Shown here: piece after piece, positions 1 through 64,000 of the stretch
Layout of the letters: the number at the start of each line of letters is the position of its first letter
Position numbering within the stretch: the first letter of the stretch is position 1
Assembly (NCBI GenBank): GCA_011033025.1
Contig: WFMF01000529.1
Location: 51,302 to 115,301, forward strand
DNA: 64,000 nt
Source of the DNA: Beroe forskalii
Lineage: Eukaryota > Ctenophora > Nuda > Beroida > Beroidae
Direction of reading: 5' to 3'
Program-made: the position numbers and the translations under genes
Notes under the pieces: model-generated
Databases searched by the model: none
Told to the model about the DNA's origin: nothing
The model's input: only the letters and a program-made list of their open reading frames with translations

Positions 1-1094
1 CCTCAGAAAGGTTATTGTCAAACATGGAATGACATTCCAATATCATAAAACGAAGGTGAAAGGATGAAATGATACGGCAGAGGGCATTGTTCAAAGGTCA
101 TGTGAGTAAATTAGATTTTAAGATAAGCCAATCTGGAGATAATTATAAATGATGGGGTATTTCAAATCATTAGGTGGAGGTTACTGGTTAATTAGGTTTG
201 GTTTGAAAGAAACATGACATAATTCATGGTCGCCAATGATTAGTATTGCAATTATTCAGTATTCTTTGGAATTCAGTCATGATTTCGCTTCAGTCATCAT
301 TATGTCATTTAATTTTACTCAAGATACTTATTGAACATTATCAGCGAAATGTCAAATTATCACTGCATCAAGTATTCACTACAGTCGAATTATGCTGCAG
401 TGAAAAAACAGTGGAATCCGATGTTTTGGATAATTTACAATCCATGATACAGGTATAGAAATCAGAGAAGCAACAAATTCGTAAAAGAGAGAAGATACAG
501 GGAAGCCACGAGCTCGTGACGTAAAGGAAACTATAAGTAGAAAGCCTCGAAACTGACCGGTAAACGGAAGCAACCGATAACCTCCGGAAGTAAGGGGTAA
601 AATGATAAGGATATTATGTGCCACAAGAAGCTTACCGCAAACAGATTGTATATAAGGGTATGATTCATGATATGTTCTAATGAGGGAAGCTAATGATAGT
701 ATGACATCATGCTAATGATTTGGGTAAAGCTGGATACGCCCTGGAGTCTACCTAGACAACAGCAGGGAATGAATTCTGAGGATTTTCCTCAGAGGAATAG
801 AAGTTGTGTAAAACCCGCGCCTGAAACAGGAGGTGCAACGTCATCAACTTACTACATTGCTCGAAGCCTATATGGATAGAGTGTCCGTTTAAATTTAATT
901 ATAATGATTGGATGATGGACAAGAGAGAAATTCACGCCGCAGCGCTGAAAAAGACTCTACCCCAAAGTAAAGAATCCAATACATCAACATACGTTGCAAG
1001 ATACTGGGATTCGAGCAAAATTGACAAATTCTCTGATACAATTACTCGGAGAAGTGCACTATTTAATGGCTTATGCTTGCCTCAGTGGACGTTG
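1..1094 (-). repeat. Long interspersed repeat, copy A (cut by window start)
   Basis: Its reverse complement matches 56676-57659 and 61168-61300 over its whole length at roughly 80-90% by eye. The match stops at GGACGTTG (1094). The frame at 379-624 (-) that looks conserved between the copies (LPLTSGGYRLLPFTGQF) is explained by the DNA repeat and is not evidence of a gene. It contains a half copy of the CRE-core palindrome at 832-880. Confidence 0.8.
832..880 (-). repeat. CRE-core palindrome, half copy in repeat A
   Basis: Has the CAACGTCATCAACTTACTAC arm and the ATTGCTC spacer; the TGACGTCA arm is lost. Its counterpart in copy B is at about 56893-56940. Confidence 0.5.
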
Positions 1095-2020
1095 TTCATG
1101 AAACTCGCCATTTCCATCGACAGTAAACATTCATTAACCATTTTATTGGGGTTTATTACAAAAGCTGTACACGAAAAATAGGTGGCTGAGACTGACATCA
1201 TTCACGACAGTTTTTATTGTAAAGTCTGATGAACTCAGACCGGCTATGATTCGGGGAGTGACTGACTCGAATATCTCAAAGCAGTTTACTCTGCCATTAC
1301 AATATCATATGTGCGTCAGAAAAGCACTCATTTCTTCCAATATGTATCGCTGGCACGGTACTTACCTACGTATGTAAAGTTTCAGGCGTTGTCTGGCAGA
1401 AGATACCTTGTATGTTGTAGAGTTTGCTTTGTATCGCTGGGGTGGGTCTGTCCTTATACACAAAGTATATTTCAGCCATTTTGGTGTATCAGAATTTTTC
1501 TCATATTTGATTATTTTGTTTTGAAGTATCTCATAACAAAAAAGACTGCCTCGATATCCAATATCTAAATTGTCTCTAACTTGTGTCCTTGGGAAATGGC
1601 TGTCTCTTGAACTACATTTTTCAACGCTGTACACCTTCTTTAATCGTTCATAAGTTTAGGCAAAGGCCATAGGGCATAGGTATTAGGTACTACCCACTAT
1701 CAAAGTATTAACTCATATTTAGATCATACTAAATTAGTACTTAATTCAAACGATATTTCATACCCCCACCCTTTTATTCGGTCATCAGTCCTTTGATAGG
1801 ATCATTCGTCTTGAATCATCAAAGTTCAATGCTCTATTGAAGTCTTGTGTTCCACAAATTGTCCATCGAGACACTGCACAATTACTGAAAAGATGGAAGC
1901 AATTCCTGTGACTTACGACTACGGATGGACATACTGGTCAAAATATATCAGTTACTTTTCCAAAGACAAACTCAGTTTGTGAGCCAGCTGTCAACTTCAG
2001 GAGTAATGAACACAAGTATC
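1095..2020. other. Non-coding, little seen
   Basis: Only a fragment of the palindromic repeat end (CACGAAAAATAGGTGGC, near 1174) stands out. The short open frames lack splice or codon support. Confidence 0.4.
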
Positions 2021-2023
2021 TAA

Positions 2024-2523
2024 GACCCGTTCTAGACAGGGATTTTTGAGGGGCTATAGCTCGAGCTATAGCTCGAGCAAGCCTGTCTAGAATGGGATTT
2101 TTCGCTGACCCCGGCTATAGTACCGGCTATAGGAGGGGTAATAGTTGGAGGTATTACCCCGGCTATAGCTCCGGCTATAGTTCGGGTCATCATTCCTGTC
2201 TAGAAAGCACTCTGACCCCAGCTATAGCTCTTTCTGATACACATGACCCTGTCACGTGGTGCGCGTCATGAAAACAACGCGAAATAGGAAGCAGATCGTA
2301 GTTACGCATCATCTCATTTGTTATTGTAACATTACACCTTTTTGCACACGTGACACTAGGCGTAAGCTGACAGGAGCTATAGCTCGAGCAACCCTGTCTA
2401 GAAAGAATTTTGTATCGGACGATATCCCGGGTCAGCGTAAAGGGTCATCCTGTATAGAAAGTAACTCTGACCCGAGCTATAGCTCGGGCTATAGCCCCTG
2501 AGAGCTCCTGTCTAGAACAGGTC
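2024..2523. mobile_element. Harbinger-like MITE rich in CTATAG palindromes
   Basis: 500 bp element flanked by TAA on both sides (2021-2023, 2524-2526), the 3-bp target duplication of PIF/Harbinger transposons. The inverted ends read GACCCGTTCTAGACAGG and, on the other strand, GACCTGTTCTAGACAGG. The interior repeats CGAGCTATAGCTCG and related palindromes many times. It has no ORF, so it is non-autonomous. Confidence 0.72.
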
Positions 2524-2591
2524 TAACTATGAACTGTTGGAATTTAATTTTCACTACTATTTATAACAGTGAGCTATTATATAGGTACCAT

Positions 2592-2677
2592 TAAACCGCC
2601 CTCTCTCTATCGACAAAATGCAAAGGTAGTCATCAATTCACAATTCTAAAACCTGATAATGACGTCACCCACCCCTG
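2592..2677 (-). repeat. CRE-core palindrome, spacer type b
   Basis: Keeps AAACCGCC, GTCATCAATTCAC, AATTCTAAAACC and an intact TGATAATGACGTCA. Confidence 0.6.
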
Positions 2678-4065
2678 TACCTACCCTACCTCTCCGCCGT
2701 TATGTCTGGTTTGTATGTTTGTGTGTCTGTGTCTGGTATTTGTGTGCAGTGCAGGGTGATCAGGGATCACACTGGAGGACACCTCTTAAAATTATATGTG
2801 GAGAGGGTTCACAATCTTCTTCACTGGATTGGATTACACTTCTGCTGCTGGGTGTAATGGGGATTTCCATTCAGTCATATATTTGATTATTATTTGACCG
2901 ACCCGGAGTTTTGAGGGCTTCTGGTGTACGTGTATCATTCGGATATGTTTGGTTTGATTCAGTGAAATTGGAACATTTTAGAAAATCTCTAGACCTAGAA
3001 TGCCTGGGGCGATTTTAAAACTGAGCTTGAAGCGTCAACGAATTTTTTTGAACTTTTAAAAAAACATTAATCTCTCATCTATCAATGTCCACTTTATTTG
3101 ATTCCAAATGATAGTGTTTTAATTCATGTTTTTCGTCATGATACTAGAATTAATTCACATTCCAATCACTCAACAGTGTTTACTAGTGTGACGAAATGTG
3201 TCAGTCTAGCGTAACCGGAGTTTTTACGTCTATCCGATGTGAATATCGTTGGGATGACGTCATTATCATTGCTCAAAGTGATGAATTGATGACGTTTGTC
3301 TGCCTGTTTCTGTGCAAAGGGTCTACAATCCCATGTGTGTAGGTATGTGTGTATGTGTAAGTTTTGAGTGAGTTATATTATGCTCAATGTATGTTAATGT
3401 GTGAGTTTTTGAGTGTGTTTATTTGAATGTGGCCAAGGACAAGCGCGCCTTCCTACCATCTGTTGAATGTGGTTTTATTAAACGTGTGTTTGTTTGTGGG
3501 TAGAGGCCATGGATTCTTCTACAAATTGATTTTTTCACAACGTTAAATATGAGGATTTTTCGTAAAATCGTTAAATTTCTTTTCCTAAAACTAATATTTC
3601 CAGCGAGGTATGCCTTGCTTCATACTAAACTACTCGTGATATATCTTGATTTATTTTACCTCATGATATTTTATATCTACTCCGATCCCTGATCAGTTGA
3701 CCTCTGATGATATCATTTATACTTGTACCATGGCTCTGATGTAGAAATGTCGGTATTCCGTTCTGCCGTGTCTAATTCCATTTGGTGACTGTACACGTCT
3801 GTTTAGAGCCAGGCACTGTCCCTTCTTGGGATAATACTCCTGTGGACCTCGGTCAATGCTATCTTTTCTATATTGTGATATATCTCAGCTTGTTTGGTTT
3901 GACTTCCATAACGTATCCTCCAAACCGGATGGTAATGATTTTAGGGCTGTTTGGTGGGATAATTTCACAGGCTTTTAGTCGACTTTTACTTCATGAATAT
4001 TCTTATCCATTGAATGTATTGAATATTTTATGATTCATTCAATTTAATTGGTTTTCGTTATGCAG
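2678..4065. other. Upstream of the 4066 exon
   Basis: A GT-rich, simple-sequence stretch at about 3330-3500, one CRE-core palindrome, and possibly one undetected 5' exon near 3430. Confidence 0.35.
3253..3318 (+). repeat. CRE-core palindrome
   Basis: GATGACGTCATTATCATTGC followed by GTGATGAATTGATGACGT; the outer end is worn. Confidence 0.65.
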
Positions 4066-7000
4066 TTCCCAGTTCCTTTGATTGCCTTGAACTCTTGAAA
4101 TCCATTCTTTGGCCCCACTGGTAAGTCATTTTACTTTATTTTGACTTTTGATTGGAAAATGTCATGGGTTCTGTAATCTGTACGTTGATTGGTATTGCTC
4201 TCCTTCATCCGGCAACATGATTGGTTGTCTTTTCTTTCTTCCTGCAAAGCTGCAACTTGATTGGCTGTCCTTCCTCCCTTCCTAATTTCCTGCAACCTGA
4301 TTGGCCGCTGTATCCTCCCGTGGGATTTCCTTCCTATGGCGGTAGAGTTACCAAAGAACTGTTGTTTGAGTACATCCTCATATATCCAACACCACAAAAT
4401 ATCGAATCTATGAAGAGGACTTTAATAACGAATATTGACTGATGTCATTATCATGATTTAGAATGATCATTTGGTTACTTGAACCAGCTTGTTATGCGCG
4501 TGTGTGATCCATGATGATTCCATAAACATCCCAAAATATTTCATAACATGTTTTCGTAAGATTATGTATGTATTATTCATGTTTTCTGTTTTGTTATGAT
4601 TTGTTTTGTTATTATAACCGGGCATAAATCTTAATAGTAATGGTTTGTGCTGTCATCAACCATGCATGCCATTATTATTATTATTAATTCCCCGTTCACT
4701 GGAAACGCAGCGTGCACAAGTTTTCACCTTTCAAGCTTTGTATAGTTTTATTAATAGTGATATTAGAATAAACTATATGTTTTAATTGTGCCTTAATAAT
4801 GTACCTAAATTGAGGAAGGTAAATGTTATTAAAGCATATCATGTTATACTTTCTGACGTATATGAGTATATGGTTAATGGTGGTCCGATGTATTCATAGC
4901 GACATCAGTAAGCAAACTGGTGATTTGTTCATAAATCAATGTCTTTACTAACCAGTCACTTTTACAATGACCCAGCAGCACGTGGGTTGACCCTTTTACC
5001 TCTGATTGGTCTGACGGCAGGTTCAAGACGGGTTTCAGTCATTTATTTTGGGTTTTAACTTTGGTGGAGTTTTTACTTTTTTAGGTTTTGCTCGGGTTGT
5101 GTCATATTTTCTTATTATCGTCAGGTTTTATTTTAAGACGGAATTTTACGAATTCGGCAGGAAATGTCGCGCTCTCGTGTGGCAGGATGTCTCTATGGGT
5201 AAGGTAACTAATACCTTGCTGACTCTAATGGACATGCATGTTAATCCCATTATACCCTTTTCGAGCAACATGTAAAACCATTACTCACTACTTCCACCCT
5301 TCTAGAAAACCACCGTTACTGTTTCTCTCTGTGTTTTTACAGACTTTACTCCGGGAAAATAGGCGGTTTTATGGCACCAATCCTCCATTTCAAACTACTA
5401 TGATGACGTCAATTCCCCTCGCATATTCTTAAAAGTTGTCTTTAATTGTGTAACCCTCATCAATTTGCCTTGCGTCTCTTGATCATTCGACCGATTAGCG
5501 CTGCCACCAGTTTAGCAGTTTGCTACCGTCTCATAGTATTCCACAAGACTGATAGCCACTTTGGATGATGTCATTAACATAGCTCCAAGTGATAAGCTGA
5601 TGACTTATTTCGCGCCTATTTTCGTGCACAGCTATTACTAGTCCAGGTTTTGTCGTATGCTCTGAATGGTGTGTGGAATCCATGGATTTTCTGCCAAGAT
5701 GCGTTCCTGAAGGTCGCCCTTTGATGCTTGACTTGTTGTCAATAAAATGTGAATAATGTTTGTGTTTGCATATTAGATTATGAACGGCATCTGTTTTTGT
5801 TTTTACACGAAATCTCCGAGTTTTTCTGTGTTTTGAATTGCATGTTGATGGATGATGAGGAATTCATTATGATTGGCGATGTTTGAATTCTATTAATCTG
5901 GATGAAGGGATTACAGATCATGATCGTTCTCTGATTGTTTCAGTTAACATTATATTGCACCGTCCTTTAATATAGGAGGGTTCACCATAATACCGGGTGT
6001 TTCAAAAAAGAAGACAATAATTGTAGAGCTCAATAACTCGGCCTGTATTTGGAGTTTTCTTATGAAATTTTGGGATGTCATAGATATAGGTACATCCGGT
6101 ATTATGTTTAAGACTTAAGTGTAAGCTTCGATGGTGGTATAGATCGTAGTGGCTCCTCGCTTACGCAATATCCCGAGATTCCTCAGTTTTGTGGTAGAAG
6201 CTGCCTTTGAACTTTTGATATTCGTCACTATCGTTTATGATGCTTCCCTCTGTATGTGACAATACTTGCTAAGAATCACACTGCGCCTAGCATTTGACAT
6301 CATGACTACGTCAATGAATTGCGTCTTCTGTGCATTTGAACCATTTCCTGCTTTTCTACTTTCTACAGACCTTTTTTGGTCAGATAAATCTTACTTCCTC
6401 ATGGATGCAATATCGAGGTCGAGAGAATCATGAGAAGGTTTGACCTTTTCTACGCCCTATTTTAAACTGCATCACTTTAAATAATCACAACTTGGCCTAT
6501 CTCATGTTTGAAATGCTCTTCTGAACCTAATTTTATTTTGCATTTTGCAATGCCTGCTTCGTCTTCAAGTGCTTATGTGTTAATGGGTTTTCCTCTTTCA
6601 TAGGTCAGTAATAATACTTTGATTTGACCATTAAAGGGTCGGGCACGTCGAAAAAACTAATGAAGTAATGAGCACAGTTCCGCCTCTTTCAATCTTCCAT
6701 TGAATGTGATTGTATAGTGTCGTGGTTTTTAGAAAATGATATAAGGACCTTATCAACGAAGTCTTTCTTATCAAAGTCTTTCTTCAACTAATTCTCTCCT
6801 CTCTCAAACCCTTACATATTGGGTACCTGCATTTATTCGTGGATTAAAACAGTCATTGTTTGTATCTTTAATAGTACAAAGTGGAATCAGGTCTATCTCT
6901 CCAATACTGATACTGCATAACCAGTGTATTTTGTGTTTGAATTGTGCTCCTTCAACTGAAATATAGTCATGTGCTATTGTGCTACGCTTTTCACCATTCC

Positions 7001-9079
7001 CTTTATTTCTATCTCCGCTTCCCTCGTGCAAATATGACAGAAATATGAGATATGATCACAATAGTGCATCACTTCTGTATTGTGGTTTTAGATATTGACA
7101 TGGTGCTTTCTATTCTTGTGGTTTTGGTTGCTTGTCTGCCTGCTTTTTGTTTTCATCTAAGTTTCGGGGGTTTGATCACTTTAATCCTGTCACGGGTTAT
7201 GATTTATCTCTCTTGTAGATTGTATTAAATACGGTTCATATATCGTCATCAGACACATGACGCTTTTCATAGCTTCGATACAGGTCACGCGTGAAAAATA
7301 TAAGTGTTGGAGCATGAATTCAATACGTTCATCCATGACATTGACAACCACTCTTAAACCGCCGCGCTCGAAAAATAGGCGGTTATCAACATCATCAACT
7401 TTCTGCAATACTGCATTGTGCTCTGATAATGACGTCATATTATCGCCTATATCTCGTGGGCGCGCTCATCAACTCTGCTAAATCCGTCCGTTTTTGTCTC
7501 ACACGACTTGTTGACCTCATCTCATCTTCCCCTCTTTTCCCACTTCTGATAAGAGTTGCGTATAACTTGTCCCACGCATGAGAGGATGGCGGATAAGATG
7601 TCGTCATTATGATAGCTTAATTAAGTAAATTGATGAAATTGAACCGCATACTCTTCGAGCGTGCCGCGTGGTGGTTTAAGCGTGGAATGGGGTTTAATAA
7701 TGAGTCCGGGTGCAATGTCAAAATGGTGCAGTAATTATCGACACACTTTTTATGAGCTTGCGTGTTCCACGTTACATAAATTCCAGTTGAATTCACTGGA
7801 GTTGTGTTACAAAATTGTGCAGAATCTGTGGAGTTTTCCCCATATTTCGTCGTGACATTTGGTCATGATTTGACGTTTTGACGAATTCTTTTGCATTGAA
7901 TCATGCTTTCGATTCTGTTTGGTCAGTAATTCGTAATTGTGATTTTATTTTTAGTCCTTCTGATTTAATATTTTGTGAATTGATTATAAAAGGGAATTTT
8001 ATGAAGTCACATGTCGCATATAATTTTGCTTCATTTGATACGGTCTTTTTATCTTCAAAGAATGCAAAATTTGTGCAATTTTGAAAGTGAACCATAACTT
8101 CTTATTCAGATGGTTCTTACAGTTGCGCCTTCTTTCGCTTAAATCATAGTTTTAATCAATTTCAATTGCTTCGCTGACGCCGTATTTGTATCATATCATT
8201 TTTAAATTCTTTTCCCCATTTTTCATTTATATCTTTGCTCTATGTTTATTCCATTCTATGCTCTATGTTGATTTCTTGTAACCGCCCAACAACACCAGTT
8301 CGTCCCAATGTTCCTACCACATCCCCCCATGATTGCTACTCCATCCTGTTGAGTGAATGGAGGGAGGGAGATATCACCATCATGTTTTATCAGACTTGTT
8401 TTCTGGGGGCGTCCTCCTGGTCACTCTACTCTACAGATGACAACCTCCTCAACAACTAGTGAGTATATTGTTTTGTAATAACGCATATGAGGGGCGAGGG
8501 CAGATCGTGATTCGTGCGATTTATGAACAAGCGCAAATGTTCTTGCGTCAACGTGGGTATAAAGTTTTGTGTTGTCGGGATTGTCCCCATCCTAAAAGAT
8601 GGGGATGGTTCCCTGTTGGGAACTTCCCGCACAGGGGCAATATGAACCTTCTTATGGCGAAACCGGGATACCTCTGATTCTTGGCGCGAGTTTTATTAAA
8701 TTTGTCTATTTGCGTCTTCCTGAAAAACTGACAAGTGGACCCCACTTACTTGACAGGTTGAATGTTTTACCGTTTACGATAACTTGAAATATTATTAATA
8801 AGAGAGGAATGATTTGTCAAGGTACTGCTTGTCAGGAGACCATATTTGGGGGATGTCAACGAAAAATAATATTTGGACGTTGGAGACAAAAATATTTGGA
8901 TATATTGATGCATCAATAATAAGACTGAGTTGTGGAGACAGTTCGTCAGCGTTTATCAGACGCAATTTTGGATCAGGCTTTGTGACCACCGCGATTCAGA
9001 AAGACCATTTCTCAATCACATGAGGAAACTTGTTTCTTCCCTCCTCAGCCCAAAGTATTTGCCAGTCTATCGACTTTAA
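4066..9079 (+). CDS. Unrecognised multi-exon gene, 3' part (four exons)
   Basis: Four exons can be read: 4066-4120, 5125-5198, 8299-8458 and 9049-9079. Every junction is GT-AG with a pyrimidine-rich acceptor, and the phases agree throughout (out 2, 1, 2; in 1, 2, 1). The roughly 106 residues readable include FDCLELLKSILWPHW, EFGRKCRALVWQDVSM and WREGDITIMFYQTC, and end in YPKYLPVYRL with TAA at 9077-9079. An ATTAAA at 9415-9420 could be the poly(A) signal. The 5' end is missing; a weak candidate exon (about 3430-3487, reading VAKDKRAFLPSVECGF) fits in phase but has a poor GTGTGT donor. The pieces are rich in aromatic residues and Cys, with no family motif I know. Several palindromic repeats sit in the 3.1 kb second intron. 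Gene existence is likely; function is unknown. Confidence 0.6.
4150..4304. promoter_or_regulatory. CCAAT array, five boxes
   Basis: GATTGG starts at 4150, 4187, 4219, 4259 and 4299, all on the same strand. The last three sit in a degenerate 40-bp unit containing TGCAACYTGATTGGC. It lies in the first visible intron of the 4066 gene. Confidence 0.55.
5354..5420 (-). repeat. Diverged CRE-core palindrome
   Basis: AAAATAGGCGGTTT on the left and TGATGACGTCA on the right; the middle is strongly changed. Confidence 0.4.
5574..5640 (+). repeat. CRE-core palindrome, mutated core
   Basis: GATGATGTCATTAACATAGC, then GTGATAAGCTGATGAC and CGCGCCTATTTTCGTGC. Confidence 0.55.
7361..7467 (-). repeat. CRE-core palindrome, near full length
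   Basis: Outer GCGCTCG and CGTGGGCGCG, inner AAATAGGCGGTT, CATCAACTTTC and TGATAATGACGTCAT, then TCGCCTAT. Confidence 0.7.
7586..7662 (+). repeat. CRE-core palindrome
   Basis: GGCGGATAAGATGTCGTCAT, ATGATAGCTTAATTAAG, AAATTGATGAAATTGAACCGC. The CRE has one change. Confidence 0.6.
8584..8636. other. Cluster of stem-loops
   Basis: TCCCCATC (8584-8591) pairs with GATGGGGA (8598-8605). GTTCCC (8608) pairs with GGGAAC (8618), or alternatively CCCTGT (8611) with ACAGGG (8631). It lies in the last intron of the 4066 gene. Confidence 0.4.
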
Positions 9080-10319
9080 ATTGTTCACCAATTTTCCTTT
9101 GATCACGTCTGTTAATGACTAATGAGCTATGCTTGTTCAGTGTTTCATGTTTGACATATCCTTCCATACCTTGGCGACTGAATGGCGACACTGGCATTGC
9201 TGGGAAACTTGGAATATGACTGCCAGTAATTACCAGGCAAAGTCAGCGATTTTTGGAATAATCAGGCAATTGTAATGGGCAATTTTCCATTAACTGGCGC
9301 GTATTTTATATCACATCTGGTTAATTTGACAAGCTTTTGTGCGTTTGAACTGCAGTCAATCATGAAATGATCGACCAAAATGCTAATTCATTTTTGCTCA
9401 ATTTCCAAATTATCATTAAACTGTAGAACGATGGATTTTAACTTGCACATGTAAAACGCTATGAGATTTTCTATAATTTCCTATCAAAATCACATACTCA
9501 TACCCATGCTCAGGTCCTGTCAGCTGTCATCTTGAATTTATCGATGTAAATCGTATTTTATATTAATCGTGAATCGGTATGGTGACCATGTCTGTCGTTC
9601 ATGTCTCGGAAAGCTGGACATCAGCTAGGTGATCTGCGCTCATTTTCCACTTTTTGTTTTCACAAATTACTATTTATCCATGTGTAGCTTACCAAATAAC
9701 CGATTTTTGAATATTTGTATATCGATCAGAATCGCAATAGCCAAAGACAATGACCAGGTTTTGTACAAATGCTATCAGTGAAAGATAGGCGATTCCAGGT
9801 TAACGATTACTTACTTTTAATCATTGTCAAGGCACCACTCTCAACCGCATTCTGTTCTAGTACAGCCTATTAAATACAATAATTGGTAAATCCCTCTTTT
9901 CCACATAAATGTTCTAGTACATAACAGGTTAATTATGGCTACTATTTTCTTGAGAGAAAACAAAACTTCGTAGCTAGCCATGGACTAAAATGTTTCTTTC
10001 GTTTCCTTAAAAGATTCGTTTCTTCCTTGAAAGCCGTCCGTTAAAATGTTATCAGCCAAGTACATCTTGTCACTTATCCACCTCATCAGTGAACTAATTT
10101 AAAAATCTTTTTGAACCTCTTGAACCATCTTGAAAGTCTTCAAACCCTTTTTAAACCTTTTGAACCATTTCAAAACCCCATTTAACTGACAAAAAGCTAC
10201 CTGTTGACGAATGACACGCGTTTGTCTACCTGAGTCCTGAATACCTGATAAACGTGTAAATAGGGGTGAAGTCCAGATGAGGATCTCATCTTCAGATGGT
10301 TAAGTGCATGAAGTATAAA

Positions 10320-10400
10320 GTAGGCGATTATGGTAAGGACTTCACTGACGTCATTATCAAGGTTTATAACAGTGACTTGCCGATGATGAATCGCAGCTAC
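10320..10400 (+). repeat. CRE-core palindrome, diverged
   Basis: ATAGGCGAT-like left end (TAGGCGATTATGG), intact TGACGTCATTATCA, weak right arm. Confidence 0.5.
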
Positions 10401-11443
10401 AGCATATTTTGCACAGTATAGTGGTTCGCATAGGATCATGATTTGTTCTCACAAGATCATAGTGTGATTGTTAGATGTAAACGTTAGGTGCATGACACCG
10501 CGTAGGACCGTGTTTTGCCAGAGCATAAGTTTCCTAAACCATATGGTCAAGGAGAGCTTAGTACATTGTGCTGCCAACCAAACGCTTAAGAATATACTTG
10601 TGTAAATATCAGCGGATATAGGGGATGACTGATGACCGGGCAAAGCCAGATCTCGATATCAATAGATCTTGATATATCAGTAGATCTCTATAAATACCGA
10701 GATATGATCACCAGCTAACGGTCTTATGTGCCTATGTGAGATTAGGAGATTCCTGCCTAGGTTACCTTTAAATAATTGCCTGAAATGATAGCAGGATTTG
10801 TTCGAATATCCGGTAGTTTGAAACATGGTTGAGTCGGATATGTTGTTTCATAGGGGAGCTACTCAGCTACTCAGCTTTGATTCCATTTTCATCGTGTTTA
10901 AACCATAAATCAACGTCCCAACATATATTTAAAATCAATAAGGTGCATGATTGGAAACATATGAAACTTTGTGATTCGTTATCATTATCAAATCGTGATT
11001 TTTCCTAAAATAACCCTTTCGCAGAGAATTTATGTTTATCAAGTTTTGTCACGAAGTCCATTCTTAGCAACAATTCTCTTCATCACAAAACTCAATGAAT
11101 TCATCGTAATTTTAGACCCACTTGGTCTCTCATTCGATTATCTTATCTCTTCAATAATTAAACACAAATTATAACCTAGGCAATGGTATTTCAATTTAAG
11201 TTTCCACATGGTGCAATAAATACATACTTGCACCAAAATACCAGGATTACAAATACTTGATTTATTGTTTTTACCATGAGTGGTTCACCATGATATTTTG
11301 TTTACTCCGATTACTCAACAAAAATAATAATGTGACGAATCCCACATGCTTTGTTTAAGTGTGAAGTCAGCATTTTATCCTTGATTATATACTGCGTTAC
11401 AAGTTGTTCAATGAACTCATTATTCATGGTGATTCTGCGATTT

Positions 11444-11522
11444 CATTGGTCAATGCCTCTTGTACTGTCTTATGATTGGCTGATTAACACAGTGTTTCCA
11501 TTCCAATCGCTTACCTCATTGG
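11444..11522. promoter_or_regulatory. CCAAT cluster
   Basis: ATTGG boxes at 11444, 11474 and 11517 on one strand, with one opposite box at 11503. Confidence 0.4.
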
Positions 11523-12257
11523 CTGTCGTCTGGATTACTGCGTTTTTAAATCCGAATTATTTTGTAAAATAACATAAAATATTTGTCTTTTCTGAATACT
11601 GAATATGTTTTTGTTCTGTAGCAGCTTATTTTCACATGTGTTCTTCGATTGCATTGCTTCATTCCAAAGCTTTATTTTTGCTCTTTTCCTAAGTTTCTAT
11701 AGACTTTTTATTTCACTTCGCTACTTCATACTCATCACTACCATTCCTGAGCGATCTGGCCGATAAACAGAACGGTTCTATGTTTCAAAGTTCATGTACT
11801 CATTCGATCTAATAACATCATCAAGATTTTCAGGTTGATGAAATAAAGTTACCAATTCAAAATGAATACTTAAATTCTTGTTTGTTTGTGTCGGTTTGTC
11901 GGTTGTCAGGTAAAAATTACAGTTTTTCTCGGTTCCTGTGTTGGTAAATTGTAGCTTTGTACGTTTTTTTCCGGTCTCAGTGACCTGAATCATTGCGTCG
12001 GATGTTTGGGTACCCCAGATTTTTTTCTTCGGAAAACTGAATAGCAATGAAACCATTATTTTTACAAATACGCGCGTAAGTATTTATGTAAACATAAAAT
12101 TTATGGAACATAACATACCAAACGTGACTCACATTATCAGATCAGTAGCTGCTTGATGCTAAGAACATAAAAACTAAAACTTTCTGTCGACTGTCTCTGC
12201 TCCACATCACGGTGGTTGCAGCTGGGTCGACTGCACGTGACTTAAATCCAGCGATTT

Positions 12258-12517
12258 CATTGGCTCCCGACCCACCAAATTCGTCTTACGATTGGACATC
12301 ACCTATTGACTGAAGATTTGACTGACTGTAGTTTCCCTCCACCTGTACTTAATCCGCAACGTGATTGGATATCAACCGCTTTACCAGCAGCGTGATTGGT
12401 AGTAATCCCTGCTTTCCTCATTGGATAACATCCCTCCATCCGTGCTGTGATTGGCTATCACCACCGCACCTGGGCTGCTCTGATTGGCTACCACCGCTCC
12501 ACCTGATCTCCGATTGG
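12258..12517. promoter_or_regulatory. CCAAT array, eight boxes
   Basis: (G/C)ATTGG at 12258, 12290, 12363, 12394, 12419, 12449, 12482 and 12512, with most steps 25-33 bp. A CACGTG lies just upstream at about 12234. No coding exon recognised within 1 kb. Confidence 0.6.
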
Positions 12518-12599
12518 CGGGTGACTTGTCGGTGGCCGGCTGGTTGTAGTTCAGGGACATTGTACCGGTATCAGATTGCTAGTAGTATACCGGACTAAT

Positions 12600-13932
12600 T
12601 ATACTCCTAGCTATGTAGATCGCAGTGAGCAAGGTATCAGGTTGACACACGCTGTGTACTGACGCTTCTGTGGTGGATCTATACTGATGATGTACGACGG
12701 TAGGACGGTCGTCTATGATTTTAGACTGCCTTCTATGGTTGTAGTCTGCCGTCTTAGATTGTAGATGACAGTCTACTTGGATTGAAGATGACAGCTTGAC
12801 TAGTCTATTTTTACTTGTTCGGGCTGCTTCAGATGAACAATGTCGTTTTATTGGTTTTTGACGCCCCTGCTTTCACTCGTTTATCAACGTCTACATTACC
12901 CTATCTTTGGCTTGTTACATGAATTGCAATTGAGATTGATAATCTCTCGGATTTTCACTGTCATTGACACTGCCAGACTCAGATTTGATGATTTGAAATG
13001 CATTTCATGTTGACTATGATGATGTCATGCTCTTATTTTCTATGTGGTGGTTGTGGTGGCTCACTGTGCTTTACTCTCCTGACAACACAGCGGCTATTAC
13101 TCCAAGTAGAACTATACGGCCAACAGACGACAGTGTACAAATATAGTCTAGTTCTCGTAGAACTGGTTGATTTTGATGTTGTTTAGTGATTTGGATTTTG
13201 TAGTAGTGATGAAAACACTGTTTAGGGTGTTTGTGACCTCGGGAAATGAGAATAATTCTGAAATTTCCGACGCAATAAGTACGTTCGTCGTTATACTGTT
13301 ACTATACTTATATTAATCAGTATCACGTACGTACGCATAGTGGTTATGTGGAAATTACAGAGGGTCAGAGGGCGTTCTTTAAAACTCGTGACATCTACTC
13401 AATCAAAGTTCTCGTTGTGTTTTAATGCTTTTGATAAGTCAAATCTTAGGATACAGCCGCCATTATTAATGCATAATGCACTGTCAGCAGCTGTACTGCT
13501 ATTGTAATTTATCCTCCTTTTGGCATGATGTCTTTCCTAGTTTCCTTTTGAAAGAGAGACACAAAGAGATGGGCAGAGAGACCTCGTTTGTCATATGAAG
13601 GATGCCATTAATGGACCGTTCCTCATATGATGGGTGTCTCACAAAGTAATATATACGATTGAAGGTGACGTTGTGACCGTGATTTAAGCTAGTCTGTAGC
13701 TGCTTCTTTTTGTATGCGGCACACTTTAAAATGGCTAGAGTGTGCGATTTACAGCAACCTACTGAAGCAGGACTTTGTTGTATACCAATCTGAGTAATAT
13801 ATCTCGAATTTGCCCATATAAGGAATAATTAGTTCGCCATGTTACAGTTCATGTGTACATTAGAATTGACAGAGTGTCCCTGCAAGCATAGTAGGCATTT
13901 CAGCGTCGTTAATGCGCTACTTTAAGCTATGA
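12600..13932. other. Non-coding
   Basis: Near 12690-12790 a degenerate run of TAGACTGCCTTCTATGG, TAGTCTGCCGTCTTAGA and TAGATGACAGTCTAC looks like an old short tandem array. Nothing else. Confidence 0.4.
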
Positions 13933-14910
13933 TTTTTTTTTTATTTCAAAATTCAAATTTTACATGAAATATATTTTACAATGTCATTCAGGTTAAAACA
14001 TTGTGTCTTTCCTACTTAGCCAAAATAGCACAGTAAAATATAAATCAAGTGCAAAATCTGGGCTAAACTCCCAACACAGCGTTAACCATTTTTACAGGGA
14101 GGCCCGTCATAAACATCAATCAATATATATGTTATAGAATAAATAATAACAATATTAATAAGTAATTATGTCATCTGATAAAATTAAATCACAAACTCAC
14201 AAATTTGGTAAATTAACCAAAAATTGAAATAATATGGTTGTCAATTGTAATCATATATTGGTATTTAAATTGTCACTTTTGAACAGACCTAGACCACAAC
14301 TTACTTTTCTGCATCAAGACCATCATTTCGAAAAATACGAATTTAGAAAATTTCGTGAGTAAGGGTATGTTTGCTCTTGCCTTATGACTTAATAACCATC
14401 CAGTTCCTAGACCGAACCAATTAAATTAATCGGGCCAATCTAGATCTGCTTTCCAGAGGAAAGTTTTGAGTTGTGATTTAAAGGTGGAGATGCTTTTAAC
14501 TTGCCTGATACTATAAGGGATTTTGTTCCATATGACCATTGTTCTACAGAAAAATGAATTCCTAAAGTTATCACAATTAAGCCTTATGGTACATTTTAAT
14601 CTCGAACAATCCTCTTTGCTTCCAATATCATTTGTACTTCTGGTGCTCCTCACTTCAGTATGTTAAATGATATGAAAGCCTTCTGGTAAGGTGATGGGGA
14701 TGAGAGAGTGTATGATTTTGAACATCATGATTAGGTTAGTTATGATAAATTTGTGTTTTATTGGAGGGATATTCAAGGTTTTCAGTTTATTGTAGTATTC
14801 AGTATCACAGATATGGTCATGGGGACGGCCTTCAATCCACTTAACGGCCCGTTTTTGGATGGCTTCAAAACCACTGAGCTGGTTGATGACATCATCTTTC
14901 GAATAAAGAT
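13933..14910 (-). mobile_element. LINE 3' end (non-LTR retrotransposon), 5'-truncated
   Basis: On the minus strand about 14663-14905 reads SKDDVINQLSGFEAIQKRAVKWI and NLIMMFKIIHSL, the C-terminal end of a LINE reverse-transcriptase ORF (Jockey/CR1 group in style). A frame shift near 14655 leads into 14653-14426, reading RNSFFCRTMVIWNKIPYSIR and FKSQLKTFLW, then a stop. A 3' UTR follows, ending at a T10 on the plus strand (13933-13942), which is the poly(A) tail. The 5' side is cut at about 14.9 kb, as is usual for LINEs. Confidence 0.78.
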
Positions 14911-15088
14911 AGAAGAAGAGATGTCTCCTCCTTGTTACTATATAGTATATATTCATGTGAATTATATAACCACTCTCTCTCAGAACTACATGCTCTCCTC
15001 CTCCATGTCTCCTCATTGTCTCATCCACCTAATTCCCTCCCTGACTTGATCATCCTCATATAATGAGTTCGTTATACAACCATCCGTC

Positions 15089-15148
15089 ATGACTTTGGTA
15101 AATCACTCTTTGACTTTGGTAAATCACTGTTTGACTTTGGTAATATAG
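15089..15148 (+). repeat. Short tandem repeat, TGACTTTGGTAAATCACT
   Basis: Almost three copies of a 20-21-bp unit; the last is partial. Confidence 0.7.
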
Positions 15149-15797
15149 TCTCTCTTCCGTAATACTGTGCCCATAGTTCCCGTTGTTGGTCTGCCTAATT
15201 TGCTCTATATCATCAAGATGTGCACTTCCGAACTATACATCTGGATTGCACCAAATACTCAAATAGATTGGAGAAGAGTACTTTTGCCCCACTTCTAATG
15301 GCATGAATCCTGGATCCGATTTCTCACAATCCTGCCCTGTTATTGCTCACAGCTTTCCATAATTGCCAAATGCCGATCCCAGTTTATTGCCCTGCTACTA
15401 AATGTACTCCAGTCCTCTGTTTCTGCTGTTCAATTTGCTCACTGTACATTGTACAGTTGTACTTTCGTCCCATGCTATTTCGTAGACCCCTCGTCCCCTC
15501 TGTCCTATTAAAGCTGGTTTCATCGGTCCTATAGGGTGGATACTAGGTCTGCATCTGTCTCTCTACTTATGTATCACTGTCTCACTCTATTGGTTGCAGG
15601 TCCTCTGTGTTCCATTCCATTGGTTCTTTTCCATTTCACTGATCTCCTACGATTGCTTCAGATCTTAACTCTTTCAGAGAAATCTTAAATCTCTAGACTG
15701 TTTTAGAAGCTTCTTCTGCCCCAATGAGCAGCTGTAGTAGAGATTTCACTCCCAGTTTGCATATATTATTATTAATATTCTTCCTCCCATAATCGGT

Positions 15798-15859
15798 CAC
15801 GTGACCCTGACTAAGCCCTCTGATTGGTTCATCGCACTGCAATTCCAGCCCTCCTATTG
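15798..15859. promoter_or_regulatory. E-box with two CCAAT boxes
   Basis: CACGTG at 15798, GATTGG at 15822, CTATTGG at 15854 (32-bp step). Confidence 0.4.
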
Positions 15860-16034
15860 GTGCAACCACTGCTTGACAAGCTTGTAGAGAATATATTAAA
15901 TATTATATGGTGGTCTCTCCTCCTCCTTAAAATACTGTATTTCCTCGGCCGACTTACTGGGGCAGGGACAGACTCACACGAAGTTTTACAGAGTTTTAGT
16001 CCGACTATAACAATCGCTTGATAGAACATATGGT

Positions 16035-16110
16035 GGTTGGGAGTGACGTCATTACCATGTGTTTGAATAGTAATTTGATCTCGTTGAATGGCGTACTTTT
16101 CATGAGCGAG
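16035..16110 (+). repeat. CRE-core palindrome
   Basis: GTGGTTGGGAGTGACGTCAT and, after a type b-like spacer, AATTTGATCTCGTTGAATGGC. Confidence 0.55.
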
Positions 16111-16550
16111 AGTATAGCAGTGTTGAGCCACCATGCCATTGTCTCGCCGTGCTAGTTCACCGACTTGATCTTAGATTTGTATCGTTTTTTGTTTGGAATA
16201 TTCAGCTCTTGAAAAAGTTTGTTTTAGATTTTGTCGCATTTCGTTTTTATTAAAACTAACATTTGATACTCAACTTCGCTGTAATTTCGCGATGGTGGCA
16301 CAATTATTGTGGTGTTGTTTCATCGGTTTTTGGACCACAAAGGAACTGAAATCTAAATTTGTATGAATTGTATTTCTAAAATTGTCCATTATTCAATTTT
16401 CGTTGGTAATTATTAAATGGTTTTACAGTTTGGTTAAGAAAGCGTGCAATAGGATTTTGGTGGTTCCTTTTAGGTTCTTTACCGTCGAATTACAGCAAAC
16501 ATTCTAAATAAATCGAGCGGATTCGGCATTCTTGAGACGTTCCTAACATA

Positions 16551-17216
16551 CCTTATTGTAGGAAATTAAGCACTCAAAAAACTAAGCCAACATGTCATTA
16601 AGCACCATGAAATAAGGCCCTTTTGAGACATCTGGTGCTTAATTAGATGTAGGCTTGATTACATGTAGGCCAAATTACATGTAGGCTTAATTTAATTTTT
16701 TCAAAATTTATTCAAATGACACGTAATTTCTAATGTGCATCTGTTATCTAAAACAGATTTAAGTTCTGACTGAAGAACAGTTCCGGTCACCAATCACACA
16801 AGGAGGGCTATAGATCAAGAGTGAGGTCAAACTTGAACGGTCAGTTGAAGGAAAGGCTAAGTTTTTGATGTTCTGTGGACAGGAATCAAGACAATAACGA
16901 TGACTTTGATGATGTAGAATTAAGACTCTCTGGAAGCTGAAGACGAGGATCAGATGGAGGCTTACGACGAAAATATCAATTGATTATTCCATTATTTTCA
17001 ATTCATCATTAAATTATTATTTAGATTCTGTACTTCCATTGCTCTACATTATTACTGCGAAATATCGAAAATTTTTGACGTGTAAAAATCCCAAAATTTA
17101 TTTGAAAATGAAGGCATTCAAAAATTAAGCCAGCATGTCATTAAGCACCATGAAATTAAGCCCTTTTCGAGGCTTTGGTGCTTAATTTTCTGAGTGCTTA
17201 ATTTCCTACAATAAGG
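16551..17216. mobile_element. TA-flanked MITE with 37-bp inverted ends
   Basis: The ends read CCTTATTGTAGGAAATTAAG on each strand and continue to about 37 bp with three mismatches. TA lies on both sides (16549-16550, 17217-17218), fitting a Tc1/mariner-type insertion. Inside, two direct copies of CATTAAGCACCATGAAAT each form a hairpin with GGTGCTTAAT. No transposase. Confidence 0.72.
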
Positions 17217-17513
17217 TACATTAATATGCATTAGGCTCCTCAAGTTTTCTTCTATTTAGATTCATTAAAATATGGAGAATGTGCTAATATTTTGTGCTCT
17301 GACATCATTCGGCGATGTTACATACCATTTGTTATCTTTCTCTGAATTAAATTCTGTCCAGAATTTTATTTGATCCTTGGAGGTTTCTAATCTCGAAGAT
17401 TTTTATAGCCCTCGCCTCGACTCGTCGTATTTAGGATTGCATATCAATGCAAATTGCCTGTTTTCTCCTCAAAACCGTTACTGTATCCTCGTAGCTATCT
17501 CAGAAGAACCCCC

Positions 17514-17827
17514 ATGAGACTGTACAACAACTCCAATCTCCACTACTACCTCTCCTCCTCCGCGTCATCTTCCAGCAGCTGTTCTGTAAGTGATGACGAA
17601 GGGGGAGGGATAGAGGATGAGAGGGATGGGAGTGACGCCGATCACAATAGCAATGGTGGTGTCAAGTTAAATCAGATCGAGAGTGCTGTCAATGACGATG
17701 TCAACGGATGCGTTGGAAGGGAGGAGGGTGGTGTCAGCAGTCAGTTGATGAAGGGGAGTAGCGAGGAAATGAATGATGTTGAGGATAACTTGTACAGCCT
17801 GAAAGTGTCTAGCACTGAAGAAATAAG
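17514..17827 (+). CDS. Ser-rich/acidic N-terminal exon, unrecognised
   Basis: The frame is open upstream of 17514 but only through a TTG; the first real ATG is 17514, giving MRLYNNSNLHYYL and then a run of Ser, an acidic stretch (SVSDDEGGGIEDERDGSDAD) and an Asn/Glu/Val-rich tail. The exon can end at 17827 (AAG|GTTAAT, phase 2) or at a twin donor at 17879 (also phase 2). An octamer ATGCAAAT lies 60 bp upstream (17447-17454), with a TTTTATAG at 17401. An AAG acceptor at 20641-20643 would join it in frame to the long exon at 20675, so both may be one gene with the antisense gene at 18.2-18.9 kb in its intron. That is inference. The composition suggests a disordered region; no family recognised. 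Confidence 0.45.
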
Positions 17828-18177
17828 GTTAATACTTGCCATCTCACTACACTGGGAAACGAGATTTGGCCCAGAAAGGTTAATTTCCATATTTGTTAAC
17901 AATTACTGATCTGTGGGGCTAATTTTTGTAATCTGAGTAAGATTAGCCATTCTAAAAAGCGCTCCGAAAGTTCAAAAAATTACAATTCTGACAAAAAAAT
18001 CCGAATTGTTTGGTTGTGATTTATGCTTCGGAAAAATCCTTGTGTGAAATTTGACTACTTTTTCCTTTTTTCAATGTCCTTATAACTGGATCTAAAGCTA
18101 CTTAGGAATCTTTTCAGGAATTTCTAGGTTGATTAATCTTGAAAGAAATGCGTAATAATATGTAATAGTCAAATCAT

Positions 18178-18183
18178 TTTATT
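18178..18183 (-). terminator. Poly(A) signal of the MGQCC gene
   Basis: Reads AATAAA on the minus strand, about 50 bp after the stop codon at 18232-18234. Confidence 0.6.
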
Positions 18184-18231
18184 GATAATAAATCTATAAA
18201 CAAAATCCACACTTATATAAATATCTTCCAT

Positions 18232-18924
18232 CTAAACCCAAGCAACAATGCTCTTCTCAAACTCTTCTGTCTGCTCTCTGGGAACAAATCTGTATCCGTA
18301 GATTCCTTCTTCCTCATCCTCGTCAATGGTAGTCTCGTTGTAGTTCCAGGAGATTCCGAGCTTGTGGATGCTGCATGATCTGTCATGGTCGATGCGAGAA
18401 GATGAAGCAATGGGGGCATCAAGAGCGGAGAGCTCCGGTAGATTCCATCTCCCCTCTGACATGTATCTTCCATCCGCAAGGTAGGAGTTGGGGAGATCAT
18501 CCATGAAGGAAGGGATAGGTGGCATGTCCACTGTAGCACGTCTGGCTTTCTGGGAGAACACAGGTTTCTGGGTGAAGTACCGGTCTTCCGAGAGTCTCCC
18601 TGGTCGTCTGACTGGGGTCATCATGATGTCACGGTGAGGGCATCTGGTACTGATGGAGCAGTTGCAGAAGTGGGCCATGACAGCTTCGTGGACATCTCTA
18701 CGAACAAGGGACTCTGGGGTGTCTGCTGGTGTAGCTGGGGAGGGTTGAGCGAAGAGGTGCTGGATGGGGGTTACTGGTTGGATGTAGTTATCCTCGTAGA
18801 AGGAGGCTCCTGGGAGGGTGTTGGTAGAGGCATGACGTTGGGTGGGTCTGTTCTGTCTTCTGTTGCTCTGACGCCGTCTCTTGGAGGAGGAGGAATTCTT
18901 CTGTCCACTGCAGCACTGACCCAT
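18232..18924 (-). CDS. Putative N-myristoylated/palmitoylated intronless protein, 230 aa
   Basis: This is a complete single-exon gene on the minus strand. The upstream in-frame GTG is not needed; the ATG at 18924 gives MGQCCSGQKNSSSSKRRR. Gly2 with Ser6 fits the N-myristoylation rule, Cys4/Cys5 are the usual palmitoylated pair, and the following Arg/Lys cluster (residues 15-27) is the classic third membrane signal, so the inner face of the plasma membrane is the inferred site. The middle holds a Cys/His patch (HFCNCSISTRCPH), and the C-terminal third is acidic (TTIDEDEEEGIYGYRF). A TATAAATA at 19008-19015 sits about 85 bp upstream of the ATG, and AATAAA at 18178-18183 lies about 50 bp past the stop. 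I do not recognise a family. It could be a lineage-specific membrane scaffold or signalling adaptor; the acylation motif is seen, the role is not. Confidence 0.72.
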   Translation of the reverse strand: MGQCCSGQKNSSSSKRRRQSNRRQNRPTQRHASTNTLPGASFYEDNYIQPVTPIQHLFAQPSPATPADTPESLVRRDVHEAVMAHFCNCSISTRCPHRDIMMTPVRRPGRLSEDRYFTQKPVFSQKARRATVDMPPIPSFMDDLPNSYLADGRYMSEGRWNLPELSALDAPIASSSRIDHDRSCSIHKLGISWNYNETTIDEDEEEGIYGYRFVPREQTEEFEKSIVAWV

Positions 18925-19007
18925 GGTTCTTCGGATTCTGTTTGTTGGTTGTAGTTGTTGATAGGAGAGATGATAGTTGATTGATGATCCTGAAGATATC
19001 CACTTGG

Positions 19008-19015
19008 TATTTATA
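19008..19015 (-). promoter_or_regulatory. TATA box of the MGQCC gene
   Basis: Reads TATAAATA on the minus strand, about 85 bp before the ATG at 18924. A start site about 30 bp downstream would leave a 5' leader of roughly 55 nt. Confidence 0.65.
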
Positions 19016-19019
19016 CTTT

Positions 19020-20535
19020 GTGTTGACACCACTTGACGAGAGGTTGCGATTAGGCGTAATGCGAGAATAGGAGAATTGGATCCGATGCATGTTTACCGCT
19101 GGAAACACCTGGTGATTTGTTGACACCGGTTATGATGGATCTTGTGTTCTGTGGGCTAATTTACATGGATCACATGACACGGACAGAAAATAGGCCAAAT
19201 AGACTTACGGCGTGGTTCCTAATGGAAAAGCAGTCCGAGAAACTGAGAAATTTCTATTCTCAACTCCGTTGTTCCAGACGTAAACGGCTTTTCTGTCCCC
19301 AAATCATCTTGTAAGAACAGGCATAGGAATACCTATGGATCTCTGATGACCGAAAAAATCCATATTGCGCTGCTTCAATTTAGACCCCATCCATTTTAAA
19401 CTGTCCGTTTTCAAAAGATATTTCCACAGATCTCGGTAAAGAATATCGAATTTCAATCACACAGTACCCAACAAGTGCCTATCTTGCCTGGTACCACTGA
19501 GCAGAAACATGAAACTTTCGTCACGACCATGCATCTGAGTGGTAAATTGATGACTTAAAAAGAGCCTACTTTCTGTTCCCAGCATTAAACCCTGCTCCTT
19601 AGCCTGCAACCAATGACTGGGAAACATACCGATCCCGTGGAACGGATACGTATTAAATTTTTTGAGCGTCCTGTGTGTGAAATAATATATCTGCAAAGAA
19701 TATAGCCGATTCTACGTTATCAAATTACCATTCAAACCATTGAAATGATGTCATCATCAACTGCCTATTAATCTTCCCAGCAGGACCTGCAAATTCCATG
19801 TGTAATTCTTTGCATTACCAGGGGGATGGTTAAGTCGAATTACCAGCGTTTGTTCCAACCTAGGGGGCTATTTTCGTTCTTTGTTTGAGCTGTGAAGATC
19901 ATTAGATAAGAGTCATTGGTAACGATTTGACCGGATATTGGCCTTGGTCGCATTTTTAGTGCTAAAATTAAATTGTGATACCTTCTTATTTTTGTTGAAG
20001 TCAGGGTTTTTGATGATTGATCTCCTAGCTTCTACTTCATTGTCATAAAGTAAAGGTAAGATTTGATTGAAACATGACAATTTTTTGTAAATAAAAATTT
20101 CAATTTCCCAAATTTCGAATCTTCGAGTTTTTCAAATTTGAATTATTTTGAGGAAGTTTATCTCTGTTTGCTCTTACTTCATTCACAAATATAAAGCATA
20201 ACATCATCTCAAAAACTTAAACTACTTCAAACATCCTGAGATGATATACTCAAAAACCAGTTTGGAGCGCAATATCCTCTGCTCTTCAGTTCTGCATTAT
20301 ATAAGTCATAGAACGGCCGTCAAATCTCGTTCATGTGCCACGCTTGAGTACGCTTTTAATTTCACACTTTTGACAAGTTTTCTTCGAACTTCTTTAAACT
20401 CTTTCGAAATATACATCATGTTTATCTGCTATATCAGATAACACGAATAATTCGCACATATTATAATTTGACAATACCAAAGGTGGAAGAGTACGTGTGT
20501 TCATTTGATACTGTGATTTGATACTTCAGTTTCAA
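19020..20535. other. Intergenic between the MGQCC promoter and the 20675 promoter
   Basis: No exon or repeat seen on either strand. Confidence 0.4.
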
Positions 20536-20539
20536 GGGT

Positions 20540-20566
20540 CACGTGATCTTTTTCACGTATAAAAAA
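20540..20566 (+). promoter_or_regulatory. E-box plus TATA promoter of the 20675 gene
   Basis: CACGTG (20540-20545) is followed 12 bp later by TATAAAAAA (20558-20566). A start site near 20590 and the ATG at 20675 (A at -3) would give a leader of about 85 nt. If the exon at 17514 splices to 20644 instead, this would be an alternative promoter. Confidence 0.5.
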
Positions 20567-20674
20567 CACAAATTATCGTCATCGGCTGCCGATAATAATA
20601 CACCTTGTTTCTGTTACACTTGTACTTTTATTGCTTTGATAAGTGTGCCGTGCACTTCCTTGAACTGTCGTAAT

Positions 20675-22213
20675 ATGAGTGAGGAGGAGAAGGCTGGGAT
20701 TGGAGAAGAGACAGGGACTGAGAAGGGAGAAAACAGAGGGTGCATCATCGAAAAAGTGGAGGGCAAAAGCATTGAAAAGGGCGATGAAGATCTCACCGGA
20801 TCTTGTGAAGTTGATACTGATGGCATTGTTTGTGAAAAGATGACATCAACAGCACCAGCTGAAACTATTGCACCGACAAAGTTACTGAGCGAGATGAGAT
20901 TGAAGAAGACAAATGCTCGTGCAGCCAAGGAAATTTCAATGGTAGCCCCGCAAACGACTCGTTTCCATGACAAAACTCCGCACACGACTCGTTATCATGA
21001 CGAGGGTAGACTCTCGGATGGTATTCGGAATATCTTAGCAAAATGGTCGTCTCCAGCTCCCAGACCCGGTTTCCGGTCTGTGTACCATCCTCAAAAGGAA
21101 GAAAACCACGAGAGAAGACCATGTGAGACGGATCGAGATAGAAATTCCATCCTGGAAAGAGGGTGCGAAAAGGAGGATTACGTGAGACGAAGAAGCAAAC
21201 CTTTCGATGCTTTGCCTCGTGGTGCTTCGCTGATATCTGACTTTAAGGAAAAGAAGAGTAGCTTCCAAGACGAGTCAACTGATTCGACATGTGCTGCAGT
21301 TATCCATTCTAGTCCAATACCAACAAGAAAGAGTAGAAATTCATGTGGTGACCCGGATACCAGTAGATTCTCAATATCTCCTCTCTCGGTTGAAATCACC
21401 AGTCTGGAGTTGTTTGGTTCTTCCTCTACTTCGTTTCATGACGACCCTGCGGCTAGTTCGTCTGGTGACTCTGATAGTGCTAACAGTGTGGTGATATCTG
21501 GGAAAATTTCTCCTCCTTCAAACGAGAGTCAGGGAAAGGATGGGACTCTGGAATCGAAAATCACCCAATCTGAGCAGAGTTATGATTTTCTACAGATTGG
21601 AAGATTAGAAAGAAGCCCTTCCTCAAAAAGGGCTTACAAGCCTTGCTCCTCTGCACAAAACCCAAGCCCCAAAGAGCAACCTTGGGCCTTGCATCCAACC
21701 TCCAAAGAACAACCTGGAACCCGTCCCCATAGCTGTCAAGAACAGGCAATGTGTTTGAGTCTGGACAGGAAGGTGAGTCTGCTGTCCCTTACTCAGGGGA
21801 CAGAACTGGACAGGAAGTCCAGCCTCCGTTCTTCAGCAGGGAGTGGAGTTCGGAAGGCAGTCAAGAGGAGCGTGTCTTGGGGACAGACTGGGGACAGAGC
21901 AGGACGCCGTCCTAAACAGGCTGGGGACAGAGCGGGATGCCGTCCTAAACGTGGGATAAATAGGGAAACACTTGGTGGACTGTCAGATGAAGCAGGAAGG
22001 AAAAGAATGGGACTGAAGTCTGGCGGTTTTATCTGTATGACGCCTGATGGTAAAGGGATTGAGAAAGACAGTGAAGGGATGGAAAAGACACAAGGTAGTA
22101 AAGAGCAGAGCGCTGAGAGAGGTGGCTGCAAGGAGCAGACACCAGGGCGGCTAGACTACCTAAGACAAGTGCTGGAGATGGAAAGGAGGATGCTCAGCGC
22201 TTACCCTGATAGG
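20675..22213 (+). CDS. Disordered protein, long first exon with PP1-docking-like motif
   Basis: The open frame begins upstream at a GTG, but the ATG at 20675 (MSEEEKAGIGEETG) is the plausible start. It gives 513 codons ending at GATAG|GTGAGA, an excellent donor (phase 2), so the in-frame TGA at 22214 is probably intronic. The protein is charged and Ser-rich with no fold I recognise. Visible elements: a duplicated TTRFHD/TTRYHD near residues 96-108, a Pro-rich repeat around KEQPWALHP/KEQPGTRPH, KRSVSWGQTG (R-S-V-S-W fits the RVxF docking rule for protein phosphatase 1), a DRAGRRPK/DRAGCRPK repeat, and a C-terminal helix LDYLRQVLEMERRMLSAYPD. A strong acceptor at 24497-24498 would add RHFTGVLLLIQ and a stop. 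Coding status is likely; function is open. Confidence 0.6.
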
Positions 22214-22237
22214 TGAGACTTATTAAGTCACAGTCAT

Positions 22238-22295
22238 ATGATGACGTCATTATCAGGGTTGAAATTACATTTGATGACGTTGGACCGCCTATGCT
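22238..22295 (+). repeat. CRE-core palindrome next to the 20675 exon
   Basis: GATGACGTCATTATCAGGGT, TTTGATGACGTTGGACCGCC and TATGC; it begins 25 bp after the splice donor. Confidence 0.65.
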
Positions 22296-22433
22296 TTGAG
22301 TACCGGGACTTGTAATCTCAAGTCCTTGTTAGATTTTTTCATATTATGTAATGAGGTCCTACAATATATAAAAGATTTTTATGTGCGTGTGTCGGCATTA
22401 TATTTGCCTCAAAATTGACCTTTGTGTTGTTGG

Positions 22434-22466
22434 TCTTGTGCGGTATAATTCTTGTGCGGTATAATT
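22434..22466 (+). repeat. 17-bp tandem duplication
   Basis: CTTGTGCGGTATAATT occurs twice in tandem, about 220 bp after the 20675 exon. Confidence 0.7.
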
Positions 22467-23067
22467 TTGTTAGTTGTGTCAAAGTTTGTTTGACGGCCCG
22501 GACCGACTCTAGACTCAGTCTTAGTCGATTTTGTGCCTTAAAAGTGTTAAAAACAAGGATATCAAAAGTTTAACAAATTAAAAGTAGAGGCCCAGTTATT
22601 TGACAATATCCCCGGAAATGTAAACACAATAATTACGCAATTTTGAAACGTCACGGTCCTTCATGACATCATTCATATTCCTTCGGGGACCGTTTAAGTC
22701 GTCCCTCTGACATTATACTTCATTCAATTTTCTAATTATCATCATTTCATTTTACACCGCTTCTTTATTACCCTTTTCTCTGTGGACTGTGTTTGTAAAC
22801 CTCCAGGCTAGTAAACATGGGATGAATCATGTTACAATTATATTATTGAATCATCGCAAAGTATTCGAATATTTTTAATTTTTCCTTTCTCTCATCATGC
22901 ACATTTATATGCGTATTGTTTGCTTGTTTTCTCTGAGCTAATGGACCCACGTAGATTGAACGGCCGCTCCCATCATATTTTGTCGAGTGTTTGGATAACT
23001 AGGATCTGGATGTAATCTAATGGATGTTCTTCGTATCGAATCCAAAATATAAATATACACTTTTTCT

Positions 23068-23125
23068 GTGACGTCATTATCAGGGTTTAGAGTGGTGAAC
23101 TGATGACGCCGGGATGGCCTGCCTT
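23068..23125 (+). repeat. CRE-core palindrome, type b
   Basis: GTGACGTCATTATCAGGGTT, TAGAGTGGTGAACTGATGACG. Confidence 0.65.
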
Positions 23126-23539
23126 TCATCGCATGTAATCTAATGGGTTCTAATGTGTCTGGGGGTATGCGTGTGTATACTGTACACGGGCCGTATTATG
23201 GTTTTCTCTCATGGCTTGGGTATTGTTATTTTTACAGGATTTATGATTAGTTGATATCATGGTGAGAAAATCTCGTTTTGTTTTGCTCCCCGCATACGTT
23301 TGCAGTTTATGTTTATTCCTTTATTTGATCAAAATCTCAAAACTCTCACCGACCTGAATTAAATCCGTTGTGGAGTTGATTGACGAAGAAATGAACAACC
23401 AACAAACATCTCCAATTCATATTCCTGAAAAATTGAATACAAGCTATGATTTCTTTCTTCTCCTGAGTCTTGAGACTTCCATGCCACGCAAGGTTCACTG
23501 CCTTTTTCGCACCCTCTGACTTCCCTTGCATTAGGTAGT

Positions 23540-23575
23540 CCTTAATGGGTCTGGAGTCTGGACAACCCATTAAGG
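23540..23575. other. Perfect 11-bp hairpin
   Basis: CCTTAATGGGT and its exact reverse complement are separated by 14 bp; no gene nearby. Confidence 0.5.
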
Positions 23576-23951
23576 AATACCATCTTAATGGTCCCACGAA
23601 TATTAATCTTTTAGAACCATGTCATATAGTCTAGCCCTTTCCCCACATAGTCCATATTAAACGTAGTAGGGCTGAAAACCAATATTCTTCACATCCCAAC
23701 ATAATAACCAAAACACACATTCTATACACGTTATACTTTTCCTGACAACCTGTAATTGCGTGAGAACATTGGTGGTTTGTACCTTGCCCTGCTCTGGACC
23801 TTGACCAAGTTGCGTAATTTATTGTACTGGTTTGTGCGTAGGTTTTGGCGTTTAGTTGTATCAATTGATCTTATTTTCCTTGTGTGCTCCAGGTTCATGA
23901 TAAAAGATAATTGACTATTACAGAAAACTCTGTGCAATGTCACTATCAATT

Positions 23952-24038
23952 AGCGGTTTGACCTCATCAGTTCACAACTCTAAACCCAGATAATGACGTC
24001 ATCATTTCGCCACTCTAAACCCAGATAATAATGTAACG
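23952..24038 (-). repeat. CRE-core palindrome with duplicated half
   Basis: Type b copy, with CACTCTAAACCCAGATAAT repeated after the TGACGTCA. Confidence 0.6.
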
Positions 24039-25017
24039 TACAACACCTGTTTTCAATTTGAATGAAACCAAACCACGCAAAAACCGCGTCTTTTACCATA
24101 AATTCATCATACTACATCAGTACCATGTCATCTTTTCCCTTTTGTTCATTGTTTAAACACAAGGAAATATTTCCTTGAAGCAACGCCGCTTGAGCTGTCT
24201 ATACTCTCTGCCGCTGTCGGATCTCTGCTCCAAGGCTTGTGAACATGGGTGTGTTGGCTGGCGGTCCTCAAAGAACAGCCTAAACTAGTGGCACAGCATT
24301 GCACTGACATACATACCACTTGCACACTGGGTTTATTAATAATGGGTTCTACACACCACAAAGGTCATGTGTGAAGAATGGCCCGTTTAACCATCATGAA
24401 CCCCCCATTTGGAACCCTGATCCTTACACCACTCTCCCCTGGCTATATTACTCTCTCTCACCCCTGTCTATTGTCATATGCCATCCATTTCCCACAGGCA
24501 TTTCACGGGTGTTCTTTTGTTGATCCAGTGAGACCAGGTATAAATCCAGGTATACTGGATTTGCATTGATTACACGCAGCTAATAATTATAGAATCCTCG
24601 GTATAGCTTTGTGTAATAATTATTAACTCCTGTATTATTATTTCCTCTTGTATATACGGCCGTTATCGATAGAAAAATTGGAGATGTGAATTCAGCTTTA
24701 ATTTCGAGTATTAAACTTACTTCATTACTGTGTCTTCTTCACTGAAAATGAAGCTTTTTCAACTGGCTTTCTTTAAGAACCATCAACTGATTTAAAATTT
24801 CTTTTCTTTAAATTCTACTGCTCAAGCAATTGCAATGATTAAAATTTTCTAATTAATCTTCTGATCTGAACTTCATGAACTTTCCCACGACCCATTCCTT
24901 TGTTCAATATAAGATACACTTTAGACGCAGATATGTAAGATATGAAAAAACAATTCATTGAGATGAACTCATCTCATCTTATCTGAAGACCTATCTTAAA
25001 CAATAATTCAGTCTGCA

Positions 25018-25064
25018 TCATCAACTCACCACTTCAACTCATAATAATTACGTCACCCTACACC
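25018..25064 (-). repeat. CRE-core palindrome, partial
   Basis: CATCAACTCACCACTTC and ATAATTACGTCAC; the CRE has one change. Confidence 0.5.
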
Positions 25065-25213
25065 GTTTATTTGAGTGGTTGGTCACTGCGTCTCATGCGC
25101 TAGACCATGGTTCTTTGACGCTCAGCCTAAGCATGCTAAGATTCACGATAATTTCAGGGTACGCTCAGCAGTATATAAAATGTATGATTATATAGTCCTC
25201 TCTCAAAAAGCAG

Positions 25214-25292
25214 ATGGTTAAACGTCAGTAACACTCCACTTTGTGCTATGATAATGACGTCATCAAGTGGCAGCGTATTTTGCTGCGCGCGC
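25214..25292 (-). repeat. CRE-core palindrome, type a
   Basis: GTTAAACGTCAGTAACACTC, TGCTATGATAATGACGTCAT, then GCGTATTTTGCTGCGCGCGC. Confidence 0.65.
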
Positions 25293-25607
25293 AAATGAAG
25301 GGGGAGTTTTGTAGGAGGGAGTTTTAGTAAGCTTAGTTGCGATCAGTGGATGTTTTGTATGCGTGTTGTTGCGCAGGAATTTGTGTGTTCGTGTACGTTT
25401 TGTTCGTTATAAAGTTGGACAAGTTTTTGTAAAAGTGAAAGGCAGAACATCAATATTATGGTGAAGCCGGGAAACGTTTTGAGCAGTTGAGCACTTCATG
25501 CCCCTCGGAACCCCCATTAGAACCATTGACATAATAATGTCCTGAAAGTTGGAAAAAAAAACCTTCACGAGTAACATTATATGTTAGTGAAGCTGCCGTC
25601 ATAAGCT

Positions 25608-25668
25608 TGAAGCGGTGAATTGATGACGTTATTATCACAGAGTAAAGTAGCGAATTGTTGGCACCTAA
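25608..25668 (+). repeat. CRE-core palindrome
   Basis: TTGATGACGTTATTATCACAG followed by AAAGTAGCGAATTGTTGGC. Confidence 0.5.
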
Positions 25669-26788
25669 CGTTACGTCGTTCCATGAAACGCAATTTTTTT
25701 TATTTTCTCTGTGCTGAATTTCGACCAGATGTTGCTATACTCACTACACTTGTACACTTGTAGATTGCCTTGTTCGTACTACACACCTCTCTTAATAGAA
25801 CACATATTATTATCAAGTCCGTGTGATTCGAACACCTTTCAATGAGAGCAGATGTATTTCAAGTTTCTCAGAAATTTTCGTTTATGTACATTTAATATCG
25901 TTGACATTTGACATTGAATGTTCTTACAATCTGCAGACTTCATCATAATATTAATGTCATTGCTATTGCTCTATTGGGGCATCTTTAGCTCATATTACAT
26001 TCATGTTTTGGGTCGTCTTTAATTGAAATTTTACCCTCATTTCCATTCAGCCTCTCACGGATTGCCATCCCAGGATGGTTTAATTTCCGAATTCAAACCG
26101 TCTAAAATTCCATAAACCAGTAACCCGACCCCCATAAATTTATTAAATCTATGGGATGCTTTGGTGCTACCATGAGTGGCTGGATGCGTCCCAAGGCTGA
26201 AGGCCACCATGATGCCCAGTCCTAAAAGTGTAAATTTGCATTTTGTACTGCTGGGATAGCTCTAATGATGCATAATGATATCCTATCAGATGGAGTTGAT
26301 CGAACAAAACCCGGAATAATTTAAAAAAAGGCTTGATTAAGGAAGCCTAACAAAGCTCTTTTTCACATTAATCTCAAGTAAACAATCGTCAGATTCCTTA
26401 TTCATATCGGAGTCACACTCTGTTGGCAAAATGCCATGTCCATTCAAGTCATGCATGTCACAATAGACCTGACAGTCATAATAGCATGTCAATGATGAAG
26501 ATGTCAATAATTAGTAATAACATGTCAACCATGTGTTGACAATGATTATGACAATCCACGGAACTCAAATTAGACCAGACAACTTTAATACGTTCTAAAT
26601 CGGCCAAAATGCACTTTGGATGGAACGTTATCCCTTGAGTGATGATCACTATAATAAAGGTAATTCTAATCTCCGTTCGAAGTAATCCTGAAGTCTAAAT
26701 ATTCTTGATCTTAATTTCCTGGAAAATATGATTAGAATTATATTAAAACCGGAACTAATGATATAACGTTGCTCGTACTTAACCCCCC

Positions 26789-26878
26789 TCGCGAAAAATA
26801 GGCGTTCTCGAGTCATCAACTCACCACATTATGCTATGATAATGACGACATCTTGACAACATTATTTTCGTGCGAGCA
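26789..26878 (-). repeat. CRE-core palindrome, near full length
   Basis: TCGCGAAAAATAGGCGTT, CATCAACTCACCACATTATG, CTATGATAATGACGACA, TATTTTCGTGCGAGC. Confidence 0.7.
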
Positions 26879-27060
26879 TTTTAATACGTACTTGAATCCC
26901 AGATACAAAACATTATCCCATTGGAGGAGCGATGCCCATTGTTTTGTGCGAATCCTGTGCAGAGCTATCTCTCTCCTGGAGAAGAGCACTCATATATTGT
27001 ACGTTGTAATCGACCTCAGTAATCGATATTATCCTGACTGCTGCTCCTCAAATTATGATA

Positions 27061-27118
27061 GGCGAATGTAAAAGTGATGTAATTATCCGGGATTAACGTT
27101 GTGAATCAATGATGTCAG
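27061..27118 (+). repeat. CRE-core palindrome, worn
   Basis: AGTGATGTAATTATCCGGGAT, TTGTGAATCAATGATGTCAG. Confidence 0.4.
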
Positions 27119-27146
27119 CCCGTTCGATTAAAAAGACGTTCAGATT

Positions 27147-27230
27147 AAATAGGCGGACGAAATGACTGCATTAAAATTGCGCGCGCTGCCAAATATTGTT
27201 TAATCTAGCCGCCTATTCTTCGCGCGCGCC
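27147..27230. repeat. Same termini, different interior
   Basis: TAAATAGGCGG and CCGCCTATTCTTCGCGCGCG enclose an interior with no TGACGTCA arms. Confidence 0.55.
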
Positions 27231-27688
27231 GTATATTCCTTTCCAGAGCACACATTGTGTACGTCTACGTGAAGCCAAGCTCTAAATTACCCTCCGACAT
27301 TAAATATATATGATATATATTTGTTTGATCCATTCACTGCGAGTCAATGAGAACCAGTTGAATCAAGAGAATTTTAGAATTTAATGGTCCTCAAAATATA
27401 TTGTCCACTTGCTGCAGTTGGTGCGTTGGTACGGTAATTTATTCCTTATGTGCTTGGTCTGCTGTACAGTGGTTTTATAATAGATCGTTCACTGAAATTT
27501 AGAATGTTGCGAAATTTGACAAATTTCAGAATTCTGTGAAAAGGATATATTTCTTCTCTTTCTCTCAAAGTAAAATTTAATAAGTCGCACTTTATTTTAA
27601 ACGTTTCTGGAATACGTTTTGAAGACATCGCTCGTCTACCAAGCAAGAAGATAGCCTCCTGCCTTACTTCCAGACCACGACCAACCGA

Positions 27689-27754
27689 CCAATCACGTTC
27701 ATCCATTCACAGCTTCAGCCAATCACAGTCATCCGTTCACAACGACGACCAATC
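27689..27754. promoter_or_regulatory. CCAAT array, exact 30-bp steps
   Basis: CCAATC at 27689, 27719 and 27749, all on the plus strand, about 0.9 kb before the 28678 gene and in its orientation. Confidence 0.5.
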
Positions 27755-28677
27755 AAATTCAATGATCTAAAACAATGCGTTGCTTCTTAACGGTTTTCTC
27801 GTTTTGCGACGCTAATTTCGATTATGATGCAATGCGATTTACACATTTTCAAAACAATGGTTATTTGATTACTTGTCTGTCGTAGAATATGCGTTGGAGT
27901 GTGTTTATCCTGGATTATTGCATCTCGTACTACAGAATGCTGCCAAATCGTTTAACAACACGTTAAATCGATAGAGCTATGGATCTTGTAATTAAATTTT
28001 GTTTTTACCTCAAAAATATAGTCCTAAATCAAATCGGCGAGTGATGAATGTCTTGATTTTGAACGCATTGCTTTAAAATTGTCCAATTGATCATGAGTTT
28101 GGATAAACAAACATGTAGACAATCTGATTTTCTTTGAACCGATTGCCAAATTTCCTTCTTTGGAATTTTCATTAAAATATCATGAAATTTCTATGGCCAT
28201 TGAGATATGAAGTTTAAACTTTGAAATTACCCGTCTAATGTGGCTCAGTCACTGGTAAAATTAGTCTCATTAGCCAGGATGGACCTCATCAACTTCCAAT
28301 AAAAATCCATATGAAACGTTTAGTTCAACCACTTAAATGATCTGCTGAGAATATAGAAATTCCTGAGATCAATATTTACATCACAGTACTAGGTAGGACT
28401 GCACATTCCATGCTCACTTTTTGTTAATATTTCACTCATGATTTGAGCTTTTTATTAAAAACGTGAAAGTTTTTCTCTGAAACGTTGCTTCTTTGTTTAC
28501 TACCCTTCTTATATTAAATTCCATTGGAAGCTTTCCCGTAATTAATGGCTTTCTGGTTGTATATATTTACGCAAGAATGCAAAATCTTTCATATTCTTGT
28601 TTTTTATCGTAACATTTAAATTGCTGTATCTGTGCCATTTCCTTCTTCTCCTTTTCAATTCTCGCTCACCAGTCATC

Positions 28678-31600
28678 ATGAGAAAGCCCGGGCTGGGGGT
28701 CCGGGCCATCAATACCCTCTCCGACATATTCGAAACTGCAGAAATCCCTTACGTGCCCAACATTACTAGGTGATTATTATTTCTCGTGATTCTTGAAAAA
28801 AATCACACCGAAATGTTTAAATGAAAAAGCCAAATGACCATACATACATACATTTGTTCATGGACAGATTTGGTGCTTGTAGAATAGCAAATCCATTATT
28901 AAGGAATATAATCGACAGAACGTTCAATCGAATTTTTCTCTATTATGGTTTATTTTTCCATAGAGTAGTGGCTGATCGTTCACGGTTCACAATTACATCG
29001 CATGTTCACCCATTTTTGCGATCCCTGTCTGCCATAATACATCAATCAATGGTCGTTATTCGCACACCGAACACCTCATTGTCTCAAAAATTGATATGAA
29101 AAGTGATAACTACTGATAAAATCTTAACTCCTCTTTTTTCAGTGATTCCCCACCTGCGTCCCCTCCCATGATGCCAGGCCTCCCTGACGAGCATAGCAAG
29201 TTGGAGACTGCCAGCAATGACACTGGACTACCCAGTGAGTATTATTACACTTGATTGAGACAAGTGGAGAGTTCCTCCAAGGTTTTGAGTTCCATTTCGT
29301 TCATTTGGAAGAAGGTATTTTTTATGTTTCTCAATACTCATCATTCCCTCAAATTCCCTAATTCACTCTTAAATTGCATTTCCCGTGACCCCCTCCATAT
29401 CCTCAGGTTCGCAGCCGCCCAGCTACTCCTCGTCCATCAGAACACCCGACCTGGATTACTTCCCTCCAAGTTCTCCTCCACCACACCCACCTCTCCTCCC
29501 CAGCTCTTCAACCCTGCTGCAGACAACAAGTACTCCGCAGACAGCAAGTAAGGAGAGCTTCACTTTCAGTTGTTTTTCTGATTGATTGTCGATTGAAACA
29601 GCATGTACTGATGGTTTCACTTTCATTTTATTTTTCCGAATGATTTGAAGCCCCTTGAAGACGATATTGCTGAATGCTGTTGATAGGGACGAATTTATTT
29701 ACTCCACCTCATAAGAACAAAGAGCTCTCTATCAGTATCATTATATTTACTCATTATTATCATCCGTGCTATAATTAATTTGAGTTAAAACATATATCAG
29801 CTCAAATATCTCCTATCAGCTCAAATAATCCCTCTTCAGTATCGCGTACGGCACTACAGACAGTAACTTCATCCCCGACAACAGCACTAGTCATCATCCT
29901 AGCGGGCAGTTTACTAACGGTGCTGCAGCAGTGTCAGGAGCAGATATCGGAGGATCTATGTTGAGAGGAGCTGAGTTTTATACTTTTGATCGCAAATAAT
30001 TTGAGAATCAAAGGTGAAGTGGGAAGTTATTAAAAGTGCTGATCAAGAATCAAAAGATCAATTGATTAATTACCTTGATTTAAAACTCACGTTTTTCTTT
30101 ATATCCCTTATCCCTGCTCAAGAGCTATTCCTATATCTATCACTACTTCAGGCGGTGCTGGAGAGTACAAACCGTCAGCATTCAGCAAGTATACGCGGGA
30201 GAATGGGTTCGGAGGGAGTCAGGAGCATGATAACCACCACCATCATGCGGACTACGATGCGGCTTATCGGCAGTGCGTGGCATATCAGAGTAATATTTGG
30301 AGTCTGACTTGATGTGAATTAATGTTATTTCATTTTACTCATGATTTCACTACGTTGAATTCCAGTTTTACCCAATTGATCATTTGAAAACTTACGATCG
30401 CTCCCAATTTAACAAACTCTTCATTTCAGCCCGCCAAACCCTGACGAGGAAATCTCCCGTCTGAACTCCCTATCACGCGACACACGGCTCCTCCCACCGC
30501 GTGATATGCGGCACGTGCAACCTCGTGACGCGCAGCACGTGCCCGCGCGTGACGCGCGCTTTGTATCACGTGACCAGCTGTTTCCATGCGACCCACGTGA
30601 CAGGACGCACTCTGATGGGGCTATGATGCGACAGCCGGGTGCCAGTTTATCTCGTAACCAGTTAACTAGCTCCCAGTTAACTGGGCTCACATCGCCGCCT
30701 GAATACAACGGTAAGTGGAATCCCCAATTATTTTTTAAGATTTGACACATTTTGTTAGTCGATCGAGATCAGAGGTGTCAAATTTGCGATAAATCTTTCA
30801 ATGCACTGTTAAATCCAGCCCCTCAACGGATTAACACCAATGCAGCTTATTGGGCTGAAATCAAAGAACATAAACTCTTTGAGTAGTCCAATTGTAATAG
30901 TCCATTGGATTATTCCTTCTTTCTCGTTCCGTGCCATTTGTTCCTGATCCTGAGGTCTTCTGAGAAGAAGAAAATGCCACCTTTTCTCTGCTACACGCCC
31001 GATTTCACACCTACGATGTAGCATACTAAAAGCAATTTAATCTGTTAATAAAATGCATTTGAATAGTACGTAGTGGGGGTCGCTCGTCAACAATAGGCGG
31101 TTGGAGTGACGTCATAATCATGACTTAAAATGATTAGACGCTGACCAAAAACCGCTCACTCTTTGCGCACGACCTACGTGCTCCAGTGTGCACCATTTTC
31201 ACGCACATCAGGGGGCACGAATGTACATTCGTTAGACTCCGCTACATGCATGATTAGATGCACTCGAGTGTGTATGATACGGTCACGTGACTTAAACGCA
31301 ATCTCTACGCTGTGTAAGTCACGTGATTAAGTGGTTATACGATGAGAGTATGAGGCCCTGGCCTCCACCCTTCAATCACCATTAGTAACCGCTACATTTG
31401 TGTGTTGCCCATGGAAAACTAGCTCGTTTGATTGGCTACGTTGAGTGTACAGGTACACCATACAGTACACTCAACGTCTAAAACTCATTTGATTGATTAC
31501 GTAGAGTGAAGTCCAACGACGGGTTTAATTTAGCCATTTCCATTTCTTGATTGATGTACTATCTAGCGTGGGATCCAATCTAGCCATTTCCAGCTTCTCA

Positions 31601-32381
31601 GTTGGTTATGAATTACTCTTTGCATACATCAATTGACGTGCAGACACCATACGGCCGAGCAGATATAGCAATACGATTATTATTTTGTTCTCTGGCATTT
31701 GATTTGCTCCATAAGCAATTTTCATGGAATTCAACAGCTCTTGAGCAGTATAAAAGCACGTTTTCGATCAAGAAAGTGAATTATAATTTCTTAAATAATC
31801 GTTATTCGCTCCACCCTTATAATTTCCTTGCTTGTCATCTTTTGAACCATCTGCAAATCATATATTAATGCATTGAATAATATAATGCGTAGGTATTGCA
31901 GTGAATTATATAATGCGGGTTGGACATTTTAATGTTACATTGTAATTATATATCAACTCTTACATAATTTTGCAACTTCCGATGACCTTCCCACTTTTTG
32001 TCTTTTGACAAGAAGCGAATATTATATACTTTAGATGCAGACAGATTATTTGACATGCTCGGATGGAGAGAGCATCATCATGTAATATATAAAATAGATT
32101 TGATGTTTTAATTAATCTACCATGCCATCAAACTACTTGATCTCAGGAGAGTCATGTGTGTCTATCGCTATTTGCTTGTTGCTGAGTTGTCGATGATCCT
32201 CCCTTGTCTTCTTGCTTTCATGAGTTGCCGATGATAACATGATGATCCTTCCTATAGTATTGTCTGTGATATTATATCCTTCTTTGACTTTGTTTCAGAT
32301 ATCTTGCTGACAATATGCATCATAATATCAATGTTTGGAATCACGCTTTGTTACTTTTCATCCATGGTTCAATTTGAATAG
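28678..32381 (+). CDS. Pro/Ser-rich multi-exon gene, possible single-pass C-terminal anchor
   Basis: Exons: 28673-28769 (ATG at 28678), 29143-29234, 29407-29547, 29840-29919, 30152-30272, 30430-30710 and, tentatively, 32299-32381. Phases agree at every junction except between the third and fourth exons, where a small exon or another splice site must be missing. The roughly 295 residues start MRKPGLGVRAINTLSDIF and continue through Pro/Ser-rich sequence with a PPSY motif, a His-rich stretch (DNHHHHADYDAAYR) and a run of Arg-Asp repeats (PPRDM, QPRDA, PARDA, VSRDQ, DPRDR) to SPPEYN. The last exon reads ILLTICIIISMFGITLCYF, a hydrophobic segment, then a stop; AATAAA follows at 32589. The N-terminus may extend upstream because the first acceptor is also open in frame. 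No family recognised. Confidence 0.55.
31081..31170 (+). repeat. CRE-core palindrome, near full length
   Basis: CAATAGGCGGTTGGAGTGAC, GTCATAATCATGACTTAAAA, AAAAACCGCTCACTCTTTGC. Confidence 0.65.
31283..31477. promoter_or_regulatory. Paired E-box palindrome and hairpin module
   Basis: TCACGTGACTTA (31283-31294) and its exact reverse complement (31315-31326) face each other. A GATTGGC at 31430 and a 13-bp perfect hairpin, ACGTTGAGTGTAC (31438-31450) with its complement (31465-31477), follow. It lies inside the proposed last intron of the 28678 gene. Confidence 0.5.
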
Positions 32382-32588
32382 TCAGTGTGTCAGACCTCTT
32401 TCGATGTTCTATGATTTTTACCACATTTTTGTCAAGCTCCGTTTTTTATCACAGTAATAACTCGAATTGAAATCAATGTTATGAACGTGGAGCAAGCGTA
32501 TATTTTCAGATTACTTCCAAATGGGACTTTCATTTGGTCCCGAATGTCCCATTTTGGATTTATGTTCTTGACTTATTTTTAGCATTGC

Positions 32589-32594
32589 AATAAA
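32589..32594 (+). terminator. Candidate poly(A) signal of the 28678 gene
   Basis: AATAAA about 210 bp after the proposed stop at 32379-32381. Confidence 0.35.
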
Positions 32595-32802
32595 AATGGG
32601 CAGACGAATCGGTTTAATCCTTGATAAATCAGATAATGATTTCAAAATGACTCATTTCACACGTATTTCCCTGTCAGTCTGTGAGCTGCAGCGTCAGACT
32701 AATTATCAAGTGTATAATTGGTAATCACTCCCCTGATTATCGTGATTTATAGTCAACACTCAACATTAATTATCCCTGCCAAATTACATCCCAAATCAAA
32801 CT

Positions 32803-32880
32803 CACTCGCAAAAATAGCCAGTATAACTTAATCAACTTATCACTTTGAGCTATGATAATAACATCATATATGACGCTCAA
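32803..32880 (-). repeat. CRE-core palindrome, type a, CRE lost
   Basis: CTCGCAAAAATAGCCAG, TTAATCAACTTATCACTTTG, AGCTATGATAATAACATCAT. Confidence 0.55.
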
Positions 32881-34035
32881 GTAGCTGTTGCTAAGCATCT
32901 GTCGACTACGCTACATATCACATTGACTATTTCAAATATCACGTATACTGTCAAGTTTAACTGTCTCTTCGTAGCTCGTTAACTTCATTTTAAATTAATG
33001 ATCATTGAAATAGTATCAACGGCATTTTAGCTTACCCATGGAATCCTGCAATTTTCAAGACATCGACCATTCAGCGCGTGCGCTTACTGATTGGTAAATG
33101 TAAAATAAACCCATGGGTATGTGATGTTTATCACTGGTCGTAAGTAAAGGCAGTTCCACAGTGTACACTGTGCTTTGCTTACCTCAGCATCAGCTTCGGT
33201 TATCACCGTAATTTCATTACCAACAGTGCGTATCTGGTTAAATTCCAGTATCTGGTTGAATTTTGGGTATCCGATAACGTTAAATCAGATTAATTTTTGC
33301 TAGAACTCTCGTGGAAGTACAGCGATTGGTTCATACTATTTGATACATTTTATTTGATACTTTTTGTCGATATCGAAGGCTTAATCCATTACCATGTACG
33401 CGGTTCTTGAAACTGTTTTGTAATGTCCGTTTATCTCTCATTTTTGTCATTATGACGTAAAAATTCCGCAATTCTCTGTGAAATTAATCTAAACTACGTC
33501 ATCTGCACAGCCAGGGTACGCTAGAATTGTTAGAATTGTATAGAAGAAATGCCGAATCTCATCACTTCCATTGCATTTGATATCAGACCGTTTTTGTATA
33601 GTAACGTTATGCATAGTCATGAAAGTATAAAGATTGGTAAAAGTTGGGCGTTGAGAAACTCCTCCTTGAGATTTACTTCATCATTTGCATAAACCAATGG
33701 TAGTTTCGCCAGCCTTCATCCATCCTTGTCCCTTCTTGACCCTTCTAATTCAATTTAGTATGCAGATATCTATACCCCTCCCTAAAGTAACCAGGGGGAC
33801 CCAATATTGACCCAATATACAACGCGAGACATAAAACGCCATCCCGCCCTGCCTCATGTCAACTTCCTTTCGTTGCCCTTGTATGGGTTAATGACCTTGT
33901 CAGAGTTCTGGGACAGTGCCACTCTGGTATTGTCATTGCACGACCACCTGTGTTTTTGGCAGCTGGTGAATTCAAATCATACTCATTTCCCCTTCTTGAC
34001 GCTGATCGGGTACGTAAAAACAGTCGTTTTTAAGC

Positions 34036-34119
34036 CAAAATAGGCGGTGAGTTGGCATAAATTGAACCACTTTAAGTCCTGAAAACGACGTTTTTCCGAA
34101 ACGCCTATTTTCCACTCGC
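34036..34119. repeat. Same termini, diverged interior
   Basis: AAAATAGGCGGTGAG and ACGCCTATTTTCCACTCGCG; the interior (AACCACTTTAAGTCCTG) is only distantly like type b. Confidence 0.5.
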
Positions 34120-34726
34120 GACACTTCTATTCCCCTGACTTGTGCCGTCGTTACAACTGAAGTAAGTATCGAATTTTCATTGTTCCCCTCCTCGAACAGG
34201 GTACTTTGTCACGTTTTATGTCGGTGTAGGTCACCCTTCAGGGCAAATATTAGTACTGCTGGGTGCAATCTGCTCGAATTTAATAATACCGGGTGTTTAC
34301 TTTTTAGGGCACGGTATATTCTACACTTCTCACAGTTTTACTTTTTCTTGTTCTGAATTCTCGAGCCGAGATGTTTTTAACTGTCTGACTATAATTTCTT
34401 TGCACATAATGCGTTGAGTTTGAGTGCTGCTTCTTCAATAAAGTGCTTTTTGAATAATAATTGAAACAATGCATATTCATTGTTTCGTTCATTCAAAAAA
34501 CAATTCTTCTCTTTGACCTTTTCTCACATTTTCGTTAAATTAATGCATGGTTCGCACTGCAGTTCAAACCTCGATTATTCCATATTTGGTATAAGAAGTT
34601 AAAGCAGGAGCTGCTGCTGCTTCTACCCCAGTGAAAAATATTCTGTCGGGATTCGACTCTGAGATCAGCCTCTGTCGCTACAGTGGGTGGTGTTGAGGGT
34701 GTTATAGGGTGATTATATAGGAAGGT

Positions 34727-34795
34727 ACAGTGATGTTATTATCATGGCTTAGAATGGCAATTTGATGACGTGGAGCTGCCTCTCAGAGTCCCTGC
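34727..34795 (+). repeat. CRE-core palindrome, type b
   Basis: AGTGATGTTATTATCATGGC, TTAGAATGGCAATTTGATGAC. Confidence 0.55.
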
Positions 34796-37100
34796 TTTTT
34801 GTTTCTGTTCGAGTGTCAAATTGCTGATTGACGTATGATATCCATCCCACCTGCTATTATGTATTGACGGCATGGGTACCTAATACCTCCATCGCGTTGT
34901 TTTTGACGAATCAGTGATCAGGATTTGTATTATGCTGCACGCTCATTGGTCGAGCCATGGTTTGCTTTGGGTAAGCTGTGTGGTATATGCAATCACCTAA
35001 GTAGCAATAGGATATAAAGCCTTCAATGCGTCTAGCCTCAATCTGAAGGCATCATTGTTCAATATCATATCAAATAATGTTGCTATTATATCGTCGCTGC
35101 TCCTGGTGTTTTGTTGCTTTTTGATTGGTTCCAGAAGGGGGTTGCTTTGTTGCCTCCCTCTCGAGACATACTATTTCCGATCATATCTTTGAAATGATAA
35201 TTTGAATAATCACATGATGGGTCGTCTCTTTATCGATTCAATCCAACTGCGACTCACTATTTGTATGCGATATTTTGCATAATTATGGTTTAGCGTCCTG
35301 ATATGTGCAATAATAACCATCGAGCAATTAGTCTTTGGACAATTAGAGAAGTCCATTTATCAGCACACAAAATTTATCCTATATCACGTGACATTGCGAA
35401 ACTTCGTTACTAAGTCACATGACAGAGGGGCTGCAGTATGTTGAGAGATATTTATTTTATGGAGCTCCTGCAGCCAAATATTTTCCTGCGTGAAGTACTC
35501 TATGTGAGGGCGCCAGGTGGCCTCTAATCGGATAATTTACTGCCTACTCCGTCATTATGTATTCACATTTTCTCCTCAATGCTGAAACTTGCGGGGCTGA
35601 ATATCGAGTGGGATTATCCTTTTTCAGTTAATTTTGAGTTTATTTTCACCGCTGCGCGCAGAGAGAAACGAATATATTGCTGCTCTTCAACGATTTTTAG
35701 TGGCTGTCCGCGATTGCAGTCGTTGAGGTTGAGTTACCTTTTATTGCATTACGAGCCCGAAATTCAGTAATTTCCGATTAGACTAAGGACCAGTTTGAAT
35801 GAAATGCGGAATGTGAATCAATCAATCGTTACTTAGTAACTTTTCAAAATAATGATTAATGAATATATGGTACCCTCCGACTTAATAATAATTATATTCA
35901 CAACTTATAAATGTTTTATATCGCCTCTTTATTTTCATATTATCATTCTATTCAAATGTTTATTATCTAATTACCCTAGCTCATTCTTTGGGCGTATTAT
36001 GGAATTAAATTCTTGTTATGTGTCTTGGAATTGTCGGGATTTATTATTTTATTTATTTTATTAACTTTTTAGTATTCATATGTAGCATGGCTGCAGAAAT
36101 TCCCGTATTATTTATTGATTAAGAAATTATGTATCGAGAGCAACTGAGAAGTCCTGCGTACCCCTCCGAGAGTAATTTTTGTCTTAAAGTTTTGATTCAG
36201 GTACGCTGACTGCTCTTCGAGCTGCCAGAGGAACCTATCCCCAATTTTCAGTCCCGAGGGGATCGCATATTACCAATGTTCAGTACTGCGAGGATCATAT
36301 CGGTAGTCTTTAGTTCTGAGGTTAACATATAGTCATATGACCAATCTATCTTTAGTTCTGAATCTCGAGCATTCCAATACATACCACCTCATCGAAGATG
36401 GGAGATACCAGAAGGAAGGTGGAAATGTACCATGATCTGAGTACAATAGTATTATTTTTACTGACCACATACCTACCGTTGTTGTAGTGCTGTTTTTACT
36501 GGCTTATTCCTAAAAATAGAGTGCACTCTCGTTTTAGTCTTGGATGCCTTTCCGGTTTAAAAAGAACTGAAAACCTGAATTTTCCTCCTTTCAATCTGAT
36601 GTTTTAATTGGATAACTCAGATCATTATGTTTATTTTGAATAAGTACTGGAATTATGATCAAGCCCTGCCAGCAGCAAAAACCCTGGAATAATAGTTAAT
36701 TAAATGGGTACTTAAATGACAACAATAAACCTCTCTATATAGAAATCATTGCTTCATCAACCCCCTTATACAGGATGATTGGGGGGTTTTTCTTGAGGCT
36801 TGAGCAACATAGAGAACAATCTGAGCTCTTTTTATTCTTCATAATGTCTGCATTCAATGCGAATATATAATATATTTTGATGTAGGCAGCCTCCGATTAT
36901 CTATAAATTCAATCCCCTCTTTTCTAGCACTCCTCTTCCCCTTATAATGCTCTGCTCCTTTAGAATTTAGATCGCAGGAGTTAGGGGTCACGCTTCTCTA
37001 CCCCAAAACGTCCTAAATATCCGAATTACATCACACGCGGGCTGTTGTTTTGTGATTTATGGTCTCTCCTTGTGCTTTTATTTCTGGATTTGCAAAGACC

Positions 37101-37266
37101 TGCTCGTGTTGGGTTCATTTTGGGATACTTATCGAGGACGCAGCCCGAGGGATGTATCCGGTTTAGACCCGCAGCCCAAAGGGCGAGGGTCTATAATCCA
37201 ATATGAACCCGATCAAGCAAGTTTCTACTGTCTGTGTCTATGTATGATAATAGACACCGATGAACG
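37101..37266 (+). repeat. Coding-like 160-bp repeat, copy 1
   Basis: The frame reads FWDTYRGRSPRDVSGLDPQP, then KGRGS and YEPDQ. It also contains the hairpin GACCCGCAGCCC / GGGCGAGGGTC. It pairs with copy 2 one kilobase downstream in the same orientation. Confidence 0.55.
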
Positions 37267-38065
37267 TTTTGATACAAAGATACTGTAATATCTTCAATTT
37301 TATCGTGTTTTATAAACAGTTCAGAGGTCAAACTTTAGCTTTAAAGCTAAATGTAGTGGTAGTTTAGGCTTTATACGGTAATGGGGATTATTATTAGCTT
37401 TGAACCCATTATAACCGTGAAATTGCTCGTAATTGCATTTGATACCTGGCGGCATGCGAGGAAAATATGACATTTGATTTATTCCATTTTCCTCTCAAAA
37501 TCATAATTACTGCTCCAGTCTCACCGCCATTGTCTGAACACGCCCTAGCGCCCTAAAACAGAATATTTCATCATAATTCATTACTGTGGGAATGTTAATG
37601 AACCGCAATTTATATATGCCCTCACACGCTCAGCTGCCATTTTAAATGTGGGCTTCAAATTAAATACATATTGAGCTCATTATATAAACTCAGTCCTGAA
37701 GTCGCGCTGAGATGTGGAATATGTGCGACTGATTCCGCATTTTGCTTGTTCTTCTTTCTTATCTTGAGTCTTCGGCCGGAATCAGGTCATTTTCTTTCGT
37801 AAGTTTCTTGCATATTATAATTAGGCTTTCATTATCTTAGATTAAACCTGCTGTGAAAAATGTTGTAATTTGTCGAAAAGCTTGTAATTTGGTTTATTTT
37901 AAGCTCTTTCCTTACTTTGATTTTGTGTTAATTTAATGCTTCATAAGTTGCGACAAAATTAAAGATTGGTATCAACAAAACTGAGGGTACCAATAATCGG
38001 ACTGTAGTTCAAAAGGCTCACAAAATCTCAACAGCAATACGAAGCAAATTTTCCCTGTCGGTTAG

Positions 38066-38108
38066 ATGTCATTAATTCCCCATTCTAAAAACCATGACAA
38101 TGACATCA
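38066..38108 (-). repeat. CRE-core palindrome, partial type b
   Basis: TGTCATTAATTCCCCATTC, AAAACCATGACAATGACATC. Confidence 0.5.
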
Positions 38109-38238
38109 CTCTCAATCGTGTTTAACTCAATCAAACCAATTTGCTAAAAGTTCTAAATAGTTCCGTTATAGTTCTTCTTAACATTGTTCAGTGTAAGCAC
38201 ATTAGTATACACAAAATTCTGATCACCATAGATCTGCA

Positions 38239-38394
38239 ATTGCTGAATCCATTTTGGGATACCTTCTTAGGGCGTTATAACCCTAGGGATGTATCCGATT
38301 TTGACCCGCACCCTGAAGGGCGAGGGTCTAAACCAATATATGGTAATGGACCTGATCAGACAGTTTTCTAATGGATTATATAGACGCTGATGAA
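38239..38394 (+). repeat. Coding-like 160-bp repeat, copy 2
   Basis: The frame reads FWDTFLGRYNPRDVSDFDPH, then PEGRGS, GPDQTVF and a stop. Compared with copy 1, five codon differences are silent third-base changes and the length difference in the core is 3 nt. The hairpin stems are also retained. Confidence 0.55.
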
Positions 38395-38828
38395 AAAGTC
38401 ATTAGTATACACACTGAACACCAGCTATAACCAACACAACCACACATACCGGCTCATTACTTTGTGTATTTAGTTATTTATTATTACTAGAATTTATGTT
38501 GTTCTTCGTCAACTATACTTGGTGTGCAAACTCGGGTATTTGTAATGTTGTCATGTGAAAATTTTAGTTTTTGAAACCTGGTTAATACTATTCAGTGCCA
38601 GTCATTCAATCACGAGAAAGCTTCCAGTTTTACCCTGGCTAGTATTTTTGGAGGTTTTACCCCAATTTACTTGAGCAAGCATTTGTTGTATCATGGTGAT
38701 TTACCCCCCATTATAACTCGCAGGTCATTATTAGCATATTTGTATGTATAATGATCTCCTTGGGTCCTCCAGGCCCCAATCCTATAACCATTAGCTCTAT
38801 TCGAGCAAAAGCAGTGTACTAATAGATG

Positions 38829-38870
38829 TGTCAGAAAAGCACCACTCTAAACCATGATAATGACGTCACT
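38829..38870 (-). repeat. CRE-core palindrome, partial type b
   Basis: CACCACTCTAAACCATGATA followed by ATGACGTCACTC; outer ends missing. Confidence 0.6.
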
Positions 38871-39091
38871 CTCAAAGGTTATGTCTTACTAACCAACCTC
38901 TCCTCCATTGCCCTGGTACTAACTGGTGTACCGAGTAACTGGTTTACTGATTACTGAGTTCCATGATAGGTCCATGATAAAGTCCATATACTGAGTACCA
39001 GCCAACCATATATCATAGTACTTCCCAATATGTTGGCTAATTTATATGCTAAACTTGTAATATATAAAAGTCGCTCCAGAACAATATACAC

Positions 39092-39160
39092 GAGTGATGT
39101 CTTCAAATGGTTTAAACCTCGTGTATTGATGACGCGCCATATCGCCTATTCTCTGCTTGG
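39092..39160 (+). repeat. CRE-core palindrome, worn
   Basis: AGTGATGTCTTCAAATGG, GTGTATTGATGACGCGCC, ATCGCCTATTCTCTGC. Confidence 0.45.
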
Positions 39161-39190
39161 TGACAGTTATATGAATGTGAAGTTTAATAT

Positions 39191-39284
39191 GCGCGCAGGG
39201 TAGGTTAGGGTCATAAGATGACGTCATTATCATAGCACAATGAAGTAAGTTGATGACGTTGAAAACCGCCTATTTCTGCGTGTG
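39191..39284 (+). repeat. CRE-core palindrome, type a, good copy
   Basis: GCGCGCAGGGTAGG, GATGACGTCATTATCATAGC, AAGTTGATGACGTTGAAAAC, CGCCTATTTCTGCGTG. Confidence 0.75.
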
Positions 39285-39340
39285 GATGGTTTGGTATATA
39301 TTGCCTTTCCTCCTGGAGCTAAATGCTTCCCGGGCGTTTT

Positions 39341-39410
39341 TATTGGTCAGGCGGGACCCCGCACTCGATCATGATTGGTCGGTAGCCAGCCCGTTCCCGT
39401 TCCTGATTGG
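39341..39410. promoter_or_regulatory. CCAAT array, 32-bp steps
   Basis: ATTGGTC boxes at 39341, 39373 and 39405, same strand, in a locally GC-richer stretch between two CRE-core palindromes. Confidence 0.5.
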
Positions 39411-39918
39411 TCCGCGTGATCCCCCAATGGTGTTCCGAGTTCAACTTCCACCCGATTTGGTACACTAATTGCTGGGGTGCCAGGGATGTATAGTGGTGGG
39501 TGTAATGGCCTGTGAATATTGTAGTGATTTCAACTACACTTTCAGTTGGGTGATGGCGATTATCGTTTTTATGGGTTTATTCGATCGATACATTTCAATA
39601 TTTCCATTTCTGAATGAATCAACCCGATACTTTCAGCTCATTCATCGCTACTTCTGATTCCATAGATTGATGAACCACGAAATCTATTGCAAGGTTGAAC
39701 TCTTTCGCGGCAGTTTGTCATTTTCCTACAAACTGCTGTCAACTGCTGAAATTACATACTTTAGTCGCAACTCTTCCAGCACTGTCTGTACTTCCTTCCT
39801 TTCCTTCCCACGACTAGATTTAGCTACTTCCTGTAGTTTCCGGCTTAATAATATTTGCCCTGACTAGAGTCTCTAACTGTGTGAGCAGCGATGGCTCTGA
39901 TTAAATGCAAACTGGCTC

Positions 39919-39998
39919 AATAGGTGGTCATAAGATGACGTCATTATCATAGCGAAATGTAGTGATTTGATGACGATGAACCCCTCTTTTTCATGTGC
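39919..39998 (+). repeat. CRE-core palindrome, type a
   Basis: CAATAGGTGGTC, GATGACGTCATTATCATAGC, GTAGTGATTTGATGACGATG. Confidence 0.7.
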
Positions 39999-40101
39999 CT
40001 TGTTTAGCCAAGTTGTATAACTTATGATAGATTATACACGCATTAGAAAATGAAATATTTGATGTTATTTAACTCATGAATGTAGAGTTTGCATATATAT
40101 T

Positions 40102-40714
40102 TAAAGGACGAGTAAAGCGAAATTTAAGGTATATTAAAAAATTCATATTATGATAGGTATCATAATTAAAAGCACTTTAGTCAAAGTCCGATGTTTCTAT
40201 TCACTTCCTACCGCACGCTATAGCTAAATCAAAGAGCAATTCTAGGCGCAAAATATGATGCAGTATGGTCCCCAGTATCAAATTACACCCTGAGTTCACT
40301 ATGTAAACACAGTATATATTGCACTGTTTTTGACGGTTTGATTGATTCTTTCACGCCTCGATTATTAATTAGATAGATTTTTGGTTTCTTTTATTGACTG
40401 AGACAATAGAGAATTCCACTAGACGAAACAAAACAGTGTTTAACCACTCATATGGGATGGATAATTATACCAAAACGCAAGATAAATAACATGCAAAGTA
40501 CATAACATGCAAGGTCGCGTGGATAGGAAGGGGACCAGATTTCGACATCAACTGCATGTTATGTATGATAAATATATGGAAGGGAATATCTCGTCTTGTG
40601 GGTGTGGTAGAATCTTCCTTTTTTAACGATTACATTAGAGAATTGCCCTAGATTCTGTGTACAATGTCTCAGAACGATATTTGAACAAAATTTCTTCGCT
40701 TTACTCGTCCTTTA
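40102..40714. mobile_element. 613-bp MITE with AAAGGACGAGTAAAGCGAA ends
   Basis: TAAAGGACGAGTAAAGCGAA at the left is matched in reverse complement at the right (40693-40714). Both flanks read ATATT (40097-40101, 40715-40719), a possible 5-bp target duplication; TA is the alternative reading. No ORF. Confidence 0.7.
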
Positions 40715-41016
40715 ATATTTTACCTTGAATCATCACGTTTTGGACCCTTATTTGAAATCTTTCAGTTTAACTTTCTGTCTGTTTTAAAATGAAGTAGTTA
40801 ACACTGATTTAGATTATGATAAGCTCGTTAAAAATGTCATTTTACATGGTATGATAATATGGTGTCAAATGCTATTTAACATTTCATAATCTGAAACACA
40901 TTGTTAACATTCACTTGAAAGTCAACTCGATGACATGATTTCTAATCACAACGTAGACTCGTAATATCTCTAGTCAATTTTATTCTTGTTTGTGTCCAAT
41001 ATATAGTCCTTTGATA

Positions 41017-41060
41017 GTGACGTCATTATCATAGCTTAGAATGGTGAATTGTTTACGTTA
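41017..41060 (+). repeat. CRE-core palindrome, ends lost
   Basis: TGACGTCATTATCATAGCTT, AGAATGGTGAATTGTTTACG. Confidence 0.6.
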
Positions 41061-41128
41061 TAATTTCATATCGGAGATTGATATCTCTGCTACTCATGTT
41101 ACGGTTGAATTCAGAGTCACTCGCATGT

Positions 41129-41202
41129 CACGTGACATGGATTCTTGTCGTTCATTGGTTAATTCTGGCGTCACGTGAGTAGAAATCGGAAGATTTCATT
41201 GG
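41129..41202. promoter_or_regulatory. Alternating E-box and CCAAT module
   Basis: CACGTG at 41129, CATTGGTT at 41153, CACGTG at 41172, CATTGGTT at 41197: two repeats of an E-box to CCAAT step of about 25 bp. Confidence 0.5.
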
Positions 41203-41964
41203 TTGATTTTACCTCGTGGGAATTGTGAAGGGTAAAAGGTTTAAACTTAGAATTAAACTTGATAAGAATTCGAAAGTCATGAAATTTCGTGTTATTTAAA
41301 GATTTATTTTCAGTATTGTTAAGTTTAAATAAGAGAGATTTTTGGCCAGACTGAATATTTGATAGCCTTCCTTTCAAAATTGTTTATGTTTAAATATTTA
41401 GCCCATCAACTTATGTCAATTTTTGATTTGTACTCTAATTTCAACACGATTTTATCTCCATTATCATATTCATACTGTTTGATAATGCATAGATAAATTC
41501 GATACTTTAATTCTGGTGCGTATGCCTCTTTTTCTAAATACATTATTATTTTCTTCCATTTAGCCTTAGGTTTATTTGAATTTTATCCTGCTGATTTGAA
41601 CTCTGACTTAATATCTGAACCAGAAATACCAAGGCTCCATGTTCACATTATTGCAGGATTTCAGGGTTGTTCCCTCCCCTAGAAGCTTGTTCAGGGCGAT
41701 GTCAGGATACAATTATAGTACTTAAAGTGAACATTAGGACAGTATAAATATCCAACTATTCTGGCATCGTTAACTCGTTAAATATAATGCTTGGCAGAGA
41801 CTGCTTGCCCAGAGCTATTATGCCATATAAGGTAAACAGTCAATGTCACCCCCTTTTGAGATCCCCAGGCTACTAGGTCCGCGAAACTTTAAACTTTACA
41901 CCTACTTTTAGCAGTCCTGTTTAGTAGTCCTATTACTCTACTTTTCGGTATTATATTATACCTA

Positions 41965-42039
41965 CACGAGAAATAGACGTCATTATCTGAGCACAATGTA
42001 GAGAGTTGATGACGTTTAACCACCAATATTTTTGTGTGC
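41965..42039 (+). repeat. CRE-core palindrome, type a
   Basis: CACGAGAAATAGACGTCATT, GAGTTGATGACGTTTAACC, TATTTTTGTGTGC. Confidence 0.65.
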
Positions 42040-43265
42040 AGCATATAGTTGCACTGTTCAACCCCATCAATTATGCCCATTATATTTTAAATCCTTTAAC
42101 TGCACAGTGTCATTTTAAATAGAGGGCTTTATAATTTCTGTAAAGCGGGTCAATTTCTGCAATAATTTGAGTTTTGATTCTTGAATTAAAATTGATGCCT
42201 TGCAATAACTTAAATTCGCACCGGGCCTAAACTTCCACTTTCCGTTCAAACCCTGATTTGGTGTTTTGACATCCAATACGTCAAAACACACGGTTTAGAA
42301 TTATAGTTTGTGTGGAAAATAATTACGTATAATAATGGATAATTTGGAAAACAAACACGACACCAGTATACACTGCTGAGAATAACATAATGATAAATGT
42401 TCAGCGTAATTCAGTGTCAAATTTTATATTTTGTAGTCGTTGTTGATAAATAATGCTTTTGTCGGCTGTGAGAGAATGGAATTCGAGCATTCTTGCCTTA
42501 TCATATGGTTATCATAGATATGTCCCCGTAGAGGAGTATGAATGGTTATGTAATTGCATTTTCTGCCATTATCTTTTGTTTACTTTTCTTTCTGCTTTGG
42601 TTGGAGAGAAAAGGAGAAAGGACGACGATTGTTACATGATATTCATAATTTTCCGTATATCATTCAAAATTTTCAACCCTTGTCATTTTAACTGAGATTT
42701 TTTCGATATTTTCATTAAAAAGCTAGTCCTTCAAATGTAAGCATTAATCTTCAAGTTTCCTCTACTGACCACGTATTATGAGTACTTCAAATATTTAGAT
42801 AATTCTAAATTCAGGATTAACACAGCAGTTACCAACCTTGTAACAGCTCTCAATAAGGATCCTCCCCCGTCTTTCCATGCTTCTACATTCTAAGAGGCCG
42901 TACAATCCATTTTATCTGTTACATGTTTGTTGTAATCACTTAATTAAAAAATGAAGTGTATTCACAACATACAATACACTATCTTAAAACGTTTCCCTAG
43001 TAACTGAAATAGCATTTTTTGTGCGAATCTGGTCGGTACTTTTCCGGAAGTCTTAAGTCTCGTCACCCCCGAATTCCTGTTCTTATCTCAAAATCACAAT
43101 TAATTTTCCGTAATCTTTCACTCGCGAGCCATACGGACATGTGGAACCATAAGAGATGCTGTTTCGTGAAACTGCTATGTACAGTTTCCAAAGAATGCTC
43201 CCGAGGACCAGACAGCAATTATAGCACCTGTTAAGCGTCCCTAAAACCCATTGTTATATTTACAG

Positions 43266-43345
43266 CGTGCAAAAATACAAATAATAATGTCATCAACTCA
43301 CCATGCAAAACTATGATAATTACGTCATGATTTTAGCTGCCGAAT
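43266..43345 (-). repeat. CRE-core palindrome
   Basis: GTGCAAAAATAC, TGTCATCAACTCACCATGC, ACTATGATAATTACGTCATG. Confidence 0.55.
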
Positions 43346-43474
43346 ACTCAATACATGCAGCTCAAACGATACATATATGCATTCTTTTGAACCTTGATAA
43401 AGGCCCAATTATAATCAAGATAATATATGGTGCTGTATGATGTAATTGTGTAATTAAACTGTAACCTCTAAACT

Positions 43475-43563
43475 CCCACGCTTAAAATAGGTGGTGTGAC
43501 GTCATTAACTTACTATATTGCGCTATGATAATGACGTCATCACAACCACATATTTCCCTCGAG
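43475..43563 (-). repeat. CRE-core palindrome with two intact CREs
   Basis: Both arms keep TGACGTCA: GGTGTGACGTCATTAAC and CTATGATAATGACGTCATC, with the type a spacer TTACTATATTGCG. Confidence 0.7.
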
Positions 43564-44204
43564 GGCACATTGTTATATATTGACGCGCGAGCCACCATGG
43601 TGGTATGGTTTAACAGCATGGTGGTACCATTGGTACTCCATTATGAATTTGACATGGTTTTAACAACAGTTGGTACTTTCTTGATTAACATTACCACCAT
43701 CTGTGTTTGTTATGCCCAGGAAACGCTGTCAGCCACACCTTCTGTTTTTGGCTTCATGCTCCAGAATTAGAAAGTAGCTGAAGAATTAGAAATTAGAAAT
43801 CGAGAGTAGCCGTAGAATTTATATATTTGAAACTTGTCCCTTTGTTATGTTTCACTTATATTTTCTGTTGATTAGCCATATACCGCACGCCCTCTTTTTC
43901 AATGTTATTCAATCAATTATAGATTCTATCATGATATTTTGTTGTACTCTTCTCTTTCGATTGAGATTACCCCACCCGATTTAATGAGACCATGCAATTT
44001 AAAAGGTCCAATAAGGGATCTTAACTTGGGACACCAGTGTGCGAACATGCTTCATTTTCACATCTCAGATAATGTGAAGATTTCAACCCATTATCCTCAT
44101 AATATTTCCCATAATGGACCTTTTAATCTCCCCTAGAAACCAACCTACGTACTACTATTAAATGATTTTAACTCTTTAAAATGCTGAGTAAAAGGCGAGA
44201 CTCT

Positions 44205-44245
44205 GTCATCAAATTATCTCTTTAAACCATGATAATGACGTACTT
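44205..44245 (-). repeat. CRE-core palindrome, partial type b
   Basis: GTCATCAAATTATCTC, TTTAAACCATGATAATGACG. Confidence 0.5.
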
Positions 44246-44823
44246 TCAATCACTTACTCCTCACTCTGAACTTTTGATTGTGTCTCTCAGACTGTGTCCC
44301 AAAGAATCACGCGCTCTTTCTTACCAAACACGCTGAACCTTTGAAACTTTCTGTTGTTGTTAACTCACCGGTTGTCTGTACTCTCAGCCATGTAGAATCT
44401 TATTGTCACTCGCAAATGGGAGAATTCAGACTACGTAGTTGTGATAGTTTGCGCTCGGAAGTTTATTAAGCTGTCTGTACAAGCTAACCTAACACATTTT
44501 GGTCAAAACTTGACACAGTTTGGCTCAGTACTTGGAAACGCACAAACAGCTCTTAGAAGTTGGGAAATTAGTCTGTAAAAAGTTTCCTTCAATTAAATGC
44601 CAGTTTTCCACTCTTCCAGTCTGTCCATGTGTGAACTACCAGTCACAATGAAGCAATGTTGTTACTTTTCCTGGGCGTTTCCCGGTAGACTACGTCTTAT
44701 GAGTTAGAATTTCTTGGTTCCGTTTTGACGGCTTATTAAACTGTCTTATTTCCTTCATGTTTCCAATTTCACCGGAGTTTATACATGAGATCCCGCAGAA
44801 TAAGCAGTTACTAGCTAATATGC

Positions 44824-44915
44824 CGCACACTAGAAATAGGCGGTTAAAATAACGTCATTGTCATAGCGCAATGTAGTGAGTTGACGACGTCACACCGCCT
44901 ATTTTTGGTGCGTGG
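44824..44915 (+). repeat. CRE-core palindrome, full-length reference copy
   Basis: Inverted ends CGCACACTAGAAATAGGCGG and, on the other strand, CCCACGCACCAAAAATAGGC. The inside reads AACGTCATTGTCATAGCG and AGTGAGTTGACGACGTCAC. Confidence 0.75.
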
Positions 44916-45353
44916 GATATATGTCAGGGTGTCTCCAAGGCAGTCATTATCTTGGAACGGTTTAGAGAGCTGAAAACCCTCGCTTAATGGTTTATTACAT
45001 CCACCAAGAACATATATATTCGTTGCGTTTTTGAGCTGATCTTCAAGTCTGGTTTTATCTTAGCTTGGAATGATAACTTTCTTTATCTTGCTAATGAACT
45101 TCACTGTAGGCAGAAAATCAGAAGCAATTCCTTTTTATCTTCCTATGACTCAGCAGAAGGATTCGGTCAGTCTTTTTTCTCCATTTGAGGACGCAAATCT
45201 CGGTTAAAGTGTTATCAAGTGTTAAGACTTCAGAGTATGCCATGCGGCCTTCACAGGGTATTTTCATTAATCAGAGCTCACCCTGAAGTTCATTTGCAAG
45301 AGTGAGCATGATTAATGACTTCAGGATATGGAACATTGCCAAGCAGTCAGTGT

Positions 45354-45560
45354 TTACTTCCTCAGGCACTCTGGCAACGCCTTGTAGGGACATGTAATAA
45401 ATCTCACTCTTAGGACCTTGCTGAAACCTACCGAGCCGCACAAGGCAGTTTCACAGCGATTCATGGATTTGGAGTCGTTATTGTAGTATGGGGCTGTCAT
45501 GTGCCCTGTTTTAGTCTCTTCGACGCCTCCGATGTCCGCAATGACACCAGGTAATACAAA
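45354..45560 (-). CDS. Possible Cys-containing minus-strand exon
   Basis: The open frame reads GHMTAPYYNNDSKSMNRC, then ETALCGSVGFSKVLRVRF, ITCPYKALPECLRK and a stop. Its CG...RFI...YK...C pattern resembles the minus-strand frame at 53.4 kb. No splice sites are convincing, and the 5' end runs into a palindromic repeat. Confidence 0.22.
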   Translation of the reverse strand, partial: FVLPGVIADIGGVEETKTGHMTAPYYNNDSKSMNRCETALCGSVGFSKVLRVRFITCPYKALPECLRK

Positions 45561-45588
45561 GAGGCATTCGTGAAGGATGTTTTGCAGG

Positions 45589-45655
45589 ATTGACTTCATT
45601 ATCATGGTTTAAAATGGTGTTTTGTTAGCTTCGAACTGACTGCCTTTCGATTGCT
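45589..45655 (+). repeat. CRE-core palindrome, type b, CRE worn
   Basis: TGACTTCATTATCATGGTTT, AAAATGGTGTTTTGTTAGC. Confidence 0.45.
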
Positions 45656-46204
45656 GCATTATATCATGGAAATCATGTATTTTCTAACGGATGATGGTTT
45701 TCAGTGCTGATTATCTATGAATAGTGAATAGTCTATTGATAGCTTCCAATTATTTTGTAGTTTAGTGATATTATTATTATTCCGTTGATATGAGATCATA
45801 CATTTGTCATGTGTTAGACTCCGCTTATCACCTCGTACAAACACATTTTAAATGCTATTTTCAACGTGATATAGAGCGTTAAAACAGTCACTGAGTCATA
45901 AACTTCCGATTGGTCTTATGATAACCTCAGCTCATTTCTCAATTTGCATTCACTGTGCTTCTTCACTTAATTTGCTTGCCAAGTAAATGGGGCTTGTTAT
46001 TTACTCTCATTGTTTTGTTGATCAGTTATTTCTTATTGCACCTGTGAAAGCTTGAAACCATAGCAACCATAGCATGTTTCTCATTTCCTGAGTGAGCTAG
46101 CTTCCTGTGATGGGTTCCGCTGTTTAATAATGCATATCATGCATATTAATACACGAGCAGATTTAATGCAGGCATCAGAGGTTGCCATTGAGGAATATAG
46201 GTTG

Positions 46205-46275
46205 TTTAACGTCATCAACGCACCACTCTAAACCATGATAATGACGTCATGTTCCTTTTTATTTCGTGCACATAA
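46205..46275 (-). repeat. CRE-core palindrome, type b
   Basis: TTTAACGTCATCAACGCACC, CTAAACCATGATAATGACGT, TTTTTATTTCGTGCAC. Confidence 0.7.
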
Positions 46276-46382
46276 ACCTTATACGAGCAGCAGATGATTT
46301 ATAGCATGCTTGATCAATCCTCTGTGATATTCGGTGTTACTACTGCGTTAATTAATCTGTTCTCTCATAGTAAGTCTTAGTG

Positions 46383-46445
46383 AGTGACGTCATTATCATA
46401 GATTAAAGTATACAATTGCTGATGTTAATCTGCTTACCCGCACTC
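46383..46445 (+). repeat. CRE-core palindrome
   Basis: GAGTGACGTCATTATCATAG, ATACAATTGCTGATGTTAAT. Confidence 0.6.
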
Positions 46446-47779
46446 TGAAGACAGATGTTGCTGTGCTGAGTGCTGTGTATAATCAGCCGTGTAATTTATT
46501 CACAGCACAGCAGTAGTTGCCAGTGTGCTTTGCAGGATTGCTCCAGCGTTTTGTGAACAAGTTGTATAGCAGCCCTTTATTTCAGATCTACCTCTTTCAT
46601 CTAGCCTAATTTTATGCTTATGAGCCTTCTTGATGTCACCATTCCTACTCATGGTACTTGAGTTTCGTTCTGAGGGATTTCTTGTACATTTCGGACTTGA
46701 ATTTTGAGCAGTTTAAAGGAGTTGCGCGCGAGACCACGAAGTTTTGCATTTGTTTTCACACTGACTTCATGGTTGCTTCATATGTTAGATCACCATATTG
46801 TTCTGCTTCTGAGGTTTTGTAGCTCGTCCCTAGAAGAACCATTTCTCCATTTCCATTTAAAACCACAATCACGTGTTCCTGGCTGAGCTGGTCATTAAGT
46901 TCGCCAAATACCATTTTGTTGAGATCCTCTGTATGTCATTTCACGCTCATTCCTACACAACTATATGATGTTGTTGTTGTTTTATATTAACAGGTAGGTG
47001 TCAAAAGTAGCACGGAGCCACCAAATATATTCCCTTAAATAGACTAATGCAGTACGATGCTGAGATGCTTGGAGAGGAGAATGAGAGGGGGCAATATATA
47101 TTTCAACTTCTCGCTATTGTAGGATTTTACTCTTCGATATACTCGCAAAATACCTTCCTAAAGTCAATCTTGAAGAGTACTTTGTGGCGTTTTTGAGGTT
47201 TTTTTGTGGTCCTTTGTTTCAAAAAATCAAACCTTTGTTTTTGGTGGTGTTGGAGGGTCTATGGCGTTAAGAAAACGTGTCCTGTCCTGTTTCTACCTTG
47301 ATTCATGTGAGTAAATAACGTGTTCTTGCTGATGTTGGTTTATCCGGGTTTAAATAATTAAATATTACGGAGTGAAGCGAAGTTAAAGTCCTATGTTGAC
47401 CTCTACGGAAACAAATCCTCCAGATGACAAATGCGCTCATTATTATGACGCCATTTTTGCAAGGTTGCAGCAAGGTTCTTGAGGATCCTGAAATTAACTT
47501 TCTGTTTCGGAATCTCAAGTATGTACGGTTCGAATGACTCATATTGTCACGTGATCCGTGGCCAATTACGTTACAAAACCAAAAGGTCCAAAGTTTAATT
47601 ATATTTCTCACCGGCTAAACTGAGTCATTTGCTTTTGTGTTGCGTTTAACTATGTATGTATTTGAATATCTCAGCATTAGATTTTATTAAAATTCTGTAT
47701 GCTTGTAAGTTTTGTAGGTGCATCTCTGCTTATAATTATCGTTATTAATCAATACTCCCACGGGACATGGTAACATTGA

Positions 47780-47847
47780 CCAATCGCACAGCTCCAGAAT
47801 CACAACTCACCAATCAGCTTGCGTCTTGAGTTTGGAACTAGCCAATC
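47780..47847. promoter_or_regulatory. CCAAT array, 30/32-bp steps
   Basis: CCAATC at 47780, 47810 and 47842 on the plus strand, the last running into CACGTG. It is 1.5 kb before the catenin ATG and in its orientation. Confidence 0.5.
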
Positions 47848-47959
47848 ACGTGCAGTATATTCAGTACACTATGAAATACAGTTCTCCCAGGTGGTATCAA
47901 GCTGAGCCTGATATTACGCAGCGTGTAGTCAACAGAGACAACTCAGAAGTTAAAATCCG

Positions 47960-48032
47960 TTAAAATGACGTCATTATCTTAGAATAACGTAGTCAATTAA
48001 TGATGCTGAACTGCGTATTTTGCTGCAGATAG
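47960..48032 (+). repeat. CRE-core palindrome, type a
   Basis: AAATGACGTCATTATCTTAG, GTAGTCAATTAATGATGCTG, GCGTATTTTGCTGCAG. Confidence 0.6.
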
Positions 48033-49252
48033 CCCCATGTAATGATACAAACACACATAATAACATATGTTTGAATATGTGAGGGGATATTAGGTACTTG
48101 GTATGTGGATATGAATCAGCTTGTACACAGTCTAGTTCACCTATTATTATAGTCTCTCTATCGATATACTACTGATGAAGATGGTGATCTCAGGATCTCC
48201 ATTTAAAAGTAGTTACAACAGATCAGTACACATCCAGAAACCAGAGAGATTTGTACGGTCTTCGTTTTGGTGGTAGTTCAGTGAGAGCCTACCTTCGTCA
48301 TGGATTTGTGAAATGAAAATCAATCAGTCACGAGAAAAAATTTTCTCTTTAGCAGAAAATGAGCTTCATATAATACAGCTGACTAATGCAATCGAGCATT
48401 GAATCTTGATGCGTGTACATTCTAACTCATCCACTGACAAATCAAAGCCATCCTCGAATGTTATTTCCCAAAATTAAAAGCCCCAAAGCACGCAGATCTT
48501 ATCATTTGTCTCATTAACTGACCAATAGGACGCCATGATATATTTTACAATCCTAATGATGCTCTCTCTGTAAAATATATTTTCATTTTAAGTCTGGGAG
48601 ATTTAAATATATTTTAATAGAAATATCATAGAAATATCAATGCATATTTCAAATATGCGTGGGTTGTACATATCACACTGAATTTAACATATTGTAATCT
48701 TATCACCACTCCTCCAGTTATCAAATTACTTTTCACAGCTCCAGTTTTTCATTTTTCCTTACATTACACACACCTCATGAGCCTAAAACAGCGTTATAAT
48801 ACGTAAATGTTATTCAGCTATACTCGCGGGTTTTAATTATTGTACTCTTTCCGTTAGATATAATATTTTTTATAAAATAAAGATTTTGTTAAAAACTTAT
48901 GATTCGTGAAGTTTAATTGTTTTGGCCACCGCAGCAGTATTTTTAATAAATGCACGTGGGCAGCTATATCAGCAAGCACAATTCTCAATCAATAACAGAC
49001 GTTCATATCGTTGATACTAGTAACTTGTTAACAGTTCTCGCGTCTTTAAATCAGTTTTTCTTTTCGATATTATTTTCCATCGTTCTGCAATCCGTATTGT
49101 TCTCCCAGTGTCAAAAACTGCTCATAGCCTTCCCGTTTTCCTTTTTCTTTTTTGACCAACAAAAAGCACAAAATTCCCTGCTCTTCTCGATCATTTGTTA
49201 AAATGTTGTCCGTTTCTGCAATATCTCCCCCCTCTTCCCAGAATCAGATGCA

Positions 49253-49318
49253 CCCCTAACACCCACCCCTTTTCCCCAGCACCCTAACACCCACCCCTTT
49301 TCCCAGCACCCCATGCGT
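49253..49318 (+). repeat. Two-copy C-rich direct repeat before the catenin start
   Basis: CACCCCTAACACCCACCCC followed by TTTTCCCCAGCACC occurs twice in a row, 70-140 bp before the ATG at 49391. It may be part of the 5' UTR or promoter. No TATA box is visible nearby. Confidence 0.5.
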
Positions 49319-49390
49319 TGTTGTCAGGTTTAGAACCTCTCCTTCGCCTCATCTCAGCGTGCTAGATGAGAGAGACAATGAATCTGGCCC

Positions 49391-52300
49391 ATGTCTCACC
49401 GTGTATTGCTACCTACTGATCCAGATTTCATGATCCTTGAGTTAGAACGGATCAAGGACTCCATCGAATCCGTCGTGACTGGACTCCACCATCATTACGA
49501 TCCGGAGTTGTTTGGAGGGAAGGTCCCAACCCTGCCTCAGGGAGGGGCTACAGGGAAGGTTCAGTCTCAGGAAGGAATCCAGCCCCTGACACCCCCAATA
49601 CAGAGCACTGATCCTCCCTACAATTCCCTCTATGATGGTGCTCTAGGGGACTCCAACACTCACCGGGAAACTCAACAAGAACTTGCCTTGTCGGATAACA
49701 TCCGAAAACGACGGAAAAGTGTGGACCAAAACGACCGGCTGTACCGTTCGGAAAACGACATCAACAAGCTCTTCGAGATCCTCAATCTCAAAGATCAAAG
49801 CGGAAGTAGTGAAAAGTTCACCCGGTACAGTTTGGGAAGTGCTCTGGAGGGTTACAACGACCTTAACTCCTCCTCAGAGACCCTCCAAGTGAACCATGAC
49901 GGAGGGAGTTTGTATGATTCGGGGCCCCTCAACATACCGAATGAAGATAGAGATGGGATAACACCTACTCCTGGACATACCGTGTTTGTTGGAGGACCTG
50001 GTGGTGAAACCAATGAGGTGGTTAATAATGATGGTTCCCACGATTCATCGGGAGGAGCAACGATCACGCCTCTTGATGATCAGGATCTCATACCCTTCAC
50101 CATGGGAAGGCTATCAGAACCATGTCAGGAAGAGTGGAACCATGCTTCTCTTGGAGAGAGCAGCAATTCTTCTCTGAACATCACTAGTGCAGCTAGTCAG
50201 TGTGATCTGAGCGATGAGAATTCCGAGACAGGTGAAATGGTGAACGAGGCATCTCTGCTCCTAGATCAGTCTAATAGTGAGAGTATTTACGAAGGAAATC
50301 TAGCTGATGGCACGCTGAAACCGGAGGATATGTCCTTCAGATCAAAAGCTAAAATGTTTGAGTTTTTCCAGGTTAATCCTGCAATTTCGTACAAACCACT
50401 GAATAACCAAGAAGACATCTTGGACGAGGAAGCTGAGCGATCTCTTTCCCCTGGAGAAATACAAGACCTCTTACCTTTAGTTGAAGGGCCCAAAACACAA
50501 CCTTTTGGCACACCATTGGAAGAAACCCTCCCTGAACCTGAACCTGCTCCCCCGACTACTGGATACTGTGATAGTTCTGAAGACGACGAATCAGAACCCA
50601 TGATCCTTCCTCATTGTCTCAACTCCGAGCTCCTTGACACCCTCAAACGGAAGCGTCGTCGGCTCCTCCGTCCCTCGCGCCGGACGGAGCTCCGTCACCC
50701 GTCCACTGTTCTGGAGGAGGGGGTGTTTATCGTGTGTCCTGATCACGTGGAGAGTGGTGGGATGACTCCCACGGCAGGGAATCATTGTGGGGAATGTGAG
50801 AAGGAGGGAGAGGGAGGGAAGTTTGGCACCGGGCCAAGGGTCAATGTGATGGAGCAAGCCCGGGGCTCAACGGGCTTTCTGTGTGGTCTGAGGGGCAGTA
50901 GTTTGAGTCTTGCAGATAGTTATTATCAAGGTAGCCTCCGTGTAATGCATTGAAAGAATATATAGCGATTTGACACCTCTGACTGTTGATAAGATTTTGA
51001 CTCATTGTGTTGTACTTTTTTATCTCGATTAACTTTTTCCCGTTTTCAACTAAAACTTTCCATTTTCAGCTCTGTCCCCCCAACCCTGCCCTCAGTCCCG
51101 TGGCTATGCCTCCTCTATGCCTTTCCTATCAGTGGACCATCCTGCTGAAAAGGTTGGTACCAATACCCAAAATCTTTGATGGACATGGGATATTAATCAT
51201 TCCGACATTCCTTATTTGGTATGAGATTCAATTCGGCATTGAGAAATTCACTGAGATGTGGATACAGACAGATTGTCAGATTATTCTCTAATACTGGGCT
51301 GGTCAATCACTCAAATGATTGTCAGTGCATGATAGGTCATGCATGATGGACAGATTTTTATACTACCGCCATCTGAATTGAGATGTATGATTTCACATTT
51401 ATATAATCACAATTAAAAATCTAATGTTACTCACTTAGTAATATTATGAGTAGCATAATGAAACTTCCGAATTACTCCCTGGCTCTTCAGCTTGTTTTTA
51501 ATCGTTTATGAAATTTATTCGGAAAATCTTTTAAATTTGATATTAAACTTATTTTTGTTCTCTTAGGTAAGTCTTATTGCAAGCTTAATTATCTAATCAA
51601 AACTTTTATATTATAATGATCTAATGCAGTAGAATCTTTCATACTGCACGTCGCCGAGGCAAAGTGGTGTCAAAGTTAAGTTCTGGTGTCAGTGCTAACT
51701 GGTGTCAGACTTTACTGGTGTCAGAGCTAACTGGTGTCAGGGCTAACTGGTGTCAGGGCTAACTGGTGTCAGAGCTAACTGGTTTCAGCGTTAATTGGTG
51801 TCGAGCTAACTTGTGTCAAGGCTAACTGATGTCAGGACTAACTTGCGTCAGGGGAAACTGATGTCAGGGCTGCCTGGTGTCAGGACTAACTGGTGTCGGG
51901 ATTAGCTGGTGTCATGGCATGAGCGAATGTTCCCTAAATAACTCCCTCTTTTCAGCAGCGGCCAGGAAGGAGTCACTCCCCCATGAGCGAATGTTCCCGA
52001 ACGACAAACACCTCCCGGATAAGTCTGGCTAAACGAGCGATACACAACTCCCACCGACACCACTCCGACGAACACAGCGTCCAGGGTGAGTGTTGCCTAA
52101 TTATTCCATATTTGGAGTTATTCCATATTAGGAAGTTTCAGCCGCGGCTTTTTCTAGGGGTGTTGGTGCTCATGAGCTGTTTAAATGCTAAATTCATTCC
52201 GACAAATTGTGCCACAATGTCAACATTTTTGCCGTAGGGCAACATAACTTTGTACTTCCTCCGTTTTCGCTATTTCTTTGATCTTAAACGAAATCGAATT

Positions 52301-54459
52301 ACACTACGTTACTCTAATGACCATCGACTCCAGAAATACGGAGGTACATTCATCTAACAACAGTTACTTCTCGAACTTCCGTGATATTTCAGGACACAAT
52401 CTACTTCCGAGTCACACACTCATTGAACACTGGAATTTTCTCGTAATTAGATCAGAAAAACGCCGCTTTCATTCAGAGTACTGTTCAGCTTGATATGACA
52501 CATTGAGTCCATATATTTTATATGATTACACTTTTCCCTCTCCCGTGTTTGTGTGCCTCAAGCCTGTGTATTTAAATGCTAATTTTCACATTTTTTCCTG
52601 TTACTACACCGCCTCTTCTGCTTTTCCTCGGACTTTTCGTAGCTTCATTATAGCTCGCTGCTTAATTATATTGTTAGCATCTGTCGTGTGGTGAAAACAT
52701 ACCGAAGGCGTGGGGGTAGGAGATTCTTGTGTGAAATCTGAGGCTGAACCATGTTACCCGGGGAACTTAAAACTTTCTCTGCAAAGGAATTCTTAATCGG
52801 CGTCAATTGAGGAAAGCAGCTGTATCGATATTTTCCCGATCGTTTGCGAAGGATTGATTACACAGATTTTCGTTTGTTAGCAAAGGGTTTTTGTTTGTCG
52901 ATCGCATTGAAAACTCCGAAGGTCACCTCAGTTTTTGCGAATTGCTTATAACAATCTATGTGGTGTTACCGAGGACTAAGCTTATCGGATATCATCATCG
53001 CTGATAACTGGCAAACTCTCCGTTTTATCAGAGCTAAGAGATTCCAGTGCTGCTACAGCCCTTCCTATGGTAATTGAATGGAAATATGTTAGAGTTCAGC
53101 CCATTTATTCGAAATCAAATTCCCAAAATGTAAGTTTGGTCAAGATAGTTGGTTCAATCACTTCTCCATCGCTTCAAGTGGGGGTTGTTCTTTACTCTTC
53201 TGTTTACTGTTGAATTAACATTCCCATAGTCCACTCCCTTGTGCTTAAAAGTGATGAACCATGTGACTCATGAGCAGAAATCCCGATTGTCTAGAATGTC
53301 TACTAGACTGAAGCATGCAGTGTATCACCAACAGTGATTGCCATCATTACACAGCTTTTAGGGGTGTAATCGTGTCACTGGTCACAGTGGTCACAGTGGT
53401 CACGATTACGGACTCTGGAGGCAAAAAGGGGGCGTCGACGGAGCAGGCAATGACCTCGATTATACTGGACCTGCAGAAGTCTTTGTAGCTCCAGGTTTTC
53501 ACAATAAACCTGGGGAGCCTACCACAGACCGCCAAATGATAAGAAGCCATCGTGCAGTTGTTGAATGGGTAGCATGCCTTGGAGCAGTCTAATGCGTGCA
53601 AATAAAGTGTGGACTTGCTCAATTACATTCTGAGACCAACTATTTGCTGCTTGATGCACAATATTCAAAAGGATTCATAAAAGAATGGAATATTTTAGTC
53701 ATTCAATAAAACCCCATCCAAACCGTATTTACACCTTCGAAACACCTCTGACCCCTTCCCTCCAGGTTCCTCCTCGCATGCGCCTGATCGAGGGGATCAG
53801 CCCCTGGACTTGCCCCATCTCCTGGAGATCCTGACTACAGCCACCAACGGGAAGTTGCTGAGCAGTGCTGCAGGGTGCATACAACACTTGGCGTACAACC
53901 AAGATCACATGAAGAACAGGATCAGGTGAGGAATATGGTTAATCCGTGACAGAGAATCGACTACACTTTCTCCGTAGAACTTTGAACTATTTACTCTCAA
54001 ACTAACGCCCTTCGGATCGATTTCAGAATTTATATAGTTATATGCACCAGATAAAACATGGGGAAATCTAATTGGCTAATTGCGGTAGTTTGATAGCAGA
54101 TTGTTTATTTTAGCTGATTGACTTGTCACAATCAAGCTGATGAGGTCTTTATCATTATTTAACCAGATAACCATCATCATTCGACATTGATTGACAACAT
54201 CATCATGTTGACAGCTAATGTTCCTGAAAATTTCATGTCTGATCTACACCTGTCAAGTTTTACCAGGATAATTGACACTATTGGAACAGTTAACTTATCC
54301 CTCATTTCAGTTTGCCCATGCAAACTAATCCCCCATTTCAGAGATATCGGCTGTATTCCTATCCTGGTTCGTCTGCTGCAAGCTGAAGAGGAAGTATGTC
54401 TGTCTGCTCTAGGTGCTCTGAGGAATCTGTCTTTCGGTATCCAGAACAACCTCAACAAG
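49391..54459 (+). CDS. p120/delta-catenin-family armadillo-repeat protein, 5' part
   Basis: Five exons: 49391-50930, 51070-51152, 51956-52085, 53766-53925 and 54342-54459, with phases 1, 0, 1, 2, 0 all matching, giving 677 codons. An in-frame TGA at 49379 fixes the start at 49391. The first 585 or so residues are a long regulatory-type region: a short helix (PDFMILELERIKDSIESVV), acidic Ser-rich sequence and a basic patch (KRKRRRLLRPSRR). Exons 4-5 then read DLPHLLEILTT, SAAGCIQHLAYNQDHMKNRI, GCIPILVRLL and GALRNLSFG, matching the first two armadillo repeats of p120/delta-catenin, ARVCF and plakophilins. In that family the repeats bind the juxtamembrane tail of cadherins at adhesion sites. 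Later repeats are absent up to 64000, so the gene either has a very long next intron or ends unusually. The N-terminal half is not recognisable by family. Confidence 0.78.
51665..51913 (+). repeat. 16-bp tandem repeat in the second catenin intron
   Basis: About fifteen copies of a 16-mer close to GGTGTCAGGGCTAACT, degenerating at both ends. The array stops about 40 bp before the acceptor of the third exon (51955), so it sits where a branch point and pyrimidine tract would be. Confidence 0.85.
53347..53600 (-). CDS. Possible Cys-rich terminal exon, antisense in a catenin intron
   Basis: After a possible acceptor (ATTAG at about 53601) the minus strand reads DCSKACYPFNNC, then MASYHLAVCGRLPRFIVK, SYKDFCRS and a Thr/Val-rich tail to a stop. 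Six Cys are spaced C-x3-C-x5-C-x9-C-x16-C-x9-C, as in small disulphide-bonded extracellular domains. No upstream exon was found and the family is not recognised. A chance open frame is possible. Confidence 0.3.
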
Positions 54460-55224
54460 GTCAGGAAATGTAATCCAATTTAGAATGATTTGAGTAATGA
54501 TTATATACAAAAGATGAATTCGATAGTATCAGATAAAGAAGGAACCTCGCGCAGGAAGATACATGATCTGAGATCTCATGCAAAGAATCCAATGCCCTCT
54601 GATATTTTATGCTGATCTGTAGAATTATTATGCTGCAAATAATATTAGTCAGCCTGTTTGGCTTTGAATCTCCCGTGTTATTATGTATTGTAGCTATGTA
54701 TTTAGTGTTAAAATAATAATATTCTCTCTTGATCGTCATGCAATCATATATAAATCTTTCCTAATGATACGTGGTCTCTCTCTCTCTCTTATCAGACGAT
54801 ACAATATTTTCACTTTATTTAATTTTCCATCATGCTATATTATTTTTACCTGTATTCATTTGATGTCAAGGTATTTCATGAAGAATCAGGCTAAAAATTG
54901 GAAATTGGTGACCTTGGAATTCCGAATTCCAGGTTGAGATGCCTTGACATGATCCTCCCCAGATCACATTTTACCCCTACCCAGCACTTCCCTTCTGAGT
55001 CACGTGATCTGCATCTATCTGAAATGTCACACCTTGTTATCTGAACTCTATCCTGTATGGCAGCCGGAATGCGAGCATCTCTACTAACATAATCTGAGAC
55101 ATAACACGAGATCTGCTGGTATATGTCACGCCACACACTGGTGCATGTTGATTAGACCCAATGAGACACCGTGATGCGACTCCTGATTGGAACATGAGAT
55201 CCTAATTAACATCCATGGTTTCGG

Positions 55225-55232
55225 TATATAAG
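55225..55232 (+). promoter_or_regulatory. TATA box of the homeobox gene
   Basis: TATATAAG, with a TCATTCAG initiator-like match about 30 bp downstream and the first ATG at 55314. Confidence 0.6.
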
Positions 55233-55313
55233 GTGTCTGCTTTCCTGAATCACTCATTCAGTGTCATTGAATCGTTTGCAATCATAACTAAATATTTCAC
55301 TCTGTTGTTCATC

Positions 55314-55472
55314 ATGATTGATCAAGATTTTTTGCATTCTGATCACCGCTTCAATCAAGATCTGCCCTTGGAACCATCTCTCATTCCTGCCTCCATCCCT
55401 CTTCCTCCTCCCTACACAGAGAGCATCCCCTGGAAACTCCATCCTACAACTCCCACCACCTCTCCTCCCTGA
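55314..55472 (+). CDS. 52-codon 5' frame of the homeobox transcript
   Basis: The first ATG after the TATA box opens MIDQDFLHSDHRFNQDLP, then a PLPPPYTESIPW stretch, and stops at TGA 55470. No GT donor exists between the ATG and the stop, so it cannot simply splice to the homeodomain frame. It may be an upstream open frame, or the true N-terminus separated by a frame error in the following CT-rich tract, where the same frame stays open after the TGA. Confidence 0.4.
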   Translation: MIDQDFLHSDHRFNQDLPLEPSLIPASIPLPPPYTESIPWKLHPTTPTTSPP

Positions 55473-55692
55473 CACCACCCCTCCGACTTAACCTCCAGAG
55501 GAACACCTCTAACTCCCACCGGGTCCCCTGACACCAGCGCCCTCTTCTCTTCCCTCCTCTCCCTACTCCCTCTTCTCCTCCCCCTCCTCTCCCTACTTTA
55601 CTTCAGAGGATTACATCCTCCTGTCACCCTCTCCCTGTCGCATACCTACCCCTGAATCCTCTCCTCGTCCTCTACAGACATCAACTCCAGAG

Positions 55693-56316
55693 ATGGCAGA
55701 GAAGGTTGTCAAAGGATCAAGACACCCTTCAACTTCGAGTGAGAAGTGCTGTTCTCCGCCAAGGATCTTCTTCCCACCAGAGTTCCGTCTTCGCAGTCCG
55801 ACAGCAGCAGAAAGATCCCCTTCCTCAGATGTTCGATCCACTCCAGACATGTCTTCTCGGAATTCTACTGCTAGTACTCCTCAACGCTGGAATTCCCTCT
55901 CTGTCTCCTCACTCGAGTCCCTCGAATCTCTACATTCGTCCTTCACTCCCACATCGCTACAATCCTCAACAAACTCCTCTTTATCACCTCCATCCTCCCT
56001 CTCACCCTCCTCATTCGGCAAGACTCGACGAAGACCCTCCCCCATCTCCTCCTCCCTGTCCTATTCCCGCAGATCCCCGTCCTACTGTCGGAGATCCCTG
56101 TCCTACTGCAACCAGAAATCCCTGTCCTACTCTCAGAGATCTCGCCTACAAACCGAGTTTTCCAAATCCACCTATATCTCCTCTGCCAGGATGGAGAGAC
56201 TTAGTGAGGAGTTGGGGGTCAGTAAAGGTGATGTCAGAGTCTGGTTCATTAGCCAAAGGAGACAAGTGGTGTCAAGGGGAAGTGGTGGTGTCAAGGAACT
56301 CTATAGGACGCGATAA
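55693..56316 (+). CDS. Divergent homeodomain protein
   Basis: From the ATG at 55693 the frame gives 207 residues; it is open back to about 55518 and an acceptor ends at 55677. Residues 1-120 are Ser/Pro-rich; 121-148 are short Ser-Tyr/Arg repeats (SLSYSRR, SPSYCRR, SLSYCNQ). Residues about 150-193 match homeodomain helices I-III: LQTEFSKSTYISSARMERL, then SEELGVSKGDVRVWF. Leu152, Phe156, Trp184 and Phe185 take the conserved core positions 16, 20, 48 and 49. After them comes ISQRR in place of QNRR, so the nearly invariant DNA-contacting Asn51 is Ser. Such changes occur in ZHX/HOMEZ-type homeodomains. A transcription factor with altered DNA contact is inferred. It may have its own TATA promoter, or be joined by splicing to the catenin exons, whose last phase (0) fits the 55678 acceptor. 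Confidence 0.62.
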   Translation: MAEKVVKGSRHPSTSSEKCCSPPRIFFPPEFRLRSPTAAERSPSSDVRSTPDMSSRNSTASTPQRWNSLSVSSLESLESLHSSFTPTSLQSSTNSSLSPPSSLSPSSFGKTRRRPSPISSSLSYSRRSPSYCRRSLSYCNQKSLSYSQRSRLQTEFSKSTYISSARMERLSEELGVSKGDVRVWFISQRRQVVSRGSGGVKELYRTR

Positions 56317-58204
56317 CGGTTCAGGAGAGTGGTGTCAACGAATATGGAATTCTGGATTAGCGATGTTAGGGGAGTGGTGTCAAGGAATTCTGGTGTCTGG
56401 CGACACAAATTTTTCTATTTTGTGAATTGTATTGATAGTTAATTATTACCGTGTACCGATAGTAACGAATAACAATCTTTGTGTATTTCTGAAAATATGT
56501 GCGTGTACATATCATTGTATGACCTAGGTGAAGCATTTCTAGGATTGACTCGGTCAGAGCAGCATTGAATTCATCTCCATGATGACGCCATCAAATTACT
56601 TTATAGTACTTCATCCAATTATACCAATTCTGGTAAGTGTGGCCATTACTAGGTGTCACAAGCACTACCATATATCAACGTCCACTGAGGCAAGCATTAG
56701 CCATTAAATAGTGCACTTCTCCGAGTAATTGTATCAGAGAATTTGTCAATTTGCTCGGAACCAATTTATCTTGCGACGTATGTTGATGTATTGGAGTCTT
56801 TGCTCTAGGATTAGGTATTTTTCAGCGCGGCGGCTTGAATTTTTCTCTTGTCCATCATCCGATCATGATAAGATAATCTAGACTTACATTCTATCCATAG
56901 GCTTCGAGCAATGTAGAAAGTCGATTACGTTGCACCTCTTGTTTCGGGCGCGGGTTTTACACAACTTCTATTCCTCAGGGGGAAAACCTCAGAATACCCT
57001 GCTGTTGTCTAGGTAGACTATAGGGCGTATCCAGCTTTACCCAAATCATTAGCATGATGTCATACTATCATTAGCTTCCCTCATTAGAACATATATTATA
57101 GATCATACCCTTATATACAATCTGTTTGCGGAAAGTTTCCTGTGTCACATAATATCATGATCATTTTACCCCTTACTTCCGGAGGTTACCGGTTGCTTCC
57201 GTTTACCGGTCAGTTTCGAGGCTTTCTACTTATAGTTTCCTTTACGTCACGAGATCGTGGCTTCCCTGTATCTTCTCTCTTTTTACGAATTTGTTGCATC
57301 TCTAGCTATATAATATGTGATTCTTTGATTGTAAATTATCTAAAGCATCGGACTTGATGCTTCTTTTTTTGATTATGCAGCTTTATTTGACTGCAGTGAA
57401 TACTTGATACAGTGATAATTTGACATTTCGCTGATAATGTTCAATGTGTATCTTGAGTAAAATAAAATGACGTAATGAATATGATGACTGAATAGGAATC
57501 ATGACTGAATTCCATACTGTAATTGAAATACTTATCTCTGGCGACCATTAATTATGTCATGATTTATCCAATCAATGTCATGTTTCAAACCAAACCTAAT
57601 CTCCTAATCAACCACTACCCAATGATTTGAAATGCCCCATCATTTACCTCCGGATTGGGTTAACAGTATTCCACCTTGGCCCGGATAAGAAACGACTGAA
57701 GGTGGACAGATTTATCCACCTCCATTTTCTCGGCTTCTGAGTGGTTTTGAAGTAAACAAAAAATATCCTCTATTTCAGTGTTGGTCAATGGTTTAGTTGA
57801 GCTAAGTTTTGTCATCGAACTTTAAATAACTTTTAATTTCAATTAATTAAGCCGGTAATTAATATTTGCACACACAGGAGCGCTATATACGGGCTATATA
57901 ACGGACTAATTGAGTTACGGCTTGCGCGGAAGATATTTTGTGGCCACATGGCAAGTATAGTAATTCCTGGAATGTTTCTTTGCGGGGCCTAATTTCACTG
58001 CTGCCGGGTTGATATGATCATAAAGATAGACACCTTTATTACGATATAATTGAATCTACACTTGAGTGTAACATGATCAATGTTGACCGAGATTCAAGAT
58101 TTTCCGTTTCAAGCAGAAAATCTCCACGCTCTGTAGCAGAGTAGAAAGCTAATAGACGTTCAAAAATTAGAAAAAACAAAAAAACTGTCTTTGTCTTATT
58201 CTGT

Positions 58205-59175
58205 TATAGGTACCTACTGATACCACTGTCGATGTCATAGTACTGTTGCATAATGACAATTGACACTCCTCTATAGTGTAACTGTTGTAGAGTCGTAGTA
58301 CTGTCGCATAATGTATGCTGTCGCATGTATACTGAATAATGACACCTCTTCATAAATATCAATATATGTAACTGTCGTAGTACTGTCACATGATTATCTG
58401 TCATCTGTCATATAACTGTTGTATTATATTGTAGTATTGTATAGTGACACCGTCTCATATTTAACTGTCGTAGTACTGTCGCATGATGTACTCAGTACTG
58501 TCGTCTGTCATATAACATTTATTAGGTATAACTGCTTTATACTTTTATTAGGTATAACTGCTTTATACTTTTATAGTGTACCTATAATGACATGACACAG
58601 CTTCGCAAATATGTAACTGTCGCATAACTGTCGCATGATTTTCTGTCATGACTGTCGCATAACTGTCGCATAATGACACTTCTCTATAATAGAACTGTCG
58701 TAGAACTCGACTCGTAAGATGTACTGCCGTCTGTCAAATTGTAATTACTGTTGCATAATGACACCACCTCGCAAATATGTAGTACTGTTGCAGTACTGTC
58801 GAATGATGTAGGTACTGTCGTCTTTCATATAACTGTTGTATAGTGACACCGCCTCAATTCTCATAAATATGTAACTGTCGTAGTACTGTCGCATGATGTA
58901 CTGTAATAACTGTCGCATTTATGGACACTTTTTTTATGATATAACTGTCGTTGTACTTTCGCATGATTTTCTACCGGTTTATGTCATATTACTGTCACAT
59001 AATGACACTTTTAAATAATGTAATTGTCGTAGCACTGTCGCATGATGTTCTTCCGTCTGTCATATAATATTTATTAGAACTGTTGTATTTAAATCATAAT
59101 GACACTGCCGCAAATATGTAGTATTGTTGCAGTACTGTCGCATAACCCACTGTCATTACTGTTGTACACTCGTGC
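58205..59175. repeat. Satellite-like array of ACTGTCGCATAATGACAC-type units
   Basis: Irregular repeats of AACTGTCGTAGTACTGTCGC, TGATGTACTGTCGTCTGTCA and TAATGACACCGCCTC arranged in larger units of about 100 bp, plus an exact 27-bp duplication at about 58524-58571. It lies wholly inside the 3.5-kb element. Confidence 0.75.
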
Positions 59176-59267
59176 CTATAACAGTCGTTGCATAATGACG
59201 TTCATTAGAAAGTACTAAAGTATGAGAAAAAGAAAAACGCCTTTGTAGGTATACCTACGTCCTACAG

Positions 59268-60154
59268 CCGTGATCTGAAATAAGGAAGTAACTGCAAATT
59301 TGTGAGAACATTTCAGGCATTATGCGATTTTTGTTATCTGGAAGAAGGAAGTATCTTACGTAGATACTTCCTTTCCCGATAAACCATGAAAAAGCGGCAA
59401 TGATTTGGTGCAGTTGCCTTTCCTGAACATAATATTATGGTGGGCTGTTGCGAATAAAAAGGAAGTAACTGATTAGATTATCAGAATACTATTATTATTA
59501 CTGTAAAAAGAAGTAAGTGTAGGTTTAGCCGAGAATATTTTCAAATCAATTGCAATTCATCCATTACCTTGGATGCTCTGATGACTAAATTATATCCGAA
59601 ACTATCTATCAAAAAAAATAAAATTGAAAACCACTGTCGTTATCTAGCATTCATTTTGAAAATAACGCACTTTTTGTGTTTCACATTTTCGATGGGATAT
59701 TTTCGAATAAACATTAGGAAATTCATATGATATAGGTACCTAGGTACTGAGCGATGAATGATCATAATTCAGACGGCCTGTAAAATTGTCAGTTTCTTCC
59801 TTTTTATCCATAAGCGCCGGCCGTAGGTAATATGTTCATTGTTCAGGAAAGGAAGTAACTGCACTAAAAAGGAAGTAACTGCACCAAATCATTGCCGCAT
59901 TATGCCATTATCTAGGTACCTACGTAAGATACTTCCTTAGATTCCAGATATTAGATAACAAAATCGCGAAATCCCTGAAATATTCTCAAAATGGCAGTTA
60001 GTAGTAATAGGTACTTCCTTTAAAAATTTTTTCACTTTTCAGGGACATTTCCACGCAAATGACCTAGCCCATCTTGTAGAAGCTTTGTAGAGCTCAACGA
60101 GCTGAAAATGTTGGTAGGTACAGGACACAGGTACTTCCTTTTTCCAGATCACGG
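59268..60154. repeat. Foldback with GGAAGTAACTGCAC arms
   Basis: The arm 59268-59440 is repeated in reverse complement within 59838-60154. Shared landmarks are AAGGAAGTAACTGC, GTATCTTACGTAGATACTTCC, CAATGATTTGGTGCAGTT and CCGTGATCTG. A separate transposon captured in the larger element is likely. Confidence 0.65.
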
Positions 60155-60480
60155 TAATATAGAGATATAGTTCTATAAAAGTATAAATTTGACGCGCAGA
60201 TGTTTCATTTCCACAAAAATCATCAAATAATTCGGTCTTTGAACTGGTTTTTGGCTCATGATTGAATTGGCATTAACCCAAATATAATACCTATCCCATT
60301 TTCAATTGGCATCCTTTTTTCCTACTTATAGGTACAGTAGGTACCTATAAGCTCACCCCACAGTGTGAAAAATTGCGTTTATTTATCTCAATGTAGCAAT
60401 TTCCTGTTGAAAAAGCATTAGAGAATCTTCGAACTCCTCCCTTGTGTAACATGATGAACACACTTTATACGTAGGTGCTT

Positions 60481-60548
60481 AGGATAGGCGGTTGGCATGA
60501 CGGCACCATTGTGAATCCAAGCAGTAAATCAATGACGTTGACTGTACA
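60481..60548 (+). repeat. CRE-core palindrome inside the 3.5-kb element
   Basis: GGATAGGCGGTTGGCATGAC, AGTAAATCAATGACGTTGAC. Confidence 0.5.
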
Positions 60549-60663
60549 TGGGTATTATATGCAATAATGTGGTGTTCCAATTAAGCAGGTTGCAACTTTA
60601 TCCCTATCTAAACATCCAAAACCTTTGGGAGATCAGACACTCGTGATACTAATTATATACAAG

Positions 60664-60712
60664 GCAGTTTAACGTCATCAACATGTGACTTCAGTTGTGA
60701 AAGTGACGAAAT
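60664..60712 (-). repeat. CRE-core palindrome, worn, inside the 3.5-kb element
   Basis: GTTTAACGTCATCAACATG, TTGTGAAAGTGACGAAAT. Confidence 0.4.
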
Positions 60713-61946
60713 TCAATTGTACAAAACTTGTGTGCGATGTAATTTTCAATTCCGTGTATGCGTTTGTATTTGCTCATAACTCCGTAGGGCTAATCTATTT
60801 ATATCACTGATTCAATGCTTCGCGCTCTTTGATCTTACGGAACGTGATTGAAATAATTGCTGAATACCGCAAGTTTATGCCGGTAATTATAATGCGCAAT
60901 TAGAGGATATCACATATCAGACTTGTGGCGGTGGATAAAAACGTCCACCTTCAGTTTTAAGCCCTTTTTTGCGGGTAATTAATTTAAATTAGGCGTAATT
61001 AATTAACTATATGTGGTAGAGTTTTAGCTTATGTTTCAACGCACTCAAGAAAGATAGAACGGAGGATACTGAAAAGGCCATGCTACTGTTACTTATAATA
61101 GTCGAGTTATGAGCCGTCAAAGTTGAATTTGGATAAACCTATCCACATATTGGCTGAATACTGTTAAGAGATTCTAATCTCAAAATCTAATTAACTCACT
61201 TGGCCTTTGCACAATGATTTTCGCAGTATCAATCCATCCTTCCGCCTTCGTTTCATGATGATGGTATGTCACTGCAGGATTAGCAATAACCTTTCTGAGG
61301 AATCTATCGCCATTGACAAAAAGACACATACCAAGTACATTACACTCCCACATTTGCAAATGTATACATTCCTAGGCCCGCAGTAACTCGTCTCACATTC
61401 CTATCATTGCTGTAATCTAATTATCTCAAATCATTCGATTATCTCCTCTAACCTCAAGTCCATGTGTCCCAGAGATACAGATTTTCATTTGTAGATCGCA
61501 TGATTTTGTCTCACCTTGAATTTTGTCCGTTTACCGATATTTTGTAATCTGTGTTGTATGCAATACTTTTTTTTCTTTTTGAACATTTTTCGATGACCTG
61601 ATTTTCTCAGGGGCATGGAATCAAACCGATTCCATGATTTAATGCCCAGTACTATCGTCACTAAAATACAGTAAATGTGCGTCATTCCATTGTCGAAACA
61701 GTTCCTGACGTCACCATTTCTCTCTCCACTCTCCTCACTTCTGATTGCTATTGCAACGAATGTGATAATACAGGCAAGATTTAGATTCACTCCTCTCTTT
61801 CTTACATTCGTAACAGTTCCATATCATGCCTGACGTCACCATAACTCACTTCACTCTCTTCACGGGGGGAATTACCAACAAAATCATGTAAATCATGAAA
61901 TCCCGTAATTCCATTATCTAATGTACTTCCTATATGGACCGTGGAC

Positions 61947-62035
61947 GATAAATAGGCGTTTGAAAGTGACGTAATTATCATTATTTAGAATGGTGTTCTG
62001 ATTGCGTTGAACCGCCTATTTTTAATGTTCGGAGG
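61947..62035 (+). repeat. CRE-core palindrome, near full length, type b
   Basis: GATAAATAGGCGTTTG, AGTGACGTAATTATCATTAT, TAGAATGGTGTTCTGATTG, AACCGCCTATTTTTAATG. Confidence 0.7.
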
Positions 62036-62601
62036 TGAAATACCGCCCCTCCTGCATCACTCACCGTCCCCTCCAGTCTCCTTGTCTAGTTTGTTCATTG
62101 CTTTACCTTTCCCGCTGCGATAAGTGATTTATTTATTCGAATTTGTTGAAGCAACGCGCACCATTTTACCATCCTTTTAGTGAATTCTGCTGAAACAACA
62201 TTTCAAGTTTCGCCATCCTTTAAGTGGGCTTTCCGAGCAACATCCTACTTTACCGTCTCTTTCCTGAGCAACATTCAGCTATGTGAATTGTGATCTAGCT
62301 TGTTTACTTTGTTGTAACCGCTGTGATAATTGCTTTGAATTATACTTATTGGAATTTTGGAACCTTTGTAATTTGAACTTCGCTATTATTTTACGAATAA
62401 ATTCCAAGTCTGTCTGGCGCCTGCAGGAACGTATAACTCATTAAAAATGAATTTCCAGAACACAGAAAAGTAATTTAAAACAACGGTTTTATTAAACAAG
62501 AATTATATTAAACTAACGTGGCGCAACAAATTTGGTGAGCTCTCGTTCTTCATTTCCCATCAAACCTCGTGAGGCTGGTCGCCCTTGTTTTATCTCCATG
62601 T

Positions 62602-62648
62602 GATTGGCCGCTTCAAGTCACGTGATTAAATCCTTTGTTTCCTATTGG
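62602..62648. promoter_or_regulatory. CCAAT / E-box / CCAAT module
   Basis: GATTGG at 62602, CACGTG at 62619, CTATTGG at 62642. Confidence 0.4.
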
Positions 62649-62742
62649 TGCTCCACCCTGGATCACCATGGTAACCCGACACGCTCTGAGAATGTTGTTG
62701 TGGTGGCAGCTGTTTGCTACAAGTTCCATTGTCCCACTCTAT

Positions 62743-63090
62743 GCTGTGTTCTGGTAATGTAGAGGGGTCGGGGGATTCTAAGAATCGGAGGGGCTGTCCT
62801 TTTTTATTCTTTAACCAAGGTCTCTGTTTGCTGTGTTCTGGTATTGTAGAGGGGTCGGGGAGATTCTAAGAATCGGAGGGTCCGTCCTTTTTTATTCTTT
62901 AACCAAGGTCTCTGTTTGCTGTGTTCTGGTAATGTAGAGGGGTCGGGGGATTCTAAGAATCGGAGGACGAAGGGTTCGTTCTTGTTTTCTTCTTCAACCA
63001 ATGTCTCTGTTTGTTGTGTTCTGGACTCTGGTAATGTATAGGGGTCGGGTGATTGGAGGTTTTTTTTCTCTTCTTCAACCAACGTAGCGA
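62743..63090. repeat. Minisatellite, four units of 87-95 bp
   Basis: Units start at 62743, 62830, 62918 and 63013, each beginning G(C/T)TGTGTTCTGG and containing GTAGAGGGGTCGGG. The minus strand is open across them (repeated ESPDPSTLPE and TQQTETLVEE), so a repetitive protein is possible, but no start or splice context supports one. Confidence 0.8.
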
Positions 63091-64000
63091 GTTCATCATT
63101 CCATCATCCTGGCCAATAAACGTCAAGAGCTAAGAAGCTGAGTACCAATAAACGTCCCTTCGTTTGGTTCAGCCATACACCATCCTAAGATCTTTTTTTA
63201 CTTTCAATAGCACTCATGATCTGATACATCTGATCTATGATTTCATCATGAACACGTCTTCTCGTATGGTGATTTGTGCCCCGTTTCCATATTTGGCAAT
63301 TTTTCCACAGATCTTGACCATAAATGGAATAATTGACTAACCCGGTTATTTCATTCCAGTGTGAAATGTGACGAAATCCTTTTTAAATCACCAGCAAAAC
63401 ATGTTCGCTTCTGATCTACTCTTATTCGATAATCGATAAGCGTATGTGCTTGCGATAAGTGACTTTATCCCAGTCTTTGTGAGATGTTAGAAATATTCAG
63501 ATGAGTTCTCATGTCTATTCCGCCTCATTTTTTCCGTTTTTCTCCGTCTTCTGGCTTGCCACAGCGTATTTTAAATGGTTTAGATGGTATTTTAAGTTTA
63601 CGAATGGTTGTACGTCGGTTTTTGTTTTTCTTATGGCTGATAAAATATTCTTTTACCGCACCGCTGATTCGATGTTATTGTTAACCATACCGAACAGTAG
63701 AACAGGATGGACCACACCCTCCTTTTTATCAAATAATAGTTGTGAAGGAGAATAGCACAGATATAGATATATCGTCAAAAATACTGGGCGGGGGTTGCAA
63801 TGTTCCAATGACGTTTCACTGACGTGTATTACCGTATTGTCTTAGAGTGCTGATGGTAGCATGACTTCAAACATGCCTTCACAGAGGGGACAGGTTTACT
63901 ATTGCCCAACCTAGGGGGTGCATTGTTACCAAGGATACTATTACGGGGGGGGTGACATGATGATTTTTGAGTGTCCCCAAAAAAATAGCGGATTACACAT
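63091..64000. other. Right edge, non-coding
   Basis: No exon, RNA or repeat recognised. Confidence 0.35.

What the first reader, a model, noticed from the sequence alone, without database searches (positions are those of the whole stretch)
832..62035. An approximately 85-bp palindromic element with a CREB/ATF core occurs about 40 times
By eye I count about 40 copies, in both orientations. Each is little more than two arms: AAATAGGCGGTT then TGACGTCATTATCAT, a spacer, and TTGATGACGTTGAACCGCC then TATTTT with CGCGC-like outer ends. This is a MITE reduced almost to its terminal repeats. Its most conserved inner block is a perfect CRE (TGACGTCA), which is the binding site of bZIP factors. Amplification may have seeded a CRE network, or the palindrome may serve an unknown transposase.
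Basis: partly seen in the sequence, partly recalled or inferred. Interest (0 to 1): 0.85.

Follow-up and report, generated by a model that had tools for sequence, protein, structure and literature searches.

The report
Old MITE family with CRE-like core
The window holds about 40 mostly eroded copies of a roughly 100-base hairpin-shaped jumping element that occurs thousands of times in this unnamed, probably animal, genome; its best-kept part is a 14-15 base sequence resembling a CRE beside a GATA site, which also sits inside two differently built jumping elements, and whether the host uses these sites is untested.

Summary
A profile built from the window finds 40 copies there (E<1e-3), in both orientations. 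TGACGTCATTATCAT has 4,260 exact sites in the 216-Mb host genome against 1 for the reversed control. Intact copies are ~100-bp palindromes (TIR about TTAWACGCCGCGCGCGAGAAATAGGCGGTT); the one folded as DNA gives a hairpin at z = -12. This is a non-coding MITE family ("A"), with a sister ("B") sharing ends and left arm.

The CRE reading is partly supported. In a leave-block-out test the best-kept unit is the whole core (0.80), with GATA-like TTATCA kept as well as TGACGTCA; right arm 0.72, inner TIRs 0.51-0.58, outer TIRs 0.39-0.50, spacer 0.46-0.59. Unexpectedly, two abundant elements with other ends, F2 (TIR ACCTTAGGAGG) and F3 (GGTATGTGTCCC, 8-bp target duplications), carry the same 15-mer with no detected similarity around it. 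Whether single copies are kept for their core is open: in 22 F2 copies, changes seen in one copy only are as frequent in the core as in flanks. Most likely: a MITE family whose core is an element-level binding module (host factor or transposase) shared among MITEs. No autonomous partner was searched for genome-wide; no occupancy data exist.

The parts
816..859 (-). family A, right-arm fragment (inside one arm of a ~1-kb inverted repeat)
   Evidence: nhmmer
2626..2672 (-). family A copy
   Evidence: nhmmer
3231..3323 (+). family A copy, core exact
4431..4513 (+). family A copy
5342..5443 (-). family A copy, R-TIR exact
5542..5623 (+). family A copy
7358..7463 (-). family A copy
7572..7664 (+). 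family A copy
10306..10396 (+). family A copy
13877..13933 (-). family A fragment, core lost
16018..16117 (+). family A copy
19697..19774 (-). family A copy
22234..22302 (+). family A copy
23040..23125 (+). family A copy (GGTTTAGA subtype)
23929..24005 (-). family A copy, part of a 35-bp tandem duplication of the core module
23997..24052 (-). second tandem unit of the core module
24987..25080 (-). family A copy
25191..25288 (-). family A copy, core exact
25612..25670 (+). family A copy
26780..26885 (-). family A copy
27057..27123 (+). family A copy
27148..27217 (+). family B copy (same TIRs, other interior), 81% identity
   Evidence: blastn
31078..31174 (+). family A copy
32807..32886 (-). family A copy
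34034..34123 (-). family A copy, core eroded
34714..34784 (+). family A copy
38057..38129 (-). family A copy
38797..38892 (-). family A copy, core exact
39184..39283 (+). family A copy, core exact
39899..39999 (+). family A copy, core exact
40994..41062 (+). family A module, core exact, TIRs not above the null
41959..42045 (+). family A copy
43260..43350 (-). family A copy
43467..43574 (-). family A copy with a CRE in both arms
44177..44270 (-). family A copy
44816..44922 (+). best-scoring family A copy of the window
   Evidence: 69.6 bits
45559..45664 (+). family A copy
46184..46254 (-). family A copy, core exact
46360..46447 (+). family A copy, core exact; shares 23 bp exactly with F3
47942..48036 (+). 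family A copy
61934..62033 (+). family A copy, R-TIR exact

Best explanation
The copies are an old MITE family: ~100-bp non-coding palindromes with TIRs of about TTAWACGCCGCGCGCGAGAAATAGGCGGTT, presumably cut and pasted in trans by a transposase that recognises the ends at TA-containing targets (inferred). The inner 14-15 bp (TGACGTCATTATCA) lies inside the outer TIRs and is a fixed module of the elements: its TGACGTCATTA part is shared by family A and sister B, and the whole 15-mer is found in two MITE-like elements with different ends (F2, F3). I infer that it is a protein-binding site working at the level of the element: most likely a site for a host bZIP (CRE half) plus a GATA-like factor that keeps the element transcribed or in open chromatin where transposition can occur. 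After insertion copies decay; about half of the window copies have no detectable right TIR while the core is still readable, and core units were sometimes amplified as ~36-bp tandem repeats.
For: Copy number and specificity; TIRs and sister family B; TA at matching positions outside both ends in 7 of 15 distinct copies with both outer ends readable (by eye); DNA hairpin z = -12 for the one intact copy folded. 0 of 16 window ORFs scanned has a transposase domain. Core kept best: leave-block-out identity 0.80 against 0.72 (R-arm), 0.58 and 0.51 (inner TIRs), 0.50 and 0.39 (outer TIRs), 0.46 and 0.59 (spacer); joint intact 11-mer counts core/R-arm 666, core/R-TIR 497, R-arm/R-TIR 308, each reversed control 0; core 11-mer intact in 42 of 69 copies selected by L-TIR and R-arm (by eye). 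Same 15-mer in F2 (15 of the 22 printed of 120 copies found by flanks only) and F3. Right flanks of F2 and F3 score like random DNA against A (P 0.25-1.0), while 53 of 56 A-like controls have P<0.01; with the core masked, A and F2 or F3 share no stretch at E<=1 on either strand. Tandem ~36-bp units in L018, L013 and window 23959-24029.
Against: No autonomous element or transposase was identified, and none was searched for genome-wide. TSDs of A are not resolved (no direct-repeat signal). The core excess in A is modest; subfamily differences and ungapped extension at the ends lower the TIR and spacer figures, and in 24 TIR-exact copies the exact 15-mer core (9) is no commoner than the exact 11-bp R-arm (11). 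Copies of B lack the R-arm and so inflate the core/R-TIR count. In F2 the core is not clearly kept better than flanks. 8 of 9 fetched B copies lack the TTATCA half. The names bZIP/CRE and GATA are recalled motif knowledge, not a test.
Confidence: 0.55

Rival explanations
1. Plain MITE: the core is a subterminal binding site of the transposase that moves A and B, as with internal repeats of P, hAT or IR/DR elements (recalled); no host role.
For: In A an ACGTCAT motif sits in both arms in inverted orientation (left ATGACGTCATTA, right arm reversed AACGTCATCAA); A and B share the TIR plus the TGACGTCATTA segment.
Against: F2 and F3 have other TIRs, and F3 has 8-bp TSDs in 3 of 4 displayed loci with both ends readable, so another transposase is expected, yet they carry the same 15-mer; in F3 the two CTGAGTGACGTCA sites are direct, not inverted; in F2 the core is single and central.
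Confidence: 0.3
2. Host-co-opted CRE network: many copies act as regulatory sites and are kept by selection.
For: Core more conserved than TIR and spacer in window and C1 copies; CpG of the core kept in 28 of 36 window copies, without a comparison to other CpGs; clustering of exact cores; in F2, core divergence 4.2% against 9.3% and 10.9% in left and right flanks over all columns; precedent in C. elegans (PMC9757741).
Against: The F2 difference vanishes without six subfamily-diagnostic columns (4.1% in flanks) and for changes seen in one copy only (7 of 330 against 18 of 809, P 1.0; 4 of 315 against 17 of 772, P 0.47, without one rearranged copy); only 14 of 36 window copies keep the 14-bp composite intact; no expression, chromatin or cross-species data.
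Confidence: 0.15
3. Capture: a fragment of abundant family A was picked up by the ancestors of F2 and F3; its sequence has no function.
For: F3 shares 23 bp exactly with one window copy of A; a further candidate, F4, turned out to be an A module in reverse orientation; A is very abundant, and tandem units show that the module is copied without TIRs.
Against: The shared stretch is limited to about the 15-mer; no R-arm or TIR of A was detected in F2 or F3. Two independent captures of just this segment are improbable without selection for it.
Confidence: 0.25

Closest known systems
CERP2 / CELE2 MITEs and the HIM-17 motif pair in Caenorhabditis (PMC9757741; abstract and passages seen)
   Same: Short palindromic MITEs carrying a paired protein-binding motif in their inverted repeats, seeded thousands of times.
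   Different: There binding and promoter use are shown by ChIP-seq and reporters, and the factor is a THAP protein related to a transposase; the two MITEs are called related. Here the motif is CRE/GATA-like, nothing is shown experimentally, and carriers F2 and F3 have other ends.
Tc1/mariner-type MITEs such as Stowaway (recalled; PMC6881990 seen only in a search listing)
   Same: Non-coding palindromes with TIRs; TA next to the ends.
   Different: The TIR is GC-rich and not one I recall; no transposase found; duplication of TA not provable because TA is palindromic and flanks are eroded.
MITEs that carry transcription-factor sites in plants (LHY/RVE case PMC13102513, search listing only; E2F case recalled)
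   Same: A transcription-factor-like motif carried by MITEs.
   Different: Different motif and host; here host use is untested.

Membership tests
MITE | Short (<~600 bp), non-coding | tested here: met
   A full copy is 97 bp between the CGCC...GGCG ends, too short to encode a transposase.
MITE | Terminal inverted repeats | tested here: met
   TIR of about 25-30 bp in 16 copies with both outer ends readable; hairpin z -11.96 for one copy.
MITE | High copy number, dispersed, both orientations | tested here: met
   4,260 exact cores genome-wide (all carriers), 113 elements with both inner TIRs intact; 21 + and 15 - in window.
MITE | Target-site duplication | tested here: inconclusive
   No significant direct repeat; TA at the same offset on both sides in 7 of 15.
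MITE | Autonomous partner sharing the ends | not tested
Tc1/mariner superfamily | DDE transposase of the family with these ends | not tested
   Not searched genome-wide; none among 16 window ORFs scanned.
CREB/ATF regulatory network | Canonical CRE in copies | tested here: met
   TGACGTCA intact in 19 of 36 anchored copies.
CREB/ATF regulatory network | Sites retained better than surrounding element | tested here: inconclusive
   Modestly in A; in F2 it depends on how subfamily columns are treated.
CREB/ATF regulatory network | bZIP occupancy or effect on expression | not testable with these tools
   No ChIP, ATAC or RNA data.

The most novel reading that the evidence does not exclude
A composite CRE-GATA module of 14-15 bp has been built into, or passed between, at least three MITE lineages with different ends (A/B, F2, F3) because a host bZIP/GATA factor pair favours their mobilisation, so that unrelated transposons have jointly sown thousands of identical composite regulatory sites in one genome.
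Probability: 0.25. Interest if true: 0.75.

Novelty: new member of a known kind. Interest (0 to 1): 0.42.

Why it matters
By itself it is one more old, abundant MITE family. What lifts it is that the same 15-mer recurs in elements with different ends. By a simple count (about 400 start positions over 4^15, equal base frequencies) a given 200-bp family would carry it by chance in about 1 of 2.7 million cases. If the module binds a host factor, this genome would allow a direct test of whether transposons converge on a shared regulatory site and seed a network.

Tried and rejected
Rfam scan of the window at gathering thresholds: 0 matches. tRNA scan: 0. TSD search for A by pairing flanks: no signal. 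F4 (L121, L122; palindrome GATAATGACGTCATTATC, 48 places) was first taken as a further unrelated carrier and dropped: its left flank is the A module in reverse; one search had missed this because it looked at right flanks only. The first block-masking test was replaced, because masked models can align the palindrome in the wrong orientation. Near copies in the window are slightly more alike than distant ones (0.534 against 0.498, permutation P 0.032): weak support for local hopping. Literature: 'TGACGTCATTATCA' / 'TGATAATGACGTCA' 0 papers; 'miniature inverted-repeat' with 'TGACGTCA' 0; with 'CREB' 10, none on this by the listed titles; five-term search 0; 'sponge genome' with MITE and transposable elements 2, neither describes such an element in its listed title and abstract start. 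The host could not be named; an animal is inferred, weakly, from an fn3 ORF, a homeodomain ORF and a LINE-type ORF.

Rows dropped before counts: controls leave out 12 of 68 exact-core contexts (F2 4, F3 5, F4 2, L091); searches use 36 of the 40 window hits (score >=25 bits, core match >=10 of 15); one search uses 53 of the 54 exact cores listed on C1 (one of a tandem pair left out), all carriers together; one search uses 26, and searches use 24, of the 40 fetched TIR-exact copies (family B, duplicates, indel copies and two reversed copies left out); the TA count drops duplicate L036. In one search, 4 of 10 F3 loci were not located by my string and were not used.

Changed on checking: the statement that the F2 core decays as fast as its flanks was too strong (it rested on dropping six columns after the fact); it now reads inconclusive (one search added), and the host-network rival went from 0.12 to 0.15 for that reason.
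Full report
Observation. The window belongs to a 216-Mb eukaryotic assembly (contig C613) that is held without a name. Starting from seed copies found as repeats, an nhmmer profile finds 40 window hits at E<1e-3 (listed). TGACGTCA alone occurs 22 times against 0.79 expected. Genome-wide the 15-mer TGACGTCATTATCAT has 4,260 exact sites; its reversal has 1. The finding is not chance and not confined to the window.

Anatomy. 113 elements have both inner TIR 11-mers intact (AATAGGCGGTT...AACCGCCTATT, control 0; about half of them are listed). Among the 40 I fetched, 9 are family B, which shares TIRs and the TGACGTCATTA segment but has another interior (GTGCGCGCTGCCAAATTGTTGAAAAT); the others are family A or variants of it, the window type (AATAGGCGGTT NNNA TGACGTCATTATCAT AGCnCAATGTAGTGAG TTGATGACGTT G AACCGCCTATT). 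Flanks show a GC-rich outer TIR, CGCCGCGCRCGAGA. Aligned ends read YTAWW|CGCC...GGCG|TWTAA, with TA at the same offset on both sides in 7 of 15 distinct copies with both outer ends readable (by eye). One intact copy (L034) folds as a DNA hairpin at -44.5 kcal/mol, z = -12. No longer TSD is detectable.

Age and distribution. In the window 19 of 36 copies show a right TIR at 9 or more of 13 matches (mean 8.7 against 6.1-6.3 in flanks shifted by 30 and 45 bp); in the rest the TIR is eroded or absent. Twenty 10-kb stretches spread over contig C1 gave 25 hits, some weak (19 when the seven units of one tandem array count once), unevenly: L013 has 9, and 12 of the 20 have none. Extrapolated from this one contig, that is of the order of 20,000 copies genome-wide; the window is five to seven times denser. 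Exact 15-mers of C1, all carriers together, are clustered (53 sites, 19 gaps under 5 kb; mean 5.2 and maximum 13 in 10,000 simulations). Core units also occur as ~36-bp tandem repeats (L018, L013, window 23959-24029).

Is the CRE block special? I scored each copy of the window and the C1 stretches without the block in question and then measured that block (rest score >=10 bits, 31-59 copies per block): TGACGTCA 0.82, TTATCA 0.84, core 15-mer 0.80, TTGATGACGTT 0.72, R-TIR 0.58, L-TIR 0.51, outer TIRs 0.50 and 0.39, spacer 0.46 and 0.59. Ends are extended without gaps, which lowers the TIR figures, and subfamily differences lower the spacer. Jointly intact 11-mers genome-wide: core with R-arm 666, core with R-TIR 497 (some of family B included), R-arm with R-TIR 308, L-TIR with R-TIR 113 (B included), L-TIR with R-arm 69. 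If all blocks decayed alike these would be equal; solved pairwise, the core is intact 1.6 times as often as the R-arm and 2.2 times as often as the R-TIR. L-TIR counts are low partly because a subfamily reads AATAGGCGGGT (L071, L074, L117). In the 69 copies chosen by L-TIR and R-arm, the core 11-mer is intact in 42 (by eye). In 24 TIR-exact copies, core identity is 0.93 (TGACGTCA 0.93, TTATCA 0.94), R-arm 0.88, spacer 0.73; exact 15-bp core 9 of 24, exact 11-bp R-arm 11 of 24. So the core is kept better, modestly, and the kept unit is CRE plus TTATCA, not the CRE alone. TTATCA is the reverse complement of TGATAA, a GATA-type site; this and the CRE name are recalled motif knowledge.

The same core elsewhere. 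Of 68 exact-core contexts on C1 and C2, 56 are A-like, and 53 of these have an A-type right flank at P<0.01. The others are F2 (4), F3 (5), F4 (2) and one unassigned (L091). F2 is a separate element (TIR ACCTTAGGAGG...CCTCCTAAGGT); the 40 best of 1,052 candidates were scored and are 97-99% identical to a 76-bp query without the core, so it has recent copies, though a 72% match in L028 shows older ones too. F3 has ends GGTATGTGTCCCATATAAC...GTTATATGGGACACTAGCC, 8-bp duplications in 3 of 4 displayed loci with both ends readable (L129, L131, L132; not L138; by eye) and two CTGAGTGACGTCA sites in direct orientation; the 40 best of 1,389 candidates are 97-100% identical to a 91-bp query that includes the core, and matches in the C1 stretches are 82-98%. 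Right flanks of the core in F2 and F3 do not resemble A, and with the core masked no stretch is shared at E<=1. F4 was withdrawn: it is an A module in reverse. Against full independence, F3 and one window copy of A share 23 bp exactly, so capture of a short A segment remains possible.

Are single copies kept for the core? In the 22 printed of 120 F2 copies selected by flanks only, 15 keep the exact 15-mer and 20 keep TGACGTCA. Over all columns the core diverges 4.2% (14 of 330) against 9.3% and 10.9% in the left and right flanks; without six subfamily-diagnostic columns the flanks fall to 4.1% (28 of 681). Changes found in one copy only are 7 of 330 in the core and 18 of 809 in the flanks (P 1.0), or 4 of 315 and 17 of 772 without one rearranged copy (P 0.47). 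This neither shows nor excludes selection on single sites. What is clear is that the 15-mer belongs to F2's own consensus.

Interpretation. Shown: a MITE-like family, its sister, its copy number, clustering, modest core retention, and the core in two other elements. Inferred: movement in trans by a transposase using TA targets; the core as a binding site at element level; bZIP/GATA as the binder. The closest precedent is CERP2/CELE2 with HIM-17 in C. elegans (PMC9757741; abstract and passages seen), where a MITE-borne motif pair is bound by a transposase-related factor and drives germline promoters. No paper in the library searched holds this 14-mer in either orientation.

Noticed in passing
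window 146-1094 and 56676-57646: A ~1-kb repeat in inverted orientation, 85% identical, with no Pfam domain at E<=0.01 in the three ORFs scanned; it carries a fragment of family A in both arms.
   Followed up: partly
window 51683-51918: About 15 tandem copies of a 16-bp unit CTGGTGTCAGGGCTAA.
   Followed up: no
window 58226-59167: Degenerate cluster of CTGTCGTAGTACTGTCGCATGATG-type repeats.
   Followed up: no
window 55513-56313: ORF with a homeodomain (Pfam E 2.3e-9).
   Followed up: no
window 61706 and 61831: Two CREs (CCTGACGTCACCAT) in a local 125-bp-spaced duplication unrelated to the MITE.
   Followed up: no
L018:4173-4426: Seven head-to-tail ~36-bp units, TGACGTCATTATCAGGAGTTAGAATGGAGAATAGAG, the core module as a minisatellite.
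   Followed up: partly
L129, L131, L132: F3: element with CCCTAA-like (telomere-like) degenerate arrays between its ends and 8-bp target duplications.
   Followed up: partly
L024:6973-9999: Long tandem repeat open in more than one frame (SSNSTLAGSDTRGPARDSHPTLHLQVQTHE-like units).
   Followed up: no
window 62742-63024: About three tandem copies of an 88-bp unit.
   Followed up: no
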